Position numbers and translations under genes: made by a program
The notes under the pieces: model-generated
Databases searched by the model: none
Seen by the model: the letters and a program-made list of their open reading frames with translations, nothing else
Told to the model about the DNA's origin: nothing
NCBI GenBank assembly: GCA_029262895.1
Contig: JAJCYM010000089.1
Location: 62,001 to 126,000, forward strand
DNA: 64,000 bases
Source of the DNA: Roseivirga sp.
Lineage (GTDB): Bacteria > Bacteroidota > Bacteroidia > Cytophagales > Cyclobacteriaceae
Reading direction: 5' to 3'
Shown: one piece after another, positions 1-64,000 of the stretch
Numbering within the stretch: position 1 is the first letter of the stretch
Layout: every line of letters starts with the position of its first letter

Positions 1-776
1 TGTCCCTCATTTCTATTAAGTCCATTGAGGGCATGAGGTTCAATACCTTTTTTCCCATATTCCAGGCCAAAATTAAACCCTTTGATCCTTAATTCTGATC
101 TGCCTGCAACGATTGTGGTACCTGAAGGCAAATTCAAACCTGTGGTATTTAATTCCTTTTTATTGACCAAGCTAAATCCCAAATCGAGTGAAACGTTTCC
201 CGTTTTCAGAAAATTCACAAAGTCACCAAGGAAAAAATCCGCGTTAATGCCCCTGATTTTGGAATCGTCCTTACCGAAATATCGTCTGTTCTTTCCAACA
301 ATAGCGGTAACATTCATTGCTTTGGAATTGTATTTCAACCTCGCTCCATCAATTGAATTGTCCAGACCCAACTGAGGTTCGTAGTAGGAGCGTAGTGTCA
401 TTCCTGAACCAAATTGCTCATAGAAATTTCCAAGTGTTAGCTCAAAATTATTGTGAGTATATGAGACAAACCGATTCCCAAAGCCATTTCCTTCCAAGCC
501 TCTTTCAAATCCGAGCAGCGGAGGCCAATAGGTTTCATAACGGAGGCCTACTGAGAGGTTCTTCCAGGCGTAATTCAACTGAAGCCCGGCATTGAAGCCC
601 GGATTCTCATTTCCTGGTAGGCCAATAGCCCCTATGGCTGCATCTTCTAAATAGTACTGTGTAACCAGATAAAAATCACCCGATAAATGGGAGTCCTTCT
701 TCTGAGCAGTCAGTTCGTTTTGGCAATTAATGCACAAAAGGAGTAATAGCCCTACTCCGACATTGAGATTTTTCAT
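1..776 (-). CDS. DUF6029 family protein (partial, 5' part)
   Basis: The frame opens at an ATG (776-774) and stays open to the window edge, giving about 258 N-terminal residues. A short hydrophobic N-terminus is followed by beta-strand-rich sequence typical of an outer-membrane or surface protein. A stretch with GNFYEQFGSG, then RSYYEPQLGLDNS, is what I recognise as the DUF6029 family of Bacteroidota, whose function is unknown. It lies 9 bases after the stop of the TlpA-like gene, so the two probably form one minus-strand transcript. In this phylum DUF6029 proteins often sit beside Omp28-like and TlpA-like genes, as here. The family call is from memory of conserved motifs; the C-terminal part cannot be seen. 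Confidence 0.75.
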   Translation of the reverse strand, partial: MKNLNVGVGLLLLLCINCQNELTAQKKDSHLSGDFYLVTQYYLEDAAIGAIGLPGNENPGFNAGLQLNYAWKNLSVGLRYETYWPPLLGFERGLEGNGFGNRFVSYTHNNFELTLGNFYEQFGSGMTLRSYYEPQLGLDNSIDGARLKYNSKAMNVTAIVGKNRRYFGKDDSKIRGINADFFLGDFVNFLKTGNVSLDLGFSLVNKKELNTTGLNLPSGTTIVAGRSELRIKGFNFGLEYGKKGIEPHALNGLNRNEG

Positions 777-785
777 AGACAAAAA

Positions 786-1286
786 CTACTTCAATCCCTC
801 AATGATTTTCAGATACTCTTCCTCGTCACCAGGCACATAGCTGGTGTGTTCATAAATTATTCTTTTGTTTCTATCAACAATAAAAGTATGCGGAACATTG
901 ATCACATTGAGTTTTCTTTTGAGTTCACTGTTTTCGTCAATCAGAACCTCAAATTCCCAGCCCTTTCCATTAATCAATGGCAAAACCCTCTTCCTTGAGC
1001 GTGCATCATCTATTGATATGGCATAGACGGTAACGTCCATTTCCTGGCTCAATTCATCATAAGTATCATTTAGATAATCCAGCTCCTGAATGCAAGGCTT
1101 ACACCAGGTAGCCCAAAAACTGATGATCATTATGTTGTCGTTATTTTTTAGAATATTAGAGAATTCGGTCAATCGGCCCTTAGAATTTCTCATTTGGACA
1201 CCCCCTGAGAGTGCGACAATATCTTGGGAATTTAAACTTACAACTGCAAGGCAATGCAGCAATGTGATGACAAAGAGCTTTTTCAT
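786..1286 (-). CDS. TlpA-like periplasmic thioredoxin-fold protein
   Basis: 166 residues. A signal peptide covers about residues 1-20, followed by a redoxin/thioredoxin fold with the active site WCKPC (Cys62, Cys65) in the context FWATWCKPCIQEL, and a cis-proline region near the C-terminus (VPHTFIVD). Proteins of this TlpA/ResA type reduce disulfides of exported substrates in the periplasm. It probably starts a minus-strand operon with the DUF6029 gene 9 bases downstream, and is divergent from the Omp28-like gene at 1535, which has its own CGWC motif. The three together look like an envelope redox and outer-membrane set. The specific substrate is not known. The ATG at 1286 is the only start ahead of the signal peptide. 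Confidence 0.85.
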   Translation of the reverse strand: MKKLFVITLLHCLAVVSLNSQDIVALSGGVQMRNSKGRLTEFSNILKNNDNIMIISFWATWCKPCIQELDYLNDTYDELSQEMDVTVYAISIDDARSRKRVLPLINGKGWEFEVLIDENSELKRKLNVINVPHTFIVDRNKRIIYEHTSYVPGDEEEYLKIIEGLK

Positions 1287-1534
1287 AGTTTGGGTCTAAG
1301 TGGTTGATAATCAATAAAAAAATGACCCAAAATCTTCTGCCTAAAGGCACAGCTTCGCGTATATAACGTGTCCAAACTGAGAAGATTATACTAAACTTTA
1401 AGGCCCTCCCGTTTTATAAGCACTCCGGGTCCTTTGAATAGATTCATGTTTTGATCATAAACCACACGCTCAAACAAGAACCTCAACAACCTCTAACCTA
1501 AGAATGCATTTTTATCAACTTTTAACTTATCAGT

Positions 1535-2470
1535 ATGAAACTTGTATTCTATTTTTTTTGCTTTACTCTTTTAATCTTTTCCTGCACTCCGAACGATGGG
1601 GAAGAAACTTCTCCAGCCAACGCTCAGACCTCAACCGACTTAGGCTGTACTGACCCTGAAGCCTCCAACTATAATTCCCAAGCCAGCCAAGACGATTGCA
1701 ATTGCGACTACACAGGCTTTACCGCCATTGGCGCTCCGCCAACAACAGCGGTCAAAAACATATTACTTGAAGACTTCACTGGAGAATGGTGTGGGTGGTG
1801 TGTAGATGCGGCTGTCATCACCGATCAAATTGTGGCCGAACATCCCGGCCGCGTATTTGTGAATGCTATTCACCAGGGTGATTTTTTGCAAAATACTGCC
1901 TCTACATCTTTGTTAAGAGACTTTCAGGTCTCCTCCTTCCCCTCAGGACTGGTTGACAGAAGCTCAGACTCTCCTCTGACCAGATCACTTTGGAGAGGAC
2001 AAGTGTCCCTCCGATTTGCTAATGATGCTCTGGCCGATATTGCTCTTGAAACCCACATTAGTGGTTCGAATATGGTCGAAGGAGTAGTGCATTTGGATTT
2101 TAAGCAAAATCCTGGAGCTGGAAATTATATGCTCTATGTCTATGTTACGGAAAGTGATATTCCGGCTGAAAGGCAGCAAAACTATTACAATCTTTTGGGA
2201 GGGTCAGAGGACCATCCTTATTATAATAAAAGTAGATTCCTTGGCCCCACCGAATACGCACACCACAATGCGCTTAGAGAAATTGTAGGATCATATGCTG
2301 TCGCGGAAAAGGCCATTCAAAATGAGGGTGTATTTACACGAAAATTCAGTTTTGATCTTACTCCATACAACAAAGATAATGTTGAGATATTGGCCTTTGT
2401 AACCAAAAATGAAAGGCTAGATATTCTCAATGTAATTGGTGTAAAACCGGGAGAAACTGCTGGTTGGTAA
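1535..2470 (+). CDS. Omp28-related outer-membrane lipoprotein with CGWC motif
   Basis: 311 residues. The lipobox LIFSC puts the lipidated cysteine at residue 17. Residues ~37-60 form a cysteine-rich GCTDPEASNYN...DDCNC segment, a small motif common in Bacteroidota secreted proteins. The core begins near residue 75 with EDFTGEWCGWC (Cys86, Cys89), a thioredoxin-like motif placed as in the Omp28/redoxin-like family. The rest is predicted beta-rich. It is likely anchored in the outer or inner membrane facing the periplasm or surface. It is transcribed divergently from the TlpA-like gene over a 248-bp gap. Whether the CxxC pair is redox active or structural cannot be told from sequence. Confidence 0.8.
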   Translation: MKLVFYFFCFTLLIFSCTPNDGEETSPANAQTSTDLGCTDPEASNYNSQASQDDCNCDYTGFTAIGAPPTTAVKNILLEDFTGEWCGWCVDAAVITDQIVAEHPGRVFVNAIHQGDFLQNTASTSLLRDFQVSSFPSGLVDRSSDSPLTRSLWRGQVSLRFANDALADIALETHISGSNMVEGVVHLDFKQNPGAGNYMLYVYVTESDIPAERQQNYYNLLGGSEDHPYYNKSRFLGPTEYAHHNALREIVGSYAVAEKAIQNEGVFTRKFSFDLTPYNKDNVEILAFVTKNERLDILNVIGVKPGETAGW

Positions 2471-2552
2471 AAAATTCATAATTCACTTATCAAGTTTGCT
2501 TTGAATAGATAGTATTGAAATAGTATCTTGGTTTTTCTAAAGCCAAAAAGGT

Positions 2553-3359
2553 ATGAAACGTCTTATCCAAATCTCTGCACCACTCATTTTAGCCATTGCT
2601 CTAATTGCGTGTAATCAAAGTAGTGACTATGACTCCCGAGAAGTCCAAGAAGTAAATCCAGCCGCAGAAGGTTTTAATCTAGAAAGTTCGGATGCCAAGG
2701 CCATAGCTGTGGCCGATGAAGTGATGGAAGCCATGGGCGGACGTGAAGCCTGGGACGGCACCAGATATGTTTGCTGGGAGTTTTTTGGGCGTGATGCGCT
2801 GATCTGGGACAAATGGGAAAACAGGGTCAGAATAGACTGGTCGAATGGTGTTACGGGCATTGCAGATATTAATACAGGCGAGGGTCGTTTCTATGCCAAT
2901 GGAGTAGAATTCACTGAACCTGATACAGTTGCTTTTTTTGCGAATAGGGCCAAACGTACCTGGATCAACCACTCCTATTGGTTGGTGATGCCTTATAAGC
3001 TCAAAGATTCAGGGGTGACGTTAAAATATGTGGGTGAAGATACTACCCAAGCTGGCGCCATAGCTGATAAGCTTATGCTGACTTTTGAAGAGGTAGGGGT
3101 TACACCCGATAATCGATACGAAGTATGGGTTGACAAAGAATCCAGATTAGTCACCCAATGGGCACATTACAGCAATTTCGCAGATACTGTGCCTCGATTT
3201 ACACTCCCCTGGGAAGACTATAATAAGCATGGTGAAATCATGCTATCCAGCAGTCGTGGAAGGCCTAAAATGGAAAACGTTATGGTTTTTGATGAGCTTC
3301 CAGAGTCCGTCTTCACTTCTCCGGAAAAACCAGAACTAAGTCCAGCTGGTACTGAATGA
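2553..3359 (+). CDS. LolA-like / DUF6503-like lipoprotein
   Basis: 268 residues with a type II signal (LIAC, lipidated Cys20). After a linker, the mature part has VMEAMGGREAWDGTRY, a motif of secreted proteins built on the LolA/LolB-like concave beta-sheet fold, then alternating strand segments and a conserved SYWLVMPYKLKDSGV block. Such proteins probably bind lipid or another hydrophobic ligand, but the role is unknown. The stop overlaps the start of the next gene (ATGA, 3356-3359), so the two are translationally coupled. Family placement is by motif memory only. Confidence 0.6.
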   Translation: MKRLIQISAPLILAIALIACNQSSDYDSREVQEVNPAAEGFNLESSDAKAIAVADEVMEAMGGREAWDGTRYVCWEFFGRDALIWDKWENRVRIDWSNGVTGIADINTGEGRFYANGVEFTEPDTVAFFANRAKRTWINHSYWLVMPYKLKDSGVTLKYVGEDTTQAGAIADKLMLTFEEVGVTPDNRYEVWVDKESRLVTQWAHYSNFADTVPRFTLPWEDYNKHGEIMLSSSRGRPKMENVMVFDELPESVFTSPEKPELSPAGTE

Positions 3360-4396
3360 AACACTTATTTCTACTCTTAATAGTTGCTGGCCTTTTCGCC
3401 TGTTCTTCAAACAAAAAGGAAGAGGTCAAGCGTGAGCCATTCTGGAGTCCTCAGGAAAGTAATTCGACCGCGCACTTCAGAGGATTAAGCAGTGTTTCAG
3501 AGAATGTGGCCTGGGTAAGCGGAGTCCGCGGAACTGTAATGCGTACCGTTGATGGAGGTACATCCTGGCAGGATGTTTCAGTGCCCCAATCTGACACAAT
3601 TGATTTTCGGGACATTGAAGCCTTTGATGAAAATACGGCCATTGTACTAAGTGCAGGCTTGCCGGCTGTCATCTATAAAACTACCAATGGTGGAGAAACC
3701 TGGGAACAGAAATATTTTTCTACAGTAGAAGGTACCTTCTATGATGCCATGGACTTTTGGGATGACCAAACAGGTATTGCCTTTGGAGATGCTATGGAAG
3801 GACGCCTGCTGATCCTTAGAACTTTTGATGCGGGAGAAACCTGGCAAGAGTTGCCTTATGAAAGTCGGCCCCAAGCCTTGGACGGCCAGGGCGGTTTTGC
3901 GGCCAGCGGTACCTGCCTGAGAACACATGGCACCAAGGATGTCTATATCGGTTTGGGAGGAGAAGAATCCAGTTTGTTTTATTCCAAAGACCAGGGAGCG
4001 ACCTGGAACAAATCCATTACCCCTCTTGATCATAGCCCAAGTGCCGGAATATTTTCCATTCAATTTAAGGATGACAAGTCAGGCATTATTGTCGGTGGGG
4101 ATTATCGCGGAGATTCGTTGACCACTAAGAATAACGTGGCCTATACGCGAGACGGTGGAAAAACCTGGCTATCAGTTATGGAAGGAATGGAACCTCATGG
4201 TTATCGATCGGGTATGGATTTCTTCGAAGAGTTTGTTTTGGTTGTTGGTCGGGGAAGTAGCGACTACTATCGACAGGGCGAATATGCCTACACAAGAATG
4301 GAAGGAAAATATTATTCAGTCAGCACCTCAAAAGATGGTAAAGCAGTCTGGGCTTCTGGCCCCAGAGGGGCCATTGCTAAGTTGGCTTTCAGGTAA
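3356..4396 (+). CDS. BNR/Asp-box beta-propeller lipoprotein (Ycf48-like)
   Basis: 346 residues with lipobox LFAC (Cys16). At least five Asp-box motifs are visible at regular spacing (VDGGTSW, TNGGETW, FDAGETW, KDQGATW, RDGGKTW), the signature of a sialidase/Ycf48-type six- or seven-bladed propeller. Family members are often labelled 'oxidoreductase', but no nucleotide-binding motif is present here, so a binding or assembly role in the envelope is more likely. It is coupled to the preceding lipoprotein by a 4-base overlap, and a Tat-exported oxidoreductase follows 50 bases later. Confidence 0.8.
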   Translation: MKHLFLLLIVAGLFACSSNKKEEVKREPFWSPQESNSTAHFRGLSSVSENVAWVSGVRGTVMRTVDGGTSWQDVSVPQSDTIDFRDIEAFDENTAIVLSAGLPAVIYKTTNGGETWEQKYFSTVEGTFYDAMDFWDDQTGIAFGDAMEGRLLILRTFDAGETWQELPYESRPQALDGQGGFAASGTCLRTHGTKDVYIGLGGEESSLFYSKDQGATWNKSITPLDHSPSAGIFSIQFKDDKSGIIVGGDYRGDSLTTKNNVAYTRDGGKTWLSVMEGMEPHGYRSGMDFFEEFVLVVGRGSSDYYRQGEYAYTRMEGKYYSVSTSKDGKAVWASGPRGAIAKLAFR

Positions 4397-4446
4397 TGAG
4401 GGTTGGTGATAATACTAAATATTAAAGAATCAAAAATTCATAAATT

Positions 4447-5787
4447 ATGAATAAGAGAAGAGAATTTCTTAAAGGCGCAGCAGCCATGGCAACAGTTTCA
4501 CTTTTACCCACGTCCGTTTGGCCATCAACAGAAAATGGACGTTTGAGAACCGCTCATATTGGCGTTGGTGGTATGGGTGCCGCTGATCTCAAGTCATTTT
4601 CCTCACACGAGTTAGTCGATATAACCGCCCTTTGCGATGTAGACGCTGCCACACTGGCCGCTGCTAAAAAGCTCTATCCAAATGCTAAGACTTTTACCGA
4701 TTACAGAACTATGCTGGCAGAAATTGGCAGTTCGATAGATGCCGTGGTTGTTTCTACCCCTGATCACACCCATGCGCCTGCCTCAATGATGGCCATGGAA
4801 ATGGACAAGCCTGTCTATTGCCAAAAACCGCTAACTCATCATGTGACGGAAGCCCGTGCCATGCGCAAGCTGGCAAAGAAAAAGAAGTTGGTTACCCAAA
4901 TGGGCATTCAGGTACATTCATTTTACGATTATAAACTAGCCACCATCCTGATTCAAGATGGTATCATCGGAAAAGTCAAGAAAGTCCATGCCTGGTCGCC
5001 AAAAAACTGGGGGTTTGATGGGCCGGCTCCTCAGGGATCCGATGCGGTTCCTGAAAGCCTGGATTGGAACTTATGGCTGGGAACAGCAGCAAAAAGGCCT
5101 TACAAAGAGAAAGTCTATCATCCGGGAAATTGGAGAAAGATTATGGACTATGGCTGCGGAACTTTGGGCGATATGGGGGTTCATATCTTCGATACCCCGT
5201 ACAATGCACTTGCCCTTGATGTTCCAAAAACCATTAAGAACTCTTGCCGAAAACCAACGGGATTTGGCTTCCCAGAAAACAACATTGTTAGCTACGAATT
5301 TCCAGGAACCAAGTACACCACCAAGAATTTTGAATGGATTTGGTATGATGGCCCTGGCTCACCCGAAAAACATGACGATTTAGCTTTGCCAAATAATGAA
5401 AAGCTTCCTGATCAAGGAGCCATGTTCATTGGTGAAAAAGGAAGGCTTCTATTGCCACACTTTATGCAGCTGCCAAGGCATATTGTAGATGGAAAGTATC
5501 AGGAGCTTGATCTGTCCAGTGTAAAAAAGAAGGACAATCTCGGCCAACCCACGGAGAGCTATGACAAGGAAGGGAATAAGCACTATCACCAATTCGTAGA
5601 TGCCTGTCTGGGAAAAGGCAAAACGAGCGCACCATTTTCTTATGCTGCCCGCTTAACGGAAACCATCTTGTTGGGAGTAATTGCAGGTCGTTTTCCAAAT
5701 CAGACCCTACATTGGGATAACAAAAAGGCAAGATTTGAGGAGGAAGAAGCCAATCAGTACCTGGACGGAGATTATCGAGAGTTTTGA
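4447..5787 (+). CDS. Gfo/Idh/MocA family oxidoreductase, Tat-exported
   Basis: 446 residues. The N-terminus MNKRREFLKGAAA is a twin-arginine signal, so the folded, cofactor-loaded protein should be exported. A Rossmann fold begins at about residue 34 (HIGVGGMGAADL), followed by STPDHTHAP and CQKPLTHHVTEA; the latter is the position of the family's EKP motif, with Gln in place of Glu. The C-terminal alpha/beta domain (to 446) is of normal length. These enzymes oxidise or reduce sugars and related compounds with NAD(P), or use bound NAD in glycoside cleavage. Substrate is not assignable. It may share a transcript with the two lipoprotein genes upstream. Confidence 0.88.
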   Translation: MNKRREFLKGAAAMATVSLLPTSVWPSTENGRLRTAHIGVGGMGAADLKSFSSHELVDITALCDVDAATLAAAKKLYPNAKTFTDYRTMLAEIGSSIDAVVVSTPDHTHAPASMMAMEMDKPVYCQKPLTHHVTEARAMRKLAKKKKLVTQMGIQVHSFYDYKLATILIQDGIIGKVKKVHAWSPKNWGFDGPAPQGSDAVPESLDWNLWLGTAAKRPYKEKVYHPGNWRKIMDYGCGTLGDMGVHIFDTPYNALALDVPKTIKNSCRKPTGFGFPENNIVSYEFPGTKYTTKNFEWIWYDGPGSPEKHDDLALPNNEKLPDQGAMFIGEKGRLLLPHFMQLPRHIVDGKYQELDLSSVKKKDNLGQPTESYDKEGNKHYHQFVDACLGKGKTSAPFSYAARLTETILLGVIAGRFPNQTLHWDNKKARFEEEEANQYLDGDYREF

Positions 5788-6167
5788 AGGTCCTGGCATT
5801 GTATAAACAGTATCAAATCCTGAACGAAATCTGAACTCATATTGCTGTAGTAAACTGTAAAGACCTGCCTGCCACAGACTGGTCAACCAAAGACATCCAC
5901 CAAAGCACACTACGAAGGTGGATTGAATGCTTTATAAAGGAACTTTTAGCTAACGCCAAGTTAGCCTCGCAAATTGGTCAATAATAATCACCAATATTTA
6001 TTGGGCCAACATAAGCCAATACGAAACATGAATATTCACCAAAGGTTCATAATTCGGTTTGAGAAATAAACTAAATATTATTATAAATACTTAATTTACT
6101 AATATAAACACTACTTCAAACGTGATTTTATAAGATTAAAGATCTCTAACAGAACAAAGCCACCACG
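5788..6167. other. AT-rich intergenic region before the Roco gene
   Basis: This 380-bp gap has no convincing ORF. The only structure I see is a short stem-loop at 5949-5965 (GCTAAC, 5-base loop, GTTAGC) with no T-run, which could be a weak end for the oxidoreductase transcript. The last ~120 bases before the Roco start are strongly AT-rich and lack an obvious TAnnTTTG box or a Shine-Dalgarno sequence. Confidence 0.5.
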
Positions 6168-9146
6168 ATGAACAACGATCTTACCCAAGCCAGAAAACTC
6201 ATCAAACAGTGCCTTGAAACCAGTAACCCCTATTTGGAATTGGGGCACTGTGGGATTACCGATTTAAATGACCTCCCCGAACTCTTTGAATGCACCCATC
6301 TCGAAACTCTAATTTTGAGCAACTGTTGGTGGGATTTGGAAGGTAGAAAAAACACTGAAAGCCATAATAAAGGGCGACTCAACCAGCTCAGTTCAATTCC
6401 ATTGGAAATTGTAAAGCTTAAAAACTTACTGAAATTAAAGATCAATGGTGAAATTGGTCACAAATGGAAAATTACAGACACCGGTTTTCTGGAAAAATTA
6501 AGGCAGTTACAAGATTTAGACATTAGCTATAATCAAATCTCCGATTTCAAGGTTCCGGAAAAGCCCACTGGGCTCAACACTTTAAACCTTGGCTCTAATC
6601 CTATTTCCAATTTCAGCTTTTTGCAAAAGCTTACCCGACTTCACACTTTAAACCTTGCCCATAATCCAATCTCCGATATCAGCTTTTTGCAAAAGCTTAC
6701 CCGACTCCACTCTTTAGACCTTGGCTATAATCAAATCTCCGATATCAGCTTTTTGCAAAAGCTTACCCGACTCCACTCTTTAGACCTTGGCTATAATCAA
6801 ATCTCCGATATCAGCTTTTTGCAAAAACTCACCGGACTCAACACTTTATACCTTCACTCTAATGAAATCTCCGATATCAGCTTTTTGCAAAAGCTTACCC
6901 GACTCCACACTTTAAACCTTGGCTCTAATCAAATCTCCGATATCAGCTTTTTGCAAAAGCTTACCCGACTCAACACTTTAGACCTTGGCTATAATCAAAT
7001 CTCGGATATCAGGGTTGCGGAAAAGTTTACCCGACTCCACTCTTTAGACCTTGGCTATAATCAAATCAGAGAAATACCATCGCCCATTGTCCAGTTTGAT
7101 ATGAAGATAAATTTAGAGCAATATGGTACTAAAGGGCTAGTTCTTTATGGCAATCCCATAGAATCCCCTCCATTAGAAATCTTAAAACAAGGGCGGCAGT
7201 CGGCATTGGATTGGTATAAAGCGACAAAGAGAAGGCTTGATGAAATAAAAATAATCCTAATTGGAGACCCTAAAGCAGGGAAAACATCCATTCTTCGTAG
7301 ACTTAAAAGTGATGCGTTTGATGAAAATGAAGTACAAACGGATGGCATTAATATTGAGGATATACGATTTGGGAATTGTAAGACATTTAAGAAGCAGAAA
7401 GTACTACACAAATTGACCGGTCATTTCTGGGACTTTGGCGGGCAGGAGATCATGAATGCTACCCATCAGTTTTTCCTGACCAACCGTTCGGTTTATGTAT
7501 TAGTGCTCGATGCACGAAAAGACATCAAAGTATCCGCCCAAGTCAGAGAATGGGTGAGACGCATTAAAGCCACGGGTGGCAATTCTTCCATTATCATCAT
7601 AGCCAATCAAATTGATGTGAACCAAGGCTTTGGCTTCGACAACGAATATGAATTGCAAAAAGAATTTCCCCAGATCAAATATTTCATCAAAGCCTCTTGC
7701 AAAACGGGCGCAAACATTGATGAAATAAAGACCTGCTTGGCCGAGCTTATTCCACAAGCAGAATTATTTAGTACCCCAATTGATGAAAGATGGATCGGCA
7801 TCAAAGAGCGGCTTCAGGATGAGACCCATACAAAGAAATTTCTCAATGAAACCCGGTTTCTCGAAATCTGCCGGGAATTTGAGTTAACAAAGAGACAAGG
7901 CCAAAAAAATGCCATTACTTTCTTACATGATTTGGGTCTTGTATTGCATTTTGAAGACGTGAACCTATCCGAATATTATGTACTTGATCCCTATTGGATC
8001 ACTTATGGTGTGTACCAGATTTTGACCTCTGCCTATGCCGGAGAAAACAATGGTATCGTAAGCATGAATAAACTTGAATTTATTGTTAACGAAGAAGAAG
8101 ACAAGAAAGAAAGTTATCATACGGCCGACTTCAAAAGGATTGAATACTCCCCTAATCAAAGATTATTTTTAGTAGAGATTTTAAACCAATTTAAACTCTG
8201 TTTCTATTTACAAAATCGCAAGCAATTTATTATACCCGATCTACTGGGTACAAGCGAACCTAATGAGGTTACTGAATCAGTAAGAAATGCCGAAAATAGT
8301 ATTCGCTTTGTGTATGAATACGAATACTTACCGAATTCCATTATACCTCATATCATGGTAGATGCACACGAACTAGTGATGGAAAAGTGGCGTACAGGCT
8401 GCGTTTTAGAAAAAGAAACCAGCCGGGCCCTTGTTACAAGCTACCAAAACAAGATCTCAATCATTGTAACGGGAACCCATAAAAAGAAAAGAGAGTTTAT
8501 GTCCGTCCTCCGCCATCTCATTGATTCAATAAATCAGGATTTAAGTGATAAACCAAGCATGCTTATTCCTTTGCCTGGAGTAAATGACTATGCAGATTAC
8601 GAAGTACTATTGATACGAGAAAAAAGGGGGAAACCTTATTATATATTTGACGAAGATAAACCAACAGAAAAGCAGTTTGAAATCTCTAAGTTACTCGAAG
8701 GTATTCCAAGTCAGGAAGAGGTAAGCAATAAAGACCTGATGGTAGAATTAAAAAAAGCAACTGCTGGAATTGAAGACATAAAAAATAGGTTAGATTTCCA
8801 TTATCAATATTTAGTCAGCCTTCCTGAAAATATTAAAATAAAGGATGATATATCGGGTATGGTAAAGGAAATGAATGCTCAACAAACAGAACAAATAACT
8901 GGAGAAATCATGACCATGATTGCTTCTGCTTTTGAGCTTCATCAAGGGGATATGGATGAAAAACTAAATAAAATTTATACAGATTTAAAAGAATCCGCTG
9001 ATGTGCAAATGAAACTAAAATTGTCCGTTCCATTTATTAATCTGTTGGGCATAAACTTAGAAACCGAATTGGATGTAAAAAGTTGGGCTACGAAAATGTA
9101 TGCAAAACATGAACTTAAAATATTTAAATTGATGGGCCATTTGTAG
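6168..9146 (+). CDS. Roco protein: leucine-rich repeats, Roc GTPase, COR domain
   Basis: 992 residues. An N-terminal cap and irregular LRRs (1-~120) lead into eight 22-residue SDS22-like repeats (~124-299, unit ISDISFLQKLTRLHTLNLGSNQ with variants). A Roc-type Ras-like GTPase follows: P-loop GDPKAGKTS at 366-374, switch II WDFGGQE at ~420, and ANQID at ~480 in the place of NKxD. The COR dimerisation domain runs from about 530 to 750. The C-terminal 200 residues contain a probable coiled coil and a hydrophobic KLKLSVPFINLLG segment. Bacterial Roco proteins such as that of Chlorobium tepidum cycle between monomer and dimer with nucleotide state; their physiological role is unclear. It stands alone on +, next to the minus-strand permease array. 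No kinase domain is present, unlike eukaryotic LRRK. Confidence 0.9.
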   Translation: MNNDLTQARKLIKQCLETSNPYLELGHCGITDLNDLPELFECTHLETLILSNCWWDLEGRKNTESHNKGRLNQLSSIPLEIVKLKNLLKLKINGEIGHKWKITDTGFLEKLRQLQDLDISYNQISDFKVPEKPTGLNTLNLGSNPISNFSFLQKLTRLHTLNLAHNPISDISFLQKLTRLHSLDLGYNQISDISFLQKLTRLHSLDLGYNQISDISFLQKLTGLNTLYLHSNEISDISFLQKLTRLHTLNLGSNQISDISFLQKLTRLNTLDLGYNQISDIRVAEKFTRLHSLDLGYNQIREIPSPIVQFDMKINLEQYGTKGLVLYGNPIESPPLEILKQGRQSALDWYKATKRRLDEIKIILIGDPKAGKTSILRRLKSDAFDENEVQTDGINIEDIRFGNCKTFKKQKVLHKLTGHFWDFGGQEIMNATHQFFLTNRSVYVLVLDARKDIKVSAQVREWVRRIKATGGNSSIIIIANQIDVNQGFGFDNEYELQKEFPQIKYFIKASCKTGANIDEIKTCLAELIPQAELFSTPIDERWIGIKERLQDETHTKKFLNETRFLEICREFELTKRQGQKNAITFLHDLGLVLHFEDVNLSEYYVLDPYWITYGVYQILTSAYAGENNGIVSMNKLEFIVNEEEDKKESYHTADFKRIEYSPNQRLFLVEILNQFKLCFYLQNRKQFIIPDLLGTSEPNEVTESVRNAENSIRFVYEYEYLPNSIIPHIMVDAHELVMEKWRTGCVLEKETSRALVTSYQNKISIIVTGTHKKKREFMSVLRHLIDSINQDLSDKPSMLIPLPGVNDYADYEVLLIREKRGKPYYIFDEDKPTEKQFEISKLLEGIPSQEEVSNKDLMVELKKATAGIEDIKNRLDFHYQYLVSLPENIKIKDDISGMVKEMNAQQTEQITGEIMTMIASAFELHQGDMDEKLNKIYTDLKESADVQMKLKLSVPFINLLGINLETELDVKSWATKMYAKHELKIFKLMGHL
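6537..7064 (+). repeat. 66-bp tandem repeat array encoding the LRRs (8 units)
   Basis: Eight in-frame 66-bp units start at 6537, 6603, 6669, 6735, 6801, 6867, 6933 and 6999. The units at 6669-6734 and 6735-6800 are identical base for base, and most others differ at few positions. Each encodes one 22-residue leucine-rich repeat. Such nucleotide identity points to recent unit duplication or gene conversion, so repeat number may vary between strains. Confidence 0.9.
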
Positions 9147-9268
9147 GTAACAAGTGATTCATAGGCCAAAATCCATGCTCAGGTTTCAAAACATAGATTT
9201 TTAACATACACAATTGCCCAATCAAGTCATTTGCATGATCATATTTGATACCACATATTTATATGATG

Positions 9269-11845
9269 TTACTCGTACCGCAAACTCTTCACCGGATTGG
9301 TATAGACCGCTTTTACAGAATGGTAGCTAACAGTCAGAATCGTTATTCCTAAAGAGGCCATAGCAGCAACCGCAAATACGCTAACTCCAATCTCTACTCG
9401 ATACTCAAAAGCATTTAACCAATCATCCATAAAAAAGTATCCTATGGGTGCAGCAAGAACAAACCCAATACCCACAAGCACCAGGAATCCCTTAGACATC
9501 AAAATCAATAGGTTAAACAGGTTTGCACCGAGTACCTTTCGAATTCCTATTTCCTTAATACGCTGTTCAGCAGCAAAGCTCGCCAAGCCAAACAAACCCA
9601 GAAGGGATATAAAGACCGCAACAACTGAAAAGTAGTCGGCCAACTTCCCAATTGTATTCTCACTTTTGTACAGGTCATCATAACTTTCATTCAGAAATGA
9701 ATAGGTGAATGGGTAGTCAGGGTTTATCTCTTTCACTTTTGACTCCAGATAGGCCAAGTTCTCAGCGGTTGAACCTGTTGACATTTTGGCAAAGACATAA
9801 GCGCTTAATTCCGACCTCAAACTAATCACCATTGGTTCTATTCCTTCGTGAAGGGAGCGGAAATGAAAGTCTTTCACAACGCCAATTACCTTTCCTGTAC
9901 GACCCCAAAAAGTTATAGGGTGATTGAGAGGATCCTCCACATTCATTTCCCGTGCTGTTTGCTCATTGATAATTACATGGAGTGAATCGCTCTTAAGATT
10001 GGGATCAAACGAACGCCCCTCTATTATTTCCATATTCAGTGTTTCTACATAATCGTATCCGACCTGAAGTATATAAAAGAGGCTTGCCAATTCACTTGAT
10101 TTACCTTCCCAGCGAAAGCCTCCCCCTGTTGAGGCATTAATTGAAATTGGAGCATCACTACCAATACTTGCATTCGAAAAATTAGGGTTAGCAAGAATCT
10201 GAGATATCAGGATTTCCTGCCTTTCTTTCTTCTCTAGTTCACCTTCAAGTGGAATGTAAACCACATTTTCCTTTTCATAACCCAGGTTCTTGTTCTTAAT
10301 AAAATTCATTTGCCGGTGAATCACCAGCGTGGAAATAATTAAAACGGTAGACACAAGAAATTGAAAAACGACAAGCCCCTTTCGAATTCCATTTGACCAA
10401 CCGGATGTCCTGAAGCCACCTTTCAGTACTTTAATTGGAGTAAAAGCAGATAGAATAAAAGCAGGATATACTCCAGCCAATATGCCTACAGATAGGCCAA
10501 GCGCTGCAAGAGATAAGGCATTGTTGGCATTGAGAATGGAAAATTGTAATTCTCGCCCGATCAGTCCATTGATCATGGGAAGTATTAACATGATCAGCAG
10601 CCCAGCCAATAAGGCCGATGCTAGTGCCATAATTATGGATTCGCCAATAAACTGAAACACGAGTTGTGATCTGGACGATCCGACTACTTTTTTTACGCCA
10701 ACCTCTTTGGCTCGCTTCGTTGACCTTGCCGTTGAAAGGTTCATGAAATTGATACAGGCAATGAATAAAATAAAACCTGACACCGCCATAAAAAGCTTGA
10801 CATAGCTGATACGTCCACCAGCCTGAACCCCATTCTCGAAATTGGCAAAGAGATAAGTGTCTCCAAATGGCTGTAGAAAAAGAGTGATTGATGAATCGTC
10901 ATTCTTTATTTCCAAATAGTTCTTAATCTTTGCATTGAATCGATTCAAATCAACTCCAGACTTGAGTTTAATGATGTTTTTTACCACATTATTTCCCCAT
11001 TCCTGAACCCATTGATTCCGCTTTGACCAAGGCTCAGAGGGCATAACAAAGTCGAAACTTACCGTTGAATTGCTTGAGATGTCCTTAAAAATTCCACCGA
11101 TCTTATGCTCTCCCCATTCATTAATGCTCAGTGTTTTATTAAGCGCCTTGCCATCCCCAAAAAGTCGATTTTCAAGGCTCTGGGATATGTAAACAACGCT
11201 GGGTTCGGTTAACGAACTCTCCAAATTCCCTTCATTAAATTCCACGGTGAAAACCTGAAAAAAGTCCTCGCTTGCTACTATTCCCTTTTCCTTAAAACTC
11301 TCGTTACCTACTTTAAAAAGCCTCTCCTGTCCAGGCGAATACTGAGCTATATATTCTATTTCGGGCATCTCTGACTTTAGCGCGTCCTTTAATGGACCAG
11401 GGTTGTTGCTGGTAGTGAATATTGAGGTCCCATGATCCTGATTTTCCATCACCTGGAAAATTCGATCCATATCGCGATGAAACTTATTGACGGATTTTTC
11501 TCCATCAACATAGAACATTAATAATGCGCTTGCAGTGATACCAACAGTGAGTCCCATGACATTCAGGAGACTGTAACCTTTCTCTTTCCAGAAAATTCTT
11601 AGGGCTGTTTTGATTATGTTTCTGACCATATCGATACTGTTTGATTTCCGACTTATCCAATTGCGCTTTAATAGCGCGATTCGAAACAAAAGGATAGCAT
11701 CCAATAGGTAAAGCAGGTTGGCATATTTTGCCCCTTTCTTCTCGAAGTTGTGGGCATAATGTTCGTCCAGATCACCTTTGATATCCTCTTGAAAATCAGG
11801 ATGGCAATAGAATGTCAAAAGTCGCTCTCCGATACGTTTTAGCAT
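9269..11845 (-). CDS. Orphan ABC permease (MacB/FtsX type) with permease-prefix domain
   Basis: 858 residues. The architecture found in most of this cluster is: a cytoplasmic prefix (LLTFYCHPDFQEDIKGDL, ~9-26) with a following helix; a first membrane helix (~90-110); a large periplasmic MacB-like domain; FtsX membrane domain 1 (~350-450) with the cytoplasmic loop RAKEVGVKKVVG; a second periplasmic domain; and FtsX domain 2 at the C-terminus with RIKEIGIRKVLGA, ending NPVKSLRYE. Met73 (ATG at 11629) is where unprefixed relatives start. It stands alone, downstream of a fold-back repeat and of a 17-base motif shared with a PadR promoter. Its closest relative here is the gene at 12220. No ATPase gene is nearby, so substrate and energiser are unknown. 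Confidence 0.88.
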   Translation of the reverse strand: MLKRIGERLLTFYCHPDFQEDIKGDLDEHYAHNFEKKGAKYANLLYLLDAILLFRIALLKRNWISRKSNSIDMVRNIIKTALRIFWKEKGYSLLNVMGLTVGITASALLMFYVDGEKSVNKFHRDMDRIFQVMENQDHGTSIFTTSNNPGPLKDALKSEMPEIEYIAQYSPGQERLFKVGNESFKEKGIVASEDFFQVFTVEFNEGNLESSLTEPSVVYISQSLENRLFGDGKALNKTLSINEWGEHKIGGIFKDISSNSTVSFDFVMPSEPWSKRNQWVQEWGNNVVKNIIKLKSGVDLNRFNAKIKNYLEIKNDDSSITLFLQPFGDTYLFANFENGVQAGGRISYVKLFMAVSGFILFIACINFMNLSTARSTKRAKEVGVKKVVGSSRSQLVFQFIGESIIMALASALLAGLLIMLILPMINGLIGRELQFSILNANNALSLAALGLSVGILAGVYPAFILSAFTPIKVLKGGFRTSGWSNGIRKGLVVFQFLVSTVLIISTLVIHRQMNFIKNKNLGYEKENVVYIPLEGELEKKERQEILISQILANPNFSNASIGSDAPISINASTGGGFRWEGKSSELASLFYILQVGYDYVETLNMEIIEGRSFDPNLKSDSLHVIINEQTAREMNVEDPLNHPITFWGRTGKVIGVVKDFHFRSLHEGIEPMVISLRSELSAYVFAKMSTGSTAENLAYLESKVKEINPDYPFTYSFLNESYDDLYKSENTIGKLADYFSVVAVFISLLGLFGLASFAAEQRIKEIGIRKVLGANLFNLLILMSKGFLVLVGIGFVLAAPIGYFFMDDWLNAFEYRVEIGVSVFAVAAMASLGITILTVSYHSVKAVYTNPVKSLRYE

Positions 11846-11872
11846 ATTTTGAACTCAAAAATCGCCTACCTA

Positions 11873-12031
11873 ATACCAAATCAAGTATAATATGACCCAT
11901 ATAAATCATTTCTTGCCGCTTGCTCTTCGTTGAGAAAATCAGCCATAGCGATGCTATGCCCTCATTTCTCGCCTTAATCAAACGATAATAATCTAATTTC
12001 TATTAAGGCCATCTCATAATTGAATTGGTAT
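11873..12031. repeat. 159-bp fold-back repeat, copy 1
   Basis: It begins ATACCAAATCAA and ends TTGAATTGGTAT, near-perfect 12-bp inverted ends. An internal palindrome CATAGCGATGCTATG lies near the middle. It is the same length as, and about 89% identical (17 differences counted by eye) to, the copy at 14709-14867. It has no coding capacity, and its size and inverted ends suit a MITE-like non-autonomous element or structured intergenic repeat. It separates the permease start (11845) from a putative operator at 12123. Confidence 0.8.
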
Positions 12032-12122
12032 AATGTATTTCCAAAGGTCAACTTTCATTATCGCGTTATTTTATGAGATTCTGTTCCCAATTTTTGTTTG
12101 ACCTGACCTTTGTTTTATTTAA

Positions 12123-12139
12123 TTCCTAAATGTAGTTTT
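12123..12139 (-). promoter_or_regulatory. Putative PadR-type operator/promoter motif
   Basis: The 17-mer TTCCTAAATGTAGTTTT occurs here and, identically, at 21691-21707 in front of a padR gene. Read on the minus strand it contains TACATTTA, close to the TAnnTTTG -7 box. It lies 278 bp upstream of the permease beginning at 11845, with the fold-back repeat in between. That it binds PadR is inference from the shared sequence. Confidence 0.4.
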
Positions 12140-12219
12140 TTTAATTAGGATTACAAACAAATTCCCGATCAGCGGTTATCAGTCAAATCGATACCAACCG
12201 GCTATGTGTGCTTGCGGAC

Positions 12220-14577
12220 TTACTCGTACCGCAAACTCTTCACCGGGTTTGCCAAGGCAGCTCTGATTGAATGATAGCTCACAGTCATCAATGCGATTAA
12301 CACTGCCGCTCCTCCAGCCATTAAGAAAACGGTAACACCTACCGCGACTTTATATTCAAAGGCAGTCAACCAATCTGTCATCACAAAGTAGGCGGCAGGT
12401 ATGGCCAGACCAAAGCCTACAAGTACCAGAAGCAGAAAATTTTTGGCCAAAAGCATCACAAGGTTAGCTAGTCCAGCCCCCAATACTTTTCGTATGCCTA
12501 TCTCTTTGATGCGTTGTTCGGCAGCAAATGATGCCAAACCAAAGAGACCAAGCAACGAAATAAAAATGGCTATGCCAGCAAAGTAATTCGCCAGCGTTCC
12601 TACATTGGTTTCGCGCTCATAAAGCGCTGCATAGGAATCGTCAAGAAACCCATATTCAAAAGGATAACTCGGATTAAACTCCTTGAAATTTTCCTCAACA
12701 TAGGCCACTGTTTCTTCAACGTTCAGCCCATCCACCTTCATAATAAGGTGGTTAATGCTTTCAGGCCTTCTGGAAATTACCAGAGGTTCAATTTTGGAAT
12801 GCAATGAAGAAAAATGAAAGTTCTTAACAATGCCGACAACCTTTCCAGTTCGTCCCCAAAAGGTCACCGGATAGTCAACTATCTGTTCCAAATCCATACT
12901 TTCGGCAGTGGCCTGGTTGATAACAACGCTCGCTGAATCACTCAGTAATTTTTTATCAAAAGCCCTTCCATCAGCCATCTCCATGCTGAAGGTTTCAAAA
13001 AAGTTGTCATCGACTAGCAGTACCTGAAACAAGCTCGTATTCTCGGGATCTTTACCATCCCATCGAAATCCTCCTGAGGTTGAGCTTCCCATATAAATGG
13101 GGAGTACGCTAGCTCCTGTAATGTTTGTGATGCTCGGGTTTTCAAGCATTTTAGCCTTAAATAGGTCACTCTTTTCCTTCAACTCTCCTTCAAGAGGTAT
13201 ATGAATCAGGTTGTCCTTGTTATACCCAAGATTCTTGTTTTTTACATAGCTTATTTGATCATGCACCACAAGGGTACCCATAATCAAAAAGGTAGAAATA
13301 AGGAACTGGAAGACCACCAGCCCTTTCCTAATACCATTGCTCCAACCGGACGATCTAAAACTCCCTTTTAGCACCTTCACAGGAGCAAAAGAAGATAAGA
13401 AGATAGACGGATAGCTGCCTGCCAACAGTCCTACAATAAGCGCTATTCCTATTAGCATCCCTGATTGGGATGCATTCAACAAGGAAAATTCCATTGCCTT
13501 ATTTGTGAACCCATTAAGACCTGGCAATGCAACCATAATCAGCAAACCAGCCAGTAAGGCTGATATAATTGCCATCAAAAGAGATTCGGCCATAAACTGA
13601 GTAATCAAATAGCTGCGAGTTGAGCCCAACACCTTCTTCACACCTACTTCTTTAGCCCTCTTGGAAGAACGGGCCGTAGCCAGATTCATAAAGTTTATGC
13701 AGGCGATAATTAAGATAAAGGCGGCTACTATAGAAAATAATTTGACGTAAACGATTCGCCCACCTGACTGTTTGCCATCTTTAAAACCACCCTTTAAGTA
13801 GACATCCCCTATCGGATGAATAAATAAATCGATCACTGATCCTTCATTCTTCGTTTTTACATAGTCTTCGATCTTTGCGGAGAAGGCATCTTTATCAACT
13901 CCCTGGTGCAAGCTTAAAAAGTGTCTGATTCCATTGTTTCCCCAATCTTCCAACCAACTGTTCTCATCCCACCATCTCTGATTTGGAAGAACGAAATCGA
14001 ATTGGAGCGTAGAATTAGCCGGTGTCTCTCTAAACACCCCTCCTACTTTGTAATCTCCCCAACCATTGACCTCAAATGTTTGCCCGATTGCCGATTGATC
14101 CCCGAACATCTTTTTTGCCAGAGTTTCCGAAAGATAACCGACATCTGGCGCCTCCATAGATCCCTCCACGCTCCCTTCAATCATAGGAAATGAGAACATA
14201 TGAAAAAAGTCAGCACTAGCCACACGACCGGTTTCCTTGAATGTCTTTTCTCCCACTATGAACAACTTTTCTTCCTCCCAAGACAGCTGTACCATATGCT
14301 CAACTTCAGGCATTTCCTCCTTAAAAGCGTCCATTAGTGGCCCTGGGTTGGCGGTTGTGGTGAATACGGTTCCGGTAGTATAATTCTGATGCTCCATCAC
14401 CTGGTAAATTCTCTCCTGATTCTTATGGAATTTATTTACACTGTATTCATCCTCTATATATAGATAAAGCAGGAGGCTTGCACATATGCCAACGGTAAGA
14501 CCAAGAACATTCAGAAGACTGTACCCCTTTTCTTTCCAGAAGACCCTTAGGGCGATTTTAACTACATTTTTGAGCAT
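12220..14577 (-). CDS. Orphan ABC permease (MacB/FtsX type), no prefix domain
   Basis: 785 residues. This member starts directly at MLKNVVKIALRVFWKEKGYSLLN, equivalent to residue 73 of the prefixed neighbours, so it shows the ancestral unprefixed form. The periplasmic domain has the NPGPLMDAF and VASADFFHMFSFP blocks, FtsX domain 1 has RAKEVGVKKVLGS, and domain 2 has RIKEIGIRKVLGA; the C-terminus is NPVKSLRYE. It is clearly most similar to the gene at 9269, and both have a copy of the same 159-bp repeat upstream, suggesting a tandem duplication that included flanking DNA. No PadR gene is linked. Confidence 0.87.
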   Translation of the reverse strand: MLKNVVKIALRVFWKEKGYSLLNVLGLTVGICASLLLYLYIEDEYSVNKFHKNQERIYQVMEHQNYTTGTVFTTTANPGPLMDAFKEEMPEVEHMVQLSWEEEKLFIVGEKTFKETGRVASADFFHMFSFPMIEGSVEGSMEAPDVGYLSETLAKKMFGDQSAIGQTFEVNGWGDYKVGGVFRETPANSTLQFDFVLPNQRWWDENSWLEDWGNNGIRHFLSLHQGVDKDAFSAKIEDYVKTKNEGSVIDLFIHPIGDVYLKGGFKDGKQSGGRIVYVKLFSIVAAFILIIACINFMNLATARSSKRAKEVGVKKVLGSTRSYLITQFMAESLLMAIISALLAGLLIMVALPGLNGFTNKAMEFSLLNASQSGMLIGIALIVGLLAGSYPSIFLSSFAPVKVLKGSFRSSGWSNGIRKGLVVFQFLISTFLIMGTLVVHDQISYVKNKNLGYNKDNLIHIPLEGELKEKSDLFKAKMLENPSITNITGASVLPIYMGSSTSGGFRWDGKDPENTSLFQVLLVDDNFFETFSMEMADGRAFDKKLLSDSASVVINQATAESMDLEQIVDYPVTFWGRTGKVVGIVKNFHFSSLHSKIEPLVISRRPESINHLIMKVDGLNVEETVAYVEENFKEFNPSYPFEYGFLDDSYAALYERETNVGTLANYFAGIAIFISLLGLFGLASFAAEQRIKEIGIRKVLGAGLANLVMLLAKNFLLLVLVGFGLAIPAAYFVMTDWLTAFEYKVAVGVTVFLMAGGAAVLIALMTVSYHSIRAALANPVKSLRYE

Positions 14578-14708
14578 GGCGATTTTGGTTTTTGACTGAT
14601 TACCATAGTTCTGACCAATTTAAACTTGTGATTTATGGCAATTGGTTATGCTTTGGAGACGACCGTTCTCCAAGATCATTACTTCCCAAAATTGGCTTCG
14701 TTACTTTA

Positions 14709-14867
14709 ATACCAAATCAACTATAACATGACGCATACAAATCATTTCTTACCGCTTGCTCTTCGTTGAAAAAATTGGCCATAGCGATGCTATGCCCTTA
14801 TTTTTCGCCTTAATCAAGCGATCATAATTTAATTTCTATTCACGCCATTTTATAATTGAATTGGTAT
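14709..14867. repeat. 159-bp fold-back repeat, copy 2
   Basis: Same inverted ends (ATACCAAATCAA / TTGAATTGGTAT) and internal palindrome as the copy at 11873. It sits 131 bp upstream of the start of the permease at 14577, the same relative position (upstream of a permease start) as copy 1. The rest of the 421-bp gap 14578-14998 shows nothing else I can name. Confidence 0.8.
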
Positions 14868-14998
14868 AACACCCATAAACTCATCACTGCGAGCATGCAT
14901 TTTATCCCTTAACCAGGATTAAAAATGATATCGCGTGCCTTTCTCAGGATATTCGGATGTTAGTGAAATGAAGAAGTGAGTTGAGGCAGTAATTTGTT

Positions 14999-15892
14999 TC
15001 ACAACACTGACGGTGGATCGTCAAATACAGCTTCAATCATTTTTTTAATGTTGCCGGAGTAACTTCTGGCAACAGGTACTATTTTAGTAGTACCCAGTAG
15101 ATGAAGCTTATATCCTTGTGAGTTACCTTCCAGGTAGCTCACTTTTTTAATGTTCACAATATAGGTTCGATGGCATCGCTGTAGAATTGGAAATCGACTG
15201 ACCTGCTCTTCAATATTGGAGATCTTGTTTCTTAGCAACGTCTTTTTCTCAGTCTCTCCCTCAGTATAGAAAATCTCTATATAGTTTCCAGCCGCTTCAA
15301 TGCAGGAGATATACCTATGATCAAGCTTGATTTGTTCACCTTTATTTGTGGAAGTGAGCACGACAAATTCGTCCCATTCCTTTAAGGAAGATGATTTGAG
15401 TATCTGGTTTAGGTGGTCTACTTCCTGTAGGTTTCTTTTGTATAAGTAGATCTGTTTGAAAAAGATAACGCCAATTCCTGGTCCCACGGCTATAATGAAG
15501 GTGAGCAACTGCACTCGCCAAAATGTTACCCATTCAAAGTCAAATTCATAGAAGAAGCCTGAATAGAAATAGTTGAGGGTAGCAATTGAAAAAATCATCC
15601 AGCCAACCCAAATCAACTCCTTATAAACCTTCCATTCGGCATCGGCAAATAGCTTTGGGAATATGATAGGTAAGAGCACCATATTAAAGGCACTGGAAAG
15701 AAAAGTTACCCCACCAAAGCCCAGTGCTACATAATCACGAATGTTTCGAGGTTGTGCATAAATCCCGAATGGCTTGAAAATGAAGCAAAAGGCTGAAATA
15801 AAAATAGAAATGACTATGACCAACTGCCAAGCCTGTCGGGTGTTGGCGTAAAATGGGTAAGGTTGATTTAAAAAATGGCCGATCTTTCTCAT
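14999..15892 (-). CDS. Membrane-anchored LytTR-family transcriptional regulator
   Basis: 297 residues from the ATG at 15892 (a TTG nine codons upstream is less likely). Four predicted membrane helices occupy about 15-160, with no receiver domain. A LytTR DNA-binding domain covers ~195-290, recognised by RYISCIEAAGNYIEIFY, ILQRCHRTYIVNIKKVSYLEG and the terminal VPVARSYSGNIKKMI. LytTR proteins bind DNA through a beta-rich fold. Members with an N-terminal membrane domain act as one-component regulators that may be controlled by a membrane partner or signal. It lies in the middle of the permease array and may regulate part of it. No histidine kinase is adjacent. Confidence 0.87.
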   Translation of the reverse strand: MRKIGHFLNQPYPFYANTRQAWQLVIVISIFISAFCFIFKPFGIYAQPRNIRDYVALGFGGVTFLSSAFNMVLLPIIFPKLFADAEWKVYKELIWVGWMIFSIATLNYFYSGFFYEFDFEWVTFWRVQLLTFIIAVGPGIGVIFFKQIYLYKRNLQEVDHLNQILKSSSLKEWDEFVVLTSTNKGEQIKLDHRYISCIEAAGNYIEIFYTEGETEKKTLLRNKISNIEEQVSRFPILQRCHRTYIVNIKKVSYLEGNSQGYKLHLLGTTKIVPVARSYSGNIKKMIEAVFDDPPSVL

Positions 15893-15957
15893 ATTCGAAA
15901 AGATCAGGGAAATTAACAAAAAGCAGCGACCTTCTTTTTAGCCATCAGGAGACCTCT

Positions 15958-15990
15958 AGTCATTGGGTGACTTGAAGTCACCCAATGACT
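15958..15990. repeat. Perfect 16-bp-arm hairpin, copy 1
   Basis: AGTCATTGGGTGACTT is followed, after a single G, by its exact reverse complement. It lies 22 bases beyond the stop of the minus-strand permease at 16012, before the LytTR gene. A related copy is at 38328-38360, also just after a minus-strand stop codon. It probably acts as a transcript-end stem-loop, although there is no T-run. Confidence 0.75.
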
Positions 15991-16011
15991 TAGGAGATTC
16001 GCGCTTATTTC

Positions 16012-18654
16012 TTATTCGTACCTCAAATTATCAATTGGGTTTCTCCTGGCTGCTCTAAGCGATTGATAACCTACCGTTAGCCATGCAATCAAGAGTGTGC
16101 CTAAAGAACCTACAATGAAAATCACGGGGCTCAACGAAATAGAGTAGGCAAAATCAGTCAACCAATCTTGCATAAAATAAAAGGCAATGGGAATGGCCAC
16201 CAAAGCTGAAATCAACACCAATTTTGTGAAGTTGCTAAATAACAGGTTCAACAAATTAAATATAGAAGCCCCAAGCACCTTTCTGATTCCAATCTCCTTC
16301 TTTCTCTGCTCTGTAACATAAGCTGCCAACCCGAATAGACCAATGCATGCCACTGCAATGGCCAGTGCTGCAAAAATGGTGAAGATCGTTTTGATACGGT
16401 TTTCATTTTCAAATGACCTTGCGAACATCGAATCCAAAAAATCGAATTCAAAGGGCACACCAGCGCTCAGATTATTCCACGATTCCTCGGCTAAAGTGAT
16501 TATGTCCTTCGTGCTTCCGGCCTTATACCTAACGCTTATACTAAAGTCGCTTTTACCAAGAAATAAAACATGTGGCAAAATCTCCGTTTGCATGGATTGA
16601 AAGTGAAAATCTTTCATGACTCCAACGATCGTGTAAATAGGAGCACTATCATCAGAAATTGCTCTATTAGATTTGATTTTTTGGCCGATGGGATTACCTG
16701 AATATCCCAATTCTTCTATGGCAGTCTCATTAAGAATTACCGCCATAGAATCCGTGGCAAACGCGGGATCAAAAAATCGACCTTGATCAACCGTTAATCC
16801 CAGTGTATTGGCATAGTCATGATCCACAAACCAATATTGAACTGAGACCGACTCATCCGTTGAAGTCGCGTCTCCTTTAAGCATTGGGGTATCACTGAAA
16901 ATATCACTGGCAGGGAGATAACCAGTAACAGAAACATTCTCCACCATGGAATTATTGAGCAATTCATTCTTAAAGACATTGATCTTATCCCCAAGCAGAT
17001 GGGTGTTATTCACGACCAATAGCTGATCCTTGTCAAAACCCAACTCTTTATTCTGTAGATAATTGAGCTGGCGATAAACCGTAATTGAAGCAATAATCAA
17101 GGCAATAGAGGTGGTGAACTGAATCATCACCAATACATCTCTCATTCTGAAGGTGTTTTTAGATTGCATGGTCTCACCCTTCAGCACCTTAAGCGGGCGA
17201 TATGCTGACAATACCAGGGCAGGATAGATTCCTGCAAGGACACCAATTAGAAATCCACCTAACACCAAATATGGCCACAAACCGCCAGCTCCAAAAAACG
17301 GATTTACGATTGATTTACCAGTGAATGCATTGAAATTAGGCAGTATCGCAGAGGCAAGTAAAGTCCCTAGGACTATCGCAATGAAGCTGTTTAGGGTAGC
17401 CTCAGTAAGAAATTGATTGATCAACTGCTTCCTTCTGGACCCCAGTACCTTTCTCACTCCAATTTCTTTGGCCCGGACGGATGCCCTGGCCGTGGTCATA
17501 TTCATAAAATTGATACAGGCAATCAGCAGAATAAAGAAACCAATGCTTCCGAACATATATACCCTTTGAACAGACCCATTCACCTGGAATTCCCATTGTT
17601 TATGGCCTAACAAATGAATATCTGTCAAGGCCATCAACGAGTACTCCGTATAATCACCGGCAGCTACCGATTCCTCCCAGGTAAGCCCTGTCCTCTCAGT
17701 AATTTGCTTAGCCAGATAATTCTCTATCAAATAGGGAAATTTATCAATCACCGCATCTTCAGATTCTTCTCTGTTGAGGAGGATATAGGTGGCAAATGGG
17801 TTGCTCGTCCAGGAATTGCTCTTGGCCCTCGGCAAATCAATCATGGTAATGGCCATGTTGAAATCAAAATGGGTGTTAGTCGGGATGTCATACATGACTC
17901 CCGTTACTTTCAGATTCGTGCCATCTTCTAAGCGGATGATTTGTCCAACAACATCGGTGTCCTCGAATAGTTTTCTGGCGGTGGTTTCGCTAATCACCAC
18001 CGTATTGGGTTCATCCAGTAAATGCTCCCGATTCCCCTGAATTAGTGGAAAGGAAAAAATATTGAAAAATGAGTTATCGACATAAGTAATGCCTTCCTGC
18101 CTAAAGAACTTGTTTCGAACCGTGATTAGGTTCGTACGATTACCGTTTATCCTGGCACTCTCCTCTACCTCTGGAAAGCTCTCTTTAATGGCAGCAGCCA
18201 TAGGGACGGCTGTTGTGGCAAGATCAAATTCATTGTTCCCAAATTCAAGGTAGCTCTGTACCCTGAAGATGCGTTCAGAATTTTCAAAATGAGTATCATA
18301 ACTCAGCTCATCTTTTACAAAAATGGCAATAAGGAGACATGCCGCAATACTGACAGTAAGCCCCCCTAAATTCATAAAAGCATAGAATTTGTGGCGCATC
18401 ATATTCCGATATGCCACCTTTAAATTATTCTTGACCATGGCGTAATTAATTAAGTTTTGACCTATCCAGTTTTCTCTTAAGAGGGAGAACCGAAACAAAA
18501 GAAAAGTATCTATCAGATACTTTCGATTAGCATATTTCTCTCCTTTCTCCTCCAGATTGAGGACATAATATTCCTCCAAATCACCCTTTATGTCCTCTTG
18601 AAAATCAGGGTGACAATAGAATGTAAATAACCTTTCTCCAAGGCGTTTGAGCAT
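16012..18654 (-). CDS. Orphan ABC permease with permease-prefix domain (second of PadR-headed pair)
   Basis: 880 residues. The prefix is of the FYCHPDFQEDIKGDL type; Met73 (ATG at 18438, MVKNNLK) marks the homologous unprefixed start. FtsX domain 1 carries RAKEIGVRKVLGS and domain 2 RKKEIGIRKVLGA; the C-terminus is NPIDNLRYE. Only one base separates its ATG from the stop of the preceding permease (TAA-T-ATG), so it belongs to the transcript headed by the PadR gene at 21633. It is most similar to that preceding permease, including the two-block layout of the periplasmic domains. A perfect hairpin follows its stop codon. Confidence 0.88.
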   Translation of the reverse strand: MLKRLGERLFTFYCHPDFQEDIKGDLEEYYVLNLEEKGEKYANRKYLIDTFLLFRFSLLRENWIGQNLINYAMVKNNLKVAYRNMMRHKFYAFMNLGGLTVSIAACLLIAIFVKDELSYDTHFENSERIFRVQSYLEFGNNEFDLATTAVPMAAAIKESFPEVEESARINGNRTNLITVRNKFFRQEGITYVDNSFFNIFSFPLIQGNREHLLDEPNTVVISETTARKLFEDTDVVGQIIRLEDGTNLKVTGVMYDIPTNTHFDFNMAITMIDLPRAKSNSWTSNPFATYILLNREESEDAVIDKFPYLIENYLAKQITERTGLTWEESVAAGDYTEYSLMALTDIHLLGHKQWEFQVNGSVQRVYMFGSIGFFILLIACINFMNMTTARASVRAKEIGVRKVLGSRRKQLINQFLTEATLNSFIAIVLGTLLASAILPNFNAFTGKSIVNPFFGAGGLWPYLVLGGFLIGVLAGIYPALVLSAYRPLKVLKGETMQSKNTFRMRDVLVMIQFTTSIALIIASITVYRQLNYLQNKELGFDKDQLLVVNNTHLLGDKINVFKNELLNNSMVENVSVTGYLPASDIFSDTPMLKGDATSTDESVSVQYWFVDHDYANTLGLTVDQGRFFDPAFATDSMAVILNETAIEELGYSGNPIGQKIKSNRAISDDSAPIYTIVGVMKDFHFQSMQTEILPHVLFLGKSDFSISVRYKAGSTKDIITLAEESWNNLSAGVPFEFDFLDSMFARSFENENRIKTIFTIFAALAIAVACIGLFGLAAYVTEQRKKEIGIRKVLGASIFNLLNLLFSNFTKLVLISALVAIPIAFYFMQDWLTDFAYSISLSPVIFIVGSLGTLLIAWLTVGYQSLRAARRNPIDNLRYE

Positions 18655-18655
18655 A

Positions 18656-21301
18656 TTACTCGTATCTCAAATTATCAATCGGATTTCTTCTGGCTGCTTT
18701 TAATGATTGATAGCCTACGGTAAGCCAGGCGATCAACAAGGTGCCAAGCCCTCCGGCCACAAAAATCAGCGGATTCATGCTTACCGGATAAGCAAAATCC
18801 GATAACCATCCATCCATATACCACCAGGCAAAAGGCACCGCAAGCAAAATGGAGAGCAAAATGAGTTTAGTGAAATTGTTGAAAAGCAGGTTAACCAACC
18901 TGGAAGTGGAGGCTCCCAGTACTTTTCGAATCCCTATTTCCTTCTTCCGTTGTTCCGTCACATATGAGGCAAGCCCAAACAGTCCAAGACAAGCTATTGA
19001 AATGGCCAAAATGGCAAAAACAGTAAATATCGTTTTCACCTTTAATTGTTCTTTGAATGACCCAGCAAAAACCTCATCCAAAAAGGCATAATCAAATGGT
19101 CGCCCGTTGGCAAACTTATCCCAGGTGCTTTCGGCAAATTGAAGAACATCCTGAGCCTTTTCCGGACTAAATTTGATGTTGACTCTTCCGTTGTCGCTAT
19201 CCAACATAAGCGCGTGAGGTAAAATCTGTTCAGTCATCGATTTGAAATGGAAGTCTTTCATCACGCCAATAATTGTGAAGGACTGTGATTGATTATTAAC
19301 AATCCCACCAAGGCTTTTGATTTTCTTACCAACCGGGTTTTCAAGATATCCAAATCGCCTTGCTGCGGTTTCATTGATAATGACACCTGCAGTATCACTC
19401 GCTAGCTCCTTGTTGAAAAACCTACCATACACTAGTTCTATATCGAATGTACCTCCATAATTATAATCCACTTTCCAGTGTTGGACCGAAACAGCCTCAT
19501 CAGTAGTAGTCGCATTTTCACTCAAAAAGGGAAAATCACTACTTACGTTTGTCGCAGGTACATAGCCAGAGACGGAAACATTCTCAACGATGGCACTTCG
19601 TAGAAGCTCATCCTTAAATGTCTCCACTTGATCTCCAAGAAGATGGGTCTCATTGATGATCAAAATTTGATCCTTATTAAAACCCAGTTCTTTATTTTGA
19701 AGATAGTCCAATTGACTGTAGACAAACATGGACCCAATGATTAGAAATATGGAAGTGGTAAACTGAATTACAACCAAGCCATTTCGCATCCATTTTGCGG
19801 CATTACCCTGCGCCATCTCTCCCTTAAGCACCTTTGCCGGTAGAAAAGATGACAGCACAAAGGCTGGATAAATTCCTGCCGCCAGTCCTACCAGTACGGC
19901 CGCTAAACCCAGGTATGGCCAAAGTCCATCCGCACCAAAAATAGGGTCCGTTAAAGTCTTATCCGTTAGTGAATTGAAACCGGGAAGCATTAAATAAACA
20001 ATGCCAATGGCCATAAAAAATGCCAGGATGCTGTTCAAAAGTGACTCGGTTAGAAATTGGCCTATCAATTGCTTGCGCATGGAACCTAATACCTTTCTGA
20101 TACCAACTTCTTTAGCTCGCACTGAAGCACGGGCAGTGGCCATATTCATAAAATTGATGCAGGCAATAAGCAAAATGAAAAAGCCGATGATGCTAAACAT
20201 ATATACATATTGCACTGACCCACTGTTGTCCAGCTCAAAATCTAAGTTTGATCGCAAGTGAATGCTCTCGATTGGTTGCAAGAAGTAATTCCAGGTTTGT
20301 CTTCCCGCTTCAATTTCGGTGGCAATGTCAGTGCCCGTAAATTGCTTGATCTGAGGTCCAAAATGTTTCACCACAAAGTCGGGAATTTTCCCTTCTACCG
20401 TCTCTGCTAAAATTGAGTTGTTCAGTTCTAAATAGGTAATGAAGTTGTTGCTAAGCCAGATATTCTGTTTTGCATCCTCTCTGTTCAACATCGAGATAAA
20501 CATCTCGTATTTGAAATGCGTGTTTGCAGGAATGTCCTCAATCACTCCGGTTACCTTCAGGTCAGTCTCCTCATTAAACCTTATGATTCTACCAATAGGA
20601 TTGGTATCTCCAAAAAGTTTTTTAGATGTACTTTCTTCAAGCACCACAGTGTTTGGCTCATCAAGGAAATGGTCCATATCGCCCCGAATCACTGAAAATT
20701 TAAAAATATTAAAGAACTCTTGATCCGCCCAGGTGATCCCAGACTGTTGAAAAAATTGATTGTTTACGGAAATGATTTCTGTTGAATTTCCCCTGGTTCT
20801 AGCAGCCTCCAGAACCTCCGGAAAATCCATTTTCATTGCCTTCGCCATAGGGTCTGGCGTTGCCGGAAGATTAAATTCATTATCTGCAAAAGCTAAATGA
20901 GCTGCAACACGATAAATCTTACTGGAATTTTGAAAGTGTTTATCATAGCTAGTTTCGTCTTGTACGTAAATAGCAATGAAAACACAAGCTGCCATGCTAA
21001 TGGCCAGTCCGGTAAGATTGAGGAATGAGTAGAATTTATGTCGCATCATACTGCGATAAGCGACCTTGATGTTGTTCTTGACCATAGCGATATTATTTGA
21101 ATTTTGACTTAACCAATTGTCCCTCAAAAGGGAGAATCTAAATAGCAGTAGGGCGTCAATGAAGTACCTGCCATTAGCATACTTTTCTCCCTTCTCCTTC
21201 AGATTAAAGGCATAATATTCCTCCAGGTCACCTTTAATATCCTCTTGAAAATCAGTGTGACAATAAAATGTGAATAGCCTTTCTCCTAGGCGTTTCAGCA
21301 T
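18656..21301 (-). CDS. Orphan ABC permease with permease-prefix domain (first of PadR-headed pair)
   Basis: 881 residues. The start codon lies inside the end of padR (overlap ATGCTGA, 21295-21301), so the permease is translationally coupled to its presumed repressor. Prefix FYCHTDFQEDIKGDL; internal Met73 at 21085 (MVKNNIK). The cytoplasmic loops are RAKEVGIRKVLGS and RKKEIGIRKVLGA, both intact. The C-terminus NPIDNLRYE is identical to that of the next gene. This and the gene at 16012 look like a recent duplicate pair. Confidence 0.88.
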   Translation of the reverse strand: MLKRLGERLFTFYCHTDFQEDIKGDLEEYYAFNLKEKGEKYANGRYFIDALLLFRFSLLRDNWLSQNSNNIAMVKNNIKVAYRSMMRHKFYSFLNLTGLAISMAACVFIAIYVQDETSYDKHFQNSSKIYRVAAHLAFADNEFNLPATPDPMAKAMKMDFPEVLEAARTRGNSTEIISVNNQFFQQSGITWADQEFFNIFKFSVIRGDMDHFLDEPNTVVLEESTSKKLFGDTNPIGRIIRFNEETDLKVTGVIEDIPANTHFKYEMFISMLNREDAKQNIWLSNNFITYLELNNSILAETVEGKIPDFVVKHFGPQIKQFTGTDIATEIEAGRQTWNYFLQPIESIHLRSNLDFELDNSGSVQYVYMFSIIGFFILLIACINFMNMATARASVRAKEVGIRKVLGSMRKQLIGQFLTESLLNSILAFFMAIGIVYLMLPGFNSLTDKTLTDPIFGADGLWPYLGLAAVLVGLAAGIYPAFVLSSFLPAKVLKGEMAQGNAAKWMRNGLVVIQFTTSIFLIIGSMFVYSQLDYLQNKELGFNKDQILIINETHLLGDQVETFKDELLRSAIVENVSVSGYVPATNVSSDFPFLSENATTTDEAVSVQHWKVDYNYGGTFDIELVYGRFFNKELASDTAGVIINETAARRFGYLENPVGKKIKSLGGIVNNQSQSFTIIGVMKDFHFKSMTEQILPHALMLDSDNGRVNIKFSPEKAQDVLQFAESTWDKFANGRPFDYAFLDEVFAGSFKEQLKVKTIFTVFAILAISIACLGLFGLASYVTEQRKKEIGIRKVLGASTSRLVNLLFNNFTKLILLSILLAVPFAWWYMDGWLSDFAYPVSMNPLIFVAGGLGTLLIAWLTVGYQSLKAARRNPIDNLRYE

Positions 21302-21633
21302 AATTTGAACTCAAAGGCCACGTCCGGAATCTGATTCCAAAGCTCAACTCTAGATTGCATGTTATAATCAAGCGCCTTTTTGCCCAAAGCAGTAATTTTG
21401 AAGTACCTCTTCCTCTTGCCTCCTCGCATTTTGGTAGACTCTCCGAATTCGGAATTCAAAAACCCTTTAGATTCCATTCTTCGCAAAGCAGACTGCAAAG
21501 CACCAACACTAACCTTTCGGTTTTGTCGCTTTGCAATTTCCTCTTTTATGGCCACACCATAGGCTTCACCATAAAGCACGCCAACAGTCAACAGCACGAT
21601 CTCCTCAAATTCACCAAGCTGGTATTTTTTCAT
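21295..21633 (-). CDS. PadR family transcriptional regulator
   Basis: 112 residues from ATG 21633; a TTG two codons upstream is possible but unnecessary. A winged-helix PadR domain fills the protein: LGEFEEIVLLTVGVLYGEAYGVAIKEEI, then VGALQSALRRMESKGFL (recognition helix region) and the wing GKRKRYFKITALGKKAL. It is the short PadR form without a large C-terminal domain. PadR proteins are usually repressors of adjacent transporter genes. It overlaps the downstream permease by 7 bases, and a TACATTTG -7 box lies 20 bases upstream of its start, within sequence repeated nearby, consistent with autoregulation. Confidence 0.9.
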   Translation of the reverse strand: MKKYQLGEFEEIVLLTVGVLYGEAYGVAIKEEIAKRQNRKVSVGALQSALRRMESKGFLNSEFGESTKMRGGKRKRYFKITALGKKALDYNMQSRVELWNQIPDVAFEFKLC

Positions 21634-21652
21634 CTTCAAGCAATTTAATTCT

Positions 21653-21707
21653 CAAATGTAGTTTTTTAATACGGAAGAAAAAACTAAAAGTTCCTAAATG
21701 TAGTTTT
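21653..21707 (-). promoter_or_regulatory. PadR-operon promoter with repeated AAATGTAGTTTT motif
   Basis: On the minus strand, TACATTTG (+ coordinates 21653-21660) matches the Bacteroidota -7 consensus. Its complement is part of AAATGTAGTTTTTT. A second copy, TTCCTAAATGTAGTTTT, is at 21691-21707; the TGTAGT cores are exactly 42 bp apart (four helical turns). The second copy is identical to 12123-12139. The overlap of motif and -7 box is what a repressor site would look like; the binding protein is inferred. Confidence 0.5.
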
Positions 21708-21754
21708 AATCAGAAATTATTGGATGAGATAATAGAGAATACGGGAACAAATAA

Positions 21755-21896
21755 AAATGAGGCTGTCTCAAAACTTAATCACTCAAGTTTGTAACTTGGG
21801 TGCACGATTGTTTAGTTCCAAGTCACAGACTTGAAACATTCAACGAATATAATTTGGTCATAACCGGCCTCAATTTCCTTTGAGACACCCTCATTT
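21755..21896. repeat. 142-bp element with 18-bp terminal inverted repeats (MITE-like)
   Basis: The left end AAATGAGGCTGTCTCAAA (21755-21772) and right end (21879-21896) are inverted copies with 17 of 18 matches. A nested pair CAAGTTTGTAACTTGG / CCAAGTCACAGACTTG forms a second inverted repeat inside. GAGGCTGTCTCAAA ends are typical of several IS families, so this may be an IS-derived MITE with no transposase. It lies between the five-permease operon's end (21926) and the next padR promoter. Confidence 0.7.
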
Positions 21897-21925
21897 AACC
21901 CATCCTGGGGTCAATTCTATCAGTG

Positions 21926-24529
21926 CTAATCCTGCCTCAAGTTTTTAATCGGATTGATGATTGCCGCCCTCATTGATTGATAGCCTACGGTAATCCATGC
22001 TACTCCCAATGTGGAAGCCAGAGCCAGTACAAACATCATAAATCCGATGTTTGTCCTATAGGCAAACCCTTCAAGCCATTGCTGCATCATATAGTAAGCG
22101 AGTGGAATGGCTATGGCATTTGCCAGAAGTACAAGGATTAGGAATCGCTGGGTAATCATTTTGGAAACTCCGGATACAGATGCGCCCAATACCTTTCTTA
22201 TCGCAATTTCTTTGAGTCTGTCTTTGATTGTCATATTAGCCATAGCAAACATGCCCATAAAGGCAATGAACACGGCCAGTGCTGTCAAATACAATAGGAT
22301 ACTGGATAACTTGCTCTCCTGCGCATTTAGTGTTGCAAAATTCTCATCAAGAAAATAGTGTTCAAAAGGTGCTCCATTGGCTACCTCATACCAAACACTT
22401 TCTATTTGCGCAAGCGTTTCGGTAAGATTTGTCGTGGAAAACTTAACACCAAGATTACCCTCTGTTCTATCCCTGAAATAAAATCCAAAAGGCTTTATTT
22501 CCGACTTAAAGTTCGCGAAATGAAAGTCTTTCACTACCCCAAGTATAACTCCATTCTGGATCGTATCATTTTGTATGGACATGGGTACCGACTTCCCTAC
22601 ATCTTCTAATGTCAAGCCCAATTCTTTCAGTCCTTGTTCGTTCACAATAATATTTGTACCACTGGCATCTGTAGCGAACTCACGAGAAAAGTTCCTTCCG
22701 GCAACAAACTCAAAATCCATTACATCAATGAACTCAGGTTCGGTAATCACAAAATTCAGCAGCACCCCATCAGGATAACCAAGAGTTGTTGTCCAATTCA
22801 GGCCTCCGACAATTCCACTGGAAGCACCAACCCCTGAGACGTTGGGTAGTTTGGCCAATTCGGATTTAAAGGTCTTCTGATTGCCAGTGACTTGGGCGTT
22901 TTCGATGACTAGCACTTGCTCAGAGCTAAAACCGAGGTCAATATTCTGTACATGTTTCAGCTGCTTAAACACCACAAGCGTACCTACTATCATAAAAGTT
23001 GAAATGGCAAACTGGACGACCAGTAGGGTCTTTCTTAATCCCTTGGCGGATCTGCCTTGGCTGCCAACCACGCCCTTGACCGCGTTAGACACTTTGAATG
23101 AAGACATGTGCAGAGCCGGATACAGTCCAGCCATGATTCCAAAAAGAAGGCCAATAAAGGCAATCCCAGCAAAAACCTTAAGGTTCTCTATCTGCAAAAT
23201 GCTTACCTCACGCCCCAGTACATCACCAAGATTTTTGAATAGTACTTCAGCCAAAATTCCACCCGCAATTACCGCAATCAATACCGTGACTAAAGCTTCA
23301 ATCAGAAACTGTGAAATCAAGGATTTTTTGTGCGCTCCAAAAACCTTTCTCACACCAACCTCCTTTAATCTTCTTAAAGAGTCAGCAACTGTCAAGTTCA
23401 AATAGTTGATACACGAAATCAACAAGACAAAGAGGGCCAGCGCACCAAAAATATAGATGTTGTCCTTTGATCCATTAGCCTCCAGTTCCCATTTCAAATT
23501 TGAGGTGAGATGGATATCTGTTAATCTCTGTGCATAAATAGGAGCATACCGCTCTTGCTCTGGTCTGGCGGTTTTGTAAAATGGTGCAAGTTTTGACTGA
23601 AATTCTTCCAACCCTGAGCCTTTACCAAGTTTTACATAAGTGTAAAAATTCCAGAAACCCCAATTTTGATCAATGTTCCCAAAATCAAGTCGAGATAAGA
23701 AGTCAAACTTAAAATGTGAATTGATAGGAACATCTTCGATCACTCCCGAAATACGTTTCACCTGATTTTCCTGTCCATAAATTGTCAGGGTTTCTCCAAT
23801 TGCATTTTCCTTATTGAAGTATTTTAGAGCTGCACTTCTTGTAATGACCATTTTATCAGGTGCATCAAGGGCATTGCTCGGATCCCCGTGCAAAAAGGGA
23901 AAGCTGAATACCTCAAAGAAGGTAGAATCTGTTCTGATCATACCCTCCTCATAGAATTTCTTGTCTTCAGTGGCTCCTATCAGGAATTTATTACCCCAGT
24001 TGGGAAACAGTCTGACAGTCGCCTCTACTTCCGGCAAATCGTTTTTCAAAGCATAAGCCAAAGCAGGAGGTGTGGTAGCATCAGGAAGTACCTTGCCATC
24101 AGACTCCAAAAGATCAATGACCACCCGATGAACTCTGTCCGAATCCTCGTGAAATTTATCATAGCTCAATTCACCCTTGATATAAATAAAAATGAATATG
24201 AAACTGGCCAGGCCTACACTAAGGCTCATCAAATTCAGGAAAGTATGCGCTTTATGCTTGCGCATACCCCTCCAGGCGTATTTAAAATAACTTCTGTACA
24301 TAATTGTTGTGTTTGAGTTTTGTTGTTTTCTTTTAAATGCAAATGGTCTGAGAAAATGCAGGACATTGTACCAATAGCTTATGTCTGCCCTCCATCGACT
24401 TCTCAATTTTCTATCCTCAACATAGAATTCCTGAAGGTCTCCTTTGACTTCTTCGAGCAATTCATCTTTACAAAACCAGCTCAAAAAGCGATCTGCAAAT
24501 CTTGGTGGTTTGTTACGCCTTTTACTCAT
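21926..24529 (-). CDS. Orphan ABC permease with permease-prefix domain (fifth in operon)
   Basis: 867 residues. The prefix is of the second type (DRFLSWFCKDELLEEVKGDL, ~14-33); Met77 (ATG 24301, MYRSYFK) corresponds to the unprefixed start. Cytoplasmic loops RLKEVGVRKVFGA and RLKEIAIRKVLGA. The C-terminus NPIKNLRQD lacks the usual YE ending. Its ATG lies within the upstream gene's last codons (ATGAGTAA overlap, 24522-24529). As the last gene of the chain it is followed by the 142-bp inverted-repeat element and no clear terminator. Confidence 0.87.
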   Translation of the reverse strand: MSKRRNKPPRFADRFLSWFCKDELLEEVKGDLQEFYVEDRKLRSRWRADISYWYNVLHFLRPFAFKRKQQNSNTTIMYRSYFKYAWRGMRKHKAHTFLNLMSLSVGLASFIFIFIYIKGELSYDKFHEDSDRVHRVVIDLLESDGKVLPDATTPPALAYALKNDLPEVEATVRLFPNWGNKFLIGATEDKKFYEEGMIRTDSTFFEVFSFPFLHGDPSNALDAPDKMVITRSAALKYFNKENAIGETLTIYGQENQVKRISGVIEDVPINSHFKFDFLSRLDFGNIDQNWGFWNFYTYVKLGKGSGLEEFQSKLAPFYKTARPEQERYAPIYAQRLTDIHLTSNLKWELEANGSKDNIYIFGALALFVLLISCINYLNLTVADSLRRLKEVGVRKVFGAHKKSLISQFLIEALVTVLIAVIAGGILAEVLFKNLGDVLGREVSILQIENLKVFAGIAFIGLLFGIMAGLYPALHMSSFKVSNAVKGVVGSQGRSAKGLRKTLLVVQFAISTFMIVGTLVVFKQLKHVQNIDLGFSSEQVLVIENAQVTGNQKTFKSELAKLPNVSGVGASSGIVGGLNWTTTLGYPDGVLLNFVITEPEFIDVMDFEFVAGRNFSREFATDASGTNIIVNEQGLKELGLTLEDVGKSVPMSIQNDTIQNGVILGVVKDFHFANFKSEIKPFGFYFRDRTEGNLGVKFSTTNLTETLAQIESVWYEVANGAPFEHYFLDENFATLNAQESKLSSILLYLTALAVFIAFMGMFAMANMTIKDRLKEIAIRKVLGASVSGVSKMITQRFLILVLLANAIAIPLAYYMMQQWLEGFAYRTNIGFMMFVLALASTLGVAWITVGYQSMRAAIINPIKNLRQD

Positions 24530-27140
24530 CTCTCAAGCTATTGGTAGGATTTTCAAAAACGACTTTGGCACTTTGATAGAGCACTGATATAGCTACCAGC
24601 ATTATGATTATCAATGCCGGTAGTATTAAGTAAACTGGTAATAGTTCTACACGGTAGGCAAACTGACCCAACCAATCCTTCAGGAACAAATAGGCTGGTG
24701 CCACGGCCAAAACAAGTCCCAACATTACAGGGAGGCCAAACTCTTTAAGCAAGCGAACGAGTAAGGCCATAGGGCCTGCACCAAGTACTTTTCGAATGGC
24801 CAACTCCTTTGTTTTCAACTTTACTACAAAGGACGAAAGACCCACTAGCCCTAGGCAGGCAATGGCCAAAGCCAATATTGTGAATAGCCTGAATATAGAG
24901 CCGAACCGCTGATCATTTGTATAAAGGCGATTAAGACGATCATCCAGAAATGAGTAATTGAATGGCTCATTTGTCAGACCCAACCACTTATCTGAAAGTC
25001 CTGCTATACCAGCTTGAAAAGAATTTGAATTTATCTTAATCGAAGCTTTGCGAAATTGCGCTGGCCACACTCGAAGCGAAAGCGGCTCTATTTCTTCATG
25101 TAGAGATTGATAATGAAAATCTTTCACTACACCAATTACTTTCCCGTTCCCGCCCCATTGATTGAAATCCAACCCTATAGCCTCCTCAGGGGAGGATAAG
25201 CCGAAGTAGGAAAGTGCAGTTTCATTTAAAATCATCGCTCCGACAGTGTCGGAAGCAATATCAGAGGAAAAGTCACGGCCGGCTATAAGAGTTAGCTGGT
25301 AATTATTGATAAAATCCTGATCAACAATATTCAATAATATCTCAGCACTTCTTTGCTCTCCCTCTAGGCTTATTCTTGTCGTCAGACTATGAGGTTTTTC
25401 GCCAGGCGCATGCGAAGAGAAGGAAAGGCCCGAGATAAATCCGGTTTTAATCAGCTCATCTTTGATTACCCTATGCTTTCCTATGACTTCCGGGTTTTGA
25501 CCCATATCGACCACTATGGTTTGATCTTTATAAAAGCCCAAATCCTTGGATTCAATCAGCTGAAATTGCTTCCACATGACAACAGCCACTATCAAAAGCC
25601 CGATTGAAATAAAGAACTGAAAAGTAGTCATCACCTTTCTTGGCGATATGCTGGTTTTTCCAGTGTTCAATTTATTTTTAAGTGCATCAATCGGTTTAAA
25701 GGAGGAGATCAAGATGGCTGGGTATGCGCCCGCCAAAACACCAAGTGTAATTCCTAAGAGTACAAGTGCCCCAAGGATTTCTATGGTCCAGTAGGTTTGT
25801 AGTTCAAACGTTTTCCCAACCACTTCGGAAAAGCCAGGCAGTAATAAAGCAAATAACCCAATCGAAATAGCCAATGCCAAAAAGGTGAAAATGAAAGCCT
25901 CACTAAAGAATTGGGTTACCAATTGAATGCGATGAGCTCCCGCAACTTTGCGAATCCCCACTTCTTTCATTCGGGTTGAGGCCCTCGCTGAGGAAAGGTT
26001 GATAAAATTACTTAGCGCCAATATGATGATTAAGAAAGCGGCAGACATGAGCAAATACAGTTGCTTTTTATTGCCTTGAACACCAATATCCCCCAACCTT
26101 GAGGAGCCAAAGTAAGCTTGTTCCAACGAGGTCAAACTCAAATCAGTCTTTACCTCATTGCCAGCCGTAGCCATATATTTATCTACAAATTCTGGGAACT
26201 TCAATGCTAATGATTCTGATGAAGCTACATCCGTCAGTAGCACATAGGTCGTTGTTGGCTTCCAACCCCAATTGGTTTCTGTAGTTGGAAAGTCGTTGAT
26301 CCAGGATTGAAAGGACAACAACATATCAAAGTCCAAATGAGAGTCCAAGGGTTTATCTGCCAATACACCTGTCACCTGATAGGGGCGATCCTTGATTTCC
26401 AGAAATTCCCCTAATGGAGACTTCTCACCAAAATATTTCCTGGCCAGTTCGGCTGAGAGCACCACTTTGAAAGGACCCTCCAAGGCCTTTTCTCTTGAGC
26501 CTTGTTGAAGTTCAAAATCGAAAAGCTTGAAAAAAGTGTGCTCGGCATACATCACTTTGGATTCGAAGTAGGCTTGTTGTTCGTATTTAACCAACAAAGG
26601 ACCCCAGGAACGGGACATCCTCAAATAATCTACTACCTCGGGAAATTCATTTCGGAATGCAGGCCCCATAGCTCCGGAGGCAACTGCAAGTGGCAGAAAA
26701 GTGTCTCCTGCTTTTATATCAGTATCCACCCTATAAACAAGTTGCTTGTTCTTGTGGAATTGATCGACATTCAATTCACTATCTACATAGGTGAGTATAA
26801 AAAGGCTACTGGTGATCCCCATCACCAATCCAAGTATATGGATCAATGAGAAGCCTTTGTGCTTCATCATATTTCTAAAGCCAATTTTCAAGTTGTTTGT
26901 GACCATGATATTGTTTATTTGATATGTTGAGTGTCGTTTTAATGCAAAAGGCCTCACAAAATGCAGTACATGAAACCAGTATTTTAGATTGACCTTAACC
27001 CTTGATTTTCCTTGAGATTCCAGTTCGTAAAACTCATGCAAATCGCCCTTGACCTCTTCGAGCAATTCATCTTTGCAAAACCAGCTCAAAAAGCGGTCTG
27101 CAAATCTTGGTGGATTATATGGTTTCCTTAGTTGACTCAC
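24522..27140 (-). CDS. Orphan ABC permease with permease-prefix domain (fourth in operon)
   Basis: 872 residues. The start is GTG at 27140, overlapping the stop of the previous gene by four bases (GTGA); no ATG fits this position. Prefix DRFLSWFCKDELLEEVKGDL; internal Met79 (MVTNNLK). Loops RMKEVGIRKVAGA and KTKELAIRKVLGA. FtsX domain 1 reads ALSNFINLSSARAST where others have ACINFMN, so this copy has diverged. C-terminus NPTNSLRDE. Confidence 0.87.
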   Translation of the reverse strand: MSQLRKPYNPPRFADRFLSWFCKDELLEEVKGDLHEFYELESQGKSRVKVNLKYWFHVLHFVRPFALKRHSTYQINNIMVTNNLKIGFRNMMKHKGFSLIHILGLVMGITSSLFILTYVDSELNVDQFHKNKQLVYRVDTDIKAGDTFLPLAVASGAMGPAFRNEFPEVVDYLRMSRSWGPLLVKYEQQAYFESKVMYAEHTFFKLFDFELQQGSREKALEGPFKVVLSAELARKYFGEKSPLGEFLEIKDRPYQVTGVLADKPLDSHLDFDMLLSFQSWINDFPTTETNWGWKPTTTYVLLTDVASSESLALKFPEFVDKYMATAGNEVKTDLSLTSLEQAYFGSSRLGDIGVQGNKKQLYLLMSAAFLIIILALSNFINLSSARASTRMKEVGIRKVAGAHRIQLVTQFFSEAFIFTFLALAISIGLFALLLPGFSEVVGKTFELQTYWTIEILGALVLLGITLGVLAGAYPAILISSFKPIDALKNKLNTGKTSISPRKVMTTFQFFISIGLLIVAVVMWKQFQLIESKDLGFYKDQTIVVDMGQNPEVIGKHRVIKDELIKTGFISGLSFSSHAPGEKPHSLTTRISLEGEQRSAEILLNIVDQDFINNYQLTLIAGRDFSSDIASDTVGAMILNETALSYFGLSSPEEAIGLDFNQWGGNGKVIGVVKDFHYQSLHEEIEPLSLRVWPAQFRKASIKINSNSFQAGIAGLSDKWLGLTNEPFNYSFLDDRLNRLYTNDQRFGSIFRLFTILALAIACLGLVGLSSFVVKLKTKELAIRKVLGAGPMALLVRLLKEFGLPVMLGLVLAVAPAYLFLKDWLGQFAYRVELLPVYLILPALIIIMLVAISVLYQSAKVVFENPTNSLRDE

Positions 27141-29752
27141 TCCAATCTTAAGTTTTTAACCGGGTTGGTTCGGAGTAATTGAATGATATGCGTTGAGATG
27201 GTGATGAGAATTACTCCCATCAATATGAATATCGCAGTGATAAATGGCACCGCACTTAAGCCGTCCATCGAACCCGGGAATATTTGCTCAAACATCATGT
27301 CAAAGCTAAAGTAGCTCACCGGAAGGCCCAGCAATAGAGCGATTCCCAGAAGGACGAAAAACTCCTTACTGACCAAAGCAACTATATTCTTGCTCTTTGC
27401 TCCGAGTACCTTTCGAACGCTGTACTCTTTGATCTTTCTGAAAATCATCAAGGAAGCCAGTCCAAAAAGTCCTGTGCTGGAGAGGAGGATGGCTATGTAA
27501 GCCACAAAACTCATCACATCCTTGAGGGACTTCGTTTCTCGAAAAAACTGGTCAAATACTTCTTCCTGAAAAAATCCAGCGTATGGAGTATCCGGAAACC
27601 TTCTTGCCCACTCTGTTTTTATGACCTCTTCTGTTGCAGTTAGGTTTTGCCCAACTGTTTTCAACATAATGTAATTGTAGTCTTCCTTTTCCAGTTGAAA
27701 AATCACTGGGACTATTGGGCTAAAGAAGTTATCGAAATGAAAATCTGCCACCACCCCAATGATATTGAAGTCCTCAGTGCCTATTTTAACAGTAAATTCT
27801 GCCTCAGACATATCCGTTGGCTTGAGCTTACGCATGAATTCTTCATTAACAATTATGCTCTTCTGGTCTGTGAACAATTGCTCATCAAAACCTCGGCCAC
27901 TGATAAATGGCGTTTCCAAGTTTTCCAGATATCCCGGTCCAACCCGGAAAGTTCTTACCGTATGTCTTTCTTCTAAAATCTGAATAGGCTGTTGAGACCT
28001 GGATCTTCCTATTGAATTGCCCATTCCCGCCCATGCCTTCACCCTTGGTGTCTGCACGGCAAACTCTCTCATCGCAGTAAACTGCTCAACACCCGAAACA
28101 GGGAGAACGATAGTGTTCTTCGGATTATAGCCCCAATCCTGATCCTTCTGGAACTCGTTGATCGAAGTAAATAGCAGGCCCGAGACTATCGCAATGAAAG
28201 TCAGAAAAAACTGAGCGGTAAGGAAGAACTTGCCAAGCCCATTTCGTTTGGCCTTATGCAATTTGCCTTTCAGGATTTCTACCGGTCTGAATTTAGAAAT
28301 ATAAAGCGCAGGGTAAGCTCCAGAAGATAGGCCCAAAACGAGAAATATCCCAAATAGAAAAAGGGATACGAAAGGGTCTTCGGTCAAACTGATGTAATAA
28401 TTCGAGCCAGAGAATATCACGTTAATACCAGGCAAAAAGAAGTAGACTGCAATAAAAGCACCCAACACCGTGGCGAGAAAACAGACAATAAAGTTCTCTG
28501 TCAAAAACTGCCCAATAAGCTGCTTCCGTTGTCCACCGACCACTTTTCTAATGGCAATCTCACTCAACCTTTTCTGAGCCATAGAAACAGCAATGTTCAC
28601 ATAGTTGAAACAGGCTGAAACCAGGAGTAGAAGGCTAATAATGCCGAACATTACCAAAATTTGTGGCGTGCTGCCGGAGGCATAAGGCTCTTTTACAAAT
28701 TGCCCGTTTCTTGCCATTGAAAGCAACTCATGTGTCTTGAATTCCTTAATCTGCCAGTCTTTGTTGATCTCATTAACTACCGTCAGGTATTTCTCGAATG
28801 TCGAACTCAGTGCTTCAGCGTTTTGCGAATCATCCAGCTTTACGAAAGTAAAAACTGACTCATTCCTAATGTTATCCCAATCATTTAAGGAGATGCCATA
28901 GGCCGTTTCAACATTCTGCAGGGCAACCAAAAAATCGAACTTAAAGGATGCATTATCTGGAAATTGCTGAGCAATACCAGCAACAATAAAAAGCTGCGGT
29001 TTTCCATCTACAACCATCTTAAGCTCCTTGCCTATTACATTGAGATCATTATAATATTTCAATGCCGCCTCGCTGGATAAGACCACATTGGTTTTGACTT
29101 CCAAGGCATTGGAGTTTCCTTGGATCAAGGGGAATGAAAAAATCTCCAAGTAGCTCGGATCAGCAAAGGTGATACTTTCATTAAACACCTTATCCTCGAA
29201 TCTTACAGTAGCCTGAGACACAAAAACTCTGGTGCTTTGCTCTACCTGAGGCACTTCGCTGAGCAAAGCCGGACCAATGAGCATTGGGGATTTACCCCAG
29301 ATTTCCTCGGTACCATTCCAATCGATTTGACTCTGAACGGCAAAAATGCGATCAGCATCTTTGTGAAAATTGTCTAAGGTGAACTGCTTCTCTACCAATG
29401 CATAGACTACCAATGATATTGCAATGGTCACCGCCAAGCCAAAAACATTGATGCCAGAGGCAAGTTTTTGCTTCTTCAAATTCCTTAACCCCGTTTTGAT
29501 ATAACTCCTGTACATAATGATTGAATTTGTGTTTTGACGTTTTCTATTGAATGCAAATGGCCTGAGAAAATTCAGCACGTGAAACCAGTATTTCAGATTC
29601 GCCTTGGCTTTTGAGCCATCTTCGGACTCAACTCTGTAAAACTCATACAGGTCTCCTTTTACCTCTTCCAGTAGTTCATCTTTGCAAAACCAGCTCAGGA
29701 AGCGGTCAGCCAATTTTGGTGGCCTGATATCGTGCTTAGCTCTTTTATTCAT
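27137..29752 (-). CDS. Orphan ABC permease with permease-prefix domain (third in operon)
   Basis: 871 residues. Prefix ADRFLSWFCKDELLEEVKGD; internal Met80 (MYRSYIK). It is one of the more divergent members: the loop after FtsX domain 1 is RLSEIAIRKVVGG and the second is KIKEYSVRKVLGA, and the segment before domain 1 has ACFNYVNIAVSMAQ. The C-terminus NPVKNLRLE keeps the family ending. Its ATG overlaps the preceding stop by eight bases (ATGAATAA). Divergent periplasmic domains within one operon suggest different ligands or heteromeric pairing. Confidence 0.87.
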   Translation of the reverse strand: MNKRAKHDIRPPKLADRFLSWFCKDELLEEVKGDLYEFYRVESEDGSKAKANLKYWFHVLNFLRPFAFNRKRQNTNSIIMYRSYIKTGLRNLKKQKLASGINVFGLAVTIAISLVVYALVEKQFTLDNFHKDADRIFAVQSQIDWNGTEEIWGKSPMLIGPALLSEVPQVEQSTRVFVSQATVRFEDKVFNESITFADPSYLEIFSFPLIQGNSNALEVKTNVVLSSEAALKYYNDLNVIGKELKMVVDGKPQLFIVAGIAQQFPDNASFKFDFLVALQNVETAYGISLNDWDNIRNESVFTFVKLDDSQNAEALSSTFEKYLTVVNEINKDWQIKEFKTHELLSMARNGQFVKEPYASGSTPQILVMFGIISLLLLVSACFNYVNIAVSMAQKRLSEIAIRKVVGGQRKQLIGQFLTENFIVCFLATVLGAFIAVYFFLPGINVIFSGSNYYISLTEDPFVSLFLFGIFLVLGLSSGAYPALYISKFRPVEILKGKLHKAKRNGLGKFFLTAQFFLTFIAIVSGLLFTSINEFQKDQDWGYNPKNTIVLPVSGVEQFTAMREFAVQTPRVKAWAGMGNSIGRSRSQQPIQILEERHTVRTFRVGPGYLENLETPFISGRGFDEQLFTDQKSIIVNEEFMRKLKPTDMSEAEFTVKIGTEDFNIIGVVADFHFDNFFSPIVPVIFQLEKEDYNYIMLKTVGQNLTATEEVIKTEWARRFPDTPYAGFFQEEVFDQFFRETKSLKDVMSFVAYIAILLSSTGLFGLASLMIFRKIKEYSVRKVLGAKSKNIVALVSKEFFVLLGIALLLGLPVSYFSFDMMFEQIFPGSMDGLSAVPFITAIFILMGVILITISTHIIQLLRTNPVKNLRLE

Positions 29753-32378
29753 TCCTGAGATTGTCGATCGTATTTTTTCTTGAAACCATCAAGGTGTTTA
29801 GCCCTACAATAGCCAGCATCAATAGCCCGATTGCCAGAAATAGTAGCACATAGTTGGTCCACGGCAAGGCAGTGCGATAAGCGAAGCCTTTAAGCCAACT
29901 ATCCGTACCGTAAATGGCCAATGGTGTCGTGATTATAAATGCGACAACCACCATCACGGTGAAATCCTTAGAAAGTAGCCCAATCATTTGGGTTAGTCTG
30001 GCACCAAGAATTCTTCTTATAATCAATTCCTTGGTTCGCTGTTTTACCGTATGCGCAGACATTCCAAAAAGGCCAATCGCAGTGATCAACACGATGAGTA
30101 TTGAGAAGAAATTGATCAGTTGCTGAAACTGTAAATCGAGTTCATAATTTGCATTGATGCGCTCATCAAGGAATTGAAAATCAAAAGGGAAATTTCCATT
30201 GACCGAGCTCCACGAATCCTCGATCGAGCTGATGGCCTGCGTAAAGTCGTTGGCACTTAGTTTAACGTAAACAAAATTGGCAGCATTTTCTCGCAAGAAA
30301 ATCACCATAGGGTCAAGGCCAAAAGCCAGAGATTTGAAATGAAAGTCCTCTGCTACGCCAACCACGGTACCGTACATTCCGCCCTGGCCGTTCAGCATAA
30401 TTCGTTTTCCCACAGGATCATCAAAGCCAAGTTGACGTTTGGCCGTCTCATTGATTATAAACTGATGGGTGGTATCAAGGGGAAAAGCCCTGGAATATGA
30501 TCTTCCTTCTGAAATGTTGATGTCCAGCGTTTCAAAAAAGTCATACTGAACGGGGTAAATAGACATTTGGTGACCCTCTTCACTAGGCTCTCCTTCCAGA
30601 GGGAAAACCCGATAAGAACCATGTCTTCCTTCCATTCCTAATCTTGCAGCACCTACACTTTTGACATATGGATTTGCCAAAAGCGACCCTTTTAGATTCT
30701 CATAGTTTGCCAGAAGTTGCTCTCCGTTAAGTTCAAAAATCAACACTTGATCTTTTGAAAAACCCAGGTCCTTGCCATAGATAAACTTCAGTTGATTGAC
30801 CACAGCAAACGAACCAATCAATAACAGAAAGGACATCCCGATTTGAGCCGTAATTAGCACGCGTCTTATGCTCGATCCGGAGGTGCTTTTGATACCACTG
30901 CCCCTAAAAACCTGCGATGGCGATACCCTGGACATCACCAAAGTCAGATATCCTGAAGATGCCGGCACCAGAATCAGGAACATTATGCCCAAAAGTTTAA
31001 GCAGGTAAGCATACTCTATGAAAAGCACATCAAGCCCAAGTCCGAGTTGTGAACCCATGACCTTCAAAAAGAGGAAGGCAAACAATAGTGAAAGGATTAT
31101 CGAGATCACCACGTGGAAAATGCTTTCCAGCACGAACTGACTTCTTAAATCCACATTCCAAGCCCCCAGCACCTTTCTCACGCCCACTTCCTTAGCACGA
31201 TTCAAGGCCTTGGCCGTAGTAATATTCACATGGTTGAAAGCGCAATTCAGAAAAATAAACAGCCCTATGATTAAAAGGAGGGTCGAATAAAGTGCACTGC
31301 TGGTTTCACCCAATACTTGGTCATCATCCGGAGAATTCAGGTAAATTTTGGATAATGGTTTTAGGCTCAATCGAACATTTTCGTTCGCATCGACACGCCA
31401 GTTTTTGGTTAGTATTTCAGGGATTTGACTTTCTAACAATCTGGAATCAACACCTGGCTCAAGAAGTAGATAACTGTAAAAAGTGGACCAATTCCAGCGA
31501 TCCAAACCCCCGAAAGCCGGTGGCTGATAAGAGTTCATGGAAATCAGAAAGTCGAAGGTGAGGTGCGTATTCTTTTTTATAGGTTTTAGAACTCCAGTAA
31601 CCTTTAATCTTTTATTCTGGTCAAGTGTCAATATTTTACCCAAAGCCTGGCCTTCTCCAAAATACTTTTTTGCGGTTTCCCAGGTCAAAACGACTGAATT
31701 GGGCTCAAACAGGGCAGTTTGTTCATTGCCAACAGCTAATGCGAAATCAAAGATCTGAAGGAAGGTAGAATCCACATAGAAGATTCTGTTCTCAAAAAAA
31801 GATTGATCCTGAAACTGCATCAATTGCGGATCTCCGGTATCTCCATGTCTGATACGAGTGAAAGCCTTTACTCCGGCCAACTCACTTTGGAAGGCTGGCC
31901 CCTGTGCTGGTGCCGAACGCACGATATGGCGCGTACCTGTTGCCGAAAAAATGTCCGTTTCAATTCTGTAAATCTGATCAGCCTGTGTAAAGTTCTGATC
32001 ATAGGCATTTTCCTTCTGAATAAATAGCGCGATCAACAAACAAGCCGCAATTCCCAAGGCCAGACCTATGGTATTCAGGCCATGAAACAGCGGGCTTTTC
32101 CGAAATCCTCGTATAGCAAGATTGAGGTAGGTAAATACCAAGTAAAGCTGGCCTGTGCTGCGCTTTATGCTCCTTATAGCAAAAGGTCTTACAAAATTGA
32201 ATACATGATAATAGTATTTCAAATTAGCCCTGACTTTTGAATGTTGTTCACACTCGAGTCGGTAAAACTCATGCAAGTCTCCTTTCACTTCTTCCAGAAG
32301 TTCACTGCGACAGAACCAACTGAGAAAGCGGTCGGCCAATTTGGGTGGGGCAATATGGTTTTGTCCCTTCTTACTCAT
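29745..32378 (-). CDS. Orphan ABC permease with permease-prefix domain (second in operon)
   Basis: 877 residues. Prefix DRFLSWFCRSELLEEVKGDL. This is the only prefixed member with no Met at the fusion point; the equivalent residue is Leu80, encoded by TTG (LVFTYLNLAIRGF). Loops RAKEVGVRKVLGA and RTKELIIRRILGA. C-terminus NTIDNLRNE, with Thr in place of the usual Pro. The ATG overlaps the previous stop by eight bases (ATGAGTAA, 32371-32378). Confidence 0.87.
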   Translation of the reverse strand: MSKKGQNHIAPPKLADRFLSWFCRSELLEEVKGDLHEFYRLECEQHSKVRANLKYYYHVFNFVRPFAIRSIKRSTGQLYLVFTYLNLAIRGFRKSPLFHGLNTIGLALGIAACLLIALFIQKENAYDQNFTQADQIYRIETDIFSATGTRHIVRSAPAQGPAFQSELAGVKAFTRIRHGDTGDPQLMQFQDQSFFENRIFYVDSTFLQIFDFALAVGNEQTALFEPNSVVLTWETAKKYFGEGQALGKILTLDQNKRLKVTGVLKPIKKNTHLTFDFLISMNSYQPPAFGGLDRWNWSTFYSYLLLEPGVDSRLLESQIPEILTKNWRVDANENVRLSLKPLSKIYLNSPDDDQVLGETSSALYSTLLLIIGLFIFLNCAFNHVNITTAKALNRAKEVGVRKVLGAWNVDLRSQFVLESIFHVVISIILSLLFAFLFLKVMGSQLGLGLDVLFIEYAYLLKLLGIMFLILVPASSGYLTLVMSRVSPSQVFRGSGIKSTSGSSIRRVLITAQIGMSFLLLIGSFAVVNQLKFIYGKDLGFSKDQVLIFELNGEQLLANYENLKGSLLANPYVKSVGAARLGMEGRHGSYRVFPLEGEPSEEGHQMSIYPVQYDFFETLDINISEGRSYSRAFPLDTTHQFIINETAKRQLGFDDPVGKRIMLNGQGGMYGTVVGVAEDFHFKSLAFGLDPMVIFLRENAANFVYVKLSANDFTQAISSIEDSWSSVNGNFPFDFQFLDERINANYELDLQFQQLINFFSILIVLITAIGLFGMSAHTVKQRTKELIIRRILGARLTQMIGLLSKDFTVMVVVAFIITTPLAIYGTDSWLKGFAYRTALPWTNYVLLFLAIGLLMLAIVGLNTLMVSRKNTIDNLRNE

Positions 32379-35028
32379 ATCTCAGATTCTCCACCGGGTT
32401 GCGGTTAGCCACTTTGAGCGACTGGTAACTTACCGTTAACCAAGCCATCAATATCATGAGGAGACTGGCTCCGATAAAGAAAAATGGGCTTAGGTTAATG
32501 TGATAGGCAAATTCACTTAACCAATTGCGAGTGACGACAAATGCGAGCGGTACAGCAATCAGACAGGAAACCGCAATCAGCACCGTAAAGTTTTTGAGCA
32601 AGTTGAAATACAGCATAGCCGGGCTGGCACCAAGCACCTTTCTAATGCCCATTTCCTTTTTCCGTTGCTCCGCCATAAAGGTGGCCAGCCCGAAAAGACC
32701 GAGAATAGCAACAATAATGGCGATCAATGAAAATGCATTGACCAGCACCTTCATTCTCCCCTCATTTTTATAGAGGTCTTTATATTTTTCGCTTACCACA
32801 CTGCCAACAAAAGGCTGCCCACCGGAATGGTTCTCCCAAATGTTTTGGATAGTCATAAGGGCGGCTGCAGCGGAACCATTAAAACGAAAACTCAAGGTCC
32901 ACGGATCCTGACTTTTGTAAAAGAAAAGCGGTTTGATATTCTCCTTCATAGACTCGAAATGAAAATCCCTCACAACACCAATTACTCGAACATCAAAGGA
33001 TTGATCACCGAAAGTCATAGTCAACTTTGTATCTATAGGCTCCGCCAATTGTAATCTTTTCGCAGCCGTTTCATTAATAATGATGGTCATGGCAGAGTCC
33101 GAAGATATCTCATTATTGAAGTTGCTACCTGCCACCATTTCAAAGCCCATGGTCGGTATATAATCTTCTTCAACTGGCCATGCCTGGCTATTTATAGTTT
33201 CATCAATATTGGTGGCATCCCTCCTCTTCAAAAACATCTCTCGTCTGTTTCCACCAACCGGCACGAACCCACTCATCGTGTATGATTCGATGTTAGGGCT
33301 TTTGGTGAATTCGTTGATCAGTACATCGCGATTTGCTCCTAACCTTCCTAGGTCCATTACATCCACGGTGATCAATTGATCCTTGTCAAAACCCAGTGAT
33401 TTATCTTCTAAGAAATTAAGCTGATTGTTAACCACCAGGGTAGCAATAATAAGGATCGTTGAAATTGTGAATTGAAGCACCACAAGTCCACCTCTTAACC
33501 AGCCGCCCTTTGCTTTTAGTTGATTCTGGCTTTTTAGCGTTTTCTCAGGTTTGAAGGAAGAGAGAATAAAAGCCGGATAAATACCTGCTGTGACACCAAG
33601 TACCAGGGCTCCGCCAACCATAAGCAACCATAGCGGTGGTGTGCCACCGAATGGATTTGTAATTTCTTTTCCAGCTACAACATTGAAGTAGGGCAAAATC
33701 AACAGCACAAGGCCTGCAGCTACAACAAAGGATATAAAACTGAAGAGTGAAGACTCAAACAGAAACTGGGAAATCAATTGCTTTCTTTTGGAACCAAGCA
33801 CTTTTCTCACCCCAACTTCTTTACCGCGAATAGCGGCCCTGGCGGTACTCAGATTTACAAAATTAATGCAGGCAATTACCAATATGATCACACCAATAAG
33901 TGAGATCGTCCTCACGGTAGCAATACTTCCATTCGGTGAAATCTCACCGTCAAAATTCGACTTGAGATGAATGTCGGCTAAGGGCTGCAAATAAAATCGT
34001 GCATGGTTTCCATTGGTTTGCAAATCAGTAGGTGCTACGCCAAAATTCTCCTGTGCAATTGGAGCGATAAACGTCTCCAGCGTTTGATTCATTTTGGATT
34101 CAATCGATTCACGGCTAGCATTCTTAGCTAGCTTAAGATAGGTATAAGCGTTGATGTTCATCCAACCCATTTCAAAGCGGGAAGTCTGATAAGCCACAGA
34201 CATGATAAAGTCAAATTTGAAATGTGAATTTTCAGTCATGTCTTCGTAAATGCCTTTGATCACAAAGGCGTCACGATTGAAGGTGACAATTTTGTTGAGG
34301 GCATCCTCATTTGGGAACAAGTGCTTAGCCATTGACTCTGAAACAACTACTGTCTTGGGATCATCAAGGGCTCCTTCAGGATTACCAGCCACAAAGGGTA
34401 TGGTGAAAATTGAGAGGATTTCAGAAGTAGCATAAGTCGCGTTTTTTATCTGAACCTGCTTTTCTCCCAAATCAACAACCGAAGTAAAATTGCCGACCAT
34501 AATACGACCCGCCTCCTCAACTTCTGGGATGGTCTCTTCCAAGTGTTCAGCCATCACAATTGGCGCCCTCGGCTGAAGTATTTCTCTGTCACCAAGTTTG
34601 AAATCGGTGACTACGCGATAAATCTGATCGTAATCCTTATGATGCTTGTCAAAGGAATATTCATCCCTGACATAAAGGAAAATTAACAGGCAGCAAGTGA
34701 TCCCCACTGATAAACCAGATAGGTTGAGAAAGGAGTAAAACTTATTCCTGTTAATGACTCTTAAGGCAATGGTGAAGTAATTTTTAAACATGACCGTATT
34801 GATTAGAATTTGAGTTTTTCTTTTGAATGCAAAGGGCCTTAAAAAGTGGAGCACATGATACCAATAGGCCAGATTGCTTTTGAACTTTGATTTAGCTTCA
34901 AGTTCAAAGAGGTAATGTTCATGCAAGTCTCCTTTAACTTCCTCCAAGATTTCGCTGCGACAGAACCAACCTAAAAATCGATCTGCGAGCCGAGGTGGAT
35001 TTGTACTATGCTGGTTGATTCTAACCAT
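32371..35028 (-). CDS. Orphan ABC permease with permease-prefix domain (first in operon)
   Basis: 885 residues, the longest of the ten. Prefix DRFLGWFCRSEILEEVKGDL; internal Met80 (ATG 34791, MFKNYFT). Loops RGKEVGVRKVLGS and RKKEMGIRKVLGA; C-terminus NPVENLRYE. Its domains resemble the pair at 16012-21301 more than its own operon neighbours, although the prefix is of the operon's type. The start overlaps the end of padR by eight bases (ATGGTTAG, 35021-35028), so expression should track the repressor gene. Confidence 0.88.
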   Translation of the reverse strand: MVRINQHSTNPPRLADRFLGWFCRSEILEEVKGDLHEHYLFELEAKSKFKSNLAYWYHVLHFLRPFAFKRKTQILINTVMFKNYFTIALRVINRNKFYSFLNLSGLSVGITCCLLIFLYVRDEYSFDKHHKDYDQIYRVVTDFKLGDREILQPRAPIVMAEHLEETIPEVEEAGRIMVGNFTSVVDLGEKQVQIKNATYATSEILSIFTIPFVAGNPEGALDDPKTVVVSESMAKHLFPNEDALNKIVTFNRDAFVIKGIYEDMTENSHFKFDFIMSVAYQTSRFEMGWMNINAYTYLKLAKNASRESIESKMNQTLETFIAPIAQENFGVAPTDLQTNGNHARFYLQPLADIHLKSNFDGEISPNGSIATVRTISLIGVIILVIACINFVNLSTARAAIRGKEVGVRKVLGSKRKQLISQFLFESSLFSFISFVVAAGLVLLILPYFNVVAGKEITNPFGGTPPLWLLMVGGALVLGVTAGIYPAFILSSFKPEKTLKSQNQLKAKGGWLRGGLVVLQFTISTILIIATLVVNNQLNFLEDKSLGFDKDQLITVDVMDLGRLGANRDVLINEFTKSPNIESYTMSGFVPVGGNRREMFLKRRDATNIDETINSQAWPVEEDYIPTMGFEMVAGSNFNNEISSDSAMTIIINETAAKRLQLAEPIDTKLTMTFGDQSFDVRVIGVVRDFHFESMKENIKPLFFYKSQDPWTLSFRFNGSAAAALMTIQNIWENHSGGQPFVGSVVSEKYKDLYKNEGRMKVLVNAFSLIAIIVAILGLFGLATFMAEQRKKEMGIRKVLGASPAMLYFNLLKNFTVLIAVSCLIAVPLAFVVTRNWLSEFAYHINLSPFFFIGASLLMILMAWLTVSYQSLKVANRNPVENLRYE

Positions 35029-35362
35029 AATTAAGGCCCTTTAAGGCCAGGTCTGGGATTTGGCTGAATAATGAATTTCTCATCTCATGGTTTTTCTCCA
35101 TGGCTCGTTTCCCTGAGGCTGTGATCTGGAAAAGTCGTTTGCGCCTGCCTCCTCGCTCATGCGTGGCATCGGCCAATTCCGACTTCAAAAAACCTTTGTC
35201 TCCAAGGCGGCTCAGCGCAGAGTGCACAGCACCAATAGCCACTTTTCTTCCAGTTTGATTATGAATTTCCTGACGAATGTTCAGTCCATAGGCATCGGGG
35301 TACAACACGCCTACTATGAGTAAAACAAGCTCCTCAAATTCTCCAAGTTGAGTTCCTTTCAT
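35021..35362 (-). CDS. PadR family transcriptional regulator
   Basis: 113 residues, ATG at 35362. Winged-helix domain with LGEFEELVLLIVGVLYPDAYGLNIRQEI, IGAVHSALSRLGDKGFL and GRRKRLFQITASGKRAM. It is a clear paralogue of the PadR at 21295, and likewise overlaps the first gene of a permease chain. Expected to repress its own operon of five permeases. A TATATTTG box 38 bases upstream is flanked by TGTAG half-sites. Confidence 0.9.
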   Translation of the reverse strand: MKGTQLGEFEELVLLIVGVLYPDAYGLNIRQEIHNQTGRKVAIGAVHSALSRLGDKGFLKSELADATHERGGRRKRLFQITASGKRAMEKNHEMRNSLFSQIPDLALKGLNYG

Positions 35363-35392
35363 GGTATTAATTTTTTGATCAAATTTCGTATA

Positions 35393-35439
35393 TGTAGAAC
35401 AAATATATACAATTACTACAAATATGAAACTTGACTACA
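35393..35439 (-). promoter_or_regulatory. Promoter and candidate operator of the five-permease operon
   Basis: On the minus strand TATATTTG (+ 35400-35407) is a perfect TAnnTTTG -7 box; TTTC 18 bases upstream (+ 35426-35429) is a near match to the TTTG -33 element. The + strand shows TGTAG (35393-35397) and CTACA (35416-35420) as an inverted pair bracketing the -7 box, and another ACTACA at 35434-35439. The same TGTAG core occurs in the other PadR promoter. PadR binding is inferred. Confidence 0.5.
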
Positions 35440-35483
35440 ATACCTAACTGACGAGAGACTTTGGAAAACGTTGCATCTGAAAC

Positions 35484-35514
35484 AAAAAAAGTCACGGTTG
35501 CCCGTGACTTTTTT
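35484..35514 (-). terminator. Rho-independent terminator (bidirectional)
   Basis: The stem GTCACGG / CCGTGAC with loop TTGC is flanked by an A-run (35484-35490) and a T-run (35509-35514). It lies 17 bases beyond the true stop (35531) of the frameshifted permease on the minus strand and isolates that gene from the padR operon. Confidence 0.85.
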
Positions 35515-35530
35515 CAGAATCAAATTTATT

Positions 35531-37967
35531 CTACTCGTGCCTAAGGGCATTCGTGGGGTTGCCTCTGGAGGTCCTGATTGAAATGGCACTAATGGTGGCC
35601 AGAATCAATCCCAGAATTCCGATTGAGGTGATAAGAAATACCAATGGGTTCATGGGAGTCTGATAGGTGAAATTGCTCAACCATCCCGCAATGAAGTAAT
35701 AGGTTGAGGGAATTGCTACCAACAGTGAAAAGCACTGCGATCTTCAGGTATTTCAGGTTGAGTAGCCACAATATTTGAGACGCAGACGCCCCAAGCACTT
35801 TTCTGATACCAATCTCCTTCACACGTTTTCGAATTACAACTAAAGCCACACCAACTAACCCGGCAATGGAAAGAAAAATTGAAATAGCAGAGAAAAGTCC
35901 CACTAAATCCAAAGTTCTGGATTCCTCCTTGTAAAGGCTCTCAATTCTTCCATCAAGAAAGTAATACTCAAACGAGTTGAGCGGATCAAAGCTCTTATAA
36001 ACCTCTTGAATATGGTCGACTGTCGACTCAAGGTTTCGCCCTTGAGTCTTGATCATTAGAAAGTTGTAGTCATCTGGATAAATCTGCATTATAATCGGCT
36101 TGATTGCCTCATGCAGTGACTTGAAGTGAAAATCTTTGACCACCCCGACAATCGTCCCTGGTTTCATCCTATCATCATCGTCATAGAATATTCGTTTGCC
36201 CAAAGGCTCTTCGAGGTTGAAGTTCCTGGCAGCAGTTTCGTTAATCACATAGCTTATGCCGGCTGAATCTGTGGCGAACGACTTCTGAAAAGGCCGCCCA
36301 TCCAGCATTTCCAGGTCCAATATCTCAAACACATCATAATCAACAAGAAACTCGCCAATCAGAACACTATTAAGTTCGTCCTGATCCCAATAAGAAGGAT
36401 TATAGTTAAACTGCCCCCCGGGGATATTGGAAACTGCGGTAACTCCAATAATACCAGGGTCTGAAAGAAGTTGTGCCTTGACCGCATCCAGACGGGGTAC
36501 AATCTGATCGTCTTCCTTTATTCTTACCACCAAAAGGTTCTCCTTGTCAAAACCCAATTCCTTGTCTTTCATGTAGGTGATTTGATCCTGAATAAAGAAA
36601 CTACCACTAATCAGCAGTACCGACATAAAAAATTGAACCCCCAAAAGCATGTTTCGTGCGCCATTGCCCTTGAGCGAGTTCGGGCTCATTCCTTTCAATA
36701 TTTTTCCCGGATCAATAGAGTTCAGGTAAACGGATGGGTAAAATGCTGCTAATGCTGCTATCGCCAGTGATACACTCAAAAGCGGCCCTAATAAGCCCAA
36801 TGACAATACCATCTCCTTAGATATTTGTCCCTGAACCAGCGTATTGAACTTGGGCAGAAGCGCTAGGGAAAGTCCAATTGCCGCTATTAGAGCGATCAAC
36901 ACAAAGGCAATTGACTCAAAAAGAAATTGGTTAAATAGTTGACCCTTGAAGGCTCCGAGCGTTTTACGAACACCAATTTCCTTGAGCCTTTCAATAGATC
37001 GAGCTGTACTTAGATTGACAAAGTTGATAATAGAAATAAGGAGAATAAAGATTCCCGAAATTCCATAGATATAGATATAGGAATAATCGCTGTTTGAGTC
37101 CAACTCCCATCGAAGATGAGATTCAAGATGAATACTTTCAATAGGCTGTAGGTCAAAGCCGATCTCACCCGCTTCCATTCTGCGATACGACTCCCTCATA
37201 CCTTCGCTGTTGGCCGGAATATACTTGGTGAGCCATTGTGGTAACCGACCTTCAAGCCGGTCAACATCAACTCCAGGTGCCAATTTCAAATAGTTAAAAT
37301 GACCAAAATCTCCCCATTGAAACCAATTACCATTTGGATTGAAAGCCTTAGAAGTAATATAGGATATCAGATAGTTAAAACGAAAGTGTGAATTGACCGG
37401 TGGATCTTTCAACACTGCCACTACCTCCAATGGGCTCTCATCATTGCCGAAAGCCAAAAACTTTCCAATTGGGTCTTCGGTCCCGAAAAATCTGGTGGCC
37501 ATAGATTCGGATATTAGTACGCCACCGATCTTCTTAAGTACAGAAGCCTCCCCAGACATAAACTCAAAGGAAAAGACATCAAAAAAAGTGGTATCGACCA
37601 AATACCCTTCCGGTTCTTCAAAGACGTTGTTGTTTTCCTTATTTATAAATCTGGTAGTTGTTTTTGTAAGTCCAGGACCGTAGACCGGTGATAAACTTAC
37701 CGCAGCCTCCACCTCTGGGAAGTCGGCCTTCAGGGCTTGCGCCATAGGATGAGGAGTACGCGTTTGCGGATTATCGCTCATCCAGGCGATGCGGTAAATA
37801 TCTTCTGATCTTTCATGAAAAGAGTCGAATGAAAACTCTTGCCTGATATGTAGGTAGATCAGCGTTGAAAGCGTGATGGCCAAGGTCAATCCCACCACAT
37901 TGATCAATGAGTAAAGTGGGTTTTTAAATAAGACCCGAATGAAGATTTTGAAGTTGTTGTTGAGCAT
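35531..37967 (-). pseudogene. Orphan ABC permease without prefix, single-base frameshift near C-terminus
   Basis: The main frame from ATG 37967 reads as a normal unprefixed permease (MLNNNFKIFIRVLFKNPLYS...) through FtsX domain 1 (RLKEIGVRKTLGA) and most of domain 2 (RVKEIGIRKVLGA), then leaves the family after LKIAVLF and would stop at 35589. The correct ending (LVAIPSTYYFIAGWLSNF ... NPTNALRHE, stop 35531) continues in another frame. Removing one base from the T4 run (A4 on +, 35728-35731) restores LKIAVLSLLVAIPSTYY with the spacing of the paralogues. Either a recent mutation or a homopolymer sequencing error; the gene has its own terminator. Everything else looks intact. Confidence 0.85.
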
Positions 37968-38359
37968 TGCTTTTATGTTTCATGAAAGCTATGCCCTTGT
38001 GGTACTCAAATATGCATCACCCGATCAGATTGGCGTACAATCCGATCCGATCGAACGTGTCAAAGGTCACGTTCTTCCACCCCCTATCCCCGCCAGCGGG
38101 GGACAAGTCGGAGGTATTATTGGCAATGACAGATTTATTTGATGAATTGCATTATTATTCAAGTTGGAGCATTTGACTTATACAAGATCATAAGTCTGAG
38201 GTCAAATTATATCCAAACCAAATGTCAAAAACTATCAACTCAAGTCGGAGTGACATATTGTCCCCCGCTGGCGGGGATAGGGGGTGGATTTCCGATCCGT
38301 TCAAATGTCACAGACTGCCAAATCCCAAGTCATTCGGTGACTTGAAGTCACCAGATGAC
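37968..38359. other. Repeat-rich intergenic region
   Basis: This 392-bp gap is filled by a GC-rich inverted repeat (38077-38287), a direct repeat beginning TCCGATCCG (38041 and 38291) and the hairpin at 38328. Short ORFs on the + strand span the repeats but show no codon or protein features of a gene. Confidence 0.6.
38077..38287. repeat. Long inverted repeat with ~30-bp GC-rich arms
   Basis: The left arm 38077-38106 (core CCCCGCCAGCGGGGGACAA) is matched by its reverse complement at 38259-38287 with a one-base length difference in a C/G run. The arms are far richer in GC than the surroundings and are separated by about 150 bp. Each arm also contains a small palindrome (CCCCGCCAGCGGGG). It probably forms a cruciform or strong RNA structure. 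Confidence 0.7.
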
Positions 38360-38360
38360 T
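38328..38360. repeat. 16-bp-arm hairpin, copy 2
   Basis: AGTCATTCGGTGACTT, one G, then a reverse complement with two mismatches. It is closely related to 15958-15990. Its edge touches the stop codon of the AraC-type gene (38360-38362), again directly downstream of a minus-strand gene. Confidence 0.7.
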
Positions 38361-39505
38361 CACTGTCGAGTATCCCGAAACTCAGAAGGTGTCTGTCCAC
38401 TCACCTTTTTGAATGCGGTGTTAAAGGTAGATTTCGAATTAAAGCCAGCCATTTCAGCTACTTCTTCAATTTTTAAATGTTCCTGCTCCAGAAGGATCTT
38501 TTTGGCTTCATCGATACGCAACTCGTTGATATAATCCTGAAAGGATTTGCCTATTATCTCATTCAAGTATTGAGAGACATGATGATTTGAGGTTCCTACT
38601 TTTTGCGAAAGTGCGGCCAACGAAAGTTCGCTATCAAGAAACACTTGCTCCTGATTCATCAAGGTTTCAAGCCGTCCTCCGATTTGATCCTTACGCTCCT
38701 GGGTCAGGGAAGACCTGGCGTATTTACTCCCATTCTTCACCCCCGAAAGACGGTCACTCAAAATCTTGTAACCAACGAAGTATATGATAACGGTTTCCAA
38801 AACTGCGCTCATATGGTCCTGGACATCGCGCAAACCGGTAAAAGATTTAACAAACCAAAAGGTGAAATTCACTAGGCCTAGCAGTAAAAAATAAGTCAAC
38901 CATCGAATATCTTTGGTGGCGCCCTTGAATAGTTTCAGACCACCTGTCTTGACAGCATCTACAATGGCCTTTAAACTAAAGAGGATATAAATGAGGGTAT
39001 ATATTACACTGATGGGGTTGATGTAGGCCTTGATTCCAAGTGGATCTGGGTCAATTATCTCCTGATAATCCAGCTTCTCCATGGCCGGATAATAAGCATC
39101 CACATAGGCATTGAACTTATAGTCTTGCCCCTGGACAAAAAAGAAGACCATATAAAGTGTATAGAACACAAAGGGCAAATAATGAAGTATTTTCCGCTTT
39201 GGTAGCTCACGGCCTATAAAAGAGAGGATCAGAAAATAGAGAATCGGGCCGGAAAGAAAATTGGTGGGCTCAGAGTAATCAACCAACCAAAGGGTGTGAA
39301 CAATCAGACCACTGTAGCAAAGGAATACCTCCAGCAAAACAACTGCATTGATCAACAAAAACAATCCCAGGAAAGTGTTTTTCGGATTGAGCCTGTTGGA
39401 TTTCTTTAAAAGAAAAATGGAGAAAAAGAACCCCTGAACGATTCCCAGGAAAATGATAAAGGCAAAAATATCAAGCCGTTGAGGAATCAGTTCCTGGTAA
39501 TTCAT
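38360..39505 (-). CDS. AraC family regulator with multi-helix membrane sensor
   Basis: 381 residues. About seven hydrophobic helices cover 12-250 (FAFIIFLGIVQGFFFSIFLL, LGLFLLINAVVLLEVFL and others). The C-terminal ~110 residues form an AraC double helix-turn-helix: LSLAALSQKVGTSNHHVSQYLNEIIGKSF, then IDEAKKILLEQEHLKIEEVAEMAGFNSKSTFNTAFKKVSGQTPSEFR. This membrane-bound type is common in Bacteroidota and may respond to a signal in or across the membrane. It is transcribed alone on the minus strand. Its target is unknown; the permease array just downstream is a possible but unproven one. Confidence 0.9.
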   Translation of the reverse strand: MNYQELIPQRLDIFAFIIFLGIVQGFFFSIFLLKKSNRLNPKNTFLGLFLLINAVVLLEVFLCYSGLIVHTLWLVDYSEPTNFLSGPILYFLILSFIGRELPKRKILHYLPFVFYTLYMVFFFVQGQDYKFNAYVDAYYPAMEKLDYQEIIDPDPLGIKAYINPISVIYTLIYILFSLKAIVDAVKTGGLKLFKGATKDIRWLTYFLLLGLVNFTFWFVKSFTGLRDVQDHMSAVLETVIIYFVGYKILSDRLSGVKNGSKYARSSLTQERKDQIGGRLETLMNQEQVFLDSELSLAALSQKVGTSNHHVSQYLNEIIGKSFQDYINELRIDEAKKILLEQEHLKIEEVAEMAGFNSKSTFNTAFKKVSGQTPSEFRDTRQ

Positions 39506-39509
39506 AGGC

Positions 39510-39542
39510 TAAAGATACATAGACATTTTACACCCAAGCAAA
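39510..39542 (-). promoter_or_regulatory. Possible promoter of the AraC-type gene
   Basis: On the minus strand TTTG (+ 39539-39542), a 21-base spacer, then TATCTTTA (+ 39510-39517), one base off TAnnTTTG. The -7 box ends only four bases before the ATG, which would give an almost leaderless mRNA. Confidence 0.35.
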
Positions 39543-39562
39543 ACCTCAACCTCCAAGAGATT

Positions 39563-40357
39563 TTAATTTTTTAACAAAGGTGAGTGTTGAAATACAACGA
39601 TTTGTTGACCCGATTTAATTTGTGATTTAGAAAACTTATAAAGATTTGAACTGAGTTTGAGCACATTGGGTTTGCCGACAAGATAAGGATCAATGGGACC
39701 AAGATCCTGTGGCTTTCCGGGTCTGGTTTCCAGAGCTTCAATCTTATAGTGCATCGGTATAATGACTCTTGGATTAACCTGACTTAGCACCTCTGCCAAC
39801 TCTTCTTTTTTGAGAATGTGATATTCTGCATCAATCGGCACCATCAATAAATCCACGCCCTTAAGACTTTCAACATTTTCGGGAAATAACGGCCCGTTAT
39901 CTCCCAAGTGAGCAATCTTCAACCCGGCAACGGTAATGATCCATATCGTATTTTTCTGTCCAAACTCCTTGCCATAAGGGTCTGAATGTTTTCCTGTAAT
40001 CCCTTCAACTTTTATATCGCCAACTTCAAAGGTGCCCGGATCTGTGTGCATCGGGATCTGCCCCTTCCAATATGGGTTCCTTTTGATAAAAATACCCCCA
40101 TCATGATCATAATGAGGGTGTGTGCTGAAAATGGCATCGGCTGTTTGGCCTTCAGGAAAATTATAGCCTATCCATACCTTATCGGCAAAGGGGTCTAGCA
40201 GTAAGGAAGCTTCAGCAGTGCTCACCTTAAAGGAAGCATGTCCTATATATTCAACCAAAACCTCGTCCTTCTTTATTTCGGATTGGGCCTTTGTTGATTT
40301 TACAATCACAAACATCATACATAAAGTGAGTAGAGCAAAGAATGATAATTTGTGCAT
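39563..40357 (-). CDS. Secreted metallo-beta-lactamase-fold hydrolase (UlaG-like)
   Basis: 264 residues from ATG 40357. Longer reading frames start inside the terminator hairpin of the upstream gene and are rejected; from 40357 the protein opens with a clean signal peptide (MHKLSFFALLTLCMMFVIV). The metal-binding motif HPHYDHDGG is present, with later HLGDNGP and PMHYKIEALE supplying further ligands. The layout fits the UlaG/YtnP-like branch of metallo-beta-lactamase-fold hydrolases acting in the periplasm. The substrate is unknown. Confidence 0.82.
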   Translation of the reverse strand: MHKLSFFALLTLCMMFVIVKSTKAQSEIKKDEVLVEYIGHASFKVSTAEASLLLDPFADKVWIGYNFPEGQTADAIFSTHPHYDHDGGIFIKRNPYWKGQIPMHTDPGTFEVGDIKVEGITGKHSDPYGKEFGQKNTIWIITVAGLKIAHLGDNGPLFPENVESLKGVDLLMVPIDAEYHILKKEELAEVLSQVNPRVIIPMHYKIEALETRPGKPQDLGPIDPYLVGKPNVLKLSSNLYKFSKSQIKSGQQIVVFQHSPLLKN

Positions 40358-40381
40358 CTGGATGTGAATTTGACTCAACAT

Positions 40382-40410
40382 AAAAAAAGCGATGGATAAT
40401 TCCATCGCTT
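40382..40410 (-). terminator. Rho-independent terminator of the DinB-like gene
   Basis: The stem AGCGATGGA / TCCATCGCT with a four-base loop is followed on the minus strand by a T7 run. It lies 24 bases after the stop of the gene at 40434 and immediately before the hydrolase start. Confidence 0.85.
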
Positions 40411-40433
40411 ATGTGATCAATGTCAAGAGACAG

Positions 40434-40931
40434 TTATCTATAATTAGGTGCAGCTACATTATTCATCCTCAAATAAATAATCATTTGACCCCTGTGATGG
40501 GCGTTGTGATCCAGATAGCTTATGATTCCTGCTGTCAAGCTTGGGTTGTTTTTGGCGGCCATAATGACCTTTTCCATTTCGTCAAACTGCTCATTGGCCC
40601 ACTTCACCAGCTCTGCCTTGCTCTTACTTCCCTCATTTCCAGGGCTCCAGGCTGCATTGGGATTTCCCCCAAATAATCTTCGATAATAATCAACCGAATA
40701 GACGACATGATAGGCCTGCTCTTTAAAACTTCGAACTCCGTCATCTGGCTTAAAATTGTACTTACCCTCAGGCATGGTGCTGATCACTTCAACAGTAAAT
40801 GCCTTTGTGGCAGCCAGTCTTTTTTGAAGCCAATCATAGTCGCCTTCCTTATGACTGGCACTTGTCAAAAGCGTCAAAATGCCCATCATGCCGATAAATA
40901 AAACCGGCATATAGATCAATCTAAATTTCAT
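40434..40931 (-). CDS. DinB family protein with signal peptide
   Basis: 165 residues. A signal peptide (MKFRLIYMPVLFIGMMGILTLLTSA) precedes a DinB/YfiT-like four-helix bundle. Its metal ligands are suggested by YHVVYSVDYY (mid-protein) and the C-terminal NAHHRGQMIIYLR. DinB proteins are putative metal-dependent enzymes, often thiol transferases; the exported form here is of unknown role. A single gene between recF and its own terminator. Confidence 0.85.
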   Translation of the reverse strand: MKFRLIYMPVLFIGMMGILTLLTSASHKEGDYDWLQKRLAATKAFTVEVISTMPEGKYNFKPDDGVRSFKEQAYHVVYSVDYYRRLFGGNPNAAWSPGNEGSKSKAELVKWANEQFDEMEKVIMAAKNNPSLTAGIISYLDHNAHHRGQMIIYLRMNNVAAPNYR

Positions 40932-41052
40932 AAATGTGTTGGTTGGGTTGCTAATCTGTTCTTATACGTAAGAAATAACCTAATAAGTTGTCCTCCTCAA
41001 AGAATTTAAAGAACAACAGTCTGAATGGCATACATAATCAATCGATGAAAAT

Positions 41053-42156
41053 TTATTCAAGGGCCTTCAGGTTTCCGTCTTTAACCTCAAAAAACTTCAC
41101 CTCATGGTCAATATCCTCGAAAATGCTCAAGGTGCGTTCCGGCCGAGCATCAGTCACAAAGATTTGCCCGAAGGCATCTGAGGCCACCATTTCCATCAAT
41201 TTGGTAATACGGAAGTCGTCAAGTTTATCAAAGACATCGTCTAACAAAAGAAGGGGCTTAATGCCCTTTTCTTTTTCGATAAAGTCAAATTGCGCCAATT
41301 TCAAAGCAATCAAATAGCTCTTTTGTTGCCCTTGAGAACCGAACTTTCGGATCAGTCTCTTGTCCATCAAAAAATGGAATTCATCTTTATGAACACCAAT
41401 GCTCGTGCGTTTCAAAATCAGGTCTTTTTGACGGCTCTCCTGGATTAACTGTTTAACGTCTAAATCAAAGTGTGATTCATACTCCAAATTTACCTTCTCA
41501 CTTTTTTCTGACAGATTAGCATAATGTGTTGAAACCAAGGGTTGGAAACGTTTAATAAACTGTTTCCGAACCTTGTAGACTTTGGTTCCAAGTTCAATGA
41601 CCTGATCATCATATTGCTGCAGCAGGTCCTTGTCTACATACTCCTTCTCCGCAAACTGCTTGAGCAAGCTGTTCCGCTGCTTGAGCACATGATTATAGGT
41701 AATCAGATTTTGGAGATAAGTCTGATCCGTTTGTGATATAATCGCATCAAAAAACTTCCTGCGGTCTTCGCTACTGCCGCGAATCACATCTGTATCGTTA
41801 GGTGCGATAAGCACCACAGGAAATTTTCCAATATGTTCGCTGGCCTTACGATAAGGCTTGTCGTCCAGCTTTACCAGCTTCTTTTTGCCAAGCTGCATGC
41901 CACACAGCACCTGGCGCTTTTTATCCTCTAAAAGAAACTCTCCCTTTACTGAAAACACTGACTGATCATGCTGAAAACACTGATTATCTTGAGGGGTGAA
42001 TGCACTTTTGGTAATGGACAGATAGTAAATGGCATCCAGCAAATTGGTTTTGCCGCTTCCGTTCTTGCCCACAAAGCAGTTCACCTGTTCTGAAAACTGC
42101 ACATCTGCCTGCTTATAGTTTTTGAAATGGTTTATCCGCAGATTTTCGAGGTGCAT
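41053..42156 (-). CDS. recF: DNA replication and repair protein RecF
   Basis: 367 residues, normal length. Walker A GKNGSGKTN (residues 30-38), the ABC-type signature FGSQGQQKSYLIALKLAQ, and Walker B PLLLLDDVFDKLD near residue 310. RecF binds gapped DNA with RecO and RecR and helps load RecA at stalled forks. Here it is not next to dnaA, dnaN or gyrB, as is usual outside that classical cluster in Bacteroidota. It is divergent from pdhA. Confidence 0.96.
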   Translation of the reverse strand: MHLENLRINHFKNYKQADVQFSEQVNCFVGKNGSGKTNLLDAIYYLSITKSAFTPQDNQCFQHDQSVFSVKGEFLLEDKKRQVLCGMQLGKKKLVKLDDKPYRKASEHIGKFPVVLIAPNDTDVIRGSSEDRRKFFDAIISQTDQTYLQNLITYNHVLKQRNSLLKQFAEKEYVDKDLLQQYDDQVIELGTKVYKVRKQFIKRFQPLVSTHYANLSEKSEKVNLEYESHFDLDVKQLIQESRQKDLILKRTSIGVHKDEFHFLMDKRLIRKFGSQGQQKSYLIALKLAQFDFIEKEKGIKPLLLLDDVFDKLDDFRITKLMEMVASDAFGQIFVTDARPERTLSIFEDIDHEVKFFEVKDGNLKALE

Positions 42157-42246
42157 TAATTCCTATATGGGGTTTTTGTCTTATTTTCGCAATCCGTTTT
42201 TAAAGGATTGACAATAAAGGGTGATCACCCTCCAAAGATACTGCAA

Positions 42247-43278
42247 ATGGCTGCAACTAAGGGAACAACAAAAGCAAAAGCAAACAAGAAGTCTAAGTTT
42301 TCGAAAGAGACTTATATGTTTTGGTTTGAAAACATGCTGCTGATGAGACGGTTTGAGGAGAAGGCCGGTCAGTTGTATGGTCAACAAAAAATCAGAGGTT
42401 TTTGTCATTTATATATAGGACAGGAAGCCTGCGCAAGTGGAGCCGTAACTGCCCTCACTCCGGATGACAAGTGGATTACAGCTTATAGAGACCACGGGCA
42501 ACCCCTGGCACTCGGAACAGACCCCAATAAAATCATGGCTGAACTCATGGCCAAGGAAACGGGCATATCAAAAGGTAAGGGTGGTTCAATGCATATGTTT
42601 GATAAGGAGCATAACTTCTTTGGTGGACATGGCATTGTTGGAGGCCAGATACCATTAGGTGCGGGCATCGCTTTTGCCGAAAAATACAACAAGACCAAAA
42701 ACCTGTGCATTACCATGATGGGTGATGGTGCAGTACGTCAAGGGGCCTTTCACGAAGCCCTCAACATGGCCATGACCTGGAAGCTTCCTGTAATTTTCGT
42801 AATTGAAAATAATGGCTATGCCATGGGTACTTCTGTGGAGAGGACATCAAATGTCCGCGAGCTTTATAAGTTGGCTGAGTCTTATGACATGCCATCGGCC
42901 CCTGTGGATGCCATGAACCCTGAAAATGTTCACGTTGCTGTGGAAGAAGCTGCCGCCCGTGCAAGAAGAGGTGATGGACCCACCTTGCTCGAATTCAGAA
43001 CTTATAGGTATAAAGGACACTCCATGTCGGATCCTGCCAAATACAGATCCAAAGAAGAGCTGCAGGATTATAAAGACAGGGATCCGATAGAATATGTGAG
43101 GTCTGTAATTCTGGAAAAAAAGTATGCAACCCCTGAAGAATTGAAGGGCATTGATGATAAGATTAAGGCCCAGGTGGCAGAAAGTGTAAAGTTCTCAGAG
43201 GAGTCAAATTATCCTGATCCTTCAGAGGCGTATAAAGATGTATATACGCAAGAGGATTACCCTTACATTATGGACTAA
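42247..43278 (+). CDS. pdhA: Pyruvate dehydrogenase E1 component, alpha subunit
   Basis: 343 residues from ATG 42247; a TTG at 42208 would add a non-conserved tail. Thiamine-diphosphate motif GDGAVRQGAFHEALNMA...NN at about residues 160-190. LYIGQEACASGA, the RDHGQPLALG segment and the RYKGHSMSDPAKYRS loop are hallmarks of the E1-alpha of pyruvate dehydrogenase. It decarboxylates pyruvate and passes the acyl group to E2; the E1-beta and E2 genes are not in this window. A TATTTTCG sequence at 42182-42189 is one base off the -7 box. Confidence 0.95.
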   Translation: MAATKGTTKAKANKKSKFSKETYMFWFENMLLMRRFEEKAGQLYGQQKIRGFCHLYIGQEACASGAVTALTPDDKWITAYRDHGQPLALGTDPNKIMAELMAKETGISKGKGGSMHMFDKEHNFFGGHGIVGGQIPLGAGIAFAEKYNKTKNLCITMMGDGAVRQGAFHEALNMAMTWKLPVIFVIENNGYAMGTSVERTSNVRELYKLAESYDMPSAPVDAMNPENVHVAVEEAAARARRGDGPTLLEFRTYRYKGHSMSDPAKYRSKEELQDYKDRDPIEYVRSVILEKKYATPEELKGIDDKIKAQVAESVKFSEESNYPDPSEAYKDVYTQEDYPYIMD

Positions 43279-43309
43279 TAATTAACCAGTTCTTTTTCAA
43301 CATTTTCCT

Positions 43310-43317
43310 TATATTTG
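43310..43317 (+). promoter_or_regulatory. -7 promoter box (TATATTTG)
   Basis: Perfect match to TAnnTTTG, 18 bases before the ATG of the TPR gene. No clear -33 TTTG is seen, only a T-rich stretch at the right distance. Confidence 0.5.
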
Positions 43318-43335
43318 CGACCTAATTTGCAAGTG

Positions 43336-43998
43336 ATGGCGAAGAATACGAGTACAGGCAAGGAAAAAGTCTCAGGAGAAGAGTTCATTGAAAAGAACCA
43401 AAAGGCGTTTAGCATTGTGCTATTCGTTATTATTCTTGTGGTAGGCGGTATCTTTCTGATGCGCTACCTTAAGAGTAACAAGAACAATGATGCTCAGGCA
43501 GAAATTTTTCAAGCGCAATTCTACTTTGAGCAAGACAGTCTTGATCTGGCTCTCAATGGAGATGGTAGAAATCTGGGCTTCTTGAGCATCATCGATATCT
43601 ACGGCAATACCGAAGCTGCTAATCTGGCCAACTTCTATGCAGGAGCAATTTATCTCAAGCAGAGGAATTACCAGTCGGCAATCAGTCATTTGCAAAATTT
43701 CAGCAGCACCGAAGAAATTATACAGTCCAGAGCCTACTCCTTATTAGGCGATGCTTATATGGACGATGGAAACTTTAGTAATGCAGCTACCGAGTATGGC
43801 AAAGCTGCCAACACTGCTGATGATAAATATTACTCTCCTACCTATTTAATGAAGCAGTCTTTGGCTTATGAAAAAATGGTAGACTATACATCAGCCATTG
43901 CTTCATTGGATCAAATTCTTGACAAATATTTTGGAGCGAACGAATATAACGAGGCTAGAAAACAGAAGGCGCGCCTGGAAGGTCTTGCTTCGCGTTAA
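43336..43998 (+). CDS. TPR-repeat membrane protein
   Basis: 220 residues from ATG 43336; the longer TTG-initiated frame runs into the promoter. A single membrane helix (AFSIVLFVIILVVGGIFLMRYL, ~25-46) follows a short basic cytoplasmic segment. The remainder carries tetratricopeptide units (ANFYAGAIYLKQRNYQSAISHL, SLLGDAYMDDGNFSNAATEYGKAA, KQSLAYEKMVDYTSAIASLDQIL). The layout resembles YfgM-type proteins that work with the secretion machinery. In Bacteroidota this gene is usually next to ribH, as here. Function is inferred from layout only. Confidence 0.85.
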   Translation: MAKNTSTGKEKVSGEEFIEKNQKAFSIVLFVIILVVGGIFLMRYLKSNKNNDAQAEIFQAQFYFEQDSLDLALNGDGRNLGFLSIIDIYGNTEAANLANFYAGAIYLKQRNYQSAISHLQNFSSTEEIIQSRAYSLLGDAYMDDGNFSNAATEYGKAANTADDKYYSPTYLMKQSLAYEKMVDYTSAIASLDQILDKYFGANEYNEARKQKARLEGLASR

Positions 43999-44021
43999 CA
44001 GATTAAAAAACATTAACAAAG

Positions 44022-44056
44022 AAGGTAAGGCCCAAAAGCTTTACCTTTTTTTATTT
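44022..44056 (+). terminator. Rho-independent terminator
   Basis: The stem AAGGTAAGGC / GCTTTACCTT (one G-T pair), with a six-base loop, leads into a T-rich tract to 44056. It lies between the TPR gene stop (43998) and the ribH ATG (44066), so ribH either has its own promoter or relies on read-through. Confidence 0.75.
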
Positions 44057-44065
44057 TTACAACCT

Positions 44066-44542
44066 ATGGCATCAAATCAGAAAAACCTCAGCGAGCACAG
44101 TGACAAGAATATTCAAGACATGAGTACAAAGCAAATTGCTGTGATTGTGTCAGAATGGAACGAAGAGGTTACCGAATCACTCTACCAGGGAACAATAGAT
44201 ACCTTGGTTCAATATGGTGTCAGTAAAGACAATATCGTTCGAAAGAATGTACCAGGAAGCTTTGAGCTCACTTTAGGAGCGCAATGGATGGCCAAGCAGG
44301 AAGGTATTGACGCTGTTATTTGCCTGGGTTGTGTAATCCAAGGTGAAACCAGACATTTTGATTTCATTTGCGAAGCCGTGGCTAATGGCATCACCAATGT
44401 GTCGCTCAAATATGACAAGCCGGTAGTTTTTGGAGTACTTACACCAAATACGCAAAAGCAGGCTTTGGACAGGGCCGGTGGTAAATATGGAAACAAGGGA
44501 GATGAGGCGGCCATCACGGCCATCAAAATGCTGGGATTTTAG
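44066..44542 (+). CDS. ribH: 6,7-dimethyl-8-ribityllumazine synthase
   Basis: 158 residues from ATG 44066; another in-frame ATG 18 codons on (MSTKQIAVIVSEWN) is possible. Lumazine synthase motifs: SEWNEEVTESL, NVPGSFELTLGAQ and CVIQGETRHFDFICEAV with the catalytic-region His. It condenses 5-amino-6-ribitylaminouracil with 3,4-dihydroxy-2-butanone 4-phosphate in riboflavin synthesis, normally as a 60-mer or pentamer in the cytoplasm. Eighteen bases separate it from lysC. Confidence 0.95.
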   Translation: MASNQKNLSEHSDKNIQDMSTKQIAVIVSEWNEEVTESLYQGTIDTLVQYGVSKDNIVRKNVPGSFELTLGAQWMAKQEGIDAVICLGCVIQGETRHFDFICEAVANGITNVSLKYDKPVVFGVLTPNTQKQALDRAGGKYGNKGDEAAITAIKMLGF

Positions 44543-44560
44543 CACCTTAAGATTATCAAA

Positions 44561-45880
44561 ATGCAGGTACTAAAATTCGGAGGCACCTCGGTGGGCCAGC
44601 CGCAGCGAATGCATCAAGTTGCTAACTTGATCACCCGGGATCAAAGCCCAAAAATAGTCGTGCTTTCCGCACTATCAGGCACAACCAATACACTAGACCA
44701 AATTGGTAATGAACTTGCTGCCGGCAATAAGTCCAAGGCGCAGCAATTAATCTCCGAATTAAGAGGGCATTATGATCTGTTTATTGCTGACTTACTCGCC
44801 TCCGAGACCAGTAGATCAAAAGCAGAATCCATTCTTGACGAACATTTCGGTTTTCTCAATGTCATTTTAAAAATATCATTTAACGAAGCACTCATAAAGG
44901 ACATCTTAGCACAAGGTGAACTACTTTCTACCAAGTTATTCGCTGTGTACCTTGAAGAACAGGAGATTCCTGCTACGTTAATTTCCTCATTAGATTTTAT
45001 GAAAATCAATGAGGAGAAGGAGCCTGAACTTGAACAAATCTCGTCAAAACTCACAGCAATCATTGATAATCATCAAGATTGCAACCTCTTTATCGCTCAA
45101 GGGTTTATTTGTAAAAATCATAGAGGCGAGATTGACAACTTACAACGTGGGGGAAGCGACTATACTGCTTCCCTTGTAGGTGCCGCCATAAAGGCTTCCG
45201 AAATTCAAATTTGGACCGACATTGACGGCATGCACAACAATGATCCAAGGGTGGTGGATCAAACGTTTCCTATAGCCGAACTCTCTTTTGATGAAGCTGC
45301 CGAGCTAGCCTATTTCGGAGCTAAAATTCTGCACCCAGCTTGTATTTGGCCTGCACAAAAATTCAGCATTCCAATAAAGTTACTTAACACCATGCACCCT
45401 GAGGCTAAGGGCACTTCAATAAGTCACACCAGTATTTCTGATGACATTAAAGCCATCGCTGCCAAGGATGACATCTCGGCTATCAAAATCAAATCTTCTC
45501 GAATGCTGTTGGCCTACGGTTTTCTTACCAAGATTTTTGAAGTCTTTGAAAGGTATAAGACGCCAATAGATATGATTACCACCTCCGAGGTGGCGGTCTC
45601 TTTGACCATAGATGATAAAACACATCTGCTTAAAATTATCGAGGAGCTAGAGCTCTTTGGCCTAGTAGAGGTTGATAACAATCAAACCATCATCTGCATT
45701 GTTGGAAACTTTGTATCACAAAAAAAGGGGATCGTAAATAATATTTTTGGTGCTTTGAAAAGCATCCCAATACGCATGATCTCCTATGGTGGAAGCCGAC
45801 ATAACATTTCCCTCCTGGTTGACAGCTATTATAAAGAGGAAGCACTCAAAAAATTGAGCAGTCATTTGTTTGATCTTTAA
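44561..45880 (+). CDS. lysC: Aspartate kinase
   Basis: 439 residues. KFGGTSVG at the N-terminus, GFICKNHRGEIDNLQRGGSDYTASLVGAAI and EIQIWTDIDGMHNNDPRVV are the kinase signatures; the last ~150 residues contain two ACT-type regulatory segments. It phosphorylates aspartate, the first step to lysine, threonine and methionine. It is monofunctional, with no homoserine dehydrogenase fused, and the ACT part suggests amino-acid feedback. It is probably co-transcribed with ribH. Confidence 0.94.
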   Translation: MQVLKFGGTSVGQPQRMHQVANLITRDQSPKIVVLSALSGTTNTLDQIGNELAAGNKSKAQQLISELRGHYDLFIADLLASETSRSKAESILDEHFGFLNVILKISFNEALIKDILAQGELLSTKLFAVYLEEQEIPATLISSLDFMKINEEKEPELEQISSKLTAIIDNHQDCNLFIAQGFICKNHRGEIDNLQRGGSDYTASLVGAAIKASEIQIWTDIDGMHNNDPRVVDQTFPIAELSFDEAAELAYFGAKILHPACIWPAQKFSIPIKLLNTMHPEAKGTSISHTSISDDIKAIAAKDDISAIKIKSSRMLLAYGFLTKIFEVFERYKTPIDMITTSEVAVSLTIDDKTHLLKIIEELELFGLVEVDNNQTIICIVGNFVSQKKGIVNNIFGALKSIPIRMISYGGSRHNISLLVDSYYKEEALKKLSSHLFDL

Positions 45881-46485
45881 GACTGAAAAGGCCTAGAACA
45901 TTGTTCTTCGTTCAGTAAAATGGTCGTTCAACTCGGTTTTTTAAACCCTTATCACTTTTGAGGGAACGATTTGAATTTGGAATGAGGATTTGTTAGATTT
46001 AGCCTCACTAGTTCAGATTAGCGGCTTCGGCCCGTCTGTTTTCGACCTCCCAAATCCTTTGATACAGTTAGCGTTTCTTCTGGCGAACAGTTCGCGTAAG
46101 TCATAAGAAAACAACAATTCCATCAACCAATTTTAAGAAAAGAGAATTTTTGGGTTCTCTTACCTGCTGCTTACCCCATTTAGGTTGAAGGTTTCGGCAG
46201 GAAGAGCAACCCTCAGTCATTTTCATTTTAACGACCATACCATAAATACTACATGCTGCTAAGTTGATTCGCTGATACCATTTTTTCGGCATGGAATCGA
46301 ACAAAGCGTGAAGGAAATTCTTCTGTCGAGAGTGGTATTCTGGATTGCTGAATTTTCAGCCATTCGGATGCCACATTCTCTTATGGGTGAATTGCAGCCT
46401 CAAACTCAATCAAGTTGACCAATGTTTTAGAACGTCTCAGGATGTTCCTGTGACAATCTGAAAGTGTGTATGAAAACAAAAAAAT
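45881..46485. other. 605-bp region without a recognisable gene
   Basis: There is no ORF with family motifs. A small perfect palindrome GCGAAC-A-GTTCGC lies at 46083-46095. A 67-codon minus-strand frame (46101-46304) is open but unsupported. Near the right end a seven-codon mini-frame (ATGAAAACAAAAAAATATGAATAA, split here as ATGAAAACAAAA then AAATATGAATAA) overlaps the start of the next gene. Confidence 0.5.
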
Positions 46486-46692
46486 ATGAATAAGGCGAAA
46501 AAATCAATAATGAAAAAAATCGAGGACGAAAATTCAAAACAATCCGAACAACAAACCAATTCACCTAATCCTATCCAATCAAAAACCGTGACTTGCTATT
46601 ATTGCGATGGCACCGGCTCAGTAATCACTGGCATGCCATGTCCTAATTGCAAAGGTAAAGGGTTGATAGTCATTTCAACCAAAGGGTTGTAG
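46486..46692 (+). CDS. Small DnaJ-type zinc-finger protein
   Basis: 68 residues. A polar, Lys/Glu/Gln-rich N-terminus is followed by two CxxCxGxG motifs (CYYCDGTG and CPNCKGKG) 10 residues apart, as in the DnaJ central zinc domain but with a single zinc module. Small proteins of this type probably bind one zinc ion and protein or RNA partners. It stands alone between unrelated genes. The codons and paired motifs make it a real gene despite its size; ATG 46510 is an alternative start. Confidence 0.75.
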   Translation: MNKAKKSIMKKIEDENSKQSEQQTNSPNPIQSKTVTCYYCDGTGSVITGMPCPNCKGKGLIVISTKGL

Positions 46693-46783
46693 ATTGATAT
46701 TGCCAATTACTCTTATTGAAACTTTTGAACCTGATGCTTAAAGTCCGAGGGAAATTGAATGGCCATTAACCAAAGGTTTCGGG

Positions 46784-47518
46784 TTACTCCCATTTAGCAC
46801 TTAGGAAGTGCTCAGGTTCAAATATTTTAGAATCCAGATTTGGGGATTTAACCTTATTATAGGTTTCCCTAAGTCGCAATTGATCACCATTATAAAATAA
46901 TACCTCTGTGGCTACCCAACCCTCCTTAAGCTTCTCATAATTGTTGAATCTAATATCCTGGATCCTTCCATTTCCAAAATTCTGAATAGACCTTACAAAA
47001 AGCAGTCGATCTCGCTCGATCCAAAACTGATTTGATGTTTCATCCCCTTCTTCAGCACCCACTACATAAACCTTTTTACCTTCAAACTCGCGTTTGTGGA
47101 ATTTTGAAAAATCAAATCCCAATGCGTTTAAAGAGGATATGGTCTTCTCTATAGGTTGATTATAAACTGAAAAGCCAAGTACCAAAAGCGGGTGTATCAT
47201 GGGTCTTGAGCCTGCAACTTCTCCTTCACGAAATTGGTATAAGGAGTCATTTCTAAAGAGCATGCCCTGGCCCCCAGCCATGTCGTCAAATTTTACAATC
47301 AGTAAATCGGGCATCTGCATGGCCTCGTACCAAACCTTATTGCTCACCACATTTCCAGCGCTGTCATACCTCACCGTTTCTTGTTCGAAGGTGAGCGTTT
47401 GATACCATTTGCCCTGATACTTATTCAGCATAGCACGAATCAGGCTTTCGCTATCCTTGATACCGTGCCCTGAACAGGTAATGAAAATCGATATTATTAA
47501 AGCTATTCTAGTATACAC
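46784..47518 (-). CDS. LolA-like secreted protein
   Basis: 244 residues from GTG 47518, five bases after the stop of the metallo-hydrolase gene. The signal peptide is about residues 1-18. The mature protein begins LIRAMLNKYQGKWYQTLTFEQETVRYD and continues with strand-rich segments (QMPDLLIVKFDD, FWIERDRLLFVRSI), a LolA/outer-membrane lipoprotein-sorting-like fold expected to bind a lipid or hydrophobic ligand in the periplasm. It is probably in an operon with the preceding hydrolase gene. The exact role is unknown. Confidence 0.7.
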   Translation of the reverse strand: MYTRIALIISIFITCSGHGIKDSESLIRAMLNKYQGKWYQTLTFEQETVRYDSAGNVVSNKVWYEAMQMPDLLIVKFDDMAGGQGMLFRNDSLYQFREGEVAGSRPMIHPLLVLGFSVYNQPIEKTISSLNALGFDFSKFHKREFEGKKVYVVGAEEGDETSNQFWIERDRLLFVRSIQNFGNGRIQDIRFNNYEKLKEGWVATEVLFYNGDQLRLRETYNKVKSPNLDSKIFEPEHFLSAKWE

Positions 47519-47523
47519 TACTG

Positions 47524-48429
47524 CTATTTACCATCCACTATTTCAATCCATGCTGCATTAACAGGTCGCTGCTGAGATCCTTTCCATTCTTCGGCACCTG
47601 GAATGCTGGTTGCCTTAGCCAGTTCCTCCCTGGTTTTTCCGGCATCCACTCCCTTCTTCACAAATTCCAGCACCTTACCCAGGTAATTCTCAAAGGCCTT
47701 TAGGTCATCTTTTCCACCTTGTATTTTGTAACCCTGTCCAGCATGGCCGTACACAAATAGGGTGTCATTGTCGTAGTGCTTATGGGCACTTTCAAGTACC
47801 ACCTGCCAGTTAGCAATACTGGCCCCTGCGTTTTTATCTATAAAAGGAGATCGCCTGTTAAAGAGTAGATCACCCATATGGGCGATGTTCGCGTTTTCAA
47901 AGTGAATAATCGCATCTCCATCAGTATGAGCCGCACCAAAATAGTTCAAAGAGATGGTCTCGCCATCCACCTTGTAAGAAGCATTATCCTTGAAATCCGT
48001 TGCGGGTAAAAGCGATCTGTCCAGTGAGTTGTTACTCTCTGCCCTGGACTTCATGTGTTTCACTGCATTCTTATGGGCAACGTGAGTTTTCACTAGGCCC
48101 TTAAAAGCGATGTTTCCCCCAGAGTGATCTCCATGGTGGTGAGTATTGACCAACAAATCAATTTGCCTGGTTGATTTTTTCTTAATCTCATCTATCAGGT
48201 GCTTTGCCTGATCAGGGAATTGAGTATCCACCACGACAATTCCATTGTCAGAAATCATCCAGGCAATAGTACCTCCTCGTTCCTCAAAAATTCCCACATT
48301 ATTTCTCAAAGGGGTCATCTTAAAAGAAGATTGATCTAACAGGACATTTAAAAAGTCAAGGCTTGAAGTTGAAGCTAATCCAAGCGCCAGACCTGTACTC
48401 TTCACGAAATCTCTTCTCTTGATATGCAT
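47524..48429 (-). CDS. Tat-exported metallo-beta-lactamase-fold hydrolase
   Basis: 301 residues. The N-terminus MHIKRRDFVKSTGLALGLAS is a twin-arginine signal. The catalytic motif THHHGDHSGGN is intact, followed by AAHTDGDAIIHF and HMGDLLFNR, and a later His in VYGHAGQGY. The overall pattern is of the broad MBL-fold group close to class B enzymes, but beta-lactam activity cannot be inferred. It leads a minus-strand pair with the LolA-like protein. Confidence 0.87.
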   Translation of the reverse strand: MHIKRRDFVKSTGLALGLASTSSLDFLNVLLDQSSFKMTPLRNNVGIFEERGGTIAWMISDNGIVVVDTQFPDQAKHLIDEIKKKSTRQIDLLVNTHHHGDHSGGNIAFKGLVKTHVAHKNAVKHMKSRAESNNSLDRSLLPATDFKDNASYKVDGETISLNYFGAAHTDGDAIIHFENANIAHMGDLLFNRRSPFIDKNAGASIANWQVVLESAHKHYDNDTLFVYGHAGQGYKIQGGKDDLKAFENYLGKVLEFVKKGVDAGKTREELAKATSIPGAEEWKGSQQRPVNAAWIEIVDGK

Positions 48430-48567
48430 AGTCTTAGTTTACAAATTGAATTTAGAGATAGCACACAATTCAAGGGCTACCATTTATATAAATATTAGCC
48501 TTCCCGATTTGTTTCGATAAAAATAAAGGAGACTTTTTGGTACTTTCGATATCCCAACGACAAGTCA

Positions 48568-50193
48568 ATGAAAAACTTAATACTGCTACTCTCATTTTTT
48601 GTGTGTTTTTCGGTATCTGCTCAAGAGTGGTCCGAAGGACTAATCATCAAACCTGAAAAAACAGGTTATCGGGAAACATCCACCTACCAGGATGTGATGA
48701 ACTTTATTGCTGAAGTCAAGAAAGGCAGTAATCACGTGACCCAAATCTCCATGGGCACGAGCCTTGAAGGCAAGGATATACCAGTGCTGGTGTTAGCCAA
48801 TCCAAGGGTATCCACTGCTGCTGAGGCAAAGGCCAGCGGTAAACCAATCATTTATATCCAGGGCAATATCCACTCAGGGGAAGTAGAGGGGAAAGAAGCT
48901 GTACAAATTCTCCTGAGAGAGATTTTACACGGAAATAAGTCCCACCTCCTACAAAATCAAATTATCCTCTTCACCCCTATTTATAATACCGATTCAAACG
49001 ACAAGATGGAGCAGGGCCGTAGACCTTCACAGGAAGACAGCCCTATAAAAGTGGGCATCAGATCAAATAGCCAGGGCTGGGATCTCAATCGGGATGGCAT
49101 TAAGATGGAGACTTTGGAAACCAACGGTCTTATTCAAAATATTATCGTCCCTTGGGATCCTACGCTATTTGTTGACCTACATACTACTAATGGCACTTGG
49201 CACGGATACTCTCTTACCTGGGCACCCAGCTATCATTCAGCAGGCGAAAAAGCACCATATGATTTTACCTGGGACAGAATTCTGCCTGAAGTAACGAAGA
49301 AGGTGAAAGACAATTCCGGGGTTCATTTGGGGCCTTATGGCTATTACTTTACAAGACGTGGAGGTTGGCCTGCCAAAGCCATATTCACTTATAATCACCA
49401 CCCAAGGTATCTGGTAAATCAGTTTGGTCTGCGTAACCGTATGGCCATTTTGAGCGAGGCATTCGCTCACGAAAGACTCTATCAGCGCATTACTTCCACT
49501 CATGCTTTTGTAACAGAAATACTTGAGTTCACTAACAAGAATGGCAATGAAATGATGGCAATTAATGCCAAGGCCGAAGCAGATGCCATAAAATTGGTGC
49601 AAGAGCAAGGTGGTAAGGTGAAGAAGGGAGTGAGATTTAAAATGGTGCCTTTGGATAAGCCCATTGAAAAATATCGCACCTATGATCATCGGGCTGTAAA
49701 AGCTGCTGATGGAAAGGTGAGTTATATAAGAGCACCCAACATTATTGAGCTGTCAAATGTCGTTAATAACAGTGCCTTTGAAGCCACTGTGGAAAGCACT
49801 TTACCAAAAGGCTATATCATTCCTGCTGAAATGGAGTTTATCGCCAAGCACCTTGAAAAGCATGGTGCCAAAGTGACCAAGATTGAGAAAAACGTCAGGG
49901 CTTCAGGGGAAGTCTTTACGGTAAACAAAATGACTAAAGGGCAGCGCGCTTTTGAGAAGCACAACATGGTAAGCGTTGAAGGGGCATTTGCGCCTGCAAC
50001 CCAACGGTTTAAAAAGGGTGATTTTATGGTTGATTTAGCCCAACCTCTGGCTAACCTGATTTTCTACATGTTAGAGCCGCAATCTGATGATGGACTCGTT
50101 ACCTGGAATTTCTTTGATGAATATTTTGATAAGAATGGCATTAAAGACGGGGCCGTAAAGTATCCAATCTTCAAATATTTTGAGGTCAAATAA
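48568..50193 (+). CDS. M14-family zinc carboxypeptidase
   Basis: 541 residues with a signal peptide (MKNLILLLSFFVCFSVSA). Zinc-site motif NIHSGEVEGKEA (His and Glu ligands) and DLHTTNGTWHGY (third His), with WDLNRDGIKMET between them. A Glu in ILSEAFAHERLYQR is a candidate catalytic base. The C-terminal ~180 residues form an extra domain typical of secreted Bacteroidota members. It probably trims peptides in the periplasm or outside the cell. It converges with coaX, leaving 14 bases. Confidence 0.88.
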   Translation: MKNLILLLSFFVCFSVSAQEWSEGLIIKPEKTGYRETSTYQDVMNFIAEVKKGSNHVTQISMGTSLEGKDIPVLVLANPRVSTAAEAKASGKPIIYIQGNIHSGEVEGKEAVQILLREILHGNKSHLLQNQIILFTPIYNTDSNDKMEQGRRPSQEDSPIKVGIRSNSQGWDLNRDGIKMETLETNGLIQNIIVPWDPTLFVDLHTTNGTWHGYSLTWAPSYHSAGEKAPYDFTWDRILPEVTKKVKDNSGVHLGPYGYYFTRRGGWPAKAIFTYNHHPRYLVNQFGLRNRMAILSEAFAHERLYQRITSTHAFVTEILEFTNKNGNEMMAINAKAEADAIKLVQEQGGKVKKGVRFKMVPLDKPIEKYRTYDHRAVKAADGKVSYIRAPNIIELSNVVNNSAFEATVESTLPKGYIIPAEMEFIAKHLEKHGAKVTKIEKNVRASGEVFTVNKMTKGQRAFEKHNMVSVEGAFAPATQRFKKGDFMVDLAQPLANLIFYMLEPQSDDGLVTWNFFDEYFDKNGIKDGAVKYPIFKYFEVK

Positions 50194-50207
50194 TAAGGGC
50201 TTCCTGA

Positions 50208-50969
50208 CTATATAGTTTCAGAAATCAATCGCAAACCTTCAAGGGTCAAGTGACGGTTGACATCGTCAAACTGGTCATGCAATGGATGCAGGATGGATGA
50301 AAGTCCTCCCGTGGCCACTACTTTTACGGGCTTGTCAAATTCCTTCTTCACTCTTTCCAACATCCCTTCCACCATGCCTACATAACCCCATAATACACCA
50401 GCCTGAATGGCATGAGTGGTGTTTTTTCCTATGGCAGAATCTGGCAATTCCAGTGGCACTTCGGGCAATTGAGCCGTGTTACCGACTAAAGCAGCAATGG
50501 CAGTTTTCAAACCGGGAGCGATGTTCACCCCTTCAATCTTACCGGATTCATTAACGATTGTAAATGTCAAGGCAGTGCCAAAATCAACCACAATCACGTT
50601 GCCCTCATAAAGTACGTGCGCGGCCATGGCATTAGCAATCAAATCTGTACCAATCTCATGAGGGTTGCCTGTCACCAAGGGTAAATGCTCATAGAGTTTT
50701 GGACCAACCAAGAGCGGTTCTCTGTCGAATAGAGGTTTGGAAAAGTTGCTGAGAACATCATTGAGTTGAGGAACTACAGAGCTAACCACAATCCGATCAA
50801 TGGTATCAAGGCCCAGGTTTGACTCCAGAAAATTGAGTCTGAGAAACATCTCATATTCGATTTGGTTCCGAACCGGTACTGTCTCATAACGCCATTCATG
50901 AATCCAATTTTGGCCATCATGGATACCGAATACAATATTGGTATTGCCTGCATCAACCGCTAGTAGCAT
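50208..50969 (-). CDS. coaX: Type III pantothenate kinase
   Basis: 253 residues. The phosphate-binding motif DAGNTNIVFG at the N-terminus, then GTDLIANAMAAH and VIVVDFGTALTFTIV identify CoaX. It phosphorylates pantothenate in the first step of coenzyme A synthesis, without feedback by CoA, and needs a monovalent cation. It starts three bases after the amidase stop, so both are on one minus-strand transcript. Confidence 0.95.
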   Translation of the reverse strand: MLLAVDAGNTNIVFGIHDGQNWIHEWRYETVPVRNQIEYEMFLRLNFLESNLGLDTIDRIVVSSVVPQLNDVLSNFSKPLFDREPLLVGPKLYEHLPLVTGNPHEIGTDLIANAMAAHVLYEGNVIVVDFGTALTFTIVNESGKIEGVNIAPGLKTAIAALVGNTAQLPEVPLELPDSAIGKNTTHAIQAGVLWGYVGMVEGMLERVKKEFDKPVKVVATGGLSSILHPLHDQFDDVNRHLTLEGLRLISETI

Positions 50970-50972
50970 CGC

Positions 50973-52655
50973 TCAATCTGTTTTAAATTTCGGTGGATGT
51001 TGTTCATCAAATTCCGTGGCTTCCTGATAAGCCCTGGCCACACTCAAAATAGTCGCCTCATCATACAAATTACCCAGAAATGAAATACTGGTTGGACTGC
51101 CATTTTGATTATAACCGTTCTTCAACACCACACAAGGGTGACCTGTCAGATTGGTCATCAATAACTGAGGTCCACCAAAGCTTGGTGTGACTATGACATC
51201 AAAATCTTTAAAGAGTGCATTGACTTTCTGCATCAGCACATACCGAGCTCTGTTCGCATTGATATAGTCAACAGCCGAAATAAACCTTGCCTGACGGAAG
51301 GTATTCGGCCAGGCACCAGCGCTCTGTCTTACCAATAGTGTATCCCTGTCAGAACGGGTCAATGCATCAAAGGCCGCGGAAGCCTCTGCACTCAAAATAC
51401 CCCTCATCCCATTTAAGGGAATGCCTTCTGGCAGTTCCACGGGAATCAACTTTGCCCCGAGTTTTCGGAGCACGTCCAGCACAGCATCATCATTGGCCTT
51501 GCCATTACGCTCGCGATCAAAAGTAGATTTGATATAACCAACTTTTAGCTTGGACAAGTCTGCGGTGCCTGTATAATTAAAAGGTACATCTCTCACGGAT
51601 AAATCCTTTCCATCCGTACCTCGGATCACATCAAACACCAAAGCACAGTCAAACGCGTTTCTGGCCATCGGCCCTATTTTGTCCATGGTCCAGCTCAAGG
51701 CCATCGCCCCCGCCTTACTTACACGACCAAATGTCGGGCGCAAACCGGTAACCCCATTTCTTGTTGAAGGTGACACAATGGAGCCCAGAGTTTCAGTACC
51801 TAGAGCAAAAGGCACCAGACCCGCAGCAGTTGAAGACCCAGAACCAGCTGATGAACCGCTTGACCCCTGTTCCAGGTTCCATGGATTTCTCGTGCGCCCC
51901 CCGTACCAAACATCTCCCATGGCCAGCGCTCCCAGAGTTAATTTTGCCACAAGCACTGCTCCAGCGTCATCCAATTTTTTAACCACAGTGGCCAATTCAT
52001 CCCCCCTATTCTGATTCTGATAAGGACCAGCGCCCCAGGTGGTTTTATAATTCGGCACCGCCAATAAGTCCTTCGCTCCATATGGAATTCCATGTAGTGG
52101 ACCCAAATAAGTGCCTTGTGCCAAAAGTTGGTCTGCTCTTCTCGCAGAAGCCAAAGCCCTTTCCTCAGTAATGGTAATCACCGATTGAAGGGTATCACCA
52201 TATGTTTTAAGCCGGTTGAGGAAAAACTTTGTTAGCTCCACCGAGGAAATTTTCTTTTCTCTGATTAAGACAGAAAGTTGAGCAACAGTATAAAAAGCGA
52301 GCTGCTCACGATTGTCAGGTAATTCGACATTCTCGGGGAAACCCCAACCTATGGCTTTTTGTTCGCCATATCTATCCCCTCCAATCATAGGGTCAAACCA
52401 AATGGCTGGAGGAATTTCATTGCCCATTTCGAATTGATGTAGTTGTTGTAGACCACCCAAACTGCGATTGAGACCGGGTAGCATCATATCAATTTCATTA
52501 TCGCTGAAATTGAGATCAACAATTTGTTGAGCCATTTGAACGTGCGTTCTCTGAATCTTTGAATCCTGCGCAACCTTGAAGCCTGTAAAAAAAGCCAGGG
52601 ATGTCAACAAAAGAATCAGGGTAAGTGTGGTAATTGATTTCCTTTTAAGTCTCAT
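50973..52655 (-). CDS. Amidase-signature family enzyme, exported
   Basis: 560 residues. An N-terminal hydrophobic segment (TLTLILLLTSLAFFTGF) suggests a signal peptide or anchor. The Ser-cisSer-Lys triad is visible: Lys in GIPYGAKDLL, the cis-Ser in QGSSGSSAGSGSS, and the nucleophile Ser in GTETLGSIVSPS. The N-terminal ~120 residues before the amidase core are additional to the usual enzyme. It hydrolyses an amide, substrate unknown; family members often act on amino-acid amides. First gene of a pair with coaX. Confidence 0.9.
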   Translation of the reverse strand: MRLKRKSITTLTLILLLTSLAFFTGFKVAQDSKIQRTHVQMAQQIVDLNFSDNEIDMMLPGLNRSLGGLQQLHQFEMGNEIPPAIWFDPMIGGDRYGEQKAIGWGFPENVELPDNREQLAFYTVAQLSVLIREKKISSVELTKFFLNRLKTYGDTLQSVITITEERALASARRADQLLAQGTYLGPLHGIPYGAKDLLAVPNYKTTWGAGPYQNQNRGDELATVVKKLDDAGAVLVAKLTLGALAMGDVWYGGRTRNPWNLEQGSSGSSAGSGSSTAAGLVPFALGTETLGSIVSPSTRNGVTGLRPTFGRVSKAGAMALSWTMDKIGPMARNAFDCALVFDVIRGTDGKDLSVRDVPFNYTGTADLSKLKVGYIKSTFDRERNGKANDDAVLDVLRKLGAKLIPVELPEGIPLNGMRGILSAEASAAFDALTRSDRDTLLVRQSAGAWPNTFRQARFISAVDYINANRARYVLMQKVNALFKDFDVIVTPSFGGPQLLMTNLTGHPCVVLKNGYNQNGSPTSISFLGNLYDEATILSVARAYQEATEFDEQHPPKFKTD

Positions 52656-52717
52656 ATTGCAGCCGTTTTTTGATCAATCGCAAGGAATTTTCTAACATTG
52701 ATTTTCACTTATAAGTT

Positions 52718-53140
52718 ATGAAAACTATGGAGACCGGCCAACCTCTATTCCCTCACTGGATGCGGGGGTTTTTGCTCATTATGGCGGTATATAATGTAGC
52801 TTGGGGAGCATTTATTACATGGTTCCCAAACAATTTCTTTCAATGGGTCACTGAATTGGAAGAATCGGCCCCAGGAATTATCCCCTGGCAGGGACGGGCA
52901 GTCTTGCTTATGGCTGTCGCCTATTTTATGAGCGCACTTTACCCTAAAAAGTTTTGGTATATGGCCGGTTTGGGAGCGATCACAAAATTGGTTGGAGCAA
53001 TTTGGTTTTACAGCACAATATTGGAGGGCGAAGTGGGGAAAACCGGCTGGTTTCACCTGATAATGAACGATGCTATTTGGATTCCTCTTCTACTTGTGGT
53101 CTGTTTCAAAGGCTATCAAATCAGAAATGCAGAACCATGA
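52718..53140 (+). CDS. Small membrane protein, four helices
   Basis: 140 residues with about four membrane helices (FLLIMAVYNVAWGAFITWF, AVLLMAVAYFMSAL, YMAGLGAITKLVGAIWFYS, IWIPLLLVVCFKGY). No family motif that I recognise. Its stop overlaps the start of the DinB-like gene (ATGA, 53137-53140), so both are probably translated together. Confidence 0.7.
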   Translation: MKTMETGQPLFPHWMRGFLLIMAVYNVAWGAFITWFPNNFFQWVTELEESAPGIIPWQGRAVLLMAVAYFMSALYPKKFWYMAGLGAITKLVGAIWFYSTILEGEVGKTGWFHLIMNDAIWIPLLLVVCFKGYQIRNAEP

Positions 53141-53589
53141 AAGATCAGTTTTTAAGATTATATCAGTACAACCTGTGGGCCAACAACCTCTTTTCTGAAA
53201 CACTTGCAAACAGCTCATTTAAGAATGAGAAAGTCTCCGTTTTGTTTTCACATACTGCTGCTGCTCAACTTATTTGGCTCAATAGACTCAGCAAATTGGA
53301 TGTTAAGATTCCCGATGTTTGGGAGGTTATGCCCCTTCCAGAGGCTATCGATTCTCTAAGAACCGGTGGCACGCTATGGCTGGAATACCTCGAGAAGCAA
53401 TCTGATTTTGAGCAAATCATAAGTTATCAAAACACTAAAGGCACTGCTTTCGAAACACCATTGAAGGATATTGTCGTACATGTTGCCAATCACGGCACAC
53501 ATCACCGTGGCCAAATAGCCACCTTGCTGAGGGCCGAAAACATTGCCCCACCTGCCTCAGACTTTATTTTCTTTAGCAGAAATAATTAA
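53137..53589 (+). CDS. DinB family protein (cytoplasmic)
   Basis: 150 residues from ATG 53137. LYQYNLWANNLF, FSHTAAAQLIWLNRL and the C-terminal HVANHGTHHRGQIATLLR supply the His ligands of the DinB metal site. It has no signal peptide, unlike the DinB protein at 40434. Coupled to the small membrane protein upstream. Probable metal-dependent transferase-like protein with unknown substrate. Confidence 0.87.
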   Translation: MKDQFLRLYQYNLWANNLFSETLANSSFKNEKVSVLFSHTAAAQLIWLNRLSKLDVKIPDVWEVMPLPEAIDSLRTGGTLWLEYLEKQSDFEQIISYQNTKGTAFETPLKDIVVHVANHGTHHRGQIATLLRAENIAPPASDFIFFSRNN

Positions 53590-53670
53590 TGTAGGCATTG
53601 GCCCAATTCGTTCCTGTACAAGCAAAGGTTTGAAATATGGGCTATCTTGATCTCTGATTAACTCGGTTTA

Positions 53671-53815
53671 TGCAATAGGGGACGTAATGAGGGCGTAAAT
53701 CGCGATGAATCAGGATGTTTGGCTTTGAAAGCATAGCACCGCTATGGTGAAAAGACAAACGAAGCGAAGCGGCTGATTCGAAGTAAGTTACGTCCGCAAT
53801 AGAAAGTCTATTGCA
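53671..53815. repeat. Fold-back repeat related to the 159-bp element
   Basis: The outer ends TGCAATAG / CTATTGCA and inner GACGTAA / TTACGTC are inverted pairs. The core GCATAGCACCGCTATGG followed by ACGAAGCGAAGCGGC matches the reverse strand of the copies at 11873 and 14709 (GCATAGCATCGCTATGG, ACGAAGAGCAAGCGGC), while the ends are different. It lies between the DinB gene and the dienelactone hydrolase gene. Confidence 0.65.
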
Positions 53816-53840
53816 TTATCCGGGTTTAAAATTAAGTGTC

Positions 53841-54698
53841 ATGAAAATATTACTTTCCTTCTCCCTGTTCCTCATTTCCACCTTTACTTATAATATTGCT
53901 AGCGATAGTGGTGTTTCAGGTGAAATCACCATCTGCCACACCCCTGCCACCGAAAGCTTCGCTGCCCTAGCGGCTGACGCCTCCTTTGTGTCAATGCACG
54001 AGACCCCAACACCTTTGGTGTTTCAAGCCGAAAATGGGAAAAATATCACTTTCAGCACTGCAGATGGGCGTGAGGGTAATGGCTTCGAAATAAAGGCAGC
54101 CGCTCCCACCGATAAGTACCTTTTCGTGATTCATGAGTGGTGGGGACTGAATGACCACATAAAAAAACAGGCCCAAAAGCTCTATAAGGATTTGGGCAAT
54201 ATCAATGTCATCGCCCTGGATTTATACGATGGCGAAGTCACCGACAACCCTCAGCAAGCGGGTAAGTTAATGGGCGGTGTAAAAACAGCAAGAGCCGAAG
54301 CCATAATCAACGGGGCAATTAAATATGTAGGGAGCAGTGCTAAGGTCTATACCATAGGGTGGTGCTTTGGCGGTGGTTGGTCGCTTCAAGCCTCTTTACT
54401 GCTGGCAAAACAAGCTCAAGGATGTGTGATTTATTATGGCATGCCTGAAAAAGATGTGGAGCGTTTGAAAAACCTTCAAACCGATGTACTAGGCATCTGG
54501 GCAACCGAGAGATGGATCAATAAGGATATCATCACAGCATTCGAAAACAATATGAAGGATGCCAATAAGCAGTTGGCCTCGCATACTTACAAATCTGCGC
54601 ATGCCTTTGCCAACCCAAGCCAACGCAGTTATAACTCTGATGATGCCGCTGACGCGTACGCCAAAACATTAGCCTTCTTCAAAGAACGAATGCAGTAG
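53841..54698 (+). CDS. Dienelactone hydrolase family protein, exported
   Basis: 285 residues from ATG 53841, which begins a signal peptide (MKILLSFSLFLISTFTYNIAS). The alpha/beta-hydrolase core has HEWWGLNDHIKKQAQ, the nucleophile elbow GWCFGGGW with Cys in the family position, and a C-terminal His in YKSAHAFANP. Family members cleave dienelactone-type esters, but the exported form probably acts on other esters. An ~80-residue segment precedes the core. It converges with the DUF5723 gene (12-bp gap). Confidence 0.87.
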   Translation: MKILLSFSLFLISTFTYNIASDSGVSGEITICHTPATESFAALAADASFVSMHETPTPLVFQAENGKNITFSTADGREGNGFEIKAAAPTDKYLFVIHEWWGLNDHIKKQAQKLYKDLGNINVIALDLYDGEVTDNPQQAGKLMGGVKTARAEAIINGAIKYVGSSAKVYTIGWCFGGGWSLQASLLLAKQAQGCVIYYGMPEKDVERLKNLQTDVLGIWATERWINKDIITAFENNMKDANKQLASHTYKSAHAFANPSQRSYNSDDAADAYAKTLAFFKERMQ

Positions 54699-54710
54699 AC
54701 AGAAGATGGA

Positions 54711-56183
54711 TTAGAAGAAAATCCACTTCTTGCGCTTATAGAGAGGTTTTCGGAGTTGCGTAGTATTGGCACTACCCTGATTGACTCCGAAACAATACGG
54801 CTTTTTCGAGTTTGCCTTAAGTTTTGAAATATTAATACTAAAGAAGAAACTTCCAGAGCTTGGTGTTTGGCTAAATAATGAACCTATGTTCTGCGTGCCA
54901 AATGTCAACGGACCCAACCTTGCCGCCATGCCTACCTGAAAATCACCGATTTGATTGACATGGACGGGCAAGTAAAAACCCCGCTGCCCCTTTTCCCATC
55001 TTGGTGTAAGGGTCAGATTGGTCAAATGGTTCAGCCTATAGTCAGCCGGAATATATCGCGTCAAATCAACAATTACATTGGCATTGAAGTAATAGTAATT
55101 GCCCAGGTTGTAATCATAATTGAGATTTAGGGCCGTGGGCAGTGTCACAGTGAACTGACCGCCCAGTGATTCTGTATTGGAAATAGTGGCCAGACTATCT
55201 GCAAGTTCTCTAAAACTACTCAACCCATCGAATTTGCCCTCCAAATCCAAAAATCCAGGATTAGGCAGTAAAGAAGGGGCATTTGTTGAGGCCCGCCCCA
55301 GATCGTATTTAAATATTCCTAAATCCGTAATTGACGCACTCACCTTAAATTCATAGGTAATATCCGGGTCCAGTCGGGTTCCCGAGCTTTCAGAAGGATC
55401 ACCTCTGAAAGCCACACGTTCGAAAGTAACCCCGAAATCCAGTGCAGGTTTGAAACCAATACCTTTAGGGCTACTAAAAGGTTCGGTTCCATCAAATTGC
55501 TCAAACTCATCCAAATTTGAAGAGTAACCAAATTCAAGATGCAAATCAGTCATTCGCACCTCACCCAATTGATTGTCAATTTCATAGTCCAAATCATTCA
55601 AGCGGGCAAAGCCGGCACCCAATCCGTTTACCAATTTGGGTGTAATTCCAAATTTCCATCTATTGAAACCATTGTCCTTAATAACTGCAGCATAAGTGAG
55701 ACCAATCTCGTACCATGCCCCAAAGGCCACTTCAAGTTGCTGATCAACTATGGTCCTACCTATAAATTCAGGCCTTGAGAACCGATTAAATTGTTGTATG
55801 AAATCCGGGCTAATGTCATTGCCGCTGGCATGAAAACGGGCCGACATGTTAAGTGCAATACCTTGTTTTCTCGGTAAGGAGAGCATGGCAGAAAGACCAC
55901 CTATACTCAAGTTGGCCTGAAGAAACTTCTCCTTGTCATTAATAAACCTGACCAAACCCGCATTCTCACTTGCCTTATTGCGGAAAGCAATATTGTTGGT
56001 CACATAAAAATTCCCATTCAATAAATTGATATCATATTTATATGGCGAATCTGCCAGAGAAGCGGGCTGTGACTTAGCACCCAAAACACCTGAATAGTCA
56101 GAATATAGGTAGCCAGCAAAGCGTTGCCCAAAAAGACTTTCAGCCAACACCAACAACAAAATCACTAAAAATCCCTGCCTCAT
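54711..56183 (-). CDS. DUF5723 family outer-membrane-like protein
   Basis: 490 residues with a signal peptide (MRQGFLVILLLVLAESLFGQ). The mature start FAGYLYSDYSGVLGAKSQPASLADSPYKYDINL and regular beta-strand periodicity identify the DUF5723 family, which is confined to Bacteroidota and probably forms a beta-barrel. The C-terminus is a basic KRKKWIFF. Function is unknown. It is transcribed alone. Confidence 0.82.
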   Translation of the reverse strand: MRQGFLVILLLVLAESLFGQRFAGYLYSDYSGVLGAKSQPASLADSPYKYDINLLNGNFYVTNNIAFRNKASENAGLVRFINDKEKFLQANLSIGGLSAMLSLPRKQGIALNMSARFHASGNDISPDFIQQFNRFSRPEFIGRTIVDQQLEVAFGAWYEIGLTYAAVIKDNGFNRWKFGITPKLVNGLGAGFARLNDLDYEIDNQLGEVRMTDLHLEFGYSSNLDEFEQFDGTEPFSSPKGIGFKPALDFGVTFERVAFRGDPSESSGTRLDPDITYEFKVSASITDLGIFKYDLGRASTNAPSLLPNPGFLDLEGKFDGLSSFRELADSLATISNTESLGGQFTVTLPTALNLNYDYNLGNYYYFNANVIVDLTRYIPADYRLNHLTNLTLTPRWEKGQRGFYLPVHVNQIGDFQVGMAARLGPLTFGTQNIGSLFSQTPSSGSFFFSINISKLKANSKKPYCFGVNQGSANTTQLRKPLYKRKKWIFF

Positions 56184-56455
56184 TCAGTTATAATCGTTCC
56201 CCAAGAAGTTGGGTGGAACATCTCTAATACGTATAAATAGACACCTTTATTGACTTGAAAGTGCTACAATCTAAAAAAAATATTCGAAGCAGTTTTTAAG
56301 TTACTCACATTCAGAAAATTGCATTATAAACTAAAAATGTCCCTCAGGCCCTCAGAAACCCCTTCTCAATAGGACAATTCCATCTACAGGATTTACTCCC
56401 CGACTCGCTAACAGCATGAAAAATGCGAATTAATGTATGTAAACGACACAAAAAG

Positions 56456-56485
56456 TTTGACAAAAAGCATTTTTGCGTATATTTG
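56456..56485 (+). promoter_or_regulatory. Strong Bacteroidota-type promoter (TTTG-N18-TATATTTG)
   Basis: TTTG at 56456-56459 and TATATTTG at 56478-56485 match both elements of the phylum's sigma-ABfr consensus at proper spacing. The next + gene (S41-like protease, GTG 56775) begins ~285 bases later, so the transcript has a long leader. That leader contains a hairpin TTGAGT-GTGGTA-ACTCAA (56638-56655) and an eight-codon frame MTAVVAVV (from 56582). The gap 56184-56455 shows nothing else. Confidence 0.6.
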
Positions 56486-56774
56486 TTTCACTTTCACAAA
56501 CACCTAGTACAACTTTCCTTCATTACTGTCCCCAGGTACTTTCAACACTAATCACCTGTATTGACTAATCTCGATGTCACAATGACCGCAGTCGTAGCTG
56601 TTGTCTGAGTGTTCAGAACCCCGACTACAGGGTGTGTTTGAGTGTGGTAACTCAACAAAGAAATTACAATCGCATAAATCGAACTTATCATTAATCGAAG
56701 TCCATTGACTTTATAGTCATGGGCATGCATTGTCATTCTCAGTCACCCTGAGATTTAACCAAAGGGGTACTGAA

Positions 56775-58298
56775 GTGACAAAAATAACAGCCAAATTAGT
56801 CAAGTTAACAACCTTAATCGGAGCATTCCTGCTCCTGACTGTTGCTGCGTTCGCTTCTGACAAGCTCCCACATGAAATCATAAATAAGGAAAAAGCTGCT
56901 GAAGATATCAGGTTCTACTTTTCCTTGATTGACGCCCAGCACGGCAACCCTTATGAGTATATCTCAAGAACTGAATTCAAAAAATTAGTAGATCAAAAGA
57001 TTAGCGCACTCCCTGAAACCATAACTAACCAAGCCTTTTCCAGTATTCTTCTTGAATTAAATCAAAACATTCGCTGTGGCCACACCAGCGTGACGCCAGA
57101 TGTCACTTTAATCAAAAGGGCCTCTGACCAATCCAATTTTTTCCCTTACCCTATCTCCATCATAGATGGCGAAATCTATCTTGATTTTGAAGATGTTGAA
57201 ATTCCTCATGCTTCTAAGCTTCTGAGCATCAACGGTAAAAAGTCTGACCAAATTCTTAATGACCTTCTTTCTCTTACTATTACCGATGGCCATATAGAAA
57301 CCAAGTTGAAGAGAGAACTTGAAAGTCGTTTTGGCTATTACTACTACTTAAAGTATGGCCCAAGTGCCACATTCAATGTTGATTATTCTTCGAATCAGGA
57401 AATATCAACGCAAAGCGTAAAGGCGATAACCGGCAACGTGATGTTAGCCAACAATTATTATCGTCCTCTTTATAAGACACACGAACGATATTACCATTTC
57501 ACACACCTAGATGCGATTGACTCCCTTCACACGCTGGTTCTGACGCTAAATACTTTTCAGGCAAACCCTGAATGGTTTTACGAAAGAATCGCTTCCAGAT
57601 ATAACAAGGCATCAAAGACATTTGACTTTGATAACCTTGTTCTGGATCTACGAGGCAATGAAGGGGGCGATCGCAGACTATTAAACATACTATATCAGAT
57701 CATTGCAGGTCGTGACCTGGTAGATCCTTCTGAAACTCACATTAGAGCTCAGAACATTTTTGGAACTGATCAACTGATCGGTATCAACGGTAGTTTTAAT
57801 ACTACTCAAGTCGTGGCTGGGGCAGAGTCTTATTTGAAGCGATATTTTGTAAATGAAAAAGACGGTTTGTTCTCATCTGAAGTGATGAACTGGTATGATG
57901 AGTTCAAGCTTGGGTTCGATATGGAAAATGTCCAGTTTGAAGGGCAAGTATATGTCCTGACTTCAGGCAAAACTTTTTCAGCTGCAGCTGATCTGGCTAG
58001 AATACTAAGCTCGCTTGACAATGTGACTCTGGTAGGAGAAGAGACTGGTGGTGCTCACGAAGCGAGAACAGCCAATATGCTGCTTAACTACGCGTTGCCA
58101 AATTCTAAGCATAACATTCAAATTCCCGTGATCTACGAAAAATTTGTGAACGCTGATGTATCTGTAGCCGCGGGTCGAGGTACCTTCCCCGATTACCACA
58201 TCACTCAGAGTTTTCAGGACCTTCTAAATAAGAGAGACGCTGTCTTTGATTTCACACTCGATCTTATTCAGGAAAATAGCAGGCTGGGTACCAATTAA
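56775..58298 (+). CDS. S41-family-like peptidase, exported
   Basis: 507 residues from GTG 56775, chosen because AGGGG lies 10 bases before it and a signal peptide (KLTTLIGAFLLLTVAAFA) follows. C-terminal processing-protease features: LVLDLRGNEGGDRRLL (substrate-binding strand) and VYVLTSGKTFSAAADLARIL with the candidate catalytic Ser, then LVGEETGGAHEA. An N-terminal helical domain (~25-110) matches secreted S41 relatives, and no PDZ domain is evident. Probably degrades or trims proteins in the envelope. Confidence 0.82.
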   Translation: MTKITAKLVKLTTLIGAFLLLTVAAFASDKLPHEIINKEKAAEDIRFYFSLIDAQHGNPYEYISRTEFKKLVDQKISALPETITNQAFSSILLELNQNIRCGHTSVTPDVTLIKRASDQSNFFPYPISIIDGEIYLDFEDVEIPHASKLLSINGKKSDQILNDLLSLTITDGHIETKLKRELESRFGYYYYLKYGPSATFNVDYSSNQEISTQSVKAITGNVMLANNYYRPLYKTHERYYHFTHLDAIDSLHTLVLTLNTFQANPEWFYERIASRYNKASKTFDFDNLVLDLRGNEGGDRRLLNILYQIIAGRDLVDPSETHIRAQNIFGTDQLIGINGSFNTTQVVAGAESYLKRYFVNEKDGLFSSEVMNWYDEFKLGFDMENVQFEGQVYVLTSGKTFSAAADLARILSSLDNVTLVGEETGGAHEARTANMLLNYALPNSKHNIQIPVIYEKFVNADVSVAAGRGTFPDYHITQSFQDLLNKRDAVFDFTLDLIQENSRLGTN

Positions 58299-58346
58299 TT
58301 CCCACATACTTCTTCCCTCTTTTCTCGGATTACTTAACTTTATAAA

Positions 58347-61163
58347 ATGAGTAAACCCGAAAAATCTCTTTTCCTTCTGGATGCAATGGCACTGATCTAT
58401 CGTGCGCATTTTGCCTTTAGCAAAAACCCAAGAATTAACTCCAAAGGATTGAATACAGGAGCCCCCTTTGGGTTTACCAATAGCCTCTATGAAATCATAG
58501 AAAAAAAACGGCCCACACATATTGCTGTGGCCTTTGACACCAAGGCGCCAACTTTCAGACATGACCGTTTTCCGGAATATAAAGCCAACCGAGACGAAAC
58601 ACCTGAAGACATCAAAATAGGCATCCCTATTGTAAAAGATATTGTCAGAGCTTTCAACATCCCCGTGCTCGAATTAGATGGTTATGAGGCAGACGACATC
58701 ATCGGTACATTTGCCAAGAAAGCATCCAAGGTTGGCTTTGAAGTCTTTATGATGACCCCGGACAAGGACTATGGCCAGTTGGTGGAAGAGCATATCTACC
58801 TCTACAAACCTGCCTTTATGGGTAATGCCGTTGATGTGATGGGCATTCCTGACATTCTCGCAAAGTGGGACATTTCACGCATTGATCAGGTCATAGACAT
58901 GCTCGGGCTTCAGGGCGACTCAGTTGATAATATACCTGGCATCCCAGGAGTGGGACCAAAAACCGCTGCCAAACTTTTGAAAGAATATGATACCCTGGAA
59001 AACATTGTGGCTCATGCGCACGAACTCAAGGGTAAGCTTGGGGAGAAAGTAGCTGAATTCGGTGAGCAAGGTGTTCTCTCCAAAGAGTTGGCTACCATCG
59101 ACATCGAAGTGCCAATTGAATTTGATGAGGAGGCCATGAAGTATACCAAGCCAAAGATGGATGACCTCAAGAAGATATTTGAAGAACTTGAGTTCAGAAC
59201 TACCTTGAAACGGATACTCGGTGATGGTGGTGGTGCCAGCACAGGTACTGCCAAAAAACCCAAGCCAGCGGCTGCGGAACAAATGGGTCTCTTCTCTGAT
59301 ACTTCACCTTCCGTAGTTGAAGCAGAAGAGGAAGAAGGACCTGCTGAAAAATCAACCTTGGATTCGACAGAGCATCACTATCATCTTATAGATACTCCCA
59401 AATTGCGGAAAAGACTCATCAAGTATCTGTTGATGCAATCCGAGTTTTGCTTTGATACGGAAACAGATAGCATTGACCCCATAGAGGCCAACCTGGTTGG
59501 AATTGCTTTTTCATATCGGTCAAAAGAGGCGTATTACGTGCCCACACCTGAAGACCGTGAGGAAACACAGAAAATTGTTGATGAGTTTAAAGAGGTCTTC
59601 AATAAAGAAGGCATTCTAAAGATTGCTCAAAACGCCAAATACGACATTCAAGTACTCAAAAATTACGGTGTAGAAGTAAAAGGCCCCATTTTCGATACCA
59701 TGATTGCCCATTATCTTATTGATCCGGATACCAGGCACAATATGGACGTTTTGGCCGAAAATTATCTTAACTATTCTCCTGTGTCCATTACAGAGTTGAT
59801 AGGCAAAAAAGGGGGTGTTCAGGGGACCATGCGAGACGTTCCGGTCCATAAGGTGGTGGAATATGCTGGGGAAGATGCAGACATTACTCTGCAACTAAAA
59901 CATAAATTAGCGCCCATTCTGGAGCAAAATGAAGTAACAAAGCTTTTTGATGAGGTAGAACTGCCCTTAATAGACGTGCTGGCAGACATTGAATACAATG
60001 GCGTCAAAATAGACACGGAAGTTTTGGCTGCTATGTCTAAAGAATTACAAACAGAGAGCCTCAAGGCGCAAACGGAAATTTTTGAATTAGCGGGTGAAGA
60101 GTTCAATATCGCCTCTCCCAAACAATTGGGTGTGGTGCTTTTTGAAAAAATGAAGCTTATTGAAAAACCAAAAAAGACCAAGACAGGCCAATATGCAACA
60201 GGTGAAGACATCTTGTCTAAACTTGCAGTTCAGCATCCTATTGCTGCACGTATTCTGGAATTTCGAGAGTATCAAAAATTAAAGTCGACCTATGTAGACG
60301 CCTTGCCCACCATGATAAGTCCGGTAGATGGTTTAGTTCATACCGATTATCGGCAGGCAGTCGCTGCAACCGGCCGGCTCAGCTCAAACAATCCCAACTT
60401 ACAGAACATCCCGATTCGAACGGTGAAAGGAAGAGAAATTCGAAAGGCATTTATCCCAAGGTCTGAGGATTTTGTACTAATGGCCGCAGATTATTCCCAA
60501 ATCGAACTCCGTATTGTGGCTTCCTTTGCCAAAGACGAAAGCATGATCGAAGCATTTAAGTCCGGTAGAGATATTCATGCTACCACGGCTTCCAAGGTTT
60601 TCAATGTTCCTCTTGATGAAGTGGATCGCGAAATGAGAGGCAAAGCTAAAGGAGTGAATTTTGGTTTGATTTATGGCATTTCAGCATTCGGGTTGGCCCA
60701 GAATATCGGTATTTCAAGAACTGAGGCACAAGAAGTCATTTCCTCCTATTTCAATGAATTCCCTGGCGTCAAACGATATATGGATGAATCTGTAAACAAA
60801 GCTCGTGAGTTGACCTATGTTGAAACCATTTTAGGCAGACGAAGGTACTTGCGTGATATTCATTCCAAAAATATGGTCGGCAGAGGGCATGCCGAACGCA
60901 ATGCCATTAATGCCCCTATTCAAGGCAGTGCCGCTGATATGATCAAAATTGCCATGATCAATATTCACAATTGGATGAAGTCAGAGGGCCTAAAATCAAA
61001 AATGATAATGCAGGTTCACGATGAACTGGTATTTGACGTCCACAAATCTGAGCTGGATCTGATGAGATCCAAAATCCCGGAATTAATGAAGTCAGCCGTG
61101 GAACTTGATGTTCCCATGGAAGTTGAGGTTGGTGTTGGTGAAAACTGGCTGGTGGCTCATTAG
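58347..61163 (+). CDS. polA: DNA polymerase I
   Basis: 938 residues with all three domains. 5'-3' exonuclease (1-~300): AFDTKAPTFRH, EADDIIGTFA, GDSVDNIPGIPGVGPKTA. 3'-5' exonuclease (~345-540): CFDTETDSIDP, NAKYDIQVL and YAGEDADIT keep the catalytic acidic residues, so proofreading should be active. Polymerase domain: DYSQIELRI (motif A), RGKAKGVNFGLIYGIS (motif B), MQVHDELVFDV (motif C). Fills gaps and removes RNA primers in replication and repair. A linker rich in Ala, Lys and Glu (~300-345) joins the first two domains. Confidence 0.98.
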   Translation: MSKPEKSLFLLDAMALIYRAHFAFSKNPRINSKGLNTGAPFGFTNSLYEIIEKKRPTHIAVAFDTKAPTFRHDRFPEYKANRDETPEDIKIGIPIVKDIVRAFNIPVLELDGYEADDIIGTFAKKASKVGFEVFMMTPDKDYGQLVEEHIYLYKPAFMGNAVDVMGIPDILAKWDISRIDQVIDMLGLQGDSVDNIPGIPGVGPKTAAKLLKEYDTLENIVAHAHELKGKLGEKVAEFGEQGVLSKELATIDIEVPIEFDEEAMKYTKPKMDDLKKIFEELEFRTTLKRILGDGGGASTGTAKKPKPAAAEQMGLFSDTSPSVVEAEEEEGPAEKSTLDSTEHHYHLIDTPKLRKRLIKYLLMQSEFCFDTETDSIDPIEANLVGIAFSYRSKEAYYVPTPEDREETQKIVDEFKEVFNKEGILKIAQNAKYDIQVLKNYGVEVKGPIFDTMIAHYLIDPDTRHNMDVLAENYLNYSPVSITELIGKKGGVQGTMRDVPVHKVVEYAGEDADITLQLKHKLAPILEQNEVTKLFDEVELPLIDVLADIEYNGVKIDTEVLAAMSKELQTESLKAQTEIFELAGEEFNIASPKQLGVVLFEKMKLIEKPKKTKTGQYATGEDILSKLAVQHPIAARILEFREYQKLKSTYVDALPTMISPVDGLVHTDYRQAVAATGRLSSNNPNLQNIPIRTVKGREIRKAFIPRSEDFVLMAADYSQIELRIVASFAKDESMIEAFKSGRDIHATTASKVFNVPLDEVDREMRGKAKGVNFGLIYGISAFGLAQNIGISRTEAQEVISSYFNEFPGVKRYMDESVNKARELTYVETILGRRRYLRDIHSKNMVGRGHAERNAINAPIQGSAADMIKIAMINIHNWMKSEGLKSKMIMQVHDELVFDVHKSELDLMRSKIPELMKSAVELDVPMEVEVGVGENWLVAH

Positions 61164-61214
61164 TGTATCAATTAGGGCATTTGCCGTTTTAAGATTGTTC
61201 ACAAAAATAGAGCC

Positions 61215-64000
61215 GTGGCTCAAAGCCGAATAGATATACCTAACAAGCTTATTCTATGCATTGTCCTGCTATTTTCTATTTCTTCATTTCAATTACTTGC
61301 TCAGACAATAAAAGTTAGCAAACTAGGAGTTGATCAAGGCCTTTCCAACAGTAATGTAAGAGACTTACTTACCGACAAATATGGTTACAAATGGATTTCC
61401 ACCGGTCATGGGCTAAACAAATATGATGGCCTCAACTTTGAGACATTCCGGTATGACCCAATGGACACTTTTTCGCTCAGAGCCAATAGCCTGGGCACAC
61501 TCTACGAAGATCGTGATGCCAATATTTGGGTGACTGTCGATATTGGTGGCATTGCAAAGTTTGATCGGGTAACCAACAAGTTTCATTTTTTCTTCTATGA
61601 TCCAGTTGATGCTGCACATGCCAATAACTATGTGGCCAGTGCCTTGTTCGATAGCAAAGGAAGAAATTGGATTGGTACACGAACCAACATCAATCTGATC
61701 AATGAAGAAAACGGCAAGTTTGAACCTGTCCGTATTAAAGGCAGTTCAGATGTGCAGGTTTCAGAGATTTATGAAGATAGATCAGGCTACATCTGGCTGG
61801 CCACACACACAGGACTGTTCAGGTTTGACGAAGACGCTAAGCAATTTTTGGAGGTCAGGAATCGGAAAGGCGGTTCCATTATTTCAGTGAACAACTTTAT
61901 GGAAGATAAACAAGGCAGTCTTTGGATGACATCACCTAATGACGGCATTCATCGAATGACCAGACAACAAAGCAATCCGATGTCTGTTCCATCTCCTGTT
62001 TCAGCCGACAACTTTGTGACAAATCTTTTTCAAACCGGTAGCTCCAATGCCATGATCTCAATATTGAGAAAAGGGATTTTTCAATGGAAAAATGAAAAAT
62101 GGAAGGTCGTTGAAATCAACAATTTTCAAAGTGATCAATTGAGCATGGCTCACAGTGACCTTGAAAACGAAGATATATTTTTGCTTACTGTTGGAAATCG
62201 GGTTTCCCTTTTTGACAAAAAAAGACAGCAGACCCAAACTATTGCTGATTTCAACAAACCACTCACCTGCTTTTGGCTCGATCCAAACAGTAGATTATGG
62301 CTTGGAACAAGAGATTTTGGGCTTTATCATACCACCAAGGAGCCAGATATTTTTAGAACAACGCAAGTAGAGGGGCATCCTGGTGGTGATCCTAACTATG
62401 CCAATTACATTGTCAACCTTCTGGAGACCAAGTCAGGTCAACTCTATTTTGTGGCAGGTGCCGGTTTATTCGAGTTTGATAAACCCACGGGGTCAGTAAC
62501 ACATGTTATTGACTATTGGAATCCCGCACATTTTAGCTTTGGGGTCAATCATGCACTTGAATTAGATGATGGTTCATTGTTATTATCTAGCAGCCGTGGA
62601 CTTTTTCAATTTGATCCTAGCACTCAAAAAGCAACTCGACTTTTACCTTATGAAGGCAGGTTCGTAGAGGTTGTTCTCAAAGAAAATCGGTTATGGGCTA
62701 TAGGTAATTTTGGTCTGTTACTGCATGACTTGGTAAGTAATGAAACTACCATTTTCAAAGATGTGGAAGAGGCGCCTGAGTCCCTCAAGACTAATTTAAG
62801 CCGAAAGCTCTTTGTGGATTCAAAAGGCGTAGTATGGGTTGGTACTGTTCGCGAGGGGCTTTATAGGATTGAGAAAAAAAAGGGACAATTTGTATTTGAC
62901 CGTTACCTATATACGGGTGTCCGTACCTCAGGATATTTATCTCATACCATCAATGCAATCTATGAAGATAGCAGCGATAGGCTTTGGGTTGGGGGTTTCA
63001 GCACTGGCTTACTTGAGTTTGACAGAAACACAGAGGAATTTATTAATTACACTCCCAAAGGAGAGTTACCCATACCAAACATACAATCCATAGAGGAAGC
63101 GGATGATGGCTGCATTTGGATGAGTGCTGACAATGGTATTCACAAATTCGTTTACAGCGACAAGTCTTTTAAAAGATATACAACCAACGATGGGCTAAGA
63201 AGCAATTCATTTGTTCTGAGATCTTCGGCAAAAAGCAGCAATGGCACTCTTCATTTTGGAAGCAATCTCGGCCTTACTTCTTTTGATCCATCACAAATGC
63301 AAGCCCCTCAATCCGTTCCTAAAGTTATTCTGGAGCAGATCAAGGTCTCGAATGAGCATCTGCCATTAAAAACACCCATTCCGGAAATTGAGTCTATTGA
63401 TTTGGGCTACAACCAAAACCTGCTGTCACTCAAGTTTGTTGCGATTGATTTTGACAATGCTGACCAAATCACCTATGCTTATCAAATTGATGGCCTGAAC
63501 GATCAGTGGGTGAATCTTGGGCAAAATCAAACTGTGAACTTCAGCAATCTTGGCCCTGGAAATTATACATTTAAGGTTCGAGCTGCACTCAACGGAGGAG
63601 TCTGGGGCGAACCCACAGCTATTCGCATTTCAATAGATCCCCCTTTTTGGTTAAAACCATGGTTTTTCGGTTTGATCGCAGTGTTAATCTTGCTGTCATT
63701 CTGGTTGTTTCATCAATACCGTCTGCATCAAAAGTTAAGTAGAATCAATGTGATGGAAGAGGTACGTCAAAATGCGGCAGCTGATTTTCATGATGAGATG
63801 GGGAATAAACTGACCAGGATTGCTCTCTTTAGCGATGTACTAAAACAAAAGCTAAATGGTTCCTCCAAGGAGGTGAGCGAATATGTAGATAAAATTCAGG
63901 ACAATTCACGAAACTTGAATAGCTCGATGCGCGATTTCCTTTGGGCCCTTGATCCAAAAAAGGACACCGCCTATGATGTGGCCATCATGTTGAAAGATTT
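61215..64000 (+). CDS. Two-component-propeller sensor histidine kinase (partial, 5' part)
   Basis: GTG 61215 is the only usual start before a signal peptide (LILCIVLLFSISSFQLLAQ); the frame is open to the edge (928 codons). Regulator-propeller repeats fill residues ~30-700 (GLSNSNVRDLLTDKYGYKWISTGHGLNKYDG and many repeats ending in W or F near LWLGT), followed by a Y_Y_Y domain (~710-805), one membrane helix (~813-833) and the start of a dimerisation/phosphoacceptor domain ADFHDEMGNKLTRI with His859. These kinases in Bacteroidota sense extracellular ligands, often glycans, and may be hybrids with an AraC output. The kinase core lies outside the window. Confidence 0.9.
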   Translation, partial: MAQSRIDIPNKLILCIVLLFSISSFQLLAQTIKVSKLGVDQGLSNSNVRDLLTDKYGYKWISTGHGLNKYDGLNFETFRYDPMDTFSLRANSLGTLYEDRDANIWVTVDIGGIAKFDRVTNKFHFFFYDPVDAAHANNYVASALFDSKGRNWIGTRTNINLINEENGKFEPVRIKGSSDVQVSEIYEDRSGYIWLATHTGLFRFDEDAKQFLEVRNRKGGSIISVNNFMEDKQGSLWMTSPNDGIHRMTRQQSNPMSVPSPVSADNFVTNLFQTGSSNAMISILRKGIFQWKNEKWKVVEINNFQSDQLSMAHSDLENEDIFLLTVGNRVSLFDKKRQQTQTIADFNKPLTCFWLDPNSRLWLGTRDFGLYHTTKEPDIFRTTQVEGHPGGDPNYANYIVNLLETKSGQLYFVAGAGLFEFDKPTGSVTHVIDYWNPAHFSFGVNHALELDDGSLLLSSSRGLFQFDPSTQKATRLLPYEGRFVEVVLKENRLWAIGNFGLLLHDLVSNETTIFKDVEEAPESLKTNLSRKLFVDSKGVVWVGTVREGLYRIEKKKGQFVFDRYLYTGVRTSGYLSHTINAIYEDSSDRLWVGGFSTGLLEFDRNTEEFINYTPKGELPIPNIQSIEEADDGCIWMSADNGIHKFVYSDKSFKRYTTNDGLRSNSFVLRSSAKSSNGTLHFGSNLGLTSFDPSQMQAPQSVPKVILEQIKVSNEHLPLKTPIPEIESIDLGYNQNLLSLKFVAIDFDNADQITYAYQIDGLNDQWVNLGQNQTVNFSNLGPGNYTFKVRAALNGGVWGEPTAIRISIDPPFWLKPWFFGLIAVLILLSFWLFHQYRLHQKLSRINVMEEVRQNAAADFHDEMGNKLTRIALFSDVLKQKLNGSSKEVSEYVDKIQDNSRNLNSSMRDFLWALDPKKDTAYDVAIMLKD

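Follow-up and report, generated by a model that had tools for sequence, protein, structure and literature searches.

What drives a large set of ABC-type permeases that have no ATPase gene beside them, and why are PadR genes placed among them? These questions are raised by a locus in a window of 64,000 nucleotides (the whole stretch of Roseivirga sp. DNA that was analysed), in which ten MacB/FtsX-type permease ORFs, each of 785-885 aa in the window ORF list, occupy positions 9269-37967 of the minus strand (Table 1). Each of them scores above cut-off for both Pfam MacB_PCD and Pfam FtsX, and their positions agree with those given by an earlier, sequence-only reading of this DNA. That reading had also reported both coupling loops in every permease, a linkage to PadR regulators and the lack of any ABC ATPase in the window, and on these points it holds: the loops are readable in 10/10 permeases, two PadR genes stand within the array, and a home-made profile of MacB/LolD/FtsE-type ATPases finds a sole match in the window, RecF, at 13 bits. 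The N-terminal prefix domain of the permeases and its match to PadR, which that reading missed, are the most informative part of the locus.

Table 1. Features of the permease arrays, listed in the direction of transcription
Feature	Position in window	Strand	Remarks
Permease 10	35589..37967	-	no prefix; frame lost after second coupling loop
Terminator-like hairpin and T run	35484..35514	-	between permease 10 and PadR-1; spotted by eye
Imperfect inverted repeat, operator-like	35388..35411	-	upstream of PadR-1; spotted by eye
PadR-1	35021..35362	-	Pfam PadR 38.8 bits; overlaps permease 9 start
Permease 9	32371..35028	-	prefix type B, ~34798-35019; first of PadR-1 array
Permease 8	29745..32378	-	prefix type B
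Permease 7	27137..29752	-	prefix type B
Permease 6	24522..27140	-	prefix type B
Permease 5	21926..24529	-	prefix type B; closes PadR-1 array
Direct repeat copy 1, operator-like	21688..21707	-	upstream of PadR-2; 14/16 matches
Direct repeat copy 2, operator-like	21646..21665	-	upstream of PadR-2; 42 nt from copy 1
PadR-2	21295..21633	-	Pfam PadR 41 bits; overlaps permease 4 start
Permease 4	18656..21301	-	prefix type A; first of PadR-2 array
Permease 3	16012..18654	-	prefix type A
LytTR protein	14999..15919	-	lies between permeases 3 and 2; LytTR DNA-binding domain at its C-terminus
Permease 2	12220..14577	-	no prefix; body 56% identity with permease 1
Permease 1	9269..11845	-	prefix type A, 62-65% to permeases 3 and 4

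The prefix is NCBIfam perm_prefix_2 (NF038404, hereafter prefix_2; cut-off 35 bits), which matches the N-terminus of eight of the ten window permeases at 43.5-73.2 bits and is missing from the other two. The last transmembrane segment of permease 10 lies in another frame (ORF 35531-35722) than the preceding part of the gene, which points to either a pseudogene or an assembly error. The body of permease 1 is nearest to that of prefix-less permease 2 despite its type A prefix, and directly upstream of it stands neither a PadR gene nor a prefix permease. PadR-2 likely starts at the ATG at 21633, the ORF as listed beginning at 21639. The window LytTR protein has no further relative among the array loci compared.

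By predicted fold and coupling loops the permeases belong with the Type VII (MacB/LolCDE/FtsX) transporters. A predicted full-length model (pLDDT 88.9) has as its nearest folds the E. coli YbbAP chain and then MacB, and its best Foldseek match, 9ge6_A (YbbAP; E 5.1e-22, TM 0.45 by query, 876 alignment columns), likewise combines a single, pseudo-dimeric chain with a separate ATPase, but at 14% identity and with permease and ATPase genes that are adjacent in ybbAP. The permeases would be single-chain "double" MacB/DarB-like proteins with two periplasmic domains and two coupling loops, eight long helices in each being taken as membrane-spanning. In rank among all ten-column windows the conserved loops reach 0.945-0.997, whether the permeases are ATPase-adjacent, prefixed or plain orphans, and the signature of both loops is kept in 144/154 permeases of the genome.

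Where, then, is the motor? At E<=1e-20 there are 25 LolD-like matches in the genome, none of them on the window's contig. An ATPase on another contig (G000:C62:87203-87913, here the C62 ATPase) lies in an operon of HlyD adaptor, ATPase and TolC-type channel that holds no permease, and its best profile is DarD (283 bits, cut-off 375). In relatives, where 20 neighbourhoods out of 29 loci were compared, an ATPase of the C62 type is followed by one or more permeases of the window family in 13/20; in the other 7/20 it has no permease neighbour, as in the Roseivirga genome, which counts against the link. Both in G108 (L196) and in Runella defluvii (L251) ATPase, permease, PadR and prefix permease(s) follow each other on one strand. 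Additionally, in a 59-genome sample in which kinship was ignored, a C62 ATPase orthologue of >=70% identity is present in 13/13 other genomes with prefix_2 vs 3/45 without it (7/45 at >=65% identity). The association of the permeases with this ATPase is suggested only by gene linkage in relatives.

The sequence-only reading had left a choice between one shared ATPase encoded elsewhere and working without any. The genome search that it proposed does find LolD/MacB-like ATPases without a permease of their own, which together with the linkage in relatives favours a shared ATPase; the same linkage speaks against ATPase-free working, even though an ATPase linked in relatives, found here to the letter, had been named as the observation that would overturn that reading. 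Simple loss of the ATPase from the genome was rejected, because permease-less ATPases are present. The candidate motor operon resembles MacAB-TolC in its adaptor, TolC-type channel and MacB-like ATPase, as do the permeases in their fold, but here the ATPase is unfused, the permease is duplicated and there are many permeases per candidate motor. It also resembles DarBCD (NF038008, NF038007), with a single-chain permease model of 777 positions and a separate DarD-type ATPase; the Roseivirga permeases, however, lie outside the ATPase operon and fall short of DarB membership (NF038008; 90.3-183.3 bits vs a cut-off of 700).

The locus is one of many in a 102-contig draft genome that is 96% complete. 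It holds 83 prefix_2 matches, of which 80 exceed the cut-off, and at least 86 permease matches without prefix_2; three of the 83 and four of the 86 are fragments situated at a contig end or close to one. The permease total is well over a hundred, about half of them with a prefix, and is a lower bound because PF12704 was scored for 150/363 candidates. A PadR gene lies directly upstream of a permease with an N-terminal extension in 61/69 PadR matches, 56 of them preceding prefix_2 permeases and five preceding permeases with another extension, which the tree of permeases classes as "non"; it lies directly upstream of none of the 82 listed permeases without an extension, a count that omits four MacB/LolC-like permeases of 411-466 aa. 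Seen from the permeases, 56 of the 83 prefix_2 matches have a PadR gene directly upstream, 23 stand behind another prefix permease and four have neither; these four, window permease 1 among them, count against a signalling role for the prefix.

Prefixes are alike within arrays and bodies are not. Among 80 prefix permeases of the genome (unique, >=700 aa), identity of the prefix (~75 residues) is 0.640 within one-PadR arrays vs 0.312 between arrays, the corresponding values for the body being 0.371 and 0.317, and 0/2000 label shuffles reach the within-array prefix likeness. Two further genome sets, slightly overlapping, give a matching pattern. The set from relatives comprises 37 permeases in 17 runs once a double (L196 = L220) is removed; it holds the near-identical genomes G119 and G133, and the pattern stays without G133 and the double. 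In one collection of permeases, those of <600 aa or with <500 nt upstream were left out. The named-genome set of 121 prefix permeases shares nine with the earlier sets, and the pattern stays without them. PadR distance correlates with prefix distance (r 0.345 over 52 pairs; 0.533 over 70 pairs, in which the L196/L220 permease is counted twice) above its correlation with any equal-sized body block, the adjacent one included (at most 0.17 and 0.33, respectively). Taken together, these results suggest that the prefix acts as a swappable tag, one that matches the PadR of its array. Synonymous sites are also more alike in within-array prefixes (0.504) than in bodies (0.285), which points to a share of gene conversion in the homogenisation; selection by PadR is a candidate cause.

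The predicted prefix consists of three helices (13-22, 25-45 and 48-71), with a mean pLDDT of 73 when modelled alone and block means of 87-93 across residues 11-60 in the full-length model. It has no Pfam match and no significant Foldseek match, and a search by sequence found no solved-structure relative. A comparable dyad is described in the available text of PMC11237479, whose authors propose that HAAS domains pass a signal from the membrane on to PadR and thereby offer an alternative to two-component systems, PadR genes being coupled to membrane proteins with an N-terminal helical domain, FtsX/MacB_PCD fusions among them. The prefix_2 permeases share with that dyad the coupling to a standalone PadR and the three consecutive helices. 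The GxP of the kinked third HAAS helix, however, is absent from prefix_2 (third-helix consensus ..VLxFxRPFA..), and profile similarity to the prefix_1/HAAS-like N-termini that this genome also encodes is lacking (A4 and A1 vs seven such N-termini; hhalign probability 0.2-0.3%, with a small target alignment); arrays in which one PadR heads several permeases with like prefixes were not found in the available text of that paper. A relation of prefix_2 to HAAS/DUF1700 is unsupported by profile comparison, Pfam or fold search.

Repeats before the PadR genes are candidate, operator-like binding sites. Direct repeats lie upstream of 24/52 PadR genes of the genome (2% in shuffles, 0/74 controls) and emerged only from comparing each upstream region with itself; shared inverted 4- to 6-mers in the PadR upstream regions exceed the best of ten shuffles by one at most. 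None of the 17 distinct regions before PadR genes in relatives (18 with the L196/L220 double) has such direct repeats, and inverted repeats are enriched there.

The explanation that we find modestly probable is that a MacAB/Dar-like motor is shared by many permeases, of which the prefixed ones also signal to an autorepressing PadR. The motor would be the DarD/MacB-like ATPase of the C62 operon, encoded away from the permeases, two copies of which would dock on any permease at hand by way of its two coupling loops. The cytoplasmic N-terminal prefix may contact the PadR repressor whose gene heads the array, and the state of the permease, ligand-bound or pumping, would alter PadR repression of its own operon; as ligands we would guess envelope-active compounds. 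Prefixes would be kept alike within an array, and swapped between permease bodies, because one PadR serves several permeases. A bolder version, "one motor, many heads", to which we give tentative and less than even credence, is a modular export system that senses the envelope: a single adaptor-ATPase-channel set would drive well over a hundred interchangeable permeases, the tag routing the state of each tagged permease to one of about sixty dedicated PadRs and bodies joining an array by acquiring its tag.

Three other explanations deserve weight. The permeases may be served by several shared LolD/MacB-type ATPases, such as the LolD-like C91:7492 and the MacB-like C48:106579, and not by the C62 operon in particular; we consider this unlikely, and it is compatible with the signalling part of our explanation. 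These two permease-less ATPases count against one motor, the genome holding at least three of MacB/LolD grade besides an FtsE-like one, but it is the C62 type, the one whose linkage was looked at, that adjoins the window family in relatives, and the C91 ATPase may be the LolD that serves the detached LolC/E-like permeases (411 and 418 aa). A little less likely still is a shared ATPase with a prefix unlinked to PadR, in which PadR answers a cytoplasmic ligand and tandem gene conversion alone makes prefixes alike. PadR proteins commonly bind small ligands, and the likeness at synonymous sites fits this account. The available text on Listeria, moreover, reports that deletion of LftS, a DUF1048 (HAAS superfamily) partner, left LftR repression of lieAB unaltered and that LftS effects are, according to its authors, LftR-independent (PMC4517056), which counts against the signalling part of our explanation. 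On the other side stand the pairing of PadR with extended permeases and with none of the 82 listed plain ones, the correlation of PadR with the prefix above all body blocks, and the finding that prefix_1 and prefix_2 go with PadRs that differ in score class, as seen even on the sister bodies L093 and L120; conversion, in turn, requires prefixes that are alike to begin with.

Quite improbable, in our estimate, is that the orphan permeases are receptors only, which detect ligands in the periplasm and report to PadR by way of the prefix, with neither transport nor an ATPase. The permeases of the window have no ATPase neighbour, prefix and PadR are paired, and the HAAS-PadR proposal as published in the available text of PMC11237479 would suit such a role. 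Conservation of the coupling loops as in ATPase-adjacent members and the linkage of related bodies to an ATPase in relatives argue against it, as do the 82 listed plain permeases, which, with no extension found and no PadR directly upstream, cannot act as receptors of the prefix-PadR kind.

How does our explanation, a shared motor with signalling prefixes, stand beside known systems? In BceAB-BceRS, a Type VII ABC exporter is at once a transporter and a source of signals for its own expression, but the partner there is a histidine kinase and here a PadR repressor, and the fold match is weaker. The acidobacterial duplicated orphan permeases (ADOP, TIGR03434), which have PadR neighbours, were first named from Acidobacteria. 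The parallel with them drawn by the sequence-only reading stands for architecture and neighbours: the window permeases have the two FtsX/MacB_PCD repeats and lack an adjacent ABC ATPase, as ADOPs do, and share with them large paralogous sets and PadR upstream of many. It fails for membership, the scores of the ten permeases (229.5-300.5 bits) lying far below the cut-off of 622.3; the host is not an acidobacterium, and most carry prefix_2 and not prefix_1. The supposed confinement to Acidobacteria is contradicted by the available part of PMC11573002, in which RAST annotation labels 28 and 33 copies in two Dyadobacter genomes as acidobacterial duplicated orphan permease. Our literature search found no title or abstract describing PadR-headed permease arrays, nor, in the papers searched, the phrase "permease prefix domain"; ADOP-PadR linkage and the HAAS-PadR signalling proposal are known, and the matched tag and the detached motor were not found in those papers.

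Some bacterial genomes carry annotated orphan ABC permeases in large numbers, with no function assigned to them. The C62 operon provides a concrete candidate for their missing motor, and the array-matched prefix a sequence rule that predicts the PadR partner of each permease. If true, our explanation would reveal a kinase-free route by which a transporter reports to a repressor, and a case of permease sets that evolve through the exchange of tags while sharing one regulator.

The ten-permease array on the minus strand at 9269-37967 is borne out by its open reading frames (785-885 aa), all of which carry MacB_PCD and FtsX domains above the Pfam cut-offs. The window also holds no ABC ATPase, as the sequence-only reading had stated: our home-made MacB/LolD/FtsE-type ATPase profile matched nothing there except RecF (13 bits), and none of the 25 LolD-like matches of the genome (E <= 1e-20) lies on the window's contig. 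That reading had further taken both coupling loops to be intact in every permease. Both are legible in all ten, but in permease 10 (35531-37967; numbering follows rising coordinate) the frame is left just past the second loop and the last membrane segment lies in a different frame, which is a pseudogene or an assembly error. Eight permeases start with the NCBIfam permease prefix domain 2 (prefix_2; 43.5-73.2 bits, cut-off 35), which is absent from permeases 2 (12220) and 10 (35589). Two PadR genes and one LytTR gene lie inside the array; the latter (14999-15919), whose product carries LytTR at its C-terminus, stands before a prefix-less permease and has no relatives among the other loci compared. 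Adjoining the array on the other strand, 6168-9146 encodes a bacterial Roco-type LRR-Roc-COR protein of 992 aa.

Among the genomes sampled, the source genome (5.79 Mb, 102 contigs, 96% complete) is extreme in its number of prefix_2 domains, with 83 matches (80 above cut-off) together with 69 PadR matches (65 above cut-off). It holds at least 86 more MacB_PCD matches to permeases of the same class that lack prefix_2; the figure is a minimum, as 150 of 363 candidates were scored. The domain is present in 7 of 99 sampled genomes of the phylum, the source genome included, and in 14 of 59 of the order, with 1-28 matches each outside the source genome.

PadR genes are tied to the N-terminal extension. 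In the source genome, 56 of the 69 PadR matches precede a prefix_2 match on the same strand by 68-197 nt (measured between profile edges), and five more (on C81, C94, C52, C66 and C70) precede permeases with another N-terminal extension, which is prefix domain 1 (perm_prefix_1) above cut-off on C81, C52 and C70, the same below cut-off on C94, and unassigned on C66; the C70 gene was confirmed as a permease of the same family. Conversely, a PadR gene stands directly upstream of 4 of the 86 listed permeases without prefix_2, all four among those five, and of none of the other 82. Directly upstream of the 83 prefix_2 matches lie PadR (56), another prefix permease (23) or neither (4, permease 1 of the window among them). 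In the six remaining prefix_2 genomes from the phylum sample, read by eye from match coordinates, PadR lies within 270 nt upstream in 14 of 17 prefix matches, two are second in a run and one has none listed. A set of 69 loci from named genomes (Spirosoma, Larkinella, Runella, Emticicia, Roseivirga and others) gives 44 PadR, 73 permeases and four of neither kind directly upstream of 121 prefix permeases, and PadR upstream of 2 of 13 prefix-less ones; one of these two (L253) has a prefix match just ahead of its called start, and the other, of 899 aa (L284), has no prefix match. Eight PadR matches head no permease, and two of the four inspected precede smaller proteins (225 aa at L002, 199 aa at L008) that look by eye like HAAS domains and are probably ordinary HAAS-PadR pairs.

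The regions upstream of PadR contain operator-like repeats. In the source genome, a direct repeat (at least 14 of 16 matches) occurs within 120 nt upstream of 24 of 52 PadR genes, its second copy beginning 19-37 nt ahead of the PadR start, as compared with 2% of shuffles and 0 of 74 upstream regions of prefix-less permeases; perfect inverted 8-mers reach 21% versus 4% in shuffles. The 18 PadR upstream regions of relatives (17 distinct) show no direct repeats, and inverted repeats in 28% versus 4% in shuffles.

Operator-like repeats ahead of the two PadR genes of the array (window coordinates)
Feature	Position	Location	Basis
Direct repeat of PadR-2, operator-like	21646-21665 and 21688-21707	upstream of PadR-2	self-comparison of upstream region
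Imperfect inverted repeat, operator-like	35388-35411	upstream of PadR-1	located in sequence

Prefixes match within an array far more closely than the permease remainders (bodies) that follow them. Defining a run as prefix permeases on the same strand, less than 600 nt apart and with no PadR between, the 80 prefix permeases of the source genome fall into 58 runs. Prefix identity is 0.640 within runs versus 0.312 between, and body identity 0.371 versus 0.317; the prefix-minus-body difference was reached in 0 of 2000 permutations of the run labels. For bodies as well, likeness within runs modestly exceeds that in every shuffle. Prefix identity is 50% or more in 32 of 34 within-run pairs versus 26 of 3126 between-run pairs. 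The relatives' loci (37 distinct permeases, 17 runs) behave likewise, with 0.716 and 0.424 for prefixes and 0.396 and 0.369 for bodies (0.707, 0.418, 0.376 and 0.361 after removal of one of two near-identical genomes), as do the named-genome loci, with 0.687 and 0.497, and 0.371 and 0.362 (0.698, 0.495, 0.379 and 0.364 without nine permeases common to the earlier sets), where the between-run prefix value is raised because a prefix motif served to find the loci. In the window, the five permeases behind PadR-1 have prefixes 59-72% and bodies 26-35% identical, and permeases 4, 3 and 1 have a second prefix type in common (62-79%). The body of permease 1 is nearest to that of prefix-less permease 2 (56%), and the body of permease 9 resembles that of permease 4 (41% identity) more than that of any other permease behind PadR-1 (at most 35%). 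Likeness drops near the prefix-body border. At identical residues, third bases agree more often in within-run prefixes than in bodies (0.504 versus 0.285 in the source genome, 0.614 versus 0.381 in relatives), and therefore DNA-level copying takes part.

A FastTree phylogeny of 219 bodies, one of them entered twice, has poorly supported deep branches; on it, prefix_2 changes state 51 times, as compared with 63-82 times for shuffled labels (mean 72.7), and 60 times versus a mean of 79.7 when branches below 95 are collapsed. The 51 changes therefore indicate that the prefix was gained, lost or swapped many times. Permeases 1 and 2 are among the sister bodies (support 100) that differ in N-terminus, as are L120 (prefix_2) and L093_440 (prefix_1); the PadRs of the latter two are of different kinds, scoring 152 and 29 bits with a profile built from prefix_2-type PadRs. 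The correlation of PadR distances is stronger with prefix distances (r = 0.345 over 52 source-genome pairs, 0.533 over 70 pairs) than with those of any body block of equal size (no more than 0.17 and 0.33).

The predicted structure of permease 9 (mean pLDDT 88.9, pTM 0.82) consists of a three-helix prefix, two periplasmic domains and eight long helices taken as membrane-spanning, with a short helix at each coupling loop (402-410 and 790-798). Its best Foldseek match is to E. coli YbbAP chains (E 5.1e-22, TM 0.45), with MacB next. Modelled alone, the prefix again forms three helices (pLDDT 73), with no significant Foldseek match.

As regards the motor, we considered the eight best LolD-like matches of the source genome as MacB/LolD/FtsE-grade ATPases. 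Four of these eight lack a permease neighbour, the kind of ATPase that the sequence-only reading had proposed to look for: C62:87203-87913, C48:106579 (MacB-like), C91:7492 (LolD-like) and C91:27969 (FtsE-like). The first, with DarD as best profile (283 bits, cut-off 375), is flanked by an HlyD adaptor and an outer-membrane efflux protein. Three others (C57:63342, C48:36267 and C64:102711) adjoin more distant permeases, and C79:22002 adjoins one of the window family; this pair, the only one seen for the family in the source genome, has a same-strand gene with a PycTM (Pycsar effector) domain next to it (L061, 9481-14072). The MacB-type gene on C48 (L058, 9570-10319) has an unassigned 853-aa gene on one side and a cobalamin adenosyltransferase on the other, and LolC/E-like permeases (411 and 418 aa) lie on contigs other than that of the LolD-like gene on C91 (L056, 7468-8142).

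C62-type ATPases of relatives (61-79% identity; 20 of 29 loci inspected) have the adaptor upstream in all 20 neighbourhoods, and the next large gene is a family permease in 13 and not in 7. The order in genome G108 is adaptor, ATPase, permease, PadR and prefix permease; in Runella defluvii it is an ORF resembling by eye an adaptor end, ATPase, permease, small gene, PadR and two prefix permeases. With kinship uncorrected, a C62 orthologue at 70% identity or more occurs in all 13 other prefix_2 genomes versus 3 of 45 without prefix_2, or 7 of 45 at 65% or more. Thirteen ATPase-adjacent permeases placed on the body tree all lack a prefix and lie scattered, often adjoining prefixed permeases. In a ranking of all ten-column windows by conservation, the two coupling loops come out at 0.945-0.997, whether the permeases are ATPase-linked, prefixed or plain orphans. 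Of 154 source-genome permeases, 144 retain the E, R/K and G positions in both loops and ten do not. At seven loci (L060, L196, L199, L202-L204 and L210), a pair of ORFs of some 430-470 aa is found upstream of the adaptor and ATPase genes, in most cases on the opposite strand; judged by size, these possibly encode a sensor kinase and a regulator.

We propose the prefix as the point at which a permease signals to its array's PadR. In this regard, HAAS-PadR pairs were proposed as an alternative to two-component systems in a 2024 study that also names FtsX/MacB_PCD fusions, with one accession (PMC11237479), and the Listeria PadR repressor LltR mainly controls its own operon, encoding a DUF1700 membrane protein (PMC6624303). 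In Listeria, however, the neighbouring PadR protein LftR repressed lieAB just as before when LftS (DUF1048) was deleted, which counts against a prefix reporting to PadR; the authors term the LftS effects LftR-independent (PMC4517056). ADOP sets, their PadR linkage and the notion of a PadR-coupled cytoplasmic domain are already known. The fusion accession of the HAAS-PadR study presumably comes from Acidobacterium. In the open-licence literature searched, we found no description of an array-matched, body-swapping prefix, nor of a motor operon that stands apart here and is linked to permeases in relatives.

We infer, as steps of the proposal, that the ATPase would dock on the permeases, that prefix and PadR would bind each other and that this binding would change repression. 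In this proposal, the permeases would serve as interchangeable heads for one MacAB/Dar-like export machine, with a motor encoded once and apart from them.
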